From: Norana najaformis
Taxonomy: Eukaryota > Annelida > Clitellata > Crassiclitellata > Hormogastridae
DNA length: 64,000 bases
Direction: 5' to 3'
Assembly: GCA_964023275.1 (NCBI GenBank)
Contig: OZ029922.1
Span: 733,501 to 797,500, forward strand
The translations under genes and the position numbers were made by a program. Positions within the stretch are counted from its first letter, which is position 1. Each line of letters starts with the position of its first letter. The notes under the pieces were generated by a model, which was not told where the DNA came from, did not search any database, and worked only from the letters and a program-made list of their open reading frames with translations. Below, piece by piece: positions 1-64,000 of this stretch.

Positions 1-1
1 T

Positions 2-586
2 ACAGTTAAAGCTGCATCTGTCCGGTTTAAAATATTGTTAATATTGTTAAGAGTTACTTTACAAAGACTAAGGTGGAGTTTACTGGTTCCCACAAAATTT
101 CTAAAAGATAGCAAGTCAAACCATGCCAGGGTAAGTACGTAAAATTATTCATTTTTAATGCGTAGTTGCAACGAATTGTGCAAAAATTATATGTATATTG
201 ACACTAAATATGAAGCAAGTTTTCTGCAACTCTGTCCAAACTCAGTGTTTACATTTGAGTTTTCCAACTGCTAAAAGTGTGGTGGATGTATAGCAGCATC
301 GCTATCCAACACACCCTCCTTTTAAGTATTAATATTCAAACAATGTGATCACTTGCAGAAATGTGTTAACAAGAGTTAGATATAACTGTAGATTATTGAA
401 AGAAATTGGTTGCATTTGTAAAGTTATTACGGAAATTAAATTAGGTCAATTTCTATTCTTCATTGTGCACAGTTCACCAGGCATGAAATAATTCTAACTG
501 CTGATTCACAACATTTAAACTGGGTGAATCATATATGTGCCCTGTCTTATCTGGGACAATTAGCTGCAGAGTTGGGGCAAATATCT
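2..586 (+). CDS. Two candidate exons of an unidentified gene (partial)
   Basis: Exon-like open stretches at 2-130 and 473-586, both ending in good donors (GTAAGT at 131, GTAAGC at 587); the second follows an AG acceptor at 471-472. They join in phase 0. The second encodes 38 residues with a strand-then-amphipathic-helix look (RHEIILTADSQ, then LNWVNHICALSYL), which recalls the last strand and C-terminal helix of a PH domain. That resemblance is weak and by eye. The 5' part lies outside the window, and I see no clear continuation before the gene A exons. Could be chance open sequence. Confidence 0.25.
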
Positions 587-1177
587 GTAAGCATGTGACT
601 TGAAGTTAATGCGAAAGCGATTCATACACATGACGTGTGTATATAAATATTGTTACAACTTGCTAATCGTCTGTTACTTCGAGTTGTCGGGATTAGTTGT
701 GAGGTATTGAGCAGAGGTTCTCTGGTGAGTTAAGAGCATGCTTTGGGAATGGGCTAAGGTACACATAGCAGGATTGTTGGGGGACTTTTTTAGGCACTCA
801 AGTGCTCAGAATCTTTCAGAGATAAATAAAAATAAGTGCTGACATGAAAAGTTATTACAAATAAATGAAAATGTTACACTTAAATGTTATCGTAGACATT
901 CATTGTAACATTTCAGTTACAATGAAATGCTGTTATATGTAATATGAAATGCTAAACTAACACGGCAGCATGAATAGAATGATACATTAAAGTTAAATTT
1001 TGTTTTAAACAGCATTTCATTTGAAACTGTAGAATAAATTCTGTAGATACTTTCATTCTAAATTACAAGTAAAATATTTTAGAACTCTACAATGAAGATA
1101 ACGTGGCTGCCAAATAAACTATTGCAGAGCGAACAAAAATGATTCTATGTCCACATTCATGATCAATGAAATTCCAG
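587..1177. other. Non-coding stretch, probably intronic
   Basis: AT-rich sequence between the two candidate exons and the first supported exon of gene A. No CTLD exon was found on either strand. A second possible acceptor for gene A lies at 1126-1127. Confidence 0.4.
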
Positions 1178-3417
1178 TGTATAGCAAAACAATGGAAAAC
1201 AGCACAAGTTCGACATCGGAGTCTTTCCCTAATGGCAGCGCACATGACTGGTTAAACGTTTCAGAAACTTCAACTGAAGACACAGCATTTGTAACTACTC
1301 CTGAAGAGCGAGCAGGTGGTATGACAAAATCTGGAATATCTGTTATAATAGAGCCAAGTAAAGTCTTACTGTACATTTAGCACAATGGAACGTAAGGAAA
1401 GCTTTTTTCCTACGTTTAGGCTTTGATCCAGAAACCCGAGTCCTTTTATGAATGAAGTAGCTCGCAGCCATTTGAGATTTTGCTCTACTTGAGAGATATG
1501 TTATCAACGTTTTCTAGTTTAAGGATGGTTCATGTGTCATTGTAATTGGATGATAAGAGATCTTGTGATTTTTAAAATTAACTTTATGACATTTTATGGC
1601 GTTATTGTGGCATTATGAATGCATTTAAATCTGTGCAGCGGACATGTACAAGATGTCTTAAAACGCACTTGTTTAGATCAGTTAAATAGCCATGTGTTTA
1701 GAGATTTTTATGGGGTACTTAAAATGCGCTATATAAAGTGTACTGTCTTGATACATACATTCATACATACATTCATACATACGTACGTACACACATACAT
1801 ATATATAATGTTACCATCTATTATTATATATAGAATTTGGGCGGCTCTTCCAGGCAGACATCGTTACCCCTTTTCCTTCACCCTATCCATCGTTGTACCT
1901 TCTGTGTAACGTAGGCCTAATCTACATTTTTTGGTGATCAATAAAGTATGCGAAACAGCAACCGAAAATATGAAAACTAATAATACTAGGAAGTAGCCTA
2001 TTCTGTACAGAGCATATGCTAGCTCGTTTTGCAAGTTTGGTAAACTGTCCCTTCTGAAGAAGGTCCCCTAGCGCTTACAGTTTCTCCCTTCCCCATTGCC
2101 ATAAAACTAATTGGACTAAATGCGGCAACGACCGTCCCGGATGGCTCTACGAATTGGACCGGGTACCACGGCTACGAGTCTTCGCTTAATTTATATATTT
2201 AGGGGCCTAAATATATTCGAGCCAGCCGTCAAATTTTATTAAGAAATGCTTGAAGGTTTTGTAATTTTGAATATGATTAGTTCCAGGAACAACTCCGGCT
2301 GTTATCGTCTTTTCGGTAATTATTCTCATCCTAGCCATAGTCATCTTCGGTGTCAGATCAAAGAAAAAAAGGTAACGGTTGAAAAACATAGAATGAATAA
2401 TTTAGCTTATGTAAATATACACTATAACAAAAATCTACAGTTTTCTACTATTCCTTCATTGATATCTCTCCAAGACATAGGCGATGCTGCCATGGATCCG
2501 GAGTGGTCCATCTAACCTCCACTTCTGAGTGCATGCACGGGGTCCTGCTACAGCGCAGGATCTCCCACATTACATTTTTTGTGCCGTCAACATCAAGCCA
2601 GAACTTTCATACTTGGTGCGAAGAGCCGAAGTTCAATAATAAAAAAGTATACACCATATACTCCAAAATCGTCGACGCTAGAGGCTACGCCCAGTACCCC
2701 GCTGTGGGGGCAGACATCATCCTCAAAATAGCTCTAGCTTCAAGTGCTTGACCCTTCACTTTTTATTTCATATGCATTCCAAATCCATAATCCATGACAC
2801 CCAAAAAACCAAGACTGACCAGAGAGGATAAGCAATCCAAAAATGACCTGAACGACCTATTCAATTCTAAAATTTGCGCCATGAAGGCAATGTATTTCAC
2901 TGTGTTTCTCTTGAAAATGATTTTGCTGTGAATTTAATAATTACTTAGTAATTAACGAAATTCATCCAGAAAAAAACCTTCTTTGTTTACCTTTAATCGA
3001 ACTTGTTTGGATCAGTCAAATAGACGTGTCAGCGACACTTTTGAGTGGTGCATAAAAGGCGCCATATAACTGTTTTTTTCATCACGTGACATTAAACAAT
3101 GTTGCTATAGAAAACCGAAACGAAGGGAAAAGCGAGAAGAGAATGAAACTCTGGTGACAGATGGCGCATGCAAGGAAAGCATCTATCTCGACGTCATGCC
3201 GTCCAACGCACTCGAAGCGGATGATCTTCCGGTGGAAAGAGAAACTCCATACGTTACACTGGAGTTTGATTCCGACAGAATAAAGGAAGAGACCTCTTTG
3301 GAAAATGTGCGTGATTCCGACAAGAAAAAGGAAGAGATCTCTTCGGAAAATGTGCTTCCGATCAACTCGGTTCTCGAAGACGCGTGTCCACCCGAATTGC
3401 AAGAAACTAGACTTTAG
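1178..3417 (+). CDS. Gene A, 3' part: single-pass membrane protein with ITIM tail
   Basis: Exons 1178-1357, 2281-2371 and 3111-3417 join in phases 1 and 2, as in the lectin receptors. The first is a Ser/Thr-rich, N-glycosylation-rich stalk (NSTS, NVSE). The second encodes a transmembrane helix (PAVIVFSVIILILAIVIFG) followed by a basic RSKKKR stop-transfer. The third is a cytoplasmic tail beginning with a Lys/Arg cluster. It contains SIYLDV, a canonical ITIM ([S/I/V/L]xYxx[I/L/V]), and TPYVTL, an ITSM/ITIM-like site, then two similar acidic EE[IT]S-EN repeats. The stop is at 3415-3417. No CTLD exons are visible; they would lie left of the window, so lectin identity is inferred only from exon phase and neighbourhood. 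The 5' edge of the stalk exon is uncertain (1178, phase 1, or 1128, phase 2). Tail and TM are well supported; recruitment of SH2 phosphatases is inference. Confidence 0.6.
1750..1806. repeat. CATA/CATT simple repeat
   Basis: Degenerate tetranucleotide run (CATACATTCATA, ACGTACGTACAC, then TATATA) in the gene A intron between stalk and transmembrane exons. Confidence 0.85.
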
Positions 3418-6389
3418 GCAAACTGCCTGAGCAACAGCCAGTGCGGTCTATAACCAGACAAGATATGTATATGAGGTTTTGTGCAGCGCCTTTAAAAGAA
3501 CTCCAACCAGCACTGTCTTGGTTATATGGTCAACTGTGGTCAGGCTATCTTTAAAAAGACTACCGTATGTTCCTGGCTGTCACTACAGGAAATGTTTAGT
3601 GTTTCCAGGTACTTTGCCTATGAGTGTTTTAATGATGGTAGTGACTGACATGAGCAAACACATTTATCTTTGATAACTAGACAGCAGTGTAGGTGAATAG
3701 CACACCACAAGAAAGTAGTATCTTACAAAGCATATGTTATCTCCAGTGATGACAAACAGCACTTGACATTTAATTCTATCTAAGACATCTAAGACGCTAA
3801 GGCATCTATGTTAGCATCTGATATCGGTCACCTGTAAAAGCCATCTGAGTTTACCTTTTAATAAAGGTATTATCGAAAAGCTAAAGCCATTGTTTGGTCA
3901 TGAATGTAGAAATAAATCACAATTTGCCCACAAATTTAATACACATCGTGAGTATAGGCTTTCGCCATAAAGCCTTACCTTATTTCACGAACACTCTTCG
4001 ATTCGTTTTCACGACGGCAAGCTTCTGGAAATATTTGGCTGTTCACACTGTTTGTAATCTGGATTCAACGTCGATGTGTTCATACATTTATAATCCATCA
4101 TTTTGCTTTTGTGCATTTGTGTGTTGGTAGCGAGTAGCAGAGGGAGCTTGCTTCCCTTTCTCTTGGTTTCCTGTGGCGAATTTCTCTCGCTTTGCTTCTG
4201 CTTCTGAAGTTGTGTAATTTCTGCGAATAAGAGGAAAGACAATTCGTATTTGTTAAAGAAGATAGGGGAAATTTTTTAAACACTCACAATGAGTATTTGC
4301 CTACGGTTATTGAGAAGTGTTTGCCGTTTATTAAACTGCAATTTTTATCGCTATGTACAAATGTGTTTTTGGATTTTCGTAACTCAGCTGACTTTGACTT
4401 GCAACTGATTTACACAGAACTTACGTGACGTTGGCATGTCGTGTAGTTGACCTTGAAACAGTTGTATTTCTTGCGGACTCCTTACAAGAAGCATAATCTA
4501 AGTTACATTATTGTCAGTAATATTCCGCAAACTAATTTTATTTAGACGATTTATGCAATTTCGGCTAGACAATTAATCGTAATTTATGATATATTTAACA
4601 AATTTCTCTTTGGGAGTACATACATCTCAGTCAAATATAACACTCAGATTGTGTATAAACGACGAAACGGATGTGAAATCGTTGAGTACGAATGCTCATA
4701 GCAACATTTTGTTAGGTTCGCCCTCTGACAACTATCCACAAATGTAACTTCCGCATAATGCACTTTGTATTTTGAGTGATCAATATACTACTGAAACTGA
4801 AAAATGAACTGTAACTTTATTGTTCGTAAACATGTACCAGCACATGCTAGGAGGTTAAAGTGTGTAAATACTTAGATTACTGAACTTTTGTGCTTCGATT
4901 ATTATTTCTGCATTCATTAACGCCACTATCTAGTTTCTAAGCTCAATTCGATGGCGCTGAGCATTTGTGAGTGAAAGACATGCTCAAGATCTCTACATAG
5001 TAACCGTCTCGGGAGGATCGAACTCGTACTCTCCCCTTTACAAAGCGAGCGCTCTTGTCAATGGGCTACCGTGCGTCAATAGGACGATCCTTCCATCTCA
5101 AAACTATGCCTCTGATGACACTGTGTTATGGAGTATAACAAGGGCGTTGCCTTTTGCCTTAGATCTGAACTATTTAGAGATAAAGAGCCAGGTATGAACA
5201 AAAGAAGAAACTCTCACTGACCTTAGGCTCCTCAGCGAAAGTAAAGTATCTATATCCCACTGTGGGCGCTCATATTCTGTTAATCTGTTATTCTGTTAAT
5301 GGGCCATTCAGCCGAAAATTGACGAACCCCATGATCTTTGACACGGAGTTAGAGCATCCAGTTTACGCCGGTACCCAATTATACTGCCTTGTGACAGAAA
5401 CAAGTATACTTGAACAGTTTGTCTAGGCCTCCTGGGTCGTTACACGGAATCCGGTAACGAGGAGTGAACCCGCGATTTGCCAATTACATACCCAGCGAGC
5501 TTTAACCGAATAGTTCCCGGTACAGCGGCTCTCAGGCGTGTATTCTTTATATTGATATAAGACAGGGAGTGGCTGTGGTAGACGGTTCAGATATTGTTGT
5601 ATTCAATTAGCCCAAATGTGTCAACGCCTATACAATTTGTCCATGTTTAAAGCTATCGTTTGCGGTAGTGCATCCAGATGATATACTGTGTGGGATTAAA
5701 ACCTTAATATCAGCCTTAAATGCGACAATAGATAGTCAAGTTCTCCGGATGATAGCCATGTTTTTAACAAATCGGCCAGTCCATAGTTTCAATCATTTTG
5801 CTTATTGACCAAACGATCTTAGAGACATAGGGCCTACTATAACTCTACTTAAACGGCTTAAGAGGCGTTTAAAACGCTGCTTTAGATATGTATGTTTGCT
5901 ATGGATTTATGCAAACAATTCGAATATTTTATTTAAAAAATCCCAAAATAAATGTATAAAATTGTACACAAAGTTTAATCTTAATTCATCTAATGCATAC
6001 TGCTTGTGTCAGTAGGCCTACTGTATTGTTAATAACAACTGTAAGAGAATCAGCAATGTTACAATTCGAACATCTGTATGCGATACTCGCATATTAGTAA
6101 TATCATAATGCAGGCTTCTGTATAATATTTATGTAGATGGTCTGTAGGTTACGATGACAAAGAGACTAACCAGCAGATATTGACCACGTAAACTTTACTG
6201 AAGTTTAACAGCTGCTCAATGTGCATCACTATTACATTTTATGAACGGTATTCAGCGCATCTATTAGTATGATCAAACACAGGTTCTTGTATATTTAATA
6301 GTCTGAACCGTTAGAACGTTGACCGAAATAGGAAAACAGACTGGGATATCTTTGAATAGATGGCAACAGTGAGAATTTTTCTATGTTCG
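3418..6389. other. Intergenic region between convergent genes A and B
   Basis: About 3 kb separating the 3' end of gene A (+) from the 3' end of gene B (-). It holds one antisense SINE copy (listed separately) and otherwise AT-rich sequence. A short 76-residue open frame at 4967-5197 lies mostly within the SINE and is not a gene. A second tRNA-like fragment may lie near 5430-5540, where a sequence resembles an antisense B box. No CTLD exon seen. Confidence 0.5.
4915..5080 (-). repeat. tRNA-derived SINE, family 1 (antisense copy)
   Basis: Read on the minus strand it has a tRNA-like head with the B-box-like GAGTTCGATCC, a middle with GCTCAGCGCCATCGA, and a tail reading TAGTGGCG-TTAATGAATGC. 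The same order is seen at about 18540, 21477, 28465, 37272 and 42831. Confidence 0.65.
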
Positions 6390-9300
6390 TTAAGAAATTG
6401 GTTCGTATTCTTGGTTTTGAGATTGGTTGAGTTGATCGTAAAGAGGCATCGCTGTTATCCGCCTAGGGTCTTTTTGAAGATGTTGATAATGAGTGTCTGA
6501 CGCTGCAGCTTCTGCTGCATTTCTAATCTGCTGGACAGAAGTACTATTCGCTCTATGAATCTCGACTTCGTTACTGAGGGGTTTCTCTCTGCAGAATAAT
6601 TTGAATACACAGTAGCTTATTGATAGTTAATTCTGTTGCACGAAACAAATATGCTTAAAGCATCAGGCTAACGTATACAAGTCATGTAGGCTATACGCTG
6701 CAATATATTAAAAGACAGCATTGTTCGTACTCAAACAGTGGAAGGTAACAAATGTTTGATTAAAAACTATACCAATACTTAAATTTAGGTCACATTTATC
6801 TATGCGCAAGAGAACTGAATTTAATTTCTAGCATATAGGTGTTTATGTTTGAACAACGCATGTGTCCACTGACCGTTCATGGAATTTATATTTTATATGA
6901 ATATATAAAGTAAAAATTTTCGCTGCTTAATTTAATAGTTGTACAGATAAAACTGACCTGAGTTGTCTTCGCTGATGTACAATGACAATGATTAAAACAA
7001 TGATGACTACTGTCAGAGGAAGAATGACTCCAAGCACCAAACCAATTATGAGCGCTGTCAATGAAAACACGAATATGACATTACAATAATCCATGTGGCG
7101 GTTATCCACTGCCGATGCTACGCTGACATATGAAGTGAATGAAGAATATTGTAAATTAATCCATTAGATGTTGTATATGCGAAAGTAGGCATTGATAAAA
7201 CTTTCGTTGTGCACTGTGGCAAGTCAATAAATTAGATAGCTCACCTTCGGATTTACTTGGCATCGCTGCTACGCTTCCAACTGTCACATTGCTTGTATCT
7301 GTTGTAGGGACAGCAGTGGTAGAAGTAGTCGTAATGGTTGTCTTTGGAGTGACTAGAATGAAAATTAAACGGCAATTGAGTTAAGTATTTTAGTAAATTA
7401 ATGCTTTTCATATGCTGCATTGTAAGGACTAGGCAAGACGTATAGGACAGATTACAACCTTTGCCGACGGTCTCACATGAAGCGAGCATCGATTGATATC
7501 TTGTAAATTGTGATAACGGCGCTATAGAATAGATTGGATTGGAACGGACAGTGATAAGGATAGATAAACTTATCGGTCATGTCTTCTATCAACAAATCAG
7601 CCTCGTAGGCACCCAAAATGAATAGTTGGCTGACTGTTTTGGGCCTTTTTGTGACAAAGCTTGTAATCGCAGAAATGAGTGAGACGCGCATAAAGAATGT
7701 TAATTAGCATGAACAGTAGTCGTAGTACTCGTAAAGCCTATCCTGATCTCTTCTCTTCTCCTTACCTCTCTCGCCACTCCAATTCTACACACCATTCACC
7801 GTAACTGCCTGACCCTTGGATCTCCACCTGGAACCTTACCTAACCTTACCTACCTTACCTACCTATCGATTTATCGATTTTTTTTTATCGATTTCTGGAT
7901 AAGCTGGTTGCCGAGACTTAGCTTTCATATAGGGCACTGTAGAAGTCTCGAGATACGATATGATGCACTAGACGCTTAGTTTAAGGACTAAAGAATCTTT
8001 CGCCTGAAGTGCAATTATAGCATTAGCGATCAAACTGCCAAAAACCTCTCCATGACAATAACATTTCTCGAAAAATTCACACGAATATTAATATTCGAAA
8101 CCCTGACGTATTACCAGTGTGACGCTTTGAAGAAATATGCTTATTTTTTGAAGCAGCCTCTTTTATAGTTCTAGGCATACAATTTTATTAAACTGCGTTC
8201 TATTAAATTAATAAGTAATAACTCAGGAAATACAGAAAAAGACGACTAAATTTTAAGCCGCTGCTATGTTTGAAAGGAAAATGATGTAAAACGAAATCGT
8301 GTATGCCTACTTTTCAGACAGACAAAGTCTCTTGACACATTACAGTCGCAATCCGTCCAACTCCATGCAGGGCTTCCATTTGGATCCACACAGACACACG
8401 AGTAACTAATGTTATTCGGTTTTCCACTTGACCACGACGTGTATATAATTTCGTCACCACCGCCTATAAAGAAAACCTTACAGACTAAAAACATATGCAA
8501 TTATCTCTCGACAGTACTCACCTAAATCCTAACTGATGTCATGCAAAATCTTTACATAACTGATTATAAGAAATTATCTACTAGTGCTATACGGAAAGCA
8601 CCACGATTCACATGCTTCTATAAAAACGCCTCAGAACACGTGTACTAGGTGTGAAAGATCTTTCTTTGTGTGCAAGATGCTTGTACTGTAATGGCGAGTT
8701 TATAGAGCAACTCTTACAGAAACAAACCGATTTTTCTTGTTCATTAAATGAGTGATACCTTCTTCAAATTTCTAGTGTTTAATCACAAACACTCCTGGAC
8801 TAGCTCTCTAGTTTTTATGTGAGATTGTATGCATTAGGCGTCGTGAAGAGCGATTCATGTAATTCGCCAGAATTTCTTAGACGTTTTACTTTCTACATTC
8901 CTTTTTTCGTCCAAACCATTTTATCGTTTTAGTCTTTCAACTTACCTGTCTGTGGTATAAGGACTAATGTGAAAGAAGGATCTAGAAACTGGCATATTTA
9001 AAATATGTAAGTTTCTTTAAAATCATGGAACGAAACATCCTAAAACTATTTGTCTGAAATTCTGGCATTGAGTCAATAAACGGATTTTCTTCTTTACGCC
9101 TACTACATTTTGTCTGCTGTCGACCAGACTGAATATCATACCAAAAGATCTCCAAGACCAATCATTGTATCGAATTCCAACCCAGTACGTCAGTGACGTA
9201 TTCAGCCAGGATGTATTGAATGGAGGACTTGTATTGGTATCAGGCTCTTGTTGAAACTTTGCCAAATCACCGCCTTTGCTAATGCAACTTTCTCTGGCTT

Positions 9301-11672
9301 TATACCAAGTCAAAGTTTCATTTTCATACTTGACGTAACATCTTTCTTTATAAAGAATATTATTAGAAGAATCATCGGAACACTTGCTCTCTGCAAAACA
9401 AAATTATTTTCATACAGTTAATACGGCTAACTAATTCCCATCAACTCTTGAATGTATGTCTAAAAACCAAAAGCAATAGTTATTTTCTGGTATAATTAAG
9501 ACCATTATTGTCGCAATGACCTCAGATATAGAAATTAACAGGTGGATAATTCTTGTTACATGGGTATAATTGGTTCTAAACTATATGATTACATAATACG
9601 TAGTTCATTGCTGAGAGTCTATATTTTGTCTATGTGCACAATTAGAACTACGGTCATTTTATCAAACAGAAAATGAATCGCATTGGATTAGCGCTTGGCT
9701 GACATATTAGACCTTAGTAATTCAGTTATGTTTGAAGAAATCGTGCACTATAGTATTCTCGTCCGTCATAGTTCAATGACTTGTCTAGAGACCCGGATTG
9801 GATGTTTTTAAAGCACAAAAAGTCGGTTACCTGGTGGTTCCTGATCTATTTCTGCTCGTATTGTGTAATCATAGTGCTGTGAAGTTTTTTCCCGTAAGCC
9901 TCGGAATTGCTATCTATAACCCGGTCGTGTAGTTAATGTCATATATAGAAATGGGTAAACTGGTGAAGACTGATGCCTTCTTCTTCTTCCTTCTTCTTAC
10001 TCGGAGGTGGATGATAGCTTGTGATTAGTATAATATTTAACAACAAACTGTCAATGTCTAATAAAGAAATCGAATTACATATTCAGCGTTTATAAATGCT
10101 TCCGTAGGAGATGCATGAATAAAATTAGCTTTATATATGTATGATCACCTTCAAAGTCGCAAATATAGTGCCTGAAATCACTAGGATTTGAAGCGTACAC
10201 GATGAATTCATTTCCTTCATGTTTCAGAAGACAGTATAGCAAATAATCCCTATCTCTGGTTCCCTGATTTCCAATGCCACCTGAAAACATTCAATTTCAA
10301 AGGAACAGACCCATATAATGTCTGTGCTGTAACACAGTTTATTAAAACTTATTCTGTCCCTTCATGAAACGTGTGCGGATTGACAACTACACAGTTAATT
10401 AGTGACTGATACCATACCATTAAAAGATCAGAGATGCTTTCAATATAATACTGTACAACCCAAAGTTCCAATATTTTGTCAATAAGGCGGCTTCACAACT
10501 TTGTGGCGCTGGGACTAAATTCGCAAGGAATTCGTCAATGTTGGCGACAGTTGCATTTTAATCGTAGCTTAATATCAAAGGAAGAACATACATGTAGCAC
10601 TGCAGCTCTGCGTATTATTTCTATGTTTACTAAGGCTCAACTAAAGAATTGCTGAAACAAGGAAGAAACAGCGAAACTTATTACGTATTTGCTTTGCAAG
10701 GGTCAATGAGATTTTCTCACGCTGTTTTCAGCTTAAGCATACTTCAACTTTGACTGCTATCCTTAGAATGCTATTGAATATATGTAAGAGAATTCTGATA
10801 TGCTTAAGCAATCTTACCCTTATATTTAGTTCCGTTAACGAGAAGCCAAGTGTTATCGGGTTCCTTATACAGTTTAATATTTATATATATCATTGAACTC
10901 AGATGTGATGAACTCAGGAACTGAGCTAAAGCCGTTTGAGTATAATTGTCATTAACAACAGCAAGTGTTGAATTACTAATCGTTTTGCACCAAGACACAG
11001 CATCGCTGAAATTTCTCGTGACATATGGTATTGTAAAATATAATTCATCGATATAGGTTTCCAAGTGTGAAGATACCGACTGAATGACGACTAACATCAC
11101 TAAACAAAAATAAAATAATGCCTTTAATGTGAGTTAAAGAAGGATTTTGCAGGAATTTGACATCAAATACGCAAAGGCTTTCTCAATATCATTGTGTGAC
11201 TACTTTAGTCTAGAAAAGATGTATTTCTTTGTATATGGTGGTATTATTATTTAGCATTGGGATTAACTTTACGCTTTCCGTCAAAATTCTAAAAATTGAT
11301 ATTGGTTTGATAGGGGTGATACAATAAAGCAAGTATTTAAAGTTTCCAATCAAATCTAAGAACTAATTCTTATATGATTCGGACTATAGTTGTGAAATTG
11401 TTTTGTTGTAAATAATTAAACAAGAACTAATTGCCAATCTAATTTTGCTTTCAATTCTAATCGCAGCCGAATTCCTATGTAAGTTATTTAAAATTTTGCA
11501 TTCTGTTAGTGTTAGCAAAACGTCAGCGCCTTCGTAAGAACCAGAAAGTTACCTGTATTATAAGATTGTTTACATAGTATCTTGAATATCAATGAAAACA
11601 CAGTATCCACTGCATCTTATTTAACTTACCCATAGCAACTATAGGCGACAACGTCTGTACCATTTTCCTCAT
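6390..11672 (-). CDS. Gene B: two-CTLD type I membrane receptor with ITAM tail
   Basis: Eight exons, 5' to 3': 11672-11630, 11099-10818, 10280-10149, 9390-9142, 8463-8311, 7352-7245, 7054-6958, 6588-6390; total 1263 nt, 420 aa. Order: signal peptide (MRKMVQTLSPIVAMVMLVV), CTLD1 (SWC... YICDFEG), CTLD2 (KERCYVKYEN, WVGIRYNDWSW, CxC and DCDC, FVCLK), a short Thr-rich stalk, TM helix (GVILPLTVVIIVLIIVIV) and a 65-residue tail. The tail carries THYQHL and YDQLNQSQNQEYEPI, which fits the ITAM rule YxxL-x7-YxxI exactly. All ectodomain junctions are phase 1 and the TM-tail junction is phase 2. The position equivalent to the Ca2+/sugar-binding EPN motif reads KPN, while W-x-D is kept, so sugar binding is uncertain. 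B is the most diverged intact member of the array. ITAM function (SH2/Syk-type kinase docking) is family knowledge, not shown here. Confidence 0.85.
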
Positions 11673-12625
11673 ATTAAAATGAATTCAAGAAATGCACGAT
11701 CGAGGTTTAAATACAAGTATCTAGGCCTAAACAAACAACCAAATCCGTTGCCCAAAAGCAGCCAGAATACATAATACGGATGGATACGCAGCTGAGTGGC
11801 TGAATTGAACGATATTCAATCCTTGAGATGGTGACTGAAGCATGACGGACGACAATTTTGAGTTCGGAATGCATTTATTTTAGGTACGTACTTCCAAACC
11901 AGGAAGTCAGACGTCTCTCTGCACTGTCATTCGTATATGACTAAAAGAACTTAAATAATACGCTAATCATAAAGAGCTCTCAGCGTCAAACGCTTCAACA
12001 TATTCTTCCTTGAGTAGACCAATTCATAAATAACATAGTCGCGTCATTAAATTATATAGACCAATAAGATCTACCAAATCTACAACACCGTAACACGAAG
12101 GACATACAATGCGAACGAAATAGAGCATGCAAAGTAGACAGCGACACACTTTAGGCGCTGTTAAGACGTTGGTTCTGAAGTAACTAAACCGTGACGAACG
12201 ACAATTACGTAAGTACTTTGGTATACACCATGGAATAAAGCAGGAAGGCTGGCAATCGACAGAGATGAATGGGGAAGCTGCGTTGCCCAAAGGGCAGACC
12301 TGCCCACGAAAGACTAAGTACTAAGTAAGTACTATGGTTTACTGTACACACATTATACATATTTCTCTGGCTTATGAGTTTTCAACTGTGCTTCTGCGAA
12401 TAATTACAATTTTGCACTACGGTTTCAGTCCAATTTAATTTTAAAAAGTATTTCAGTTAGTCATGAAATTTCAATTACTGACCGGTCTATTTAGCAAAAT
12501 TTCATACAAATCCTACTTTAAAAAAATTATAAACAACAAAACAATACTATTTTTTCCAATGTATACAAATGAGCTGAGGATGAGTTTTATTGTTATAAAC
12601 TGCATAAAAGGTAAAAACAGGCACG
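11673..12625. other. Intergenic, 5' flank of gene B and 3' flank of gene C
   Basis: About 1 kb with no gene recognised. It should contain the gene B promoter; I see no confident core elements. An 88-residue open frame at 12024-12290 (-) has no recognisable features. The long duplicated block begins at about 12630. Confidence 0.4.
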
Positions 12626-12705
12626 CATTCATCTAGTCATTTGTCGATATATCACATTAGCGCATTATTAAACTAAGCAGTTGTAAGGTATTTAGCCAAT
12701 TTGCC

Positions 12706-15700
12706 TTAGGAAGCTTCCTTAGCATTTACATATAAGTCACTATAGCTCTGCGGGAATATAGAATGAGTGTTTCTTCGGACTGTATGAATGCCATCTCTAA
12801 CAGGATTGGCCTCTTCGTAGTTGGAATCAGAAGGCGCTGATTTTGGATCTTGTGCAAACTCTGGAGCTGAGTAAATGATTTCGGTTGGCGATTCGGTTTT
12901 GTTTACTTGATGGTTTTCATTAAGAACCACTGCGGCATAGACCTCATTGTTTACAGGATTCAGTTGTGGTTTATTTACCACAGCATAGACATCCTTTCCA
13001 CCCGATTGTGCCACTTTAGTGTGTTGAGCGTTGTCGTTTTCTTCGCTGTTGCTTTCAACTTCAAGCCTTGATTCACTGCCTCCGTTACTTCTCCTACAGG
13101 GATAAAAGTTAGTCTCAGCAATGCTTGCATCTAAAGTTATAATGAGTGGATAGAACTGAGGAGGAATGAAAGGAATTTTTGAATACTAAACCGCTCTATC
13201 TACACGACTACTCAGTATGTCAAAACCAATACATTGGAATCATAAATTCCACATTGCATGGGAACCAGCTTATTCACATGCGCTTAGTCAAAACAAAATG
13301 CGTATGGTCAGGTTAGGTTAAAAGTCAAAATTCAGAATTCCTGCTGATAGCTAGTGGGAAATTTTGATACAAGCTGATTCTAGTTTAATCTGTCACAAGG
13401 CGTCAATCGATGGTCGCTGTAAGTGAAATCGTGGTCAAAAATCGTATTCACTTGAACATGAGAGTCATAAGTTTAGACCTCAATGACATCGAACACACAG
13501 AACTGGGCAGTAGATTCCAAAGCTTTGGACCAACCACCGACAGCCCAATACTGTCGTGGTGCGAGATAGATGTAAATGTACTCGTTTTTAGAGCGACCTT
13601 TTGGCTCGACCCTGCTATAATAAATTGATCGGGTAAGATCCTTCACCACTGCTGCTCGTTCGAATGAGATACAACTTGTGCTAACGTGTCCTTTGATCGA
13701 GTTAAATAATTGCTGTTGTGAGAAGCGCGCAAGGAGCGGAAATAGGTCGCCTGATTTAAATGCAATATAGAGTGAACTATAAGACAGATTTTAAGCTGGA
13801 TTAAATGCCCGATGGAATGTAATAGACTACGCTTATAAAAATGCAATCGTAATTTTTCACCTAGAGCCTTGGAGACAGACTTTGAATAAGCCAGAAATAA
13901 GTTTAGGAAAACTTATGAATAAGTATACCCATGGAAAGAGGATATATAGTAACTCCAATACCTTTTTCTTCTCATGTAGATGATTACCAAGACAATAATT
14001 ACAACGACAAGAATGACAAAAAGACCTCCTCCGATTCCAACTCCTAAGCCAATTTTTTGTGAATCTGCAAAGAAAGTATTGTAATTGTAATTGTAATCGC
14101 GCATTTATAACGTCTCTTCAAAAAAATAAACTAAACGCTCCTGAGCTGATAACACGAAATATCGATCAAATAGAATGGTTTTCTAGGTCTTACGGTGAAA
14201 AGGCAAAAATAAGACCATGGGCCTACTTTATTATCAAGTATAGGCCTATCATCAGGATTCATCAAATGCTTATTACAATGTAGAAACTTTCAAATGCAAG
14301 ATTAGACCAAGGCCTTACTACGCCATGAAGTATATCATCAGGATTAATCACGCTATTTACTAGAAACTTTATAAATGTAACTCCATCCGCTAATTGTTGC
14401 CCTTCTTTAAACGCATTCTTTAAAATTTATAACTCTTAAATTTTGATAAGCTTATGTAGCCGCGTAGGCCCATTAGTTCGGATAGCTTTTCTTGACTGCG
14501 TATGTCTTACTTTCTTGATTTCCTGATGAAGCTGCAGGGTATTTATCTGTGGTTATGTCAGGTGCAATAGATGCAGGTCTGTTAGTAGCTGTAATAGTTG
14601 AAGTTTTTGTTGTTTGGGAAGTCATCGTTGTTGTCGTAGGTGTTGTTGTTATCACAGTTGTCGTTGGAACAACTGTTTGAAACAAATTATATTCATTTAT
14701 TCATTCGTTTAGGATCTCAATGTGCTACGCGAATATCGAAGCCAATACAAAAATTAAACATGGTACAATTTATTAAAATATTTAAAAAGAATACGGCACG
14801 GTGTTCACGATGATGGATCTGCTATTAGCACTAACAAAGTAATATTTCAGATAATTTTAATCTGTAGCAGAATGACTTTGCTTTGCCATTTCTTTAAAAA
14901 GAAACGCCTGAAAACTCACTATTTCTCACTGGCTTTCAAACATATAGATATTAAACTCTTTTCACTTGGCGACTGATTATCCCCGCCTCCAATACGCATT
15001 TCTATGTGACTTTGCGTGAGTTAAATAATAATAATGAAAGAAAAGGAAATATAAACTCCATGTACCTACTTTTAAGGCAAACAAACGGCCTTTGTACAGT
15101 GCAACCGCAATCAGTCCAACTCCAGGCAGGGCTTCCTTTTGGATCAACACATACACACGAGTAACTAGTGTTATTTGGTTTTTCATTTGACCAGGAGGTA
15201 TGTATGAGTTCTTTGCTATCGTCTACAGTGAACAACAGAATTATCACGTGATGAACATTTGATTACAGAACCTATCTAATAAAGTCCTCAAAGATAATAA
15301 AATAAAAACTTTAACAACGGAATAACAGGGGAGTAATCTAATTATATTATCACAGGCTGCAACGGTATTTCAGCCAAATGTTAACGGCTAAATGCGTTAA
15401 GTATTGGAAACGGATTTTCTTCGTCCGATTGAGATAGATAACATACCGGGAGATTTCCAAGACCAATCATTGTATCGAATTCCAACCCAGTACGTCAACG
15501 ATGTGTTCAACCAGGACGTATTGAACGGAGGAACCCAAATTTTAGGCTCGTTTAAAAATGTTGCCAAATCACCGCCTTTGTTAATGCAACTTTCTCTGGC
15601 TTTGTACCAACTCAGGCTTTCATCTTCATACTTTACGTAGCATCTTTCCTTGAAAAGGAAATTATCTGACAAGTTGCTCTGACACCTGATACCTACAGAA

Positions 15701-18700
15701 TAGAATGTGAATATAGAATATAGAATAGAATATATTTTAAACTTAATATCCGTTAATTCTGACGAGTTACCCCAACATTTTTAAATTCTTGTAAATCTTA
15801 TGGATCAAAAGTCATAGTATTCTAAACATGCAGAGTATATCTTGGACAATTTACAGCTCTACAAGAGTGCCAAGGAAGTTAAAACAAACCCCATATCTAA
15901 AATTCAAACTCTCGGAATGCAAGCAGTGGCGCAGAAAATTTCATTTTGCAAGAATACAAGCTTTCTTACCAATGCTCTCAACTCATCAAATCCTTTCCCT
16001 CTTGCAACTTCTTCTCATGCTTTTAAATCAAAATTTTAATATATCCTATTCGAAGATTCCGCATAGACTTCTCCTTTTTCACATCCTAATAGGTACATAG
16101 GTACAGCAACTCCCTAAACTACCTGCCTGTATAGCTGCCTGATCACCTAATTTTGACTCGTAAACCAAACTTTGATCCTGTGTATAGTTGTTTCGACAAA
16201 TTCATCTTGAGCGTTTGTGGATAGGCTGATTCTCTCTAATTGACTTTCATGGTGTTGAGTAAATGGAAATTGAGATCACTATAACGATGCTCTGCATAAA
16301 AGGCTTAAGCTTATGCTATTGCGATTAAAAAACACGACAGTCTATAAAGTGAGTAAATTAGAAAGCCATATACAATACCAGATTTTAACTCATAAGATTA
16401 ATGTATAAACGGATAAAAATTGTTTCAACTCCCCTTCAAAATCGCAAATAAATTCCTTAGAATGACTTGGATTTGAAGGTTCGACAAGAAACTTTGTTTT
16501 TTCGCTGTTAGGTTTCAGATAACAGTATTGTTTATATTCAATATCTCTTTTTTCCTGATTTCCCACTGAACCTAAAAAGCCAGGTATGAAATATAACTGG
16601 CAACAAGATTAAGAATATAATATAAGAATTTTCCAGCGATAATTAAACATGCATCATTGGCTATTTTATTGCCCGTTTTGTGTTTGTCTGGCAGAAGAAA
16701 TCCCTCTTCTATGGCCAGAGGTGAACTTGTTCCTTTTGCACGTTCTTCGACAATTCAACTTCGTGTTCAGTGGTTAGTCTATCCAACGACCGAATGCCTT
16801 CCTTTGGATCTGGGTATTCTTTTAACCATAAAGGCCTTACCGCCTTTCATCATCACTTTAAAACTGTTCTCTTTAGCCTGCATGGGCAGGGCTTGAAGCT
16901 TCTGTGAGCAGATATCTTGGAGGGGTGCTTTATGCGTGCACTGATTGAATGCATTTATATATCTGAACATTTACATAGCGCAGTTTTGGGAACCTCGCAA
17001 AGGCGCTGACACATGGCTATCTAACACTTCTAAAAGCATGTGTTAAGATACATTAGGCTGAGAATGTTAAGATAGCATTTTCATTGCACACTATCATATT
17101 TTAAAGAATCTGGATCCCAACAAGAATATTCCGCTGCGCGGACCTTGAGTTCAATATTGTCGTGACCCTTGTTAACTGATTCATTAAGTCGGGGGTTGAA
17201 TACTGCAGCTATCTGCTAGCAATCCAGTCAAGTTCAATAGATGTTAGATTGAATCAGACTCAACTGTGCAGCCCTAGTAGTGAACAGCAAGTCTAACTAT
17301 TCTTCGTATATTAGAATATGTGCGATATACAGTGCACTTGCTTCCTGTGTGAGAAATTATGCGATTTAAGAGTCTTCTGCTTGAGCAATCGGAGCTAATG
17401 TCATGCTTCAAAGAGTTTTGTTTTCTGTCATCGAGTCAGCAGGGTCGACAATCATTTCTTTCCTCTGTGTATTATTTGTCAAGTGCCTCGTTCCTTACAG
17501 CAATTCAAACAATTTTTTGGAACTACGTGCACGTCAAGAAACACGGGGTGGTTTATGGATCACAATGTTGCATAAACTGAAATACATAAGATACGAACTT
17601 AAAAATGACTATATAGTGTAATATACATTTAGACTAAGAAATTACAAAAAAATGCGCATAAAATCATAGACAAATCGTGAGGAAGAGAAGCTCAAAAGTT
17701 AGTACGTCGTCCTCATCATTAAAGATTGCTAAGGTTCAATGACACGCACATATATACCATATACCATCAGTATCTATAAGACTATCGTCATATAGATTCG
17801 TGTTGAATACTTGCCATTGTTCTTTACACGTACATGCTCGCAAATATTGTATCACTCATTTCTATAAGCAGCGTAAATAGTCCGATATATGTTAAAAATC
17901 ATGTTTGGTTTTCAGGAAATAATATGATGTTCTGGTTTGTGTGCATAATTAAATAAACTTACCCCGATACTGAGATCCATTCACAAGAAACCAAGTGTCG
18001 TTGGGTTCCTGATGGAGTTTTATATTTATGTACATCGATGAATTGAGTTGCGAAGTCGACAGAAACTGAGTCAATGCCAATTGAGTTTCATCGTCTCTAA
18101 CAACAACCAACGCAGAAGAATTCTTCGAACACCAGGATTTTGCATCTTCAAAGTTCCCAGTCACATTGGGTGTTTGAAAATAATATTCTCCGATGTAAGT
18201 TTCGACATACGAAGATACTTGTTCAACGGCGACAACCATCACTAAACAGAGAAAAGCACAACAAATGACAATTTTTAAAGAAGAATCTTTTACAGTCAAA
18301 ATTCTTTGTCGACTGCTACTCTAGTGTATTTATTGCATTAGCGCAATTTAATTAGCGTCCGTGCTAGGCGTTTGACCATCCACGACGCACTATGAATTCA
18401 CTGAGGCTTTGCTGAAGCTGTTATAGTGTTGTGAAAATTGAGCCTTTGGAAGTGCATGTACATGTATTCGCAGTCACAACAAACCATGGTCATATAATTT
18501 ATTCATTAGTTCAGAGTATTTATATAGCGACCTCTATGACTGGAGGATTCGAGGTTCGGATTCGAGCCTCCTCTGAAACGATTACTGCGTAGGGACTTTG
18601 AGTAAGTCATTTATTCACAATTGCTCAGAGCCATCGATTTTTGTTTAGTAATTAGATAGTGGCGCTTAATGAACGCTGAAATAAATATCTACTCAGAGGC

Positions 18701-19057
18701 AGCCCACCCCCAGCTGAAGGAAACAGTTAACAGTTTTCGAGCCTAATATTTAGGTTATATGTAACATTGCAAGATGGGTATATGTGATAACATTACAATA
18801 TTCTGATATTGGTACTCAATAAACGTCCACTTCTACCTACAATAAGTTAGCGAGTAGTCGTTAACCAGCTTTAATGATCACAAACCAAAGTAATGTCGAT
18901 TAAAAATGCATCTGTAGGTTAGGTAATATCTTCAAAACCAGGAAGTTACATTCCCCTTTAGTAGATTACGCTGCCACTCGTATATAACTAAATAGAATAT
19001 CTGTTATACAGTAATTTTCTTACCGAAAACAATTGTTATTGTGAAAATCTTGAACAT
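12706..19057 (-). CDS. Gene C: two-CTLD receptor with long tyrosine-rich tail
   Basis: Exons: 19057-19024, 18241-17963, 16571-16434, 15692-15447, 15222-15070, 14672-14511, 14064-13962, 13093-12706; 1503 nt, 500 aa. Signal peptide MFKIFTITIVFVMVVAVEQ; CTLD1 (EDAKSWC, FICDFE); CTLD2 (KERCYVKYEDES, WVGIRYNDWSW, CVCVDPKGSPAWSWTDCGC, FVCLK); Thr-rich stalk; Gly-rich start to the TM helix (GVGIGGGLFVILVVVIIVLV) and YMRRKR. The 129-residue tail has tyrosines in DVYAVV, EVYAAV, EIIYSAP, SNYEEA and SDLYVNA. YAVV-x12-YAAV resembles a loose ITAM with Val in place of Leu/Ile; YVN fits a Grb2-type SH2 site. Odd: the donor after exon 3 reads GAAG|GGGAGT, where paralogues have GT or GC. If it cannot splice, translation runs on 15 codons to a TGA, giving a soluble single-CTLD product. 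Gene E is its closest relative. Confidence 0.82.
18540..18690 (+). repeat. SINE family 1, 5'-truncated
   Basis: Matches the family from the B box (GATTCGAGCCTCCTCTGA) to the tail TAGTGGCGCTTAATGAACGC. It lies in intron 1 of gene C and has a counterpart at the equivalent place in gene E, so it predates the block duplication. Confidence 0.7.
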
Positions 19058-20262
19058 TTTTCTTAAATCAGAACACTGCTTTATGAATAACACAAGAATA
19101 AAAATCTGTAAAATATTTGGGTCAATATGATAAACAAACTCTATCACAGCAGTCAACCTTATGATATTCAAAAAGGAAGTACCACATGCAAGAGTAGGCA
19201 GAGGCAGCCTTAATACGGTCTTAAGACGTTCAATAGCTGGCTCAGTAAAGTAACTGAACCGTGACGAACGAGAGTCAGGCCTATATATGCACACAAAATA
19301 TGTGCTTTGGCCTAGCATTCTGACCCATTGTATATCGACTGAACTTCTTCAACGGTTTTTTTAGTAAGGCTTCACTTGAAGAGATTTGACGTGATGTCCA
19401 CGCCCATCCGACGAAAGAGATAATTTAATCGATTATATCAGTTGTCAGTGCTACATCTTCCTCTCAAGAGATGTCTGTTAACGATGACAAGTTAAAACGA
19501 AAACTTGACAACACAAGACAAACAGCACAACTTTATCGATCCCATCAGTTGTTAGTGCCTTATGTTCTTATCAAGATCTACATACATAAAAGATGACAAA
19601 TTAGTATCGAAAGAGATTTCAAAATCTGGCAATGCATGACTACCACTACTACCAAAGCTCAACTTTTGGAATCTTCGTTACAACCCTCATCAGAGGCGTC
19701 TTCTTTTTTCTACTAGCCTTGGATTCATTTCTACTTTTGGATGCAAATGCAATATTTTTAACAGGAATGCGGAGGAAAACAAAGCTAATTATTACTTGTT
19801 GCGTAAACTTAGCTAATATGTAAGTGCTTTAAAAGTTATTAAACATTTTAACTTCACTGAATTTTAACAAATATCGAAAGGTCTTTAAAACTTTTTATCT
19901 GAAGATGCCAAGTCAGAACGCCTTCCCTCTACATCTTACACTTTTAAAGCACAGAATTGCATTACATTTTCAGCTAGGGAAACCAATATGGCTGACTAAC
20001 AGAAGAAGAGAGCAGTTTATATGATCGTTACACATGATGCTGATGTTAAATTAGATTGTCACGTTTGTTCATATTGAAATGATGGTCAAAGTTTTCAAGG
20101 ACTGCTGGGATTTGGCGTTACAGTTAAACTTTCTCGTGTATCACTCTACATGTAAACTGAAGTATCAAATGTAGCGAATTGTACATCGATGAAAACGTAA
20201 ACAAGACGTCTAACAAAACGGAAACCACAAGGCTTTATAATTTTTTATTAGTGTCAGCTGCT
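19058..20262. other. Intergenic, genes D and C
   Basis: 1.2 kb between the 3' end of gene D and the 5' end of gene C; it must hold the promoter of C. It is matched by 37791-38995 in block copy 2. No further gene seen. On the minus strand an AATAAA lies at about 20249-20244, just after the gene D stop, and could be its polyadenylation signal. Confidence 0.5.
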
Positions 20263-23200
20263 TTATGTATTTTGAGGAATAAGTTCGTAATTTTTGGGTT
20301 CAGGTTGGTTGAGCTGATCGTAAAGAGGCATCGCGGTTCCTTGTCCAAGCCTCGTCTCCATTTGAAGATGCTGATAATGAACATCTGATGCAGCAGCTTC
20401 AATTCCTGCTGTACTTCTATCCAGATGATCTTGAGATGTTCTTGTTGCAGCTCTTACATTTGCGTTATTTCCAATATTCTTTCTGTATAATAAAATGAAT
20501 GAGCTACAAAATTATTGAGCGAAACCTGAGACAGAATTATCTGTAAAGTAGACTTGGGTAGACTATTCGACTTTAATTAGGTAATGATACATTTGCCTTA
20601 AATGGACATTTCAATACTTGGGTTTAATAATCGCTTAAGATTAACGTTTAACTCGTCCAACTATGTAATTGCAATGGTAAGTGGCAACTTCTATAGAGCC
20701 GGTGTCTAATGCACAAGGCCTCAATCGATGGCGCACCAATATCAAGTGGCAGTCAGGTCAGTAACAAGTAAGTCAGTCTGATGAAATTATGAGCAGTATT
20801 CGCTATGCAGTAGCATATTTTCTGTGATAGACAATAAATTTACCAATAAAATATGTAGTCCTTAGATAAAAGAAACTGACTCGGCGCTTCTAATCATTAT
20901 CATCAACTCCCTTAGGCCCGTTCATCTCGTTAAAATCATAAATCTTATAAATGCACCACAGTACAACGGCATGCAAATGGTAGATTCAAAAGTTATAAAA
21001 GTCCTGCTTATTTAGACATGCTTATATAGACCCGCCTGGCACAGAGTGGCAGTGAGACGGCTATTAAGTTTCAGTGTAACAATATTATTATTCATTGTAT
21101 AAATGCAGGCTAAAGTGAAGCAAAAATAAACGACTATTCAAATCCAACTACAGTGCACATGAAGAATTTCGATTTAGATTTTCAAGAAAACGGCTTAAGT
21201 TACGATAAATAATGATTTATTGACAAGATAAATGATTCTTTACTTTAAGAAATTTCTAGAAGTTTCAACAGTTTTTAACTGAAACTAACCTCAGTCGTCT
21301 TTTTAAGTGTACATAGCATAAGGCCAAGACCAGGGTGATTATCACCAGAGGAAGAATGACTCCAATTCCAAGCACCAGTCCAATTATCAGCCCTGCAAAT
21401 GAAGACGCACATAAGCCTTTGCAATAATACACGTTATTTAACAATAATTGATCGATGTAGACCTATTAATTACCTGTGACACGGTAGCTGATAGCTGAGC
21501 GCTAGCCTTGTAACACGGAGTGAATGGATTCGAGCCTCCTCTGAGGCAGTTACTGTGTATGGACCTTCAGGAAGTCCTTCAAACCCAATTACTCAGCGCC
21601 ATTAGATAATGCTTAGTCATTAGGTAATGGCGCTTGATAAATGCAGTACAAATAATAATTATTAATTACTAAGATCTGAAATATAAGAAGAATTTCGCAT
21701 TAAATTCATATTGTCTACCTTCCGATTTGCATGCTTTTGCAAGAATAGAATGATCGGTGGTCACAGTGTTTAAAGCCATAGTAGTTGTAGAGATAGCTAT
21801 GTGAGCGATACTTGTAGTTATCATTGTAGTTGACGTCATCGTAGTCGTAGGGACAACTACAAGGAAAGAATAACATAGTAGAAATCTAGTAAACACGGTA
21901 GGAGCACACCTGAGCATTTTAGAGGTTCTTCAACGAAGCCATGCAGATGTTAAGAAGCAAACTTTAAGAAAACGTGTTCTTGTTATGTTGCTGTTTGTCC
22001 TCATTGCTGAATTTCGGCTTCATTAATCCTAGACTAGGGTCTGCTTAAGATTTTCAACAACCATGACTGGTTGTCATCGACCGATGACTGGTATAATATT
22101 AGAGTGCCGTTATAGCAGTAACTAAAGTAGAAAATTCCAAAAGACATTTCGTGTTGTTTCTAATTTACCGGACTTTTGTGTTCATCTTTCACGCACTTCG
22201 CTTGCTACAGAATCTACATAGTTTACGTTGTTTAGACTCAGAAAATGTTTTTCTGATACTTTCAAATACAAAAGTGAATACACAATTTACAATTATTAAA
22301 GGTTGTCCGCCTACTTTTAAGGCAAACAAACGGCCTTTGTACAGTGCAACCGCAATCAGTCCAACTCCAGGCAGGGCTTCCATTTGGATCCACACATACA
22401 CACGAGTAACTAGTGTTATTTGGTTTTCCATTTGACCAGGAGGTATGTATGAGTTCTTTGCTATCGTCTACAGTGAACAACAGAATTATCACGTGATGCG
22501 CATTTGATTACAGAACCTATCTAATAAAGTCCTCAAAGATAATAAAATAAAAACTTTAACAACGGAATAACAGGGCAGTAATCTAATTATATTATCACAG
22601 GCTGCGACGGTACTGCAACCAAATGTTAACGGCTAAATGCGTTAAGTATTGGAAACGGATTTTCTTCGTCCGATTGAGATAGATAACATACCGGGAGATT
22701 TCCAAGACCAATCATTATATCGAATTCCAACCCAGTACATCAAGGACAAGTTCAACCAGGACGTATTGAACGGAGGAATCCACGTGTTAGACTCAGGTTG
22801 AAACATTGCCAAATCACCGCCTTTGTTAATGCAACTTTCTCTGGCTTTGTACCAACTCAGGCTTTCATCTTCATACTTTACGTAGCATCTTTCCTTGAAA
22901 AGGAAATTATTCGTTGAATTTCTCAGACACCTGGAACCTAAAGAAAAAATGTTTTAAACGGTTAACATTCATTAAATCTGGCGAGTTACCAAAATATTTG
23001 TAATTCTCGTTAATCCAGAGTTATAGGATTTAAAGATTAGAGCATAGGTTGGACGATCTACTTTTTCAGAAGACTCCTGTTTGAGTTATGAAAGTCAATT
23101 TATCTAATATTTAAACTCTTGGAATACAGGCATTGACGCCAAACATTTCATTTCGTAAAAGTAGAAAGATTCTGACCCATGACCTCAACTCATCAAACCC

Positions 23201-26200
23201 TTTTCTTCTTGCAATTCTCCTCATGCCGTTCAATCGAAATTTTAATATAATGGAAAACTCTACATCGAATGCTCGTTTTCTTATCGTAATTGGTACAGCA
23301 ACTCCTTAAACCTTCTGCCGTCTTGCTTTATCATTTAAGTTTGACTCATAAGGCAAAATACCTGATCATTCCTATGTGTACGTGCTTCGACGAATTTGCC
23401 ATGATCGCCTGCGAATAAACCGGTTCTCCGCATTTATCTTTCATGGCGCTGAGTAAATGCAGTTTACGATCGTGATAACGATGCCCGGTAAACAAGGCCT
23501 ATATGTGTGGGATTGCGATTATGTACGAATACATGAGTGAGTATAAATAATAAATCCAGATATAACAACAAATTTAAAGGCATCACGTAACGTATAAATG
23601 AATAAAAAGTTTGAACTTGCCTTCAAAATCGCAAATGTATTTCCTAGAATGACTTGGATTTGAAACTTCGACATAAAACTCTGGTTTTTCGCTGTTAGGT
23701 TTCAGATAACAGTATTGTTTATATTCAATATCTCGATTTTCTTGATCTCCCACAGAACCTAAAATCGTCAAATATGAAGTATAAAATGACAAAACAAAAA
23801 GGTGAAATATGAGAATTTTCTGACAATAATGAAACATGTTTATATTTGTCTTTTTATTGGTGCTTTGTTTCCCATTTCAAGTTTTGGTAGCCGAATAAAT
23901 CTTCATTCTTCGACTCGAGAGACGCCGTATGCACCTTTCACCATCATTTGAAAGTTATTCTTCGTAGCCAGGCTGCGTAGCTGGGAACGCCTCTAAGCAG
24001 ATAGCTTTAATTGGCGCTATATAAATGTTTATCCTCTGTCTGAATTTATATATCCGAACATTTATATAGCGCAGTTTGAGAACCTGAAAAGACCCTCACA
24101 CGTGGCTATCTAACAGTTCTAAAAAAGGTGCGTGAAGATATCATGTTCATTGCAAAACTATGAAATCTTAAAGAATCTCCATTCCCACAAGATTCATGTT
24201 CAGTTTAATGCTGCCGTAACTGCTTCATCATGCTACAGATTGAATACTGCAACTATGCGATAGCAATACTGCCGAGGTTCAGGATATATTAGATCGAGTC
24301 GACCTCAACTGTGCAGCCGTAGTAGCGAACAGCAAACCTAAATACTCTTTGTATATTAGAATATATGCGTAAACACTGCACTTGCTTCCTGTGTGAGAAA
24401 TAATGCGATTCAAGATTCTCCTGCTTAAGCAATTGGCGCTAGTCAACACTGCCCCGTCAGTTGGGTGTTTTGCTATCGAGTACGCTCTCTGATTACATTT
24501 TCAGATGATTCATTCCTTGCATCAGTTTGAGCGCATTGGGTCGTCTCTTTTAGGATTAATGCATTGAAAATATGTAAAGAACATAATGTTTCATGTGATT
24601 CTGTCACATGATTCCGTCACACCTGCTTAGGTCAGTTAGATAGCCATGTGTGCAGTGCTCTTCAGAGATTCTAAAATGACTCATGCAATGCGCCCTTGCT
24701 TTCCTATGACACTCTATAATTCGACTTTTCTCTGCAAAGTCGCAGTTTCGGTATAGCAACTGTGCGCGCGTCAAAGAACACAGGGTGGATTATGGGTCAC
24801 AATGTTGTCTAAACTGAAATAAAGATGAGACGAACTAAATAACGACTATATTGTAATATACATTTCGAACAAGAAAATTAAAAAAATGCACAAAAATTCA
24901 TAGGCAAATCGCGAGGAGAAGAAGCACAAAGCCTAATAGGTCGTCATCCACACTAAAGATCGCTAAGGTTCAGTGAGATGCATATAATTATATATCATTT
25001 ACGCACTGTATCTATAAGACTATCGTCATTTAGACTGCCATATTTCTTTAAAAGTTTATACTCGCAAATATTGTATCACTCAAATTCTACAAAGCAGCTT
25101 AAAATAGTCCGATATACGTTAACACTGGGGTTTGTTTTTTCTGGAAAGATTATGATGTTCTGGTTTGTATGGATAATTAAATAAACTTACCCCGATACTG
25201 AGATCCATTAACAAGGTACCAAGTTATGATGGGTTCCTGGTGGAGTTTTATATTTATGTACATTGATGAATTGAGTTGTGAACTCGACAGAAACTGAGTC
25301 AATGCCACTTGAGTTTCATCGTCTCTAACAACAACCAACGCGGAAGAATTTGCTGAACACCAGGATTTTGCATCTTCAAAGTTCCCAATCACACTGGGTG
25401 TTTGGAAATAAAATTCTCCGATGTAAGTTTCGACATACGAAGATACTTGTTCAATGGCGATAACCATCACTAAATAGAAAAAACACAACAAATGCTATTT
25501 TAAAATGAATCTTGTACACTCACAGTTCTGTGTCGACTGCTATTCCGGAATACTAATTACATTCGTTCAATTTAATTAGCGTCTTTGCAACTATAAGGCT
25601 TATGACTTTTGACGATATACCACAACCTATTCACTGGACTTAGATGAAGCTGTTGCATGTTGCGAAAACTTAAATTTTTCAGTAAGCATGTATTCACAGT
25701 CGTGACAAGTCGATCATGTATTTATTTCATTCAGAGCAATTTATATAACGCCCTCTAAGATTTCTACTCAGTGGCGCTGCCAGCCCGACGAAAGCTAACA
25801 GTTTTCGGGCCTAATATTTAGGTTATATGTAATATTGAAAGATGGATATGTGTGATAGTATTATACTTTCTATGGTGGTTTATCCTTCAAGATAAATATT
25901 TATTCCCACTCTCTATCTGCCTGATCGTAAGCTTCAGAGGCGAGGCCCATGAGATGATTAACTGCACAAAAAATTACTTGAAATTGATTTAGAAAACATA
26001 CATATCCCCAATTCGACTAGAATGCTGACACAGTTAATTCCCTAGTGTCAAACCCATTATTTTTTCTACAGCCTCATACGAAGGGCTATTAAGTACAGCA
26101 AAGAGACTTTTTATTAGACCATGTCGTCTCTATATATACAGAGCAGCAAAAATAAATACATTAATGGATATTAATATATGGTACTAGGCCAAGTTTGGTT

Positions 26201-26747
26201 AGGTATCTGTCACTGATACAGATACTGATATCGATATTTCAAAAGGCTTTCACCTCTACCTCTATTAAGTTAACGAGTAGTCGTTCACCAGCTATTATGG
26301 TACAGACCAAAGCAATGCCTATTAAAGAATACATTTATAATGTAATGATTAGAGTGCTCAGCTGTCAATCGTAAGGTCGGGGATTCATATCCCTGCCAAG
26401 GCAGAAATCCGTTTCGAGATTTCGGCTCCACTTGCACTGCAAGTGAACTCAGCTATAATGAGTGCATTGACCGTACACTGTCAGTGGAAAGATCAGGCGG
26501 CGAGGGAGAGGACTGGTCATCAGTCCTCCTATACCAAGGATAAGAAAAATGAAATCGCTTACACTGTATGGTTGCCTCTCTGTCTTCTTCACTTTTTATA
26601 TTTTAGGTACATGTACTTCCATCATATCCAATAAGTTACACATTTTTTCAGTAACTTACACACCCAATCGCATATAACTGAAAAGAATATCTGTAAAACA
26701 GTAATTTCCTTACCGAAAAAAGCTGTCAGTGTCAAAGTCTTAAACAT
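20263..26747 (-). CDS. Gene D: two-CTLD receptor with ITAM tail
   Basis: Exons: 26747-26714, 25469-25191, 23758-23621, 22937-22692, 22467-22315, 21856-21719, 21392-21290, 20482-20263; 1311 nt, 436 aa. Signal peptide MFKTLTLTAFF plus a short exon 2 segment; CTLD1 almost identical to that of C, E and F; CTLD2 with CVCVDPNGSPAWSWTDCGC; Thr-rich stalk with Cys near its end (KACKSEG); TM helix (GVILPLVIITLVLALCYV); tail with VHYQHL, a canonical ITIM-type site, and YDQLNQPEPKNYELI, a canonical ITAM (x7 spacing). The donor after exon 3 is a textbook GC-AG donor (AAG|GCAAGT). Ectodomain exons resemble C and E, but TM and tail resemble B and F, pointing to mixing between ectodomain and tail modules. 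Intron 1 holds a copy of SINE family 2. Confidence 0.85.
21477..21650 (+). repeat. SINE family 1 (full-length copy)
   Basis: tRNA-like head starting ACGGTAGCTGATAGC, B-box-like GATTCGAGCC, then AAGTCCTTCAAACCCAATT and a tail ending GGCGCTTGATAAATGCAG. Sits in the stalk-TM intron of gene D; the matching intron of gene F has it too (42831). Confidence 0.75.
26335..26560 (+). repeat. SINE family 2 (tRNA-derived), gene D intron 1
   Basis: tRNA-like start AATGATTAGAGTGCTCAGC and B-box-like GGGATTCATATCC, followed by a shared body. The body contains a perfect 8-bp inverted repeat, GAGGACTG-gtcat-CAGTCCTC (26508-26528). Related copies at about 30733 and 47250. Confidence 0.65.
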
Positions 26748-27109
26748 TTTCTTAAATCAGCACAATAATTCATGAATTACAAAACCGAATCTGTAAAATA
26801 TCTAAGTCAATATGAACAACTAACTCAATCTCGCCAGAGCAGACGTCAGGATATGCATATAAAACGGAAGTACGGCATGCAACAGTAGGCATAGGCAGGC
26901 TTGATATGGTGCTACGACGTCCAATCGCAGGCTCAGTGAAGCAATTGAACCATGACGAACGAACGGTATATACGCCTATATAGCATATTATCTGACCTAT
27001 TTTCCTGACCCATGGGATTTCGGCAGAGCTCCTCCGACGGATTTTTAAAGAAAGGCTTCACTTGAAGCGACTATCGATTGATGCATAGCGCATTATGATG
27101 GCGGCACTT

Positions 27110-27206
27110 TAGAAGTCATTAGATTAGATTAGATCATATCAGACACAATGAGATTAGATTAGAGTTAGATTATATCAAGCAAGATCAGATTAGATTAGAT
27201 TCTAAT
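27110..27206. repeat. TTAGA-type short tandem repeat
   Basis: Repeated ATTAGATTAGATT with interruptions, in the 5' flank of gene D. A shorter version at 48015-48058 lies in the 5' flank of gene F. Confidence 0.75.
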
Positions 27207-27471
27207 TTACCACGACATCCAGTAAAAACCAGAGAAGACCAGTGATCGGACGGCGCGTCATTACCTCGCTTCTAAAAAGGCAGATATACTGACATTTCTA
27301 TGAGAGTGCTGGTAAATAAGAACATACTTTTGTCAACTCGTTGGAAGGGGCAGATATACAAGCGCGCATAGTTTTGACAATCAGCAGTTCAAATGCAGCT
27401 CAGTATTCGTGGAAAACACGTAAATCAGACATATATCGAAATGGAAACAACAATGCTGTATAAATAGTTGT

Positions 27472-29400
27472 TTATTTCTTTGGAGGCATCAGTTCGTATT
27501 CCAGGGTTTCAGGTTGTTTGAGTTGATGGCGAAGGGGCAACGCGGCTCCCGGTCTAGACCTCGTCTCCTTTTGAAGGCGCTGGTAAGGATTGGCTGCGGT
27601 AGCAGATTCCAATTCTGTCGTACTTTTATCCAGATGAGCTTGAGATGTTCTTGAGGTTGTTACACTTTCGTTCTTTTGGATTGTTTCTCTATATAATAAA
27701 AAGAATAAATAGGCCGCAAAACTGTTGATGGAAACCTAAGACAGACTTCTCTGTCAATCTGACTTGAAAAGATTATTCCACTTCGATTAGGTAATGAGGC
27801 ATTTAACGTTAAATGCATAATTTTATATCTACTTTTAACAAACGCATATTGACTAGTATTGGTGGTATAGTAGCAAATTTTCTGTTAAAGCCAATAAATT
27901 TACCAACAAAATATGTAGTACTCAGATATCGCAAATAGATTCAGCTCTTCTCTTCATCGTCATCATCATTTGGCTTGTGCATCTTACAAATGCAGGAGAG
28001 TAAAATGGAAAAAGTCTTCCTTATTAGGGCCGCCTATTAACACAGTAGCAGTTAGAGGGCTAATAACATTGCAATATAACAAAGACAATACACATTATAT
28101 AAATGCAAACTAAAGCGAAGCAAAAATAAACGACTATTTAAATCCAACTAAAATGCACATGAAGAATTTCGATTTTTAAGAAACGGCTCAATTAAGATAA
28201 ACAATGATTTATCGGCAAGACAAAATGATTCTTTATTTCGAAATATCTCTAAATGTTTCAAAATTTTTTATTTCTGAAACGAACCTCAATTGTCTTTTTA
28301 AGCGCACATAGCATACGGTCAAGATCAGGATGATTACCACCAGAGGAAGAATGCCTAAAATTCCAAGCACCAGTCCAACCATCAGCGCTGCAAAAAGAGA
28401 TGCAGATATACCTTTACTAATGCGATATTAATACCTGATAGACATAGACCTACTAAAGACTTTTGATACGGTCTCTGATCGGTTGAGTGCTCGCCTTTAA
28501 CGCGGAATGTGTCGGGTCAAGCCTCCTCTGAGACGGTAAATGTGTAGGAACCTTAAGCAAGTCCTTCACGCACAAATGCTCAGTACCATCGACTGATGCT
28601 TTGTCATGAGTTAATGACGCTTACAAAATACAGAATTAACAATTATAATAATTATAGAGCCTCTGGAACATAAGAAAATTACTTGAAATTTATAATGTCT
28701 ACCTTCCGATATTCCTGGTTGTCCAAGTGTCGATTCATATTGTCCCTCGCTAGTTGTTGTCATCGTAGTCGTTGGGGCGGCTAGAAAGAAAGAAACAGAT
28801 GACATAATTCTAGAACAATGGCCACGAGAACAGTCCAAATATTGTAGGAAATACAGATGCACCTGTTAGAGATGCTTAAAAGAGCTTATACAAATGTTCA
28901 GATACATGCGTATATACTAACCATTCTCTGTTTCCATGGCTGGATCTCGGACTGACTGATCCTGGATTACCTTCTGCCAAAGCGTTTCAGATAGGAGAGA
29001 AGTTCAGTCGATGCCTTGTATAAAATTACAGTCGACAATAAAAGTTAATAGAATAGAACCCTGCAGAAACAAATTTACACTTCATTTTGCTTATTCCCGT
29101 AAACAAGAACGTTTTTAGATTATGTGACAAGCCAGATATGTAAAAAATTAAACCGTGTTTTTACATATTTGGTTTGGTACAGAATCTAGAAAAGTTCACG
29201 TCGCTTACACTTGCAGAAACTTTGTCGTTGTTTTAAAAAGTGTGGATAAGTAATTTATAATTTATACTTAACAAAAATTCTGCCTACTTTTAAGGCAGTC
29301 TCTCCACATTGCAGTTACAATCCGTCCAACTCCAGACTTGGATTCCATTCGAATCCACACAAACACAATAGCAGTCAACGCTACTCGGTTTCCCTTCGAC
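27472..29400 (-). pseudogene. Gene D': 5'-deleted receptor copy with ITAM-class tail
   Basis: Recognisable exons: CTLD2 second half (about 29400-29290), stalk 28780-28703, TM 28387-28285, tail 27688-27472. The CTLD2 exon is broken: the GGAAAACCG found in paralogues has lost one base, so its frame shifts, and near the 3' end about eight bases are missing, removing the FVC that closes the domain. Stalk, TM and tail exons keep open frames and good splice sites. In the tail the first ITAM tyrosine is gone: LYDQL of the paralogues reads LRHQL, leaving NPYQRL and EYELM. Exons 1-4 are absent; unrelated sequence (29410-30130) stands there, and beyond it (about 30136-31060) is DNA like intron 1 of gene D. 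So this is an internally deleted duplicate, not a functional receptor, although the tail exon could still be spliced to another gene. Confidence 0.8.
28465..28634 (+). repeat. SINE family 1, gene D' intron
   Basis: Head GATACGGTCTCTGATCGGTTG, B-box-like GGGTCAAGCCTCC, AAGTCCTTCACGCACAAATG, then a tail near ATGACGCTTACAAAATACAG. Same intron position as in genes D and F. Confidence 0.65.
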
Positions 29401-29409
29401 CACGAGATA

Positions 29410-30130
29410 AATTTTGCCTTCACATGCAAGAATTCTTCTGTTTAGGTCATTGGAAGTGACAGAGAAAGATCGTTCTTGGTCTTTCTCTGTTGCCGGTCCC
29501 AGGTTCTGGAATTCACGACCTATTTCTTTCAGCCTCTGCTGGTTCTATGACGTCGTTTTAGGTTAGGACTGAAATCTCATTTCTCGAGTTGCTTATCCCC
29601 GTAGCACGTCTTCCGGACTCCGATGTCTCGCGGATCTTGACTGCATGGCTCTATCCAGTGGCTTGTGAGCTTTAGGAATGCGAACCTGCTTTGAAGCGGC
29701 CATCGATTGATGCCTTGTGCATACGATAACGGCGCTACAGAAGTTTCCGGATTAGATTCGATGGGTGGACAGGTTTCTACCTGAAGCCTCAAACCTACGT
29801 GTGCCGTTTGCAACCGAGAAATCTCGGATTCGGTGAAGGAACGACGAGGAAAGCTTTTTGTGTGGCGTTGACCGTCAATCACACAGGAAGGCTGTAAAGA
29901 CCTGGTGGCTCGACGGATTTCCGGATGCTGCGTCTTCTAATTTCCACGAGGGACTGCTGGACAGTGAGGCAACCGTGTGCTGCAGACTTCAACGGCTGCT
30001 GTCGTTCCCCATCCTTGATGCAACGCGGTCCAGGAACAACGAACCTAGTGTCATTTCTATATGGAAATCCGTTGGTTGTCTCTTCTACTTAACTGAGCAC
30101 TGTCTGCTTACCGTGAACGTTTTGTTCTAA
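29410..30130. other. Unrecognised insert replacing exons 2-4 of D'
   Basis: Less AT-rich than its surroundings and not matched elsewhere in the window, apart from a repeat motif near 29700 (CATCGATTGATGCCTTGTGCAT) that recurs in degenerate form near 7490, 27070 and 56190. Two open frames, 29577-29882 (-) and 29858-30130 (+), overlap slightly and show no recognisable domain. Could be part of an unrelated repeat or a captured gene fragment. Confidence 0.4.
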
Positions 30131-30135
30131 GTCAA

Positions 30136-31060
30136 TTTTAACACCAATTGGGTTAGCGCTCCCAGCCCAATCTCGGAAAGAGCAGAGTTTTCAAGCAAGC
30201 ACAATGTTTTAGGCTATATGTAATATCGCAAGATGGATCAGTGCGATAGCATAACACTGTTTCTGTGGTGGTCTATCTTTCCAAATCAATTGCTTATTTA
30301 TTACTCTTCTCTATCTGTCAGTTCCCAAGCATCAAAGGCGAGACCCAAAAGATGATTAACTGCGCGAATGTTTGCTTGAATTTGGTGCATAAAAGCAAAA
30401 TCTAGGATCTATTCGACTAGGATGATCACATAAATCAATTGCTTAGTGTAAAAACTCATTCATTGTTGCATATAGCCTGATACAAAGGGCTATTAACGAT
30501 AGTAAAGAGGCCTTTTATTAGGCCATGTCGTCACCATATATGCAAAGTAGCAAATGGTTACACCAATGTACATTGATATATACATCTATATCTGACACCA
30601 AAACTGATACCGGTATTCCAATATCAATAAACTTTCACTTCTACCAACATTAAGTGAACGAGTAGTCGTTCACCAGCTAATATGATGACAAAAAAGTAAT
30701 CCTAAATAAAGAATGAATTTATATTTTAGGTGGAGGTGCGCAATAGTGCAGTGATTAGCGTGCAGAGCTGTCAATCTTAAGGTCGAGGGTTCAAATCCCT
30801 GCCTGGGTAGAAATTTGTTTTGACATTTGGCTCCACTTGCGCCACCTAGCGAACTCAGCTATAATGAGTATGTTGACCATAAACTATCAGTGGAAAGATC
30901 AGGCACTAAGAATGAGAGGACTGGTCACCCGCCCTAATATGCAGAAGCTAAGAAAAAATAAGACGTTAATACTTCATACCCTTTGGCTGCCTCTCGGGTC
31001 TAGCTCAATGAACTTTCCTTCTCTTCTCATATTTTAGATACTTTCATGAAATCCAGGAAG
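30136..31060. other. Remnant of receptor intron 1
   Basis: Similar in order to intron 1 of genes D (about 25780-26640) and F (about 46680-47530): the segment with AGCCTGATACAAAGGGCTATTA, then TTTTATTAGGCCATGTCGTC, the ACGAGTAGTCGTTCACCAGCT motif and the SINE. It belongs to the decayed D' copy, whose exon 1 is lost at the junction with block copy 2. Confidence 0.65.
30733..30960 (+). repeat. SINE family 2 (best-preserved copy)
   Basis: A-box-like TAGTGCAGTGATTAGCGTGC and a perfect B box GGTTCAAATCC (30788-30798), 34 bases or so apart, then the shared body. Typical of a tRNA-derived SINE head. Confidence 0.75.
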
Positions 31061-31164
31061 TTAAAAGTCATTCATCTAGTCATTTGTCGATATATCATAT
31101 TTGTCGATATATCATATTAGCCCATTATTAAACTAAGCAGTTGTAAGGTATTTAGCTAATTGCC

Positions 31165-34100
31165 TTAGGAAGCTTCCTTAGCATTTACATATAAGTCACT
31201 ATAGCTCTGCGGAAATATAGAATTAGTATTTCTTCGGAGTGTATGGGCGTCATCTCTAACAGGATTGGCCTCTTCGTAGTTGGAATCAGAAGGCGTTGTT
31301 TTCGGCTCCTGTGCAAAATCTGGAGCTGAGTAAATGATTTTCGTTGGCGATTCCGTCTTGTTTGCTTGATGGTTTTCATTAGGAACCACTGCGGCATAGA
31401 CATCATTGTTTACTGGATTCAGTTGTGGTTTATTTACCACAGCACAGACATCCTTTCCACCCGCCACTTGAATGTGTTGCATGTTGTCGTTGTCTTCGCC
31501 GTTGCTTTCCACTTCAAGCCTTGATTCACTGCCGCCGTTACTTCTCCTACAAGAGTGAAAGTTATAAATCTCAAAATTACAATTACAATTATTCTCAGCA
31601 ATGTTTGCATCTAAATTTATGAGTGGATAGAATTGAGGGGGAATGAAAGGAATTTTTTATTATTAAACCGCTCTATCTACACAACTACTTAGTATGTCCA
31701 ATCAATATATTGGAATCATAAATTCCACATTGCGTGGGAACCATCTTATTCACAGGCGCTCAGTCAAAAACAAAAAAAATATGGTGAGGTTAGGTTAACA
31801 GTCAAAATTCATGAATCATACAGATAGCTACTGTGTAATTTTGATGCAAACGATTCTAGTCTAATCTAATCTAATGACTGTACCACAAGGCATCAATTGA
31901 TGGTCGCTGTAAGTGAAACCGTGGTCAAAAATCGTATTCAGTTGGAGGAGCCCAGTCGAGAAAGTTGAACATGCGAGTCTTAAGTTTAGGCCTGAATGAC
32001 ATCGAATAACTGACAGAACACACAGAACTGGGCAGTAGATTCCAAAGCCTTGGACCAACCACCGACGGCCTAATGCTGTCATGGTGGGTGTAAATGTACG
32101 CGTTTTTTAGAGCGACCTCGACCTGCTAATTTACAATGAATTTATCAGGTAATATCCTTCACCATTGCTGCTCGTTTGAATGAGATTCAACATGAGTTAA
32201 CGGGTCCTTTGATCGTGTTAAATAATTGCTGGTGTAAGATGTGCGTAAGGAGCGGATTAGGTCGCCTGATTTAAGTGCAATATATCGAGAAATAGAAGAC
32301 AGATTTAATCTGGATTAAATGCTCTGTGGAATATAATAGATTAAAAACTGCAATAGTACGTTTTCACATAGCGCCTTGGAGACAGTCTTTGAATAAGCCA
32401 GAAATAAGTTAAATAAGTTTAGGCAAACTTATAAAATAAGTATTCTCATAGAAAGAGGATATATAGTAACCCCGATACCTTTTTCTTCTCATGTAGATGA
32501 TTACCAAGACAATTATTACAACGACAAGAATGATAAAAAGACCTCCTCCGATTCCAACTCCTAAGCCAATTATTTTTGAAGCTGCAAAGAAAGTTTTATA
32601 ACTGTAATTGTAATCGCGCATTTATAGCGTCTCTTCAACAAAAACTAAAGTAAACTCTCCTGATCTGATGACACGAAACCTCGATCGAATAGAATGGTTT
32701 TCCAGGTCTTACGGTGAAGAGGCTAAGTAAACCATGGGCCTACTTTATTCCAAAGTTTTGACCTATCATCAGGATTTATCAAATTGCATATTACAATGTA
32801 GAAACTTTTAAATGCAAGATTAATACAAGGCCTTACTACGTCATGAAGTATATCATCAGGATTAATCACGCTATTTATTAGAAACTTCATAAATGTAACT
32901 CCACCGCTAATTGTTGCCTTCGTTAAATGAATCCTTTAAAATTCATAACTCTTAAATTTTTATAATGTTATGTAGCCGCGTAGGCCCATTGGTTCGGATA
33001 GCTTTTCATGATTGCAAAAGACATTGCGCGTATGTCTTACTTTCTTGATTTCCTGATGAAGCTGCAGGGTTTTTATCTGTGGTTATGTCAGGTGCAGTAG
33101 TAGCTATAGTAGGAAGAATTTTTGTTGTTTTGGAAGTCATCGTTGTTATCGTAGGTGTTGTTGTTATCACAGTTGTCGTTGGAACAACTGTTTGAAACAA
33201 ATTATATTCATTTATTCGTTTAGGATCTTAATGTGCTATGCGAATATAGAAGCCAATACAAAATTTAAACATGGTAGAATTTATTAAAATATGTAACAAG
33301 AATACGGCATGGTGATAACGATGCTGGATCTGGTATTAGCACTAACAAAGTAATATTTCAAATAATTTTAATCTAAAGCTGGTCGGGTACAAAATGATTT
33401 TGTTTTACCATTTCTTTAACAAGAAACGCCTGAAAACTCACTATTTCTCACTGGCTTTCAAACATATAGATACTAAACTCTTTTCACTTGGCGACTGACT
33501 ATCCCCGCCTCCAATACGCATTTCTATGTGACTGCGTGCTTTAAACAATAATAACGAAAGAAACCAAAATAAAAAATTCGATGTACCTACTTTTAAGGCA
33601 AACGAACGGTCTTTGTGCACTGCAGTCGCAATCCGTCCAACTCCAGGCAGGGCTTCCATTTGGATCCACACATACACACGAGTAATTAATGTTATTTGGT
33701 TTTCCATTCGACCAAGAGGTATATATGACTTCTTTGGCATCGTCTACAGTGAACAACAGAATTATCACGTGATGAACATTTGATTACACGAGCCCATATA
33801 ATAATGCCCTCAAAGATAATAAAATAAGAACTTTAACAAATGATTATCAAAAAAGTAGTAATGTTATATTATCACTGGCTGCCATGGTATTGTTGCCAAG
33901 TGTTAACGACGAAAAGCCTTAAGTAGTGGAAACGGGTTTTCTTCGTCCGATTAAAATAGATAACATACCGGGAGATTTCCAAGACCCATTTTTGTATCGA
34001 ATTCCAACCCAATAAGTCAACGATATGTTCAACCAGGACGTATTGAACGGAGGAATCCAAAGGTTAGAGTCGGGTTGAAACATTGCCAAATCACCGCCTT

Positions 34101-37100
34101 TCTTAATGCAACTTTCTCTGGCTTTGTACCAACTCAGGCTTTCATCTTCATACTTTTCGTAGCATCTTTCCTTGAAAAGGAAATTATCTGACAAGTTGCT
34201 CTGACACCTGATACCTACAGAACAGAATATGTTTTAAATTTAATATGCGTTAATTCTGACTAGTTACCCAAAAATTATAATTCTCATAGATCAAAAGTTA
34301 TAGTATTCTAAACATGCAAAGCAAACCTTGGACAATTAACTGCTCTACAACGGTGCCGAGGAAGTTACAAAAAACCATATATCTAACATTGAAACTCTCG
34401 GAATGCAAGCAGTGACGCAAACATTTCATTTTGCAAGAGTACAAGCTTTCTGACCGATGCTTTCAACTCATCAAATCCTTTCCCTCTTGCAACTTCTTCT
34501 CATGCAGTTCAATCAAAATTTTAATATATTCTATTCAAAGATTCTACATCGACGTCTCTTTTTTTCGTACAGGTAAAAATAGGTAATACCTAATAATAGG
34601 TACAGCAACTCCCTAAACTACCTGCCTGTAAAGCTGCCTGATCACCTAATTTTGACTCGTAAATCAAACTTGATCCTGTGAATACGTGTTTCGGCAAATT
34701 TGTCTTGAGCGTTTGTGAATAAGCTGATTCTGTTTAATTGACTTTCATGGTGTTCAGTAAATGAAAATTTACGACCACTATAACGATGCTCTGCATAAAC
34801 GGCTTAAATGCATGCGATTGCGATTAGGATAACACGACACTTTAAAGTGAGTACATGTAAATAAGAAAGCCATATACAACACCATATTTTAAGTCATAAG
34901 ACTAATGCATAACGGATAAAAAATTGTTTCAACTCGCCTTCAAAATCACAAATATATTTCCTAGAATGACTTGGATTTGAAGCTTCGACAAGAAACTCTG
35001 TTTTTTTGCTGTTATATTTCAGATAACAGTATTGTTTATATTCAATATCTAGATTTTCCTGATTTCCCACTGAACCTAAAAACACCAGGCACGAAATATA
35101 ACTGGCAACACGATTAAGAATATAATATAAGAATTTTCCAGCGATAATTAAACATGCATCAGTGCCTATTTTATTACCCATTTTGTGTTTGCCTGTCAGA
35201 AGAAATCCCTCTTCTATGGCTAGAGGTGAACTTGTTGTTCCTTTTGCACGTCCTTCGGCAATACAACTTCGTGTTCAGTGGTTAGTCTATCCAACGACCG
35301 AAAGCCTTCCTTTAGACCTGGGTGTTCTTTTAACCATAGAGGCCTTGTAGCCTTTCATCATCACTTTAAAACTGTTCCCCTTAGCCTGCACGGGCAGGGC
35401 TTGAAGCTTCTCTGAGCAGATATCTTGGAGGGGTGCTTTATGGGCGCACTGAATAAATGCATATTTATATCTGAACATTTACATAGCGCAGTTTTGGAAA
35501 CCTCGCAAAGGCCCTGACACATGGCTATCTAACACTTCTAAAAAATGTGTGTTAAGATATAATAGGCTGAGAATGTTTAGATAGCACGTTCATTGCACAC
35601 TATCATATCTTGAAGAATCTGCATCCCAACAAGAATATTCCGCTCCGCGATTCATGCTTCGTAAACTTGAGTTTAATGCTGTTCTGACCCTTGTTAACCG
35701 ATTCATTAAGTGGCGGGTTGAATACTGTAGCTATCTGATAACAATCCTGTCAAGTTCAATAGATGTTAGATTGAATCGGCTTCAATTGCCTGTCTAAGTA
35801 GTGAGCAGCAAGCCTAAATAATCTTTGTATATTAGAATATATGTGTAAACGCTGCACTTCCTTCCTGTGTGAGAAATAATGCGATTTAAGATTCTCCTGC
35901 TTGAGCAATCGGCGCTAATATCATGCTTCAAAGAATTTTGTTTTTTGTCATCGAGTAAGCAGGATCGACAATCACTTCATTCCTCTGCGTATTATTTGTC
36001 AAATGCCTCGTTCCTTACATCAATTCAAGCACATTGTGTCTTCTCTTAACAAACTTGCATTTAGAAAAAAAACGAGTAACCCAATGTTTTATGTGATCCC
36101 GTTTAAAATACATTCCCTGTTTACCTTCAGTTGCACTGGTTTAGATCAGTTAGATAGGCATGTGTGCAGTACTCTTCAGAGATTCTAAAGAGACATGCAA
36201 TGCGCACTTGCTTTCCTGGAATGCTCTATAGTCAGCATTTCGCTGTAAAGTCTCAGTTTCGATATGGAACTGCGTGCGCGTCAAAGAACACACGGCGGCT
36301 TATGGGTCACTGTGTTAAAATGAAATGCAGTAGAGAGAAGCTTATAAATGGCTATAGAGTAATATACATTTCGAACAAGAAATTACAAAAAATGCAAAAA
36401 ATCATAGCCAAATCGCGAGAAGTAGAAGCATAAAGCCTAATATCCCGTCATCCACAATAAAGTTTCAACGAGAGCCACATAATTTTATATCATTTACGCA
36501 CCGTATCTGTAAGGCTATCGTCATTTAGATTCATGTTGAATACTTGCCATATTTCTTTAAAATGATGTATTCGCAAATATTATATCACTCAATTCTACAA
36601 AGCAGCTTAAAATAGTCCGATATACGTTAAAACTGGGTTTTGTTTTTTTAAGGAAAGATTATGACGTTCTGGTTTTTGTGTATAAATAAATAAACTTACC
36701 CCGATACTGAGATCCATTCACAAGGTACCAAGTGTTGTTGGGTTCCTGGTGGAGTTTTATATTTATGTACATCGGTGAATTGAGTTGCGAAGTCGACAGA
36801 AACTGAGTCAATGCCACTTGAGTTTCATCGTCTCTAACAACAGCCAACGCAGAAGAATTTGCTGAACACCAGGATTTTGCATCTTCAAAGTTCTCAGTCA
36901 CGCTGGGTGTTTGAAAATAAAATTCACCGATGTAAGTTTCGACATATGAAGGTATTTGTTCAATGGCGACTACCATCACTAAACAGAAAGAAGTACAACA
37001 AATTACAAGTTTTAAAGAAGAATCTTGTACAGTCAAAGTTCTTTGTCGACTGCTACTCCGGTGTATTTATTGCATTACTAGCGCAATTTAAATAGCGTCC

Positions 37101-37790
37101 GTGCTAGGCATTTGACTATCCAAGACGCACTTTGAATTCACTGAGGCTTTGCTGAAGCTGTTACAGTGTTGTGAAAATTGAGCCTTTGGAAGTGCATGTA
37201 TTCGCAGTCACAACAAACCATGGTCATATAATTTATTCATTCGTTCAGAGTATTTATATAGCGCCCTCTAAGACTGGAGGATTCGAGCTTCGGATTCGAG
37301 CCTCCTCTGAAACGATTACTGGGTAGGGACTTTGAGTAAGTCATTTATTCACAATTGCTCAAAGCCATCGATTTTTGTTTAGTCATTAGATAGTGGCGCT
37401 TAATGAACGCTGAAAAAAATATCTACTCAGAGGTAACCCACCCCAGCTAAAAAAAACTGTTAACAGTTTTCAAGCCTAATATTTAGGTTATATGTAACAT
37501 TGCAAGATGGGTATATGCGATAACATTACACAATTCTGATAATAGTACTCAATAAAAGATTGCTTCTACCTACAATAAGTTAGCGAATAGTCGTTAACCA
37601 GCTTTAATTATCACAAACCAAAGTAATGTCGATTAAAAATGCATCTGTATGCTAGGTAATATCTTCAAAACCAGGAAGTTGCATTCCCCTTTAGTAGATT
37701 ACGCTGCCACTCGTATATAACTAAATAGAATATCTGTTATACAGTAATTTTCTTACCGAAAACAATTGTTAGTGTGAAAATCTTGAACAT
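31165..37790 (-). CDS. Gene E: two-CTLD receptor with long tyrosine-rich tail
   Basis: Exons: 37790-37757, 36978-36700, 35075-34938, 34214-33969, 33743-33591, 33187-33041, 32581-32479, 31546-31165; 1482 nt, 493 aa. Block-copy partner of gene C, with the same signal peptide, CTLD1, CTLD2 (CVCVDPNGSPAWSWTDCDC), TM start (GVGIGGGLFIILVVVIIVLV) and tail class. CTLD2 reads KNGSW where the others read NDWSW, so the second tryptophan after the WVGIRY core is altered. In the tail the first tyrosine is lost: C has DVYAVV, E has DVCAVV (TAT to TGT). DVYAAV, KIIYSAP, SNYEEA and SDLYVNA remain. The donor after exon 3 is GC type (AAG|GCGAGT). Probably functional, but unable to form the paired YxxV signal proposed for C. 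Confidence 0.83.
37272..37420 (+). repeat. SINE family 1, 5'-truncated (block partner of 18540)
   Basis: GGATTCGAGCCTCCTCTGAA to TAGTGGCGCTTAATGAACGC, in intron 1 of gene E, at the position matching gene C. Confidence 0.7.
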
Positions 37791-38995
37791 TTTTCTTAAA
37801 TCAGAACACTACTTTATGAATAACACAAGAATAAAAATCTGTAAAATATCTAGGTCAATATGATAAACGAACTCCAATCACAGCAGTCAACCTTATGATA
37901 TTCAAAAAGGAAGTACGACATGCAAGAGTAGGCAGAGGCAGCCTTAATACGGTGTTAAGACGTTCAATAGCTGGCTCAGTAAAGTAACTGAACCGTGACG
38001 AACGAGAGTCAGGCCTATATGTGCACACAAAATATATGCTTTGGCCTATCATTCTGACCCATTGTATATCGACTGAACTTCTTCAACGGTTTTTAAAGTA
38101 AGGGTTCACTTGAAGACAGTGGATGTGGACATTATCCGACGAAAGAGATAATTTGATCGACTATATCGGTTGTCAGTGCTGTATCTTCCTATCAAGAGAT
38201 GTCTATTAACGATGACAATTTAAGGCAAAAACTTGACAACACAACACAAACACAGCTTGATTATTACCTAATTAAAGTGGATTAATCAGTCATTTAGTGC
38301 CATATGTTCTTATCAAGAAATGCATACAATAAGATGAGAAGTTAATATGGAAAGAGATTTCAAAATCTGCAATGCATGACTACCAATACTACTACCAAAG
38401 CTCAACTTTAAGAATCTTCGTTACAACCCTCATCGTCAACGTCTTCTTTTTCTACTAGTTTTTGATTCATTTCTACTTTCTACACGCAAATGCAATATTT
38501 TAGCAGGAATGCGGAGAAAAATAAAGCTACTTATTACTTGCTGCATAAAGCCAGCTAATACATAAGTGCTTTAAAAGTATTTTAAGCATTTTGACATCAC
38601 TGAATTATAATAAATATCGATACGCCTTTAAAACTTTTAATCAGAAGATGCGAAGTCCCGCTTCCCGCTACATCTGACACTTTTAATGCACAGAATCGCA
38701 TTACATTTTCAGTTAAGAAAATCAATATGGCTGACTAACAGAAGAAGAGAGCACTTTATGTGATCTGTGTACATGATGCTGATATTAAATTAGATTGTCA
38801 AGTTTGTTCATATTGAAATGGTGGTCAAAGTTTTCAAGGACTGCTGAGATTTGCAGTTGCAGTTAAACTTTGGTCGTGTATTACTCTAAACTAAAGTATC
38901 AAATGTAGCGAATTGTATATGGATAAAAACGTAAACAAGACGTCTAACAAAACGGACACCACAAGGCTGTATAATTGTTATTAGTGTCAGATGGT
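37791..38995. other. Intergenic, genes F and E
   Basis: Block-copy counterpart of 19058-20262, with small insertions and deletions. Holds the 5' flank of gene E and the 3' flank of gene F. No further gene seen. Confidence 0.5.
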
Positions 38996-41900
38996 TTATG
39001 TATTTTGAGGAATAAGTTCGTAATTTTTGGGTTCAGGTTGGTTGAGTTGATCATAAAGAGGCATCGCGGTTCCTTGTCCAAGCCTCGTCTCCATTTGAAG
39101 ATGCTGATAATGAACATCTGATACAGTAGCTTCAAATCCTGCTGTACTGTTTTCCTGGTGAGCTTGAGATGCTCTTGTTGTGGCTGTAACACTTGAGTTC
39201 TTTCGGATGTTCTCTCTGTATAATAAAATGAATAGGCTACAAAATTATGGCATACCTATTTTTCAAATTCACTTGGAAAGATTACACTGGCCAACACATA
39301 ATTTGTTGCCTCAAATGTTAGAACTGTTTCTGGGTATATTTGACCTGCTGATTCCAGAAAAGGCACCAGTTTTCTCCCAGCAGGTCTAGTTTTCGAGATA
39401 TAGAACATTATGCCATATACCAGTCCTTGCCTCTGCTCGCCCATTAAACATAAGGCTATAGCTATAATTATGTAGTGCTCAATTTATTATGTGATACACT
39501 AAATAAACATAATAATACAAATACTTAAAAGAAAATGGTAGTACCTGAAACTGTACTTATATGATACCAAACAGAACAAGTTTGTTATAAAAATTTCAAG
39601 TCATTCGACACCGAAGAAGCTCCTTTTGTACGATTTCCGAGTGTGGCATCTGCCGGAACAATCGCGCATAATATTCCAGCAATAGTCTGCCATCATGTGT
39701 GCATCCCATCTTCCTTGATATCGATTTTCCATTGTTTTGATGTCTTGGTGAAATCTTTCACCTTGCTCTTCGCTGAAGTCACCAAGATTCTCTGGAAAGC
39801 GATCTAAGTGACTGTGGAGATAATGGACTTTAATGCTCATGTTGCAGCCAAGCTTGTTGAAATGAAGAAGCATATCCTCTACTAGTTGTGCATAATTGTC
39901 TGCCTTCTTGTTGCCAAGAAAATTTTTAGTTACAAGAACAAAGGAAGACCAGGCACAAGATTCGATTTCATTCACTTATGGTATGAAAAGTGGGTCATTC
40001 ATAAGTTGCCTGATCTGTGGACCATCGAAGATTCCAGCCTTCAATTTTTCCATTGTAATTCCTGGTAACTTGTGTACTATGTATTCGAAGCATGAACCTT
40101 CTTTATTCAAAGCCCTGACAAATTGTTTCATCAGGCCTAGCTTTATATGTAGTGGTGGCAGTATGATCCTATCTCGTGCCACCAAAGATTCCTTGATTAC
40201 ATTTTGAGCTCCAACCACCATGTCTTTCCTCGAAGGCCAATCTTTTCTTGTCCAATGTTCATGCTTGGCTCTACTGTCCCAAAGACACAAAAAGCAGGGA
40301 TACTTTGTGTAGCCACTTTGTTGACCAAGGAGGAAATTTACCATCTTCAAGTCTACACAAATTACCCATTGATGTTCTTTGTATTTTATCGTTTCCAGTA
40401 CTAAAGAGATGGCATTGTACTCTTCTTTCATCCTGGTGGAGTGACCGATTGGAATAGAACCAAATTTGTTGCCGTTATTTAAAAGCACACATTTCAGACT
40501 ACGTTTTGAACTGTCGATAAAAAGACGCCACTCATCTGGGCTGTAATCCGACAGACCAATTTTCTTCAATAAGTTGCTGATGTCATTACAGAATACTAGG
40601 TTGTTGTCTTCGGTAAAGAATGGCAGCAAATCCTTTTCTCTGTTTCTATAAATTGTAATTTTCGTTCCAGGCTGAAGTGCATTCTTTTCCTTTAGTCTGG
40701 ACGCAAGCAATTCAGAGGACTCTTTGGAAAGATTTAAGTCCCTGATCAGATCACTCAACTCTTTTTGGTCAAAACGTTCACTGTGTGAAGTTGATTGGAA
40801 ATCACTGTCACTGCCCCCACTTTCTTCACTTTCGTCATCTTGTCCGATATTGGACATGCAAGTCTCATCGTCTGAGAGCTGAGGTAGTTCGCGAAAAGGT
40901 GGAACTGGTACAATATCCGAATGCGGAACAGGTCTCCTGGCTGAAGGTATATCAGGGTAAGACAACTTGTGACGATTATTTCGATTGATGCCTATGATAT
41001 TAACCATACAAAAGTAACAGTCGTCGAAGTGGTTTATCTGTTCCCTCCAAACCATCGGTACACCAAATTTCAGGCAGCTTCTCTTTCCAATTGTCCAGTG
41101 GCGCAATTGTTCAATACAAGTTTTGCATACTGTATGAGGAGCCCATTGCTTATCTTGATCTCCAAGTTTGACACCAAAATAACCTACATATGCTCTTTTT
41201 ACAAACTCAGAAATCGGTTTCCTGTTTGCTTTTAGTGTGTATTCCCCACAAATGTAGCAGAATATGTCTGGATGGTTAATGCAGCTCCGTCTGGAAGTAG
41301 CCATAACCTTAAGGATGTTCGCATCTGAGGAATTAAATGACTAACCTAAAAAATAGTAAGAACATGTAGTTATTTAATGCTCATATTCACAGATTGTTCT
41401 TGCGACCAACTCTTAATATGCCCTAAGACGACTGCGGCTGCTCTAGCTTTCAGGAGGCGGTTTATATAGGCTATAAATGCTGACTTCAGCATAATCTATT
41501 TACATAGTTCGAAACCATGAAACGCTGTATAAGCACAAATAAATTCTAAATGAGGCCATGAATTTAGTGCTGAGTAAGCTGTAGGCTACGGAATAGTTAT
41601 TTCGTTGAATCAGCAATATCTCAGCACGCGGCAAGATATGCTGATTTTACATTATAAGGATGTAGGCATTATATGAATCAGCAAGAATTATAATTAGCCA
41701 TAAATAAAGCTTATTATGACATTTTAGTTTTGCCAAAGACATCGTTTAAAGAGTGGACTGGGTTTTCTTTACAAAATCGACGATATCTCAGAAACTAGAC
41801 CTGATGCACTCAATCCAATGACATTTTCTGAATCAGCGCCCAAAATTACCCCAAGAACAGGTCTAAAACCGAAGGCAACAAGAAAAAAAATTTTTTCTGT

Positions 41901-44900
41901 TGGCCAGTGAATTATTCCACTTTAATTAGGTAATAACACATTTGCCTTAAATGCATATTTCAATATATCTTTTTAATATGCAGATAAGATTAGCATTTAA
42001 CTGGTCCAACTGTGTAATTGCAGTTGTAATTAACAACTTCTATAGAGCCAGTGTCTAATGCACAAGGCCTCAATTGATGGCGCACCAATATCAAGCGGCA
42101 GGCAGGTCAATAACCAGAAAGTCAGTCTGATGAAACTATGAGTAATATTCCCTATGTAGTAGCATATTTTATGTAAAAGGCAATAAATTTGCCAATAAAA
42201 TATGTAGTTCTTAGATAAAAGAAACTGACTCGGCGCTTCTAATCATTATCATTACCTCGCTTATTCAACTCAAATAAAAATGTTATATCTTATAAATGCA
42301 GCACAGTACCACGGGATGCAAAAGGTACATCCAGAAGTGACAAAAGTCCCACTTATTTAGGCCCGCCTATTGGAACACAGTGGCAGTGAGACGGCTATTA
42401 CATTTCAGTGTAACAATAATAATATTTGCTGCATAAATGCAGACTAAAGTGAAGCAAAAATAAACGTCTATTCAAATCCAACTAAAATGCACATGAAAAA
42501 TTTCGATTTCGATTTTCAAAAAACGCCTTAAGTTTCGAAAAATAATGATTCATTGGCAAGACAAATAATTCTTATTTTAAGGTATTTCTAGATGCTTCAT
42601 CAGTTTATAACTGAAACGAACCTCATTTGTCTTTTTAAGCGCACAAAACATATGGCTAAGACCAGGACGATTATTACCAGAGGAAGAATGACTCCAATTC
42701 CAAGCACCAGTCCAACTATCAGCCCTGCAAAAGATCTAATAACATGAAGATGCGCATGAACCTTTGCAATAGTACAGTATTATACGTTCTTTAACAATAC
42801 TTGATCGATGTAGACCTATTAAGTACTTGTGATACGGTAGCTGATTGTTGAGCGCTAGCCTTGCAACACGGGGTGTACGGGTTCGAGCCTCCTCTAAGGT
42901 AGTTACTGTGTAGGGACCTTCAGGAAGTCCTTCAATCACAATTGCTCAGCGCCAATGAGTGATGTCTTGTCATTAGACAGTAGCGCATAATAAATGCAGA
43001 ATAAAAAATAATTTTAAATTTTAAACAACTGAAATGTAAGAAGAAGTTCACATTAAATTTATATTGTCTACCTTCCGATTTATATGCTTGTGCAAGATTA
43101 ACTTTAGAATTACCGGCAGTCACAGTGTTTAAAGGCATAGTAGTTGTAGAGATAGATATGGGAGCGATCCTTGTAGTTATCGTTGTAGTTGATGTCATCG
43201 TAGTTGTTGGAACAACTAAAAGGAAATAATAACATAGCATAAATCTAGTAAACATAGCCACAAGAACAGATCAAACACGGCAGGACACACAGCTGCACCA
43301 AATGTTCAGATGCAAACTATAGCAAACGGTGTTTTTGTTATGCTGCCTGTCCCCATGGCTGAATTTTGACTTCATTAATCCTAGACTAGGGCGTGCTTAC
43401 GATTTTTACCAACTAGGCCGCTCGAGAGATGACTGGTATAATATTAGAGTGCCGTTATAGCAGTAACTAGTATATAATCTTCCAAAAGACATTTCCGTGA
43501 TGTTTCTAATTTACCGGACTTATATTTTCATCTTTCATGCATCTCGCTAGGTACAGAATCTAATAGTTTACATCGTTTGGACTCAGAAAATATTTTCTTG
43601 ATAATTTCATTTACAAAAGTGAACATAAAACGTATAATTGTGAAAAGCTCTCCACCTACTTTTAAGGCAAACGAAAGGCCTTTGTACAGAGCAGTCGCAA
43701 TCAGTCCAACTCCAGGCAGGGCTATTATTTGGATCCACACATACACACGAGTAATAACTGTTATTTGGTTTTCCATTCGACCATGAAGTATATACGATTT
43801 CTTTGCCATCGTCTACAGTGAACAACAGAATTATCACGTGATGCACATTTGATTACAAGAACCTATTTAATAAAGTTCTTAAAGATAATCAAACAATAAC
43901 TTTAACAACTGAATAATAGGGCAGTAATCTAACTATATTTGCACAGGCTACCACGGTACTGCTGCCAAGGGTTAACAGCGAAATGCCTTAAGTATGACAA
44001 ATGGGCTTTCTTGATCCGATTGAGATAGATAACATACCGGGAGATTTCCAAGACCACCCATTGTATCGAATTCCAACCCAATATGTCAACGATATGTTCA
44101 ACCAGGACGTACTGAACGGAGGTATCCAAGGGTTAGACTCAGGTTGAAACGTTGCCAAATCACCGCCTTTGCTAATGCAACTTTCTCTCGCTTTGTACCA
44201 ACTCAGGCTTTCACCTTCATACTTTACGTAGCATCTTTCCTTGAAAAGGTAATTATCTGACAAGTTGCTCTGACACCTGATACCTATAGAGCAGAATATG
44301 TTTTAAACTTAATATCCGTTAATTCTGACAAGTTACCAAAAAACTGTAATTCTCACGGATCAAAAGTTGTAATATTCTAAAGAGTAAAGACGTATAGAAT
44401 ACTTTGGACAACATACTGTTCCAGAAGACTCGTTTGAATTATGAAAGTCAATTTATCTAATAATCAAACTCTCGGAAGCAGTGATGCAAAACATACACTT
44501 CTCACAAGTAGAAAGTTTCTGACCCATGTTACTGAATTCGTCAATTCTGCAATTCATCAATTCTGCTCATGCTGTTCAATCAACATTTTAATAAAAGAGA
44601 AAATTCTACATCGACCATCCTTGTTTTCTTATCGAACAAACCGATTCTCTAGAATAATCTTTCATAGCGCTGAGTAAATGCAAAGTTTACGATCACGATA
44701 AAGATGCACTGTAAACCAGGTCTATACGTGTACGATTGTGACTGTTTACGAATGCACGATAAATAAAGTGAGCAAATAACAAATCCAGATATAATAACAT
44801 ATTTTAAATCATCATTTTAATGTACGAATGAATATAAATATCTTTACTCGCCTTCAAAATCACAAATATATTTTCTTAAATGACTTAGGTTTGAAGCTTC

Positions 44901-47659
44901 GACAAGAAACTCTGGTTTCTCGCTGTTAGGTTTCAGATAACAATATTGTTTATATTCAGTGTCTCGATTTTTCTGATTTCCCAAAGAACCTAAAATCGTC
45001 AAATATCAAATATAAATGACAACAAAGTAAAAGTGAAATATGAAAAATTTCCGACAATAATGACACACACACATATATATAAGCCTTCGATCGGGACTTG
45101 GTTTCCCATTTCAGGTTTGGGTATTCGAAAAAATCTTCCTGCCGAGGTTCAGGATGTATTGGATCGAGTCGGCCTCAACTGCGCCGCCCGAGTTGTGTGC
45201 AGCAAGTCTAAATACTCTTCGTATATGATAATATATTCGATAAACATTGCACTTGGTTCCTGCGTGAGTACTAACGCGATTGAAGATTCTTGGCAATCGG
45301 AGCTAGTCGGCAATACCCACTCATCCATCAAAAAGTTGGATGTTCTGTTATCGTTTACGCTCTTTGCGTAACATTTTCAGGTGCTTCGTCCCTTACATCA
45401 ATTCGAACGCATTGGGTCGTCTATTTAAGGAATAATGCATTGAAAATATGTAAAGAACCTAAAGTTTCATGTGTTTCAGTTCAAAATACATTCTCTGTTT
45501 ACCTTCAGTTGCACCTGATTAGGTCAGTTAGATAGCCATGTGTGCAGTGCTCTTCAAAGATCTAAAATGACATGCAATGCGCCTTTGCTTTCCTATGACA
45601 CTCTATAATTCGACAATTAGCTGTAAAGTCGCAGTTTCGGAATAGGAACTGCGTGCGCGTCAAGGAGCACAGGGTGGATTATGGGTCACAATATTGCTTA
45701 AACTGAAATAAAGATGAGACGAACTTAATAACGACTATATTGTAATACACATTTCAAACAAGAAATTACAAAAAAAATATGTAAAATGTAGGCAAATCGC
45801 TAGGAGACGTTCAAAGCTTAATATGTTGTCATCCACACTGAATATCGCTAAAGTTCGATGAGAGGCATATAATGATATATCATATATGCAAAGCATCTGT
45901 AACACTGTCATGATTTAGACTGATGTTACTTCCTGCCATATTTCTTTAAAAGTATATACTCACAAAATTTGTATCAATCAATTCTACAAAGCAGCTTCAA
46001 ATAGTTCGATATACGTTAAAACTCGGGACTGTTTTTTCTGGAAAGATTAGGACGTTCTGGTTTGTGTGTATAAATAAATGAACTTACCCTGATACTGAGA
46101 TCCATTCACAAGGTACCAAGTGTTGTTGGGTTCCTGATGGAGTTTTATATTTATGTACATCGGTGAATTGAGTTGCGAAGTCGATAGAAACTGAGTCAAT
46201 GCCAATTGAGTTTTATCGTCTCTAACAACAACCAACGCAGAAGAATTTGCTGAACACCAGGATTTTGCATCTTCAAAGTTCCCAGTCACACTGGGTGTTT
46301 GGAAATAAAATTCTCCGACGTAAGTTTCGACATACGAAGATACTTGCTCAATGGCGACAACCATCACTAAACATAAAATAGCACAACAAATGCTATTTTA
46401 AAATGAATCTTGTACAGTCAGAGTTCTGTGTCCACTGCTATTCCTGAATACTAATTACATTCGTTCAATTTAATTAGCGTCTTTGCAACTATAAGGCTTA
46501 TGACTTTGACCAGATACCGCAACCTATTCACTGGAATTAGATGAAGCTGTTGCAGTTTTGCGAAAACATGAATTTTCCAATAAGCATGTATTCACAGTCG
46601 TGACAAGTTGGTCATGTAATTAATTCATTCAGAGCAATTTATATAGCGCCCTCTAATATTTCTACTCAGTGGCGCTCCCAGCCCGGCGAAAGCAAACAGT
46701 TTTCGGGCCTAATATTTAGGTTATATGTAATATTGAAAGATGGATCTGTGTGATAGTATTATACTTTCTATGGTGGTCTATCTTTCAAGATAAGTATTTA
46801 TTTCAATTCTCCATCTGCCTGGTCGTAAGCATCAGAGGCGAGGCCCATGGGATGATTAATTGCATGAAAAATTACTTGAAATTGATTTAGCAAAAATACA
46901 TAGCCCCCAATTCGACTTGAATGCTGACACAATTAATTGCCTAGTGTCAAAACCACTAATTTTTTCTACAGCCTGATACGAAGGGATATTAAGTACTGCA
47001 AAGAGACTTTTTATTAGACTATGGCGTCTCTATATATACAGAACCGCAAAATAAATATGCCAGTGGATATTAATATATGGTACTAGGTCAAGTATGGTTA
47101 GGTATCTGTCACTGATACAGATACAGATACTGATACTGATATCGATATTTCAAAAGGCTTTAACTTCTACCTCTATTAAGTTAACGAGTAGACGTTAACC
47201 AGCTATTACGGTAACAGCCCAAAGCAATGCTTATTAAAGAATACATTTATAGTGTAATGATTAGCGTGCTGAGCTGTCCGTCATAAGGTCGGGAGTTCGT
47301 ATCCCTGCCAAGGCAGAAATCTGTATCGAGATTTCGGCTCCACTTGCGCCGCTAGCGAACTCAGCTATAATGAGTACATTGACCGTACACTGTCAGCGGG
47401 AAGATCAGGCGGCGAGGGAGAGGACTGGTAATCAGTCCTCCTATACCAAGGATAAGAAAAATGAAGTCTCTTACACTGTACGGTTGACTGTCTGTCTTCT
47501 TCACTTTTTATATTTTAGGTACATGTACTTCCATCAAATCCAATAAGTTACACATCTTTTCAGTAAATTACACTGCCACTCGCATATAACTGAAAAGAAT
47601 ATCTGCAAAACAGTAATTTCCTTACCGAAAAAAGCTGTCAGTGTCAAAGTCTTAAACAT
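38996..47659 (-). CDS. Gene F: two-CTLD receptor with ITAM tail, transposon in last intron
   Basis: Exons: 47659-47626, 46366-46088, 44989-44852, 44283-44038, 43812-43660, 43215-43072, 42724-42622, 39215-38996; 1317 nt, 438 aa. Signal peptide MFKTLTLTAFF; CTLD1 (EDAKSWC, YICDFEG); CTLD2 (CVCVDPNNSPAWSWTDCDC, FVCLK); Thr-rich stalk; TM helix (GVILPLVIIVLVLAICFV); tail with VHYQHL and the ITAM YDQLNQPEPKNYELI. Block-copy partner of D. The donor after exon 3 is GC type (GCGAGT). The last intron is enlarged to 3.4 kb by a 2.6-kb DNA transposon, which ends only 70 bases from the tail exon acceptor. The transposon reads the same strand as the gene and could supply a premature poly(A) site, giving a membrane receptor without its signalling tail; that is inference. 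A second, inverted copy begins about 570 bases upstream of the start codon. Confidence 0.84.
39285..41909 (-). mobile_element. DNA transposon, copy 1, in the last intron of gene F
   Basis: Begins CACTGGCCAACA and ends TGTTGGCCAGTG (perfect 12-bp terminal inverted repeats). The subterminal regions also share inverted motifs, such as CTGATTC-AGAAAA and CAGGTCTAGTTT-CGAGATAT, within about 115 bp of each end. Paralogous empty sites (27770, 20560) show it interrupted a sequence like AAGATTATTCC; left flank GATTA and right flank AATTATTCC suggest a short ATT/ATTA-type target duplication, but its exact length is ambiguous. I do not assign a superfamily. It is near-identical to the copy at 48226-50841, so both insertions or a duplication are recent. 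Confidence 0.85.
39601..41304 (-). CDS. Transposon ORF, copy 1, split by one in-frame TAA
   Basis: An ATG at 41304 opens 442 codons to a TAA at 39976-39978. The same frame continues without interruption for 124 more codons to 39601. The N-terminus has paired CxxC motifs (Cys 16/19 and 60/63) around a FGVKLGDQDKQWAPH core, a third CxxC near residue 96 (DDCYFC), an acidic Ser-rich linker, and later KYPCFLCLWDSRAKHEHW, which looks zinc-binding. The part after the stop holds a conserved-looking HLDRFPENLGDFSEEQGERF segment. I recognise the general type as an abundant, poorly named protein family in arthropod and cnidarian genomes, probably transposon-encoded; which enzymatic class is unknown to me. 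Either the copy is dead, the stop is read through, or two products are made. Confidence 0.7.
42831..43000 (+). repeat. SINE family 1 (full-length copy), gene F
   Basis: Head GATACGGTAGCTGATTGTTG, a perfect B box GGTTCGAGCC, the AAGTCCTTCAATCACAATTG segment and a tail reading GTAGCGCATAATAAATGCAG. Best reference copy of this family in the window. Confidence 0.78.
47248..47500 (+). repeat. SINE family 2, gene F intron 1
   Basis: GTAATGATTAGCGTGCTGAG head and GGGAGTTCGTATCCCTGCC B-box region, then the shared body. Partner of the copy at 26335. Confidence 0.65.
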
Positions 47660-48225
47660 TTTCTTAAATCAGCACAATAATTCATGAATTACAAAACCGA
47701 ATCTGTAAAATATCTAAGTCAATATGAACAACCAACTCGATCTCGTCAGAGCAGATGTTAGGATATGCATTATAAAAGGAAGTACGGCATGCAACAGTTG
47801 GCATAGGCAGCCTTGATATGGTGCTACGAAGTCCAATCGCAGGCTCAGTGAAGCAACTGAACCATGACGCACATATGGCATATTATCTGACCTATTTTCC
47901 TGACCCATGGGATTTCGGCAGAGCTCCTCCAACGGATTTTTAAAGAAATGCTTCACTTGAAGCGACCATTGATTGATGCATAGCGCATTATGATGGCGGC
48001 ACTGTATAAGTCATTAGATTAGATTATATCATATACAATCAGATTAGATTAGATTCTAATTTGCCACGACATCCAGTAAAAACCACAGAAGACCAGTGAT
48101 CAGACGGCGCGTAATTCCTTCGCTTATAAAAAGGCAGATATACTGACATTTCTATAAGAGTGCTGGTAAATAAGAACATACTATCGAAATAGAAACTACA
48201 ATGCTCTATAAATAACACTGGCCAA

Positions 48226-50841
48226 CAGAAAAAAAAATTTTTTCTTGTTGCCTTCGGTTTTAGACCTGTTCTTGGGGTAATTTTGGGCGCTGATTCAGAA
48301 AATGTCATTGGATTGAGTGCATCAGGTCTAGTTTCTGAGATATCGTCGATTTTGTAAAGAAAACCCAGTCCACTCTTTAAACGATGTCTTTGGCAAAACT
48401 AAAATGTCATAATAAGCTTTATTTATGGCTAATTATAATTCTTGCTGATTCATATAATGCCTACATCCTTATAATGTAAAATCAGCATATCTTGCCGCGT
48501 GCTGAGATATTGCTGATTCAACGAAATAACTATTCCGTAGCCTACAGCTTACTCAGCACTAAATTCATGGCCTCATTTAGAATTTATTTGTGCTTATACA
48601 GCGTTTCATGGTTTCGAACTATGTAAATAGATTATGCTGAAGTCAGCATTTATAGCCTATATAAACCGCCTCCTGAAAGCTAGAGCAGCCGCAGTCGTCT
48701 TAGGGCATATTAAGAGTTGGTCGCAAGAACAATCTGTGAATGTGAGCATTAAATAACTACATGTTCTTACTATTTTTTAGGTTAGTCATTTAATTCCTCA
48801 GATGCGAACATCCTTAAGGTTATGGCTACTTCCAGACGGAGCTGCATTAACCATCCAGACATATTCTGCTACATTTGTGGGGAATACACACTAAAAGCAA
48901 ACAGGAAACCGATTTCTGAGTTTGTAAAAAGAGCATATGTAGGTTATTTTGGTGTCAAACTTGGAGATCAAGATAAGCAATGGGCTCCTCATACAGTATG
49001 CAAAACTTGTATTGAACAATTGCGCCACTGGACAATTGGAAAGAGAAGCTGCCTGAAATTTGGTGTACCGATGGTTTGGAGGGAACAGATAAACCACTTC
49101 GACGACTGTTACTTTTGTATGGTTAATATCATAGGCATCAATCGAAATAATCGTCACAAGTTGTCTTACCCTGATATACCTTCAGCCAGGAGACCTGTTC
49201 CGCATTCGGATATTGTACCAGTTCCACCTTTTCGCGAACTACCTCAGCTCTCAGACGATGAGACTTGCATGTCCAATATCGGACAAGATGACGAAAGTGA
49301 AGAAAGTGGGGGCAGTGACAGTGATTTCCAATCAACTTCACACAGTGAACGTTTTGACCAAAAAGAGTTGAGTGATCTGATCAGGGACTTAAATCTTTCC
49401 AAAGAGTCCTCTGAATTGCTTGCGTCCAGACTAAAGGAAAAGAATGCACTTCAGCCTGGAACGAAAATTACAATTTATAGAAACAGAGAAAAGGATTTGC
49501 TGCCATTCTTTACCGAAGACAACAACCTAGTATTCTGTAATGACATCAGCAACTTATTGAAGAAAATTGGTCTGTCGGATTACAGCCCAGATGAGTGGCG
49601 TCTTTTTATCGACAGTTCAAAACGTAGTCTGAAATGTGTGCTTTTAAATAACGGCAACAAATTTGGTTCTATTCCAATCGGTCACTCCACCAGGATGAAA
49701 GAAGAGTACAATGCCATCTCTTTAGTACTGGAAACGATAAAATACAAAGAACATCAATGGGTAATTTGTGTAGACTTGAAGATGGTAAATTTCCTCCTTG
49801 GTCAACAAAGTGGCTACACAAAGTATCCCTGCTTTTTGTGTCTTTGGGACAGTAGAGCCAAGCATGAACATTGGACAAGAAAAGATTGGCCTTCGAGGAA
49901 AGACATGGTGGTTGGAGCTCAAAATGTAATCAAGGAATCTTTGGTGGCACGAGATAGGATCATACTGCCACCACTACATATAAAGCTAGGCCTGATGAAA
50001 CAATTTGTCAGGGCTTTGAATAAAGAAGGTTCATGCTTCGAATACATAGTACACAAGTTACCAGGAATTACAATGGAAAAATTGAAGGCTGGAATCTTCG
50101 ATGGTCCACAGATCAGGCAACTTATGAATGACCCACTTTTCATACCATAAGTGAATGAAATCGAATCTTGTGCCTGGTCTTCCTTTGTTCTTGTAACTAA
50201 AAATTTTCTTGGCAACAAGAAGGCAGACAATTATGCACAACTAGTAGAGGATATGCTTCTTCATTTCAACAAGCTTGGCTGCAACATGAGCATTAAAGTC
50301 CATTATCTCCACAGTCACTTAGATCGCTTTCCAGAGAATCTTGGTGACTTCAGCGAAGAGCAAGGTGAAAGATTTCACCAAGACATCAAAACAATGGAAA
50401 ATCGATATCAAGGAAGATGGGATGCACACATGATGGCAGACTATTGCTGGAATATTATGCGCGATTGTTCCGGCAGATGCCACATTCGGAAATCGTACAA
50501 AAGGAGCTTCTTCGGTGTCGAATGACTTGAAATTTTTATAACAAACTTGTTCTGTTTGGTATCATATAAGTACAGTTTCAGGTACTACCATTTTCTTTTA
50601 AGTATTTGTATTATTATGTTTATTTAGTGTATCACATAATAAATTGAGCACTACATAATTATAGCTATAGCCTTATGTTTAATGGGCGAGCAGAGGCAAG
50701 GACTGGTATATGGCATAATGTTCTATATCTCGAAAACTAGACCTGCTGGGAGAAAACTGGTGCCTTTTCTGGAATCAGCAGGTCAAATATACCCAGAAAC
50801 AGTTCTAACATTTGAGGCAACAAATTATGTGTTGGCCAGTG
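48226..50841 (+). mobile_element. DNA transposon, copy 2, inverted, upstream of gene F
   Basis: Same element as 39285-41909 in opposite orientation (CACTGGCCAACA ... TGTTGGCCAGTG), differing by small A/T-run changes and a few substitutions. The left flank (CTATAAATA) matches the receptor block at 27466. The right flank (TTACCATTACG) does not match the continuation of that block, and I see no target duplication. This is best explained by a deletion or other rearrangement at its right end. Confidence 0.85.
48822..50525 (+). CDS. Transposon ORF, copy 2, same in-frame TAA
   Basis: 442 codons from ATG 48822 to TAA 50148-50150, then 124 further codons in the same frame to 50525. The product equals that of copy 1 except for one Thr-to-Ile change near the C-terminus (CHTRKS against CHIRKS). 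Because both copies carry the identical TAA, the stop existed before they multiplied. The zinc-binding-like cysteines described for copy 1 are all intact. Confidence 0.7.
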
Positions 50842-51763
50842 TTACCATTACGATTAACGTTACTTAACGTGGTGACTTCTTTTATATTTTTCGTCTACAG
50901 CCTGTTTTTCGAGTGATTAAGTAAGGTCTTGGGCGTTGTACACAAGTCTGGATGTAAACAACACTTCATAACCAGAACTTCGATCATCACATTGTTATCT
51001 TCCAATGCACTTTTTTCTTTAATGTCAAATTAACTTGTAGTCGCGATATGCTAACTTTGGAAATATGCCAGCCGAGCCCTAAGCGGGTACGTTGGCCCCT
51101 TTTCGGTTGACCTGTTGACCTCAGCGTCAATCCTTTTGCACTTGATTGTCATAAAGCTATATTGGTTTGATGTTCATGTTGACAATTCAGTAAACGACCA
51201 TTCAGTTCAATTCAAATGCAATTCAATTATTTTTGATTCTGTCATTGGATATTGAGCTAAGGAAGGAACAGTGTTTTATTTACATGACCTTAAGTTACAT
51301 TACCTTGGATTCAAATTTTACTGCTGTTTTGCTTGAAGCCTTTACATTACGTTAACGGCGACTCTTGCTTTGTGCACTGAGCTAACGCAGCTATAGAAGC
51401 CATAATATGAGAAAAGGATTTTACATTATATTACTAGGGTAATCCATTTTCTGGCCGTTTTTGTGTCGCTGTTGGGTGACCCCAGTGCACCAGCATCAAC
51501 TGTTGAACTTACACGGGTACTATGTGTTGCATGTTGTTGTTGCTTCGTTTAATGGTTTTGAAATGAAAAACAAATTTAGAAACCTACAATTTTTGAACAA
51601 CGACTTTTTAGAAAATTGCTGAGCACGAAGCCTAAGTTTTCAGACATTTTCCTTTTGTTCCCACTTCAATATTTTAAATCCTATTTTAAATCTACCTCGG
51701 GCAGTAAAATTTGACAAACATATAAGAATAATTTACTCTAATTATATAGCTTATCACACTTAC
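50842..51763. other. Non-coding stretch right of transposon copy 2
   Basis: About 0.9 kb with no recognised exon. Downstream exons of the orphan receptor exon at 51764-52028 would be expected here on the minus strand and are missing. Confidence 0.45.
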
Positions 51764-52028
51764 CGTTATACCTAGAACCATTAACAAGAAACCAATTATG
51801 CCGCAGCTGATGTTCATGAAATTTTATATTCAAGAACGCTGATGCATTCAGTTGCGGGGAAGACAGAAACTGAGTCAAAATCTGTTGAGTTCTGTTGTCT
51901 GTAACAACAGCCAACTGAGAAGAATCCTCAATACACCAAGACTTGGCAACTTCCGGGTGTCTTAAAGCAAAATTCGTTGATGCATTTCTCCGGATACAAT
52001 GACGCAGGTCCAATGACGAAACTGATTA
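51764..52028 (-). pseudogene. Orphan CTLD1 first-half exon with frameshift
   Basis: Flanked by a good acceptor (CTTCCTGTTTAG) and donor (AACG|GTAAGT) at the positions used by exon 2 of the receptors. Its 3' two thirds match: VAKSWCIEDSSQLAVV, LTQFLSSPQLNAS, WFLVNGSRYNG. The 5' third matches in another frame (CINEFCFKTPG against ETYIGEYYFQTP). The exon is 265 nt where intact paralogues have 279 or 282, so it cannot keep the phase 1-1 frame. No exon 3-8 lies downstream before the transposon. I read it as a fragment of a sixth minus-strand receptor, truncated and decayed. Confidence 0.7.
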
Positions 52029-53449
52029 CTAAACAGGAAGAGACAAGTTTTCAACGATCAGTTTTAAACGCTAATTTTTAAGGATCATTTCTCCACAACG
52101 CTGAGCTCATATTCAGTTCGTTCGGTTAGAAAATGATTTGTTTTCATTAAATAAAACAATTTAAGAGCGAATGTTTTTGAACTTTGAAAGGTGCTGAGTT
52201 TACGTCAAAGATTAGGATAGTCTTAGAATGTTATGCAAAACGTATAGGGAATGTTAAAAGACCTGCTTCTACATTACAGCAACTCCTGTTCAGGTTCAAA
52301 TGTTTCACAACGATATACCTTCATACTTGTAGCTGGCTGCCATTGTCTTCCGAAAGCTATCAAGATTTTATAGATATCTGTATTGCGCTGCTTACCATAG
52401 GCTACTTCTAATGCCCAGCACATGTTTAAGCCGATCATTTTCTGCTTTACATGTTGAAGATTCCAAACATACGAATAGTCAGGATATTACGACATATGCA
52501 ACACTGCAGAGTGAAACCAGTATTGCAAAAAAGGATCGACCACTAGTGCTTGGTCGGCTGACCTACATGCAGGAAGATATATGTTTATTTAATGGTGCTT
52601 TCACAAAATCAAATAGTGGCACACAGTAGAAGCTTATAACACAAAGCATTGGCTAGGGTCGCAGTTTGCGTTTGCGGTCTTAAGATGGCAAACATGCAAG
52701 ACCGCATTCGATAAAATGTCCTCTAAAATGTCTTCCTGGTTTAAGGTAAGGTAAGGTTAGGTATAATAAGATAGGTTATAATAAGGTAAGATAAGGAAAG
52801 GTAAGATAAGGTAATGTTTCTAGGGTACTATTATAGACAAAATTTCACCTTGCACAATTTGTAACAAAGAAAAAGAAGGTAGTGGCAGCTGAACCTCTAG
52901 ATACATACTAATTTTTTTGCCTGTTTTAACCATAATAACATGACTTTATTGGCCGTTCAAATCTGTGTCCAAGGATTAGCAATTCACTATCCTTAATCGA
53001 AAAACCATCATGTAATAACTGTGTAATGTTTTCATATTGTCCTGCGATCCACCGTTTACATACGACACATCATGCTTCGAATCCAGAAAGCGGTTGTGCA
53101 AGGTTGAAGCGTTAGCTCACAAGACCGTTTCAATTCTCTTATGAAATAGCAGACCTTTTGATAAGTTGAGGTCACAGATTAAAGCTAGATATTGTGTATA
53201 CATGGCCTGGTATTGGACAACGCCCAGTGTGCAAGTTTAGGCATTAATCGTGTTTGCTTTCAACGTGAACATCAGTTTAGTTCGTGTACGTAAGATTATC
53301 TTCACAAAGCATGGTTATAAGCATGTTTTGGGATAAATCATTGGGCCGAAACGACTATACAGGAAGCTAGTCTCTTCACATTTGCAGATTTTGATTTTTT
53401 ACGTGCAGGAAAGGTTGTTCGCGCTACGTCAAATGTTCAAAGTTTCAAC
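52029..53449. other. Intergenic between divergent orphan exon and gene G
   Basis: No gene recognised. Contains a degenerate TAAGG/TAAGA-type repeat at 52743-52815 and would hold the gene G promoter. Open frames at 52184-52411 and 52411-52629 have no recognisable features. Confidence 0.4.
52743..52815. repeat. TAAGGTAAGA-type simple repeat
   Basis: Run of GGTAAGGTAAGGTTAGG and AGATAAGGTAAGATAAGG variants. Confidence 0.75.
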
Positions 53450-56101
53450 ATGATTTCTAATTATCAATTTTTCATTTTAACTTGCGGTAGGTGACATGAA
53501 ATCAATTGTTTTAGGTTCTTTGACCTTTGGTTAAATGATGGTAAACATTTGATCTCTAATAGTCCTACCCTAACCCTAACCATAACTCTAATAGTCCAAA
53601 AAGAAGGAGAACTTCAGTATTCTACTTACGATGAAATCTTAACTGTAATAGTAATTGCAATTTTTTATAGCGCCTAATCAGACAAACCGTTCTAGATGGC
53701 CTCATATTTTAATCAACGAGCTATGAACGTTTTCAACAAATACGAACCAATATGATTGTTATTAGAAACTCTATGTAACGTCCTAATTGCTAACCAGTAT
53801 CTTTGTCTTACTTTATTGAAGTTCTCGGGGTTGCTCGAGCCAGCGATTTCTCCTGCTTCGGAGAATACTGCTTTCACCTTCCAGATGGCAACGGCTTTAA
53901 AACCCTAAGCAATGCATCAGCAGTCTGTAAGAATAGTGGATTAACGTTGTTGGAAATTTCCAGCAGCCAAGTTCAGAACAGCGTCTCACAGTTCATAAGC
54001 CAACTTCCAACACAGTCGCTTAATGGAAAAGATGTCATTCTAAACGCAGGCAGAGTAACGAAAATGTACGACTTTTACTGGATAAACGGAAAAGCTCAAT
54101 CAGGTGAATATGTTTTAACTGGATCCTCTGATGAAACGTGTTCTTTTGACTTAAGAAACAATAATCCAGATGAATAACTAGAACTGCATCCTATGACGAA
54201 GTTTCTTCTATTGACAAAGAGTAATAGCTTTTAGTAAAAAGAAGAAATAAAGTGTAATACTTAATGTTTATTGTATAATCTTTAAAAATAAATAAAAGTG
54301 GTGTATAACAGTTATTGCAATTAATATTAATATAAAAATATATTGCTAAGCATGAAACCTTGTTTCTCTTGCCATTAGGAGCAACGGTTGGTGGCGGTTC
54401 AAGCAGCGACGCTGCAGCCTATCAGAACTACGGATATCTGCATCGCACAGACAGCGCTGGTGCCATTTATCGGGATCGTCCAACGACGGACAGAGGATAC
54501 ATCTGCGAATACAACGGTATCTATCAGCTAGTGGTGCATTTATTTAGCGCCAATTCATGGTCACAATCATCAGCAATTGTGCTAAAATTATGCGCGTAAA
54601 GGATTTGCATAAATTGCATGTGTGCATTAAGGTACTTAATGTGGCGTACAATATAACGATATCTTTCAGTTATTTTTCTTTTATTCATTTAGCGCCGATC
54701 ACAAAGAATGCCTTTATTTACGCCAAAACGGTAGAAAAACAGCAAAACATATCTAGAGCAAAGTTAAAACTAAAGAAAAACATTACCGCTGCTGTGTCGA
54801 TAAAAATTTGAGTCTGCGCAGAAGTGATTAAAGTTGCTATACAGCTGGTGGTTGGCTAGATTCTACGGCTTGGTGCCAGAGACAAGTGTATGCGAACAAG
54901 TTCTCCAGGGTAGTTGCATGGAGTTGGCTGTGCGGGCTCGAACCCACAATCGTTAGTTTACAGGCCAAGCACATGATGTATCGCACATGTTTGCTGTTAC
55001 CTCTTTAAATAGGCCACTGGCAAGAGAATATTCTTGTGTGTTAATATTGTAGCTTCATCGCAAGATTGTTCATACACATACAACGGTCGATGCTACAACA
55101 GTAGCGACTCTTCAGTCGGTTGGTTCGAAGCACGTAACAGGTGCTTGCAAAGTGGTGGGGATCTAGCCATGTTTGACTACATAACCTCTGACCCCGAACT
55201 GAACGACATCGTTCGCAGCTGGACTCAGTTGACGGGTTACTACTGGATTGGGATTCGAAGTATCTGGTGGAAATGGAAAGAACTTGGTAATTCAAAGAAT
55301 TTCTCTTTCGACTTAGTCTCGCTATTAGGACATAAGTTCCATACGATCGTTAAGGCGAACATATTTACATTTCGTCATACAGCGATATTCACAGCAATTT
55401 TGAGACATCCTTAAACAGCGCTAAGACTATGCTAATTATCTGATAGAATACTTTTCAGAGATGCTAAAGGCCCCCACACAATTATTGAGAAACATAAATA
55501 TTTGAGTTATAACTGACGCATCAAGATATGAACATACATCACCTGTTCTTAAATCTTTCCATCGGCTGATTCTGCTTGTAACTTGGATGTTGCGTTAACT
55601 ATGCTCTGTCTCTCGCTGACGACTTGTTAATACCATTTACAGAAACTCTCCAGTGTTCAGAACTCTTTAGCTTGAATCATAAGTAATACATCAAGATATG
55701 AGAATACAACACCTGTACTTAAATCGTTACATTGGCTCTCTATTCGGAAAAAATCTGTTTCAAGCTGAGGCTTAAATATAGTTGATAGAATTATGAACTC
55801 TAACCAAACAGAGAACATGAAGTCAGTCCCTATTCCCCAGACATCTGTATTCAGCCAGGTCAGCTGCTTGCCTTTCTCTAGTCATACCAAAACCTAGAAC
55901 AAATATAATGAATGAATAAAAATGAATAAAAAGAATATAAATAATCTTGATAATCTGTCTTCCGCATCAGTTCGTTTGCTAAGTTTGTTGTATCACTTCG
56001 TCTCAACCCAAGCCTTCCCTCTTTCAGTTGGCATATCCTCCATAGGCTCTGTCTCTCTCTCTCTTTATTTCTCTCTTTCTGTCTGTCTGTCTGTGTGTGT
56101 T

Positions 56102-56146
<45 letters not shown>

Positions 56147-58098
56147 CTCTCTGTTTCAGCCAACTGGCTACGACTTGATTTTGATGCGCCATCGGTCGAT
56201 GTCTTGTGCATTGGACACCGGCTCTGTGGAAGTTGTTAATTATTATTAATATGTATGTCATTGATATATATTTTGAGATGTGGATGCAAAGTATACAAAC
56301 TTCGTCAGTGGACGTCCAAATGCGTACGCGAACCACTGCCTGTGTCTTGCATCAGCCTCTCAGTGGCGACAATGGATCGACTGCAGTTGCAACTCGCTTT
56401 ATCAATTCATCTGCTACAAAAGTTTGACAAACATTTGTTTTACCGATTGACTAAGAAAAACACTAATAATAGGGCGAAATGGAGGGTTTTCTACAAGTCC
56501 CGAGGGATCATAAGAAACTCTGGCAACAAATAATAGTACTAATTTTATTTCATCTTTTGCATCTTTCTTTCTCTAAAAAGGCGCTATAGAAATAGCTAGA
56601 TGAATACGTGTGTATATATATATGGTGATGTGCGATTTAGTCAGCTGGTGATGATGAGTTGTGTTATATTCCATCGAAAGATTTCTGCTCAGAAATTTCG
56701 CATTTCTATCTTAATGTGATCATGTTTTTATCTCATTTAGTTGTCCCGACAACTGCAGCTTCAACAACAACTTCAACACCAATGTCTTCTTTCATTGGTG
56801 GTTTATCATCAACAACTGCTAGTACATCTTCACCAACTACAGCTAGTACATCTTCATCAACAACTGCTAGTACACCTTCATCAACTACAGCTAGTACATC
56901 TTCATCAACTACAGCTAGTACATCTTCATCAACAACTGCTAGTACATCTTCATCAACTACAGCTAGTACATCTTCAACAACAACTGCTAGTAAACCTTCA
57001 CCTACATCATCTTCTACCATTGCTAGCACGGAACCGTTTTTAAGATCAACAGAGAACAGTCAACCTGGAACGGCTGGGGAGACAGGGCAGAGTTTCATGA
57101 CTACCCCAACCTCTGGTTCAGTGGCATCTTTGTCACGTTCTTCGACTCATGACCAGACGCCCCCTCAAAACTCCTTCTCGGTTTACACCCCTACAACGAC
57201 AAATGGTTTTGATTCCCCATCTGAAGCACCCGTTTGGTCAACCACTCAGGACAACAACAGTAACACCAGAATCGCAGATGTCTTTAGGAGGCGCTATATA
57301 AATGCACTGAATTAATTAATTAATGAAAGATTCGTTTTACGCAAAAATTCCGATCTTGCATATATTAAGCAATTCACAATTCTGGAACGTCATCAAACGA
57401 TTTCCTAGTATAATCTAATGAAATCTGTAATCTTTAATATATGATTTAATCTCGAATCTCTAATAATCTCTAATCTCTACACGTTAATCTCTAATCTGTT
57501 CTATTCTAACTTATTCTAACCTAGCCCAACATAACACTTTACTTGTGGTAACATAGACTGATTAGATGTGGCTGTTGTTATATCATGCTATGCGAGATAT
57601 CATGTGGTTAAAGACAGCAATAGAAAGCAGCATTAGATGGCATGGGATTACATAGGATAACATAAGACAGACGCTGAACATGTGGTAACGTTTTGATTCG
57701 ATTCCTTTTCTATAAACAGATGTGCATATTGGAACTGGAATTGGCATCGGAGTCTTCATCCTCGTCATCGTCTGCATCATCATCATCATCATCGTTTTGA
57801 TCAGGCGACGCAAATCGTATGTTACTCCAAATGCAATTATTTTTGATCGGCTGCTAGATAGTCATGTGCTGTGCTTTACAGAGGTGCATAAAGGCGCTAT
57901 ATTAAGTGTTCTGTTACATGCATGCAAACATAATTACATATACAATATTACATTACATACTATATTCATATATACATGTATACATTCTAGCAACGCGTAG
58001 TGCAAAGGTCAGTTCCATCTGCAAATGCTACTGAGCTATGGCATAGTTCCAACAAGACTGATGGAAGACAGACTAGATTTTATGAAAATTATTAAGCC

Positions 58099-58135
<37 letters not shown>

Positions 58136-58718
58136 GTTACTATTGTTAATATTATTATTATTATTAGTAGTAGTAGTATTCGTATTATTATTATCGTTAT
58201 CATTATCATCATTATTATTATTATATAAATTTGATCACAGTTGAGCAAAATTCAAATAAATTATTGCAGTTTATACCTGAGTTTAGTATTTAAATTAAAA
58301 CAAATTGTTTGCTTTTAAAATTGCGATTCTACGAATCAAACTTGAAGTTCTTGTACAATTTACTGTGTGACTTCACGTCATCATCTATTCTTAACCCATA
58401 ACCTTCAATCTTTCTTTCAGCTAATTACAAAGCCTGTTCTTATTGTGCGCTGCTTTTAGAAATGAAGAAGGAGAGAAGAAACCAGCAAACGACGATTACG
58501 AACATCCTAAATGTAAGAACAAAGCAGCATGCGAACACCTTGACTACGCAAAGCTCGACCTCAAGACTGAAGGCCAGGGGTTTAGTCGAAAGGACAGCGA
58601 TGGCTACTTGGACCTCGTTGAGGTTACAGTCAAGACAGAGAAAGATGGGGAAACGGGAGACTACTATGATGAGCTGACTAAACCCGAAGAGGAGCCAAGA
58701 TATATAATTAAGGGTTAA
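53450..58718 (+). CDS. Gene G: diverged two-CTLD receptor with mucin-like stalk and ITIM tail
   Basis: Exons: 53450-53486, 53822-54103, 54379-54516, 55053-55286, 56278-56421, 56741-57259, 57720-57816, 58460-58718; 1710 nt, 569 aa. Same eight-exon plan and phases as the minus-strand genes. Signal peptide MISNYQFFILTCVLGVARA; CTLD1 (NASAVCKNSG, YWING, GYICEYN); CTLD2 (NGRCYNSSDSSVGWFEARNR, YYWIGIRSIWWKW, CLC...DCSC, FICYK); a 173-residue stalk with about eight 8-residue TTASTSSS-type repeats; TM helix with Gly-rich start (GTGIGIGVFILVIVC) and RRRK; an 86-residue tail. The tail contains LDYAKL, a perfect ITIM, plus GYLDL and YYDEL spaced by 16 residues, too far for an ITAM. CTLD1 lacks the cysteine kept by B-F (YGYL for YCYL). 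The stalk donor at 57260 is chosen on phase and is the least certain junction; the donor after CTLD2 (GTTTGA) is weak. Confidence 0.8.
54900..54990 (-). repeat. Possible tRNA-like SINE fragment
   Basis: On the minus strand GATTGTGGGTTCGAGCCCGC contains a perfect B box, preceded by a degenerate A-box region (CATGTGCTTGGCC). Lies in a gene G intron. Too little sequence to assign a family. Confidence 0.4.
56050..56153. repeat. CT/TCTG microsatellite
   Basis: Long CT run with TCTG and TG interruptions in the intron between the two CTLD2 exons of gene G. Confidence 0.9.
56810..57010 (+). repeat. 24-bp coding minisatellite in gene G stalk
   Basis: About eight near-perfect units encoding (T)TAST(S/P)SS; the third bases alternate between ACAACTGCT and ACTACAGCT, suggesting 48-bp higher-order duplication. 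Encodes a dense O-glycosylation-type stalk, probably variable in length between alleles. Confidence 0.85.
58100..58226. repeat. ATT microsatellite
   Basis: About 40 ATT/ATC/AGT triplets in the TM-tail intron of gene G. Open frames across it are artefacts of composition. Confidence 0.92.
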
Positions 58719-59330
58719 AACCAAAGTGTACTGAGCGACCAACCAAGTAATCTTTATTAACGTATTTCGAATTCTACGATAGTTGACAAATGAGAACTAA
58801 TTATGAAGCCAAGTGGTCGCAAGCACTTTAACCATTTCGTAGAAATATATATTCAGAAAGACATATTAACCATATCGTGAAATTGAGACTTACGTATATT
58901 GGTCATGAAAATGCAAACAGTAGTCGCGTTGATGGAGCCACCTTAACCATATCGCTGCAAGCATGTATATGTATAAGCTCTATTGATACAACGGCAATAA
59001 TCACACTGCTGCCAATGCATTAGCCATATTCATACAACCAATATTAACCATATTGTTGTAACACTTTGATGCATTGACAATTGACTGTGTGCAACCAATT
59101 AGAGGTCAGCTCATCTTTACTGATATAAGATTATCTCTTTTATTAAATTCATGTACAGCTAAACTTGCAATGTGTAACAGAAATCTGTTCTTAAAACGCT
59201 ACATACAATCAACTCATTCACAGCGGCTAAATCAAAAGCAGAATGTGTGAGGCAGGTATGGTCAGCAGCTTCCTTTCTGGAGACGATTACTGTGAAGGGA
59301 CCTTGAGCAAGTCCTTCACAACCTGCAGTT
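58719..59330. other. 3' flank of gene G
   Basis: AT-rich; no gene recognised. A SINE family 1 fragment (GACGATTACTGTGAAGGGACC, AAGTCCTTCACAACC) lies at about 59278-59325. Confidence 0.45.
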
Positions 59331-59460
59331 GTAGGGACAATTAAAAGAGAAAAAGATGATCGCATTTAGATAGAAATGCGAGATTTCTGTGCATAAATCT
59401 TACGATGGGATATAACACATCTCACCATCACCAGCTGACTGAGATCAGCGCCATAAGTTG
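59331..59460 (-). pseudogene. Inverted fragment of a gene G-like intron/stalk boundary
   Basis: The minus strand of 59331-59460 matches 56636-56755: CAGCTGGTGATG, TTATATCCCATCG, TTTCTATCTAAATG, then TTGTCCCTACAACTGCAG, the start of the stalk exon. The acceptor is destroyed: CATTTAG|TT of gene G reads TTTTAA|TT here, and the stalk coding stops after about seven codons where it runs into SINE sequence. It is a relic of another receptor or a local inverted duplication. Confidence 0.65.
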
Positions 59461-59871
59461 ATGATTCTTTATTAGAAAGTGGTGCTTAATAAACGCTGAA
59501 ATAATATTCACAACACAGGTAGAAAATACAGAGGCAGAACATCATGCACATACAGGTGCAAAATTTGTAAGCACAGCACAACCACTTCTGTGTTGATAGA
59601 CGTGCTAATACCAAAATTACAGCAAAGTAATCAGAAATTCAGCGTTGTAGCAAAGTTTTCATGATATAGTAATCAACGAAGAAAGAGTCACGTAAAATTA
59701 CACCTATATGAATACGAGACAAATGGCCAGAATTGCATTGAATTTTTTAAAAACAAATACCCATTAATTCATATTAAATATCTTTTATCGATATATTATT
59801 AAAGCAAACATTAAATAAACGTTCATTCATAAAATCTCGATCTTTGTGGCTCGGATCGAAGAAGGAAGAAA

Positions 59872-60060
59872 ACGAAATGGAGGAAAGGGAGGAAGAGGGC
59901 GAAATGGAGGAAAGGGAGGACGAGGGCGAAATGGAGGAAAGGGAGGAAGAGGGCGAAATGGAGGAAAGGGAGGACGAGGGCGAAATGGAGGAAAGGGAGG
60001 AAGAGGGCGAAATAGAGGAAAGGAGGATGAGGGCGAATTGGAGGAAAGGGAGGTAGAGAG
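59872..60060. repeat. Purine-rich minisatellite, short array
   Basis: About seven units of 27 bp (CGAAATGGAGGAAAGGGAGG plus A[C/A]GAGGG). All purine-biased on the plus strand except one or two C/T per unit. Long open frames on both strands are compositional. Confidence 0.9.
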
Positions 60061-60335
60061 CCAAATGGAGGAGGGCGAGCTGAATGAAGGAAAGGGAGGA
60101 AGAGAGCGAAATGAAGACAGGGCAACAAAACTATTTAAGTAGGTTATTTGCATAACACAGCCGGCTATGTCGGGCCAACGCCGAAATCTGAAAACAGGTG
60201 CGTTGTAGGATGGGTAGCAAATGACAGACATACACTTACATGCAAATAAAGAAGCTAAGTTAAATTTAGAAATAGGCCAATAAGCATATTCGCACCTGCA
60301 TGCTGTACACGTGCCACCTGCCTAATCCGCCACCA

Positions 60336-60366
60336 ATAGAGACAGACAGACAGACAGACAGACAGA
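60336..60366. repeat. GACA microsatellite
   Basis: Seven or eight GACA units; much shorter at the matching place in unit 2 (about 62934-62945). Confidence 0.85.
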
Positions 60367-60896
60367 TAAACACAGATACAAACAGATATGCAGACATACA
60401 GAATTTAAAGGAGTGGTCAACACGTGCATGGGATTCAGGTAACGAGCGGGCGATTTGATCTTACGGTCTCTTTTAAAACTCTGCTGCCACCTAGCGAATG
60501 CCACTGACCAAAAACCTATGCTGTCACCTAGCGAATTCAATTGAATCTTTACAGTAACATGTACAGTAGCGAATTTACTACAGTGAACCAAAAGAATTAT
60601 TGTTCGCTTTTACTAAATTTTTAAAGATTTTCCTTTCTACTAAACATCAAGTTTATTAATAAAAAATTGGTCATAAATTTGTTTATAGTAACTTTTGCAA
60701 AAAAGAAAAGTGCAAACAGACAGATATGTCAATTCAATGTATGACGCTCCATACCTCTATTATAGTTACAACTGAATAAGTCTATCTCACGCAATACGAT
60801 GTTGAATGCTGATATAACGCTAAGAAATTTCTCAACCTACATTTCTTTCCATTTCATTTCATTTTTGGTCAGCTTCGACGTCCTTGTCAATGGCCA

Positions 60897-63390
60897 TGGC
60901 AGCCATCATCACCACCTGACTGAGATCAACGCCATCAGTTGATGCTTCGTTATTAGAAAGTGGTGCGTAATCAACCCTGAAATAATATTCACAACAGAGG
61001 TAAAAATACAGAGACAGAAAATTATGCACAGACACGTGCAAAATTTGTAAGCACAACAACCATTTATGTGTTACGTGACTAAACCAAAATTACAGCAAAG
61101 TAATAAGGAATTCAGCGTTGTAACGAAATACTTCAAAGGAATCCTTCAGAAGACATTGCGTAGTTTTCATAATATAGTAATCAACGAAACAAGAGTCACA
61201 TAAAAGCACACGTATATGAATTCGAGACATTGGGCCAAAAGTGCATTGATTTTTTTAAAAACAAATACCCATTAATTCATATAAAATATCTATTATCGAT
61301 ATATTATTAAAGCAAACATTGAATAAACGTTCATTCATAAAATCTCGATCTTTGTGGCTCGGATCGAAGAAGGAAGAAAACGAAATGGAGGAAAGGGAGG
61401 ACGAGGGGGAAATGGAGGAAAGGGAGGGAGGGCGAAATGGAAGAAAGGGAGGACGAGGGCGAAATGGAGGAAAGGGAGGGAGGGCGAAATGGAAGAAAGG
61501 GAGGACGAGGGCGAAATGGAGGAAAGGGAGGGAGGGCGAAATGGAAGAAAGGGAGGACGAGGGCGAAATGGAGGAAAGAGAGGGAGGGCGAAATGGAAGA
61601 AAGGGAGGACGAGGGCGAAATGGAGGAAAGGGAGGGAGGGCGAAATGGAGGAAAGGGAGGGAGGGCGAAATGGAGGAAAGGGAGGGAGGGCGAAATGAAG
61701 GAAAGGGAGGGAGGGCGAAATGGAAGAAAGGGAGGAAGAGGGCGAAATGGAGGAAAGGGAGGGAGGGCGAAATGGAAGAAAGGGAGGGAGGGCGAAATGG
61801 AGGAAAGGGAGGGAGGGCGAAATGGAGGAAAGAGAGGGAGGGCGAAATGGAAGAAAGGGAGGACGAGGGCGAAATGGAGGAAAGGGAGGGAGGGCGAAAT
61901 GGAAGAAAGGGAGGACGAGGGCGAAATGAAGGAAAGGGAGGGAAGGCGAAATGGAAGAAAGGGAGGACGAGGGCGAAATGGAGAAAAGGGAGGACGAGGG
62001 CGAAATGGAGGAAAGGGAGGACGAGGGCGAAATGGAAGAAAGGGAGGGAGGGCGAAATGGAAGAAAGGGAGGACGAGGGCGAAATGGAGGAAAGGGAGGG
62101 AGGGCGAAATGGAAGAAAGGGAGGACGAGGGCGAAATGGAGGAAAGGGAGGGAGGGCGAAATGGAAGAAAGGGAGGACGAGGGCGAAATGGAGGAAAGGG
62201 AGGGAGGGCGAAATGGAGGAAAGGGAGGGAGGGCGAAATGGAGGAAAGGGAGGGAGGGCGAAATGAAGGAAAGGGAGGGAGGGCGAAATGGAAGAAAGGG
62301 AGGAAGAGGGCGAAATGGAGGAAAGGGAGGGAGGGCGAAATGGAAGAAAGGGAGGGAGGGCGAAATGGAAGAAAGGGAGGGAGGGCGAAATGGAGGAAAG
62401 GGAGGGAGGGCGAAATGGAGGAAAGAGAGGGAGGGCGAAATGGAAGAAAGGGAGGACGAGGGCGAAATGGAGGAAAGGGAGGGAGGGCGAAATGGAAGAA
62501 AGGGAGGACGAGGGCGAAATGAAGGAAAGGGAGGGAAGGCGAAATGGAAGAAAGGGAGGACGAGGGCGAAATGGAGGAAAGGGAGGACGAGGGCGAAATG
62601 GAGGAAAGGGAGGACGAGGGCGAAATGGAAGAAAGGGAGGACGAGGGCGAAATGGAGGAAAGGGAGGACGAGGGCAAAAATGGAGGAAAGGGAAGAAGAG
62701 GGCGAAATGAAGACAGGGCAACAAAACTATTTTAAATAGGTTATTTGCATAATGGTCGGTCAAGCCGGATTCGCGCCGAAATCTGAAAAGAGGTGCGCTG
62801 TAGGATGGGCACCAAATGACAGACATTACATAAACTTATATGCAAATAAAGAAGCTAAGCTAAATTTAGAAAGAGGCCAATAAGCAAATTCGCACCTGCA
62901 TGTTGTACACACCTAATCCGCCCCCAACACAGAGAGACAGACAGATAAACACAGATACAAACAGATACGCAGACATATAGAATTTAAAGGAGTGGTCAAC
63001 ACGTGTGTGGGATTCGGGTAACGAGGGCGCGATTTGATCTAACGGTCTCTTTCAAAACTATGCTGCCACCTAGCGTATGCAACTGACCAAAAACCTGTAC
63101 TGCCACCTGGCGAATGCAATTGAATCTTTACAGCAACATAATTATTTACCACAGCGATCCAAAAGAATTATTGTTCGCTTTTAAATTTTTAGAGATTTTT
63201 CTTTCTACTAAACACCAAGTTTATTAATAAAATATTCATTATGAAATTATTAATGGTAACTTTCGTAAGGAGGAAAAGCAAAAAGGGACAGAAATGTTAA
63301 TTCAATATCTGATGCTCCACACCTCTATTTATAGTTACAAGTGAATAAGTCTACCTCATGCAATACCATGTTGAACGCTAAAACAAATAT
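60897..63390. repeat. Tandem unit 2 (with expanded minisatellite)
   Basis: Second copy of 59435-60830. The length difference is nearly all in the minisatellite, which grew from about 0.19 kb to 1.3 kb. Confidence 0.8.
61381..62712. repeat. Purine-rich minisatellite, expanded, with higher-order structure
   Basis: About 50 units in two lengths: 27 bp (ending GGACGAGGG) and 25 bp (ending GGGAGGG). Within them are GGAGG/GGAAG and GGAAGAG variants. Variant order repeats: the CGAAATGAAGG variant at 61691 recurs at 62259 (568 bp), and that at 61922 recurs at 62515 (593 bp, one 25-bp unit more). So a segment of about 0.57-0.59 kb was itself duplicated. Confidence 0.9.
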
Positions 63391-64000
63391 GACTGCTAAA
63401 ATTGGTATGGCACCTCAATAGACCAATGAATATAAAACCCCTTGTAACAAAAATCAATCCATTTACACTCGCACTTTGGAATTTTTCACTTCTGATCTTA
63501 CCCTTTTCCTGCCCCTGTGTTCCCATCTTATCCTTCATGGACGTCTGATAAATTTTACCTTACCCATTCAAACAATAAGACCATGATTTTAACAATTGCA
63601 ACAAGAAAAGGTAGCGCCTTTCTGAGTTACTCGATCAATAAATGTCGTGATGCACTGAATGAAATCCATCAAATTGTTAGTTTCTTAGCCTCAAGTTATT
63701 TACAAACTAATTTACTGACCGTCTAGAAACTTCGAGACAAGGTGTTTCTTTCAATTCATGCATGGCAGTTATAGTTACTGAATTACGCTAATGAGCGGCC
63801 TGTTAAAATTTAAATAGCGGTATTCAGAGTAAAAGGCGATTTCTTCCATGGAGCACATGGCCAAAATAATAAGCATAAATAAATGAGTAGTGGTCTTCCT
63901 ATTCCCCAGTCTTCCCATTTCTCTCAGCTTAAACACAACCCACCCTAGCCTCCTCTCCCCTTCTCTCTATGGTCTTCTGGAAACTGGACTTGGTTCTTGA
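63391..64000. other. No gene recognised
   Basis: Unique-looking AT-rich sequence; short open frames at 63356-63538 (-) and 63517-63726 (+) have no recognisable features. Confidence 0.45.

Follow-up and report, generated by a model that had tools for sequence, protein, structure and literature searches.

A probable paired-receptor-type cluster of type I receptors with two C-type lectin-like domains in the annelid Norana najaformis

The window, i.e., the whole stretch of 64,000 nucleotides of Norana najaformis DNA that was analysed, holds a cluster of receptor genes in which closely similar lectin ectodomains are joined to two unrelated classes of transmembrane (TM) segment and tail. We regard a paired-receptor-type cluster of type I receptors with two C-type lectin-like domains (CTLDs), here in an invertebrate, as the probable explanation. 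The cluster is apparently convergent on the paired receptors of vertebrates, with a different kind of protein.

Gene content of the array

Exon search and splice modelling gave five minus-strand genes (B to F), each open in frame from exon E1 to the stop, with a shared plan that reads as that of type I receptors: a candidate signal exon, two CTLDs, a Thr-rich stalk, a TM exon and a tail. From E1 on, the acceptors are AG in 35 of 35 cases, and the intron phases are 1 six times and then 2 before the tail. The candidate signal exon (exon0) was picked by conservation; that of gene D was picked by its likeness to C, E and F, another candidate being higher on hydrophobicity. The features are as follows.

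1102..3417, plus strand, gene A, 3' part: stalk-like exon, TM near 2277-2372, tail 3112-3417; exons read by eye
6390..11672, minus strand, gene B, class-2 tail, by exon and splice modelling (Lectin_C E 9e-16): candidate exon0 11630-11672, E1 10818-11099, E3 10149-10280, E4 9142-9390, E5 8311-8463, stalk 7245-7352, TM 6958-7054, tail 6390-6588
12706..19057, minus strand, gene C, class-1 tail, by exon and splice modelling (Lectin_C E 5e-19): candidate exon0 19024-19057, E1 17963-18241, E3 16434-16571 (GG donor), E4 15447-15692, E5 15070-15222, stalk 14511-14672, TM 13962-14064, tail 12706-13093
20263..26747, minus strand, gene D, class-2 tail, by exon and splice modelling (Lectin_C E 3e-17): candidate exon0 26714-26747, E1 25191-25469, E3 23621-23758, E4 22692-22937, E5 22315-22467, stalk 21719-21856, TM 21290-21392, tail 20263-20482
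27484..29394, minus strand, remnant D', class 2, by exon search: partial E5 29299-29394, stalk ~28.7-28.8 kb, TM 28284-28385, tail 27484-27690
31165..37790, minus strand, gene E, class-1 tail, by exon and splice modelling: candidate exon0 37757-37790, E1 36700-36978, E3 34938-35075, E4 33969-34214, E5 33591-33743, stalk 33041-33187, TM 32479-32581, tail 31165-31546
38996..47659, minus strand, gene F, class-2 tail, by exon and splice modelling: candidate exon0 47626-47659, E1 46088-46366, E3 44852-44989, E4 44038-44283, E5 43660-43812, stalk 43072-43215, TM 42622-42724, tail 38996-39215
51762..51986, minus strand, E1 exon remnant of a broken gene, by exon search
53822..58718, plus strand, gene G, seven-exon plan from E1 on as in B to F

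The initial annotation had described five intact and two broken receptor genes, and five complete models and two real remnants (D' and the E1 fragment) were recovered. All five are open in frame, but the E3 donor is GG in C (GC in D, E and F; GT in B), and the intact status of gene C is doubtful because of it. The transcription order is F2-E1-D'2-D2-C1-B2, where the digit is the tail class; the alternation of classes that had been described is thus present but broken once, where D'2 and D2 are adjacent. The ITIM tails ascribed to the flanking genes were confirmed. Gene G has one recognised CTLD, a long Thr/Ser stalk and one tail ITIM (LDYAKL). Gene A has only stalk-like, TM and tail exons within the window, where no lectin exon was matched upstream of its 3' part, and one tail ITIM (SIYLDV). 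A transposon lies inside the TM-tail intron of gene F; its ORF had no match among viral contigs.

The Pfam scan covered B, C, D, P0001 and the ectodomain of G, and only Lectin_C was found there above the cut-off (22.6 bits), with no Ig-superfamily ectodomain. B, C and D match in two stretches each (59-69 bits), P0001 also in two (59 bits), and G in one (48 bits). P0001 is a spliced-looking relative of 445 aa from another source, with the exon order of the array genes and one continuous ORF for signal, both CTLDs, stalk, TM and class-2 tail. The topology read from sequence is type I, with a signal-like N-terminus, two CTLDs and a C-terminal TM and tail; the signal-like N-terminus is part of the P0001 sequence and a candidate exon only in the array genes. 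An AlphaFold model of P0001 with 15 exon fragments had a mean pLDDT of 45.1 and was set aside. The fragment alignment retained is a smaller one and still has some piece ends misplaced. A profile of seven receptors found only P0001 and P0002 as relatives in the protein collection (E 1e-10), and none of the 554 candidates there matched the class-1 TM and tail (gene C residues 330-488) at E 0.001. Among 30 pattern matches in prokaryote contigs there was no relative.

Similar ectodomains on unrelated tails

As had been claimed, the ectodomains of C, D, E and F are alike while their tails fall into two classes, B/D/D'/F and C/E. Ectodomain protein identity is 86% for C-D, 87% for E-F, 83% for C-E and 85% for D-F. 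For TM and tail, identity is 43-86% within classes (C-E 86%, D-F 79%, D-B 50%) and 22-25% between them, in a matrix with P0001 placed in class 2 and D' left out; among C to F the cross-class value is only 22%, which is background, and the two classes are without detectable similarity. Flanking chromosome sequence adds the members H, I, J, K and M, and the ectodomains form at least three groups, {B,H} (75% identical), {C,D,E,F} and {K,P0001} (60% identical), each of which contains both tail classes. Like ectodomains on different tails are a hallmark of paired receptors.

In an unrooted tree of nine sequences these groups have ultrafast bootstrap values of 96, 100 and 91, respectively. The tree was built on E1, E4 and E5 only, as no E3 was found for K, and does not include I, M or G; for I, E1 was found but none of the exons between it and the stalk, and for M no ectodomain at all, i.e., both models are incomplete. 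Forcing the ectodomain tree to follow tail class made it worse by 127 and 120 lnL (AU 0.001 and 3e-41), and both constraints were rejected, J being set in class 1 in one, on a loose tail resemblance by eye, and in class 2 in the other. The similarity of H and B ends at most 4 bp from the end of E5, the last lectin exon, which is also where cross-class similarity ends. That of I and M ends within the TM-tail intron, where an exchange of tails is probable.

Probable gene conversion

The initial annotation had named discordant ectodomain and tail trees with conversion tracts as the check on its reading. The trees are discordant, and one such tract joins C and D.

15065..15708, minus strand, high-identity tract between C and D over E4-E5, part in gene C, 93.8% over 649 aligned bases
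22310..22952, minus strand, counterpart of that tract in gene D, from the one alignment

The C-D JC distance is 0.02 in E5 and 0.03 in the intron before it, where within-class values are 0.13-0.17. There are 776 polymorphic sites, of which the longest run for C-D takes in 23, a length reached in 0 of 5000 permutations, and the AU test on the tract, a segment picked after viewing the data, rejects the tail-class tree (p 0.038, 446 columns). Long runs are also present in C-E (24 sites, p 0.0004, within class), C-F (11 sites, p 0.001), D-E and E-F (p about 0.02 for both), with run p-values uncorrected for six pairs. The closeness of C and D in the tract is best read as recent conversion. The ectodomain introns of C to F, minus the E4-E5 intron, prefer the tail-class tree by 152 lnL, which means that homogenisation is patchy, with exons most affected. 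With E1 alone no topology was resolved, and the four ectodomain exons in combination were still compatible with the tail-class tree (AU 0.105). The edges at the end of E5, the C-D tract and the class-following 5' flank agree with recombination or conversion confined to the ectodomain exons, though patchily, as the ectodomain introns are mostly class-like.

Tail motifs

ITAM-spaced tyrosines with the core YxxL-x7-YxxI are found in all four intact class-2 tails of the stretch examined (B, D, F and I), a spacing that residue shuffles of the B, D and F tails give in 0.14-0.32% of cases. In the remnant D' the middle tyrosine is lost and the first half of the ITAM is gone; in P0001 the last tyrosine has no hydrophobic residue at +3 and the second half is gone, i.e., the pair is not kept across sources. 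The ITAM definition in the available text of PMC2832619, (D/E)xxYxx(L/I)x6-8Yxx(L/I), asks for an upstream acidic residue, which is absent from the class-2 tails. A YAxV / Y[ST]xP[ED]F / YxNA set is conserved in class 1, which has no ITAM and carries an ITIM in one of five tails (M). The tyrosine sets are kept within each class, and that of class 1 may represent a docking code not yet described. Inspection by eye found in neither TM class the charged residue that vertebrate adaptor-coupled partners have. These tails do not by themselves show the proposed division into activating and inhibitory: class 2 combines ITAM spacing with an ITIM in D and F, and C and E of class 1 have neither motif.

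Alternative explanations

Ordinary tandem duplication with random tail turnover, where tails diverged or were captured from other genes without selection for shared ligand binding and without paired function, is unlikely in our judgement. CTLD expansions are common in the genome (at least 90 lectin-domain matches, with 150 of 373 candidates scored), opposite signalling is a prediction and the ectodomain introns retain class signal, all of which agrees with it. Against it stand the presence of both classes in all three ectodomain groups and the tyrosine sets kept within class. Simple tail capture predicts one history for 5' flank and ectodomain, yet the 5' flank and candidate signal exon track tail class at 373 of 375 informative sites. 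JC distances in the flank are 0.53-0.56 between classes and 0.06-0.07 within, whereas in E1 they are 0.06-0.09 and 0.07-0.08. As the flank follows tail class and E1 does not, simple tail capture without conversion was rejected. Strong purifying selection on the lectin fold as the only source of ectodomain likeness, with tails merely fast, is highly improbable. The ectodomain exons of C to F do have dN (0.07-0.09) below dS (0.13-0.21), in keeping with it; dN is below dS for the whole ectodomain, although single exons vary, and no positive selection is claimed. However, ectodomain dS in C to F is equal between classes (0.148-0.190) and within them (0.125 and 0.214), and B shares its tail class with D and F yet differs from them by an ectodomain dS of 0.86-1.09. 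Furthermore, cross-class ectodomain introns are alignable (JC 0.03-0.40), whereas those following E5 are close to random (1.0-1.3); taken with the TM exon, the latter introns give 1.0-1.7 between classes and 0.08-0.27 within. Purifying selection alone was rejected on these synonymous sites and intron distances.

The two receptor types could instead have complementary scavenging or adhesion roles, e.g., microbe uptake via YxxL endocytic motifs, and not balance signals, which we consider unlikely. Motifs of the YxxL and YxN type have further uses, in endocytosis or for Grb2-type adaptors, which favours such roles. For the ITAM-like motifs of CEACAM, the available text of PMC2832619 leaves uptake versus activation open. 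The class-specific tyrosine sets and the ITAM spacing in B, D, F and I nevertheless point to SH2 signalling, with which uptake is still compatible.

Proposed mechanism and significance

In the preferred paired-receptor reading, the ectodomain (E1-E5) and the signalling module (stalk, TM and tail) have separate histories, and conversion and recombination would hold the ligand-binding halves alike, such that one ligand could give two signalling outputs. For class 2 the most likely route is a tandem-SH2 (Syk-type) kinase acting through YxxL-x7-YxxI, and class 1 probably engages another set of SH2 partners via YAxV, Y[ST]xP[ED]F and YxN. Opposed or differently weighted outputs would be expected in blood or epithelial cells, possibly for microbe or self recognition. 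We propose tentatively, at somewhat under even confidence, that reassortment is live: ectodomains and tyrosine tails would be swapped at breakpoints in or beside introns, with three groups each put on both classes, one of them across sources, which would amount to a separate origin of paired receptors from C-type lectins in an invertebrate, with a non-ITIM grammar in class 1.

These results bear on whether like ectodomains on different tails are peculiar to vertebrates or a solution of wider use. Among invertebrates, Botryllus and Hydractinia already provide Ig-based examples whose tails are of ITIM or ITAM type; if true, a CTLD case with mappable conversion tracts would mean that the same evolutionary logic recurs in unrelated folds. 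The array layout is one by which vertebrate immune cells weigh opposing signals, and C/D and B/H are defined gene pairs for direct tests of shared ligand and opposite output.

Comparison with known systems

The likeness to the vertebrate NK complex drawn in the initial annotation fits only in its logic, as NK-complex lectins (Ly49, NKR-P1, CLEC) are also clustered CTLD receptors of two signalling types. However, those are type II receptors, have a single CTLD and have activating forms that are coupled to adaptors, whereas the array genes are type I with two CTLDs and are not NK-complex members.

Like the array, Botryllus FcoR is an invertebrate type I receptor cluster; its tails carry an ITIM, a hemITAM or a core YxxI/L/V, and at some loci either motif may be encoded, or splicing exchanges them (PMC12065747). 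In contrast, FcoR ectodomains are of Ig and sushi type, each beside a fester partner, and the available text of PMC12065747 has 0 occurrences of the term C-type lectin. Hydractinia Alr receptors are likewise clustered in an invertebrate, and Alr candidates are reported with ITIM/ITAM motifs (PMC12065747, PMC11999971), but they have Ig-like domains and homotypic recognition is suggested for them (PMC12065747). Siglec-11/Siglec-16 resemble the array as lectin receptors in which repeated conversion maintains the similarity of the extracellular exons (PMC5701461), although they are Ig-type lectins and one pair in primates; activating partners of the Siglec-16 kind couple to DAP12 via a charged TM residue (PMC2832619).

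CEACAM paired receptors are clustered genes whose like ectodomains sit on tails with an ITIM or an ITAM-like motif, and their high similarity, mostly in the ligand-domain exon, is ascribed to conversion or recombination (PMC2832619, PMC5112662). They differ from the array in their vertebrate Ig domains and in the clear ITIM/ITSM of the inhibitory partner, whereas one of five class-1 tails has an ITIM. The array nevertheless resembles the mammalian and Xenopus CEACAM of the CEACAM1/CEACAM3 type in clustering, shared ectodomains and conversion-type similarity in ectodomain exons.

Gene models and their relatives

The five two-CTLD receptor genes B to F lie on the minus strand of the window and have seven exons apiece, as recovered by tblastn with exon queries and by splice modelling.

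Exon order in B to F: E1, E3 (CTLD 1), E4, E5 (CTLD 2), stalk, TM, tail

Every one of the 35 acceptors is AG. GT is the donor everywhere but at the end of E3, where D, E and F (beside 23621, 34938 and 44852) have GC and C (beside 16434) has GG; in B this exon end, too, has GT. The GG donor casts doubt on gene C, and the E3 donor variants among these paralogues offer an opportunity to study donor decay. Upstream, each of the five genes has a candidate signal exon (34-43 nt, donor GT, phase 1), which is of MFK type in C to F; the one in D was picked by conservation, a rival candidate there having a higher hydrophobicity score. All introns are of phase 1 except the one before the tail, which is of phase 2. 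Gene G, on the opposite strand, has an identical plan from E1 onward. In a Pfam scan covering B, C, D, the relative P0001 and the G ectodomain, Lectin_C exceeded the cut-off in two stretches each for the first four and in one for G.

Among 5.8 billion proteins, two matched gene D at E 0.001 (P0001 and P0002). P0001, 445 aa long and encoded on a single 1573-base contig, is about 46% identical to D over 99% of the length of D, including stalk, TM and class-2 tail, and its second domain is nearest by sequence to solved mannose-receptor, CLEC4-type and collectin domains. Because P0001 is one ORF spanning the equivalent of eight exons in B to F, it looks like a spliced transcript of a related animal. 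P0002 includes E4 and continues beyond the E4 donor, a read-through as would be expected of genomic DNA.

The window also holds repeats. A 2634 bp sequence occurs as two inverted copies (39284-41916 and 48211-50842) with 99.7% identity, one of them inside the TM-tail intron of F. Both contain a long ORF, which in the first copy matches zf-AD weakly, under the cut-off, and the pair resembles a transposon of very recent date. Repeats with several open frames in the ORF list at 59800-62800 are probably a minisatellite, and the last 4 kb have strong GC and AT skew.

Extent of the array

The window occupies positions 733501-797500 of contig OZ029922.1, in a 608 Mb genome of 17 contigs. Within the stretch examined (613.5-877.5 kb of this contig, window included), the array extends leftward of the window with five members:

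684.6-690.3 kb, plus strand: J, tail loosely class 1
692.7-702.2 kb, plus strand: H, class 1
704.5-710.1 kb, plus strand: I, with E1, class-1-type TM and class-2 tail
714-717.1 kb, plus strand: M, stalk, TM and tail of class 1
720.7-731.0 kb, plus strand: K, class 1

I is assumed to be one gene, its exons between E1 and stalk not having been found. A genome-wide search found at least four matches to the class-1 tail (C, E, H and M), each of them on OZ029922.1; this is a lower bound, as that search missed K, which a local one recovered at E 5e-5. K carries, by eye, a long reverse-transcriptase-like ORF between E5 and stalk (724318-727635). The receptor cluster is a piece of a far larger CTLD region close to one contig end. 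Many further lectin-domain exon matches flank the window on both sides (384-945 kb).

Two tail classes

TM and tail are 86% identical between C and E (class 1) and 79% between D and F (class 2), with B at 49-50% to D and F and P0001 at 43-50% to class 2. Between classes identity is 22-25%, about equal to that with G (20-23%), and BLASTP of class 1 against class 2 gave a best E of 0.09. The initial annotation called the classes unrelated, which is therefore fair for sequence; however, exon number and phases are identical, so the two tails may have a distant common origin.

Class-2 tails carry YQHL, YDQL and a final Yxx(I). YxxL-x7-YxxI occurs in all four intact class-2 tails of the stretch examined (B, D, F and I) and in 0.14-0.32% of residue shuffles of the B, D and F tails. 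Class-1 tails have YAxV, (I/V)Y(S/T)xP(E/D)F and YxNA in five of five (C, E, H, M and K); among these there is no ITAM, and an ITIM in M only. YxN is a Grb2-type site. An ITIM, VHYQHL, is present in D and F and in neither B nor I; the P0001 tail has the ITIM LNYQRL and ends in YELP, thus lacking the second ITAM half. Such ITIM matches are weak evidence, as 6-24% of residue shuffles produce one. The TM exons show, by eye, a hydrophobic run with no charged residue. The ITAM definition, as quoted in PMC2832619, requires an upstream acidic residue, which is absent from the class-2 tails here.

Ectodomains and tails of C to F

The ectodomains of C to F do not track tail class. Informative sites, summed over separately tallied segments, support the tail-class grouping CE|DF in the 5' flank (373/375), in the ectodomain introns (111/142), and across the region that starts with the intron after E5 and takes in most of the TM-tail intron (576/582), a region in which sequences of different classes align almost at random. 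Of 19 such sites in the four ectodomain exons, five support CE|DF, 11 CD|EF (seven of them in E5) and three CF|DE. JC distances between classes are 0.53-0.56 in the 5' flank (within classes 0.06-0.07) and 0.69-1.68 after E5 (within 0.08-0.27); in E1 they are 0.06-0.09 both between and within classes. Ectodomain synonymous divergence is 0.148-0.190 between classes and 0.125 and 0.214 within them, and 0.86-1.09 for B against each of the four.

Homogenisation of C to F is patchy. C and D are 93.8% identical across E4-E5 (649 aligned bases), with distances of 0.03 in the E4-E5 intron and 0.02 in E5 (within classes 0.13-0.17). Their longest run of common polymorphic sites (23 of 776) was equalled in 0 of 5000 permutations, and for this segment AU rejects the tail-class tree (p 0.038; 446 columns, segment picked post hoc). 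With six pairs compared and p values uncorrected, long runs were also found for C-E (24 sites, 0.0004), C-F (11 sites, 0.001), D-E (0.023) and E-F (0.021), and no unusually long run for D-F (0.081). The ectodomain exons combined favour CD|EF, yet CE|DF survives AU (p 0.105); E1 alone prefers no topology, and the ectodomain introns upstream of E4 clearly prefer CE|DF. Cross-class blastn blocks among C to F share outer limits that lie 114-121 bp upstream of E1 and 5-6 bp downstream of E5. These shared edges suggest a single founding block transfer, after which the class-1/class-2 pair would have been duplicated and further conversion followed.

The wider array has the same discordance. When the ectodomains of nine sequences (238 columns) are placed in an unrooted tree, B+H, C-D-E-F and K+P0001 have supports of 96, 100 and 91, and all three groups contain mixed tail classes; forcing ectodomains into tail classes costs 127 or 120 lnL units, by placement of J. 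In a seven-sequence test with G as outgroup, two class-concordant trees have AU p values of 0.0001 and 0.0007. H resembles B around exon 0 (the candidate signal exon) and in E1, E3, E4 and E5, the similarity ending at most 4 bp from the E5 end, and resembles C in E4, E5, TM and tail. The stalk and TM stretches of I and M are 86-88% alike in DNA, and the two genes stay alignable into the TM-tail intron, then diverge, I continuing to a class-2 and M to a class-1 tail, a probable tail exchange.

Proposed mechanism and known systems

The tree discordance, similarity edges and C-D tract are observations; beyond them, recombination and conversion in E1-E5 most likely keep duplicated receptors seeing the same ligand, which the tails would report differently. 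Syk is an ITAM reader, and we infer that class 2 would signal via a tandem-SH2 kinase and class 1 via another SH2 set. The shared ligand itself is part of this proposal, with a putative role in microbe or self recognition.

Among the literature matches listed, as titles and abstract openings, there was no CTLD-based invertebrate paired-receptor array. Oyster CgIgIT2 is an Ig receptor carrying an ITAM (PMC12065747, PMC11999971), a tunicate review treats CD94-like type II lectins and ITAM proteins separately (PMC5465252), and TM classes of Xenopus receptors are distinguished by a charged motif (PMC2413239). Botryllus FcoR and Hydractinia Alr are invertebrate receptor families and have ITIM or ITAM-type tails, but their ectodomains are Ig-type (PMC12065747, PMC11999971). 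The same evolutionary mode as in this array is described for the CEACAMs of mammals and Xenopus (PMC2832619, PMC5112662) and for Siglec-11/16 (PMC5701461).
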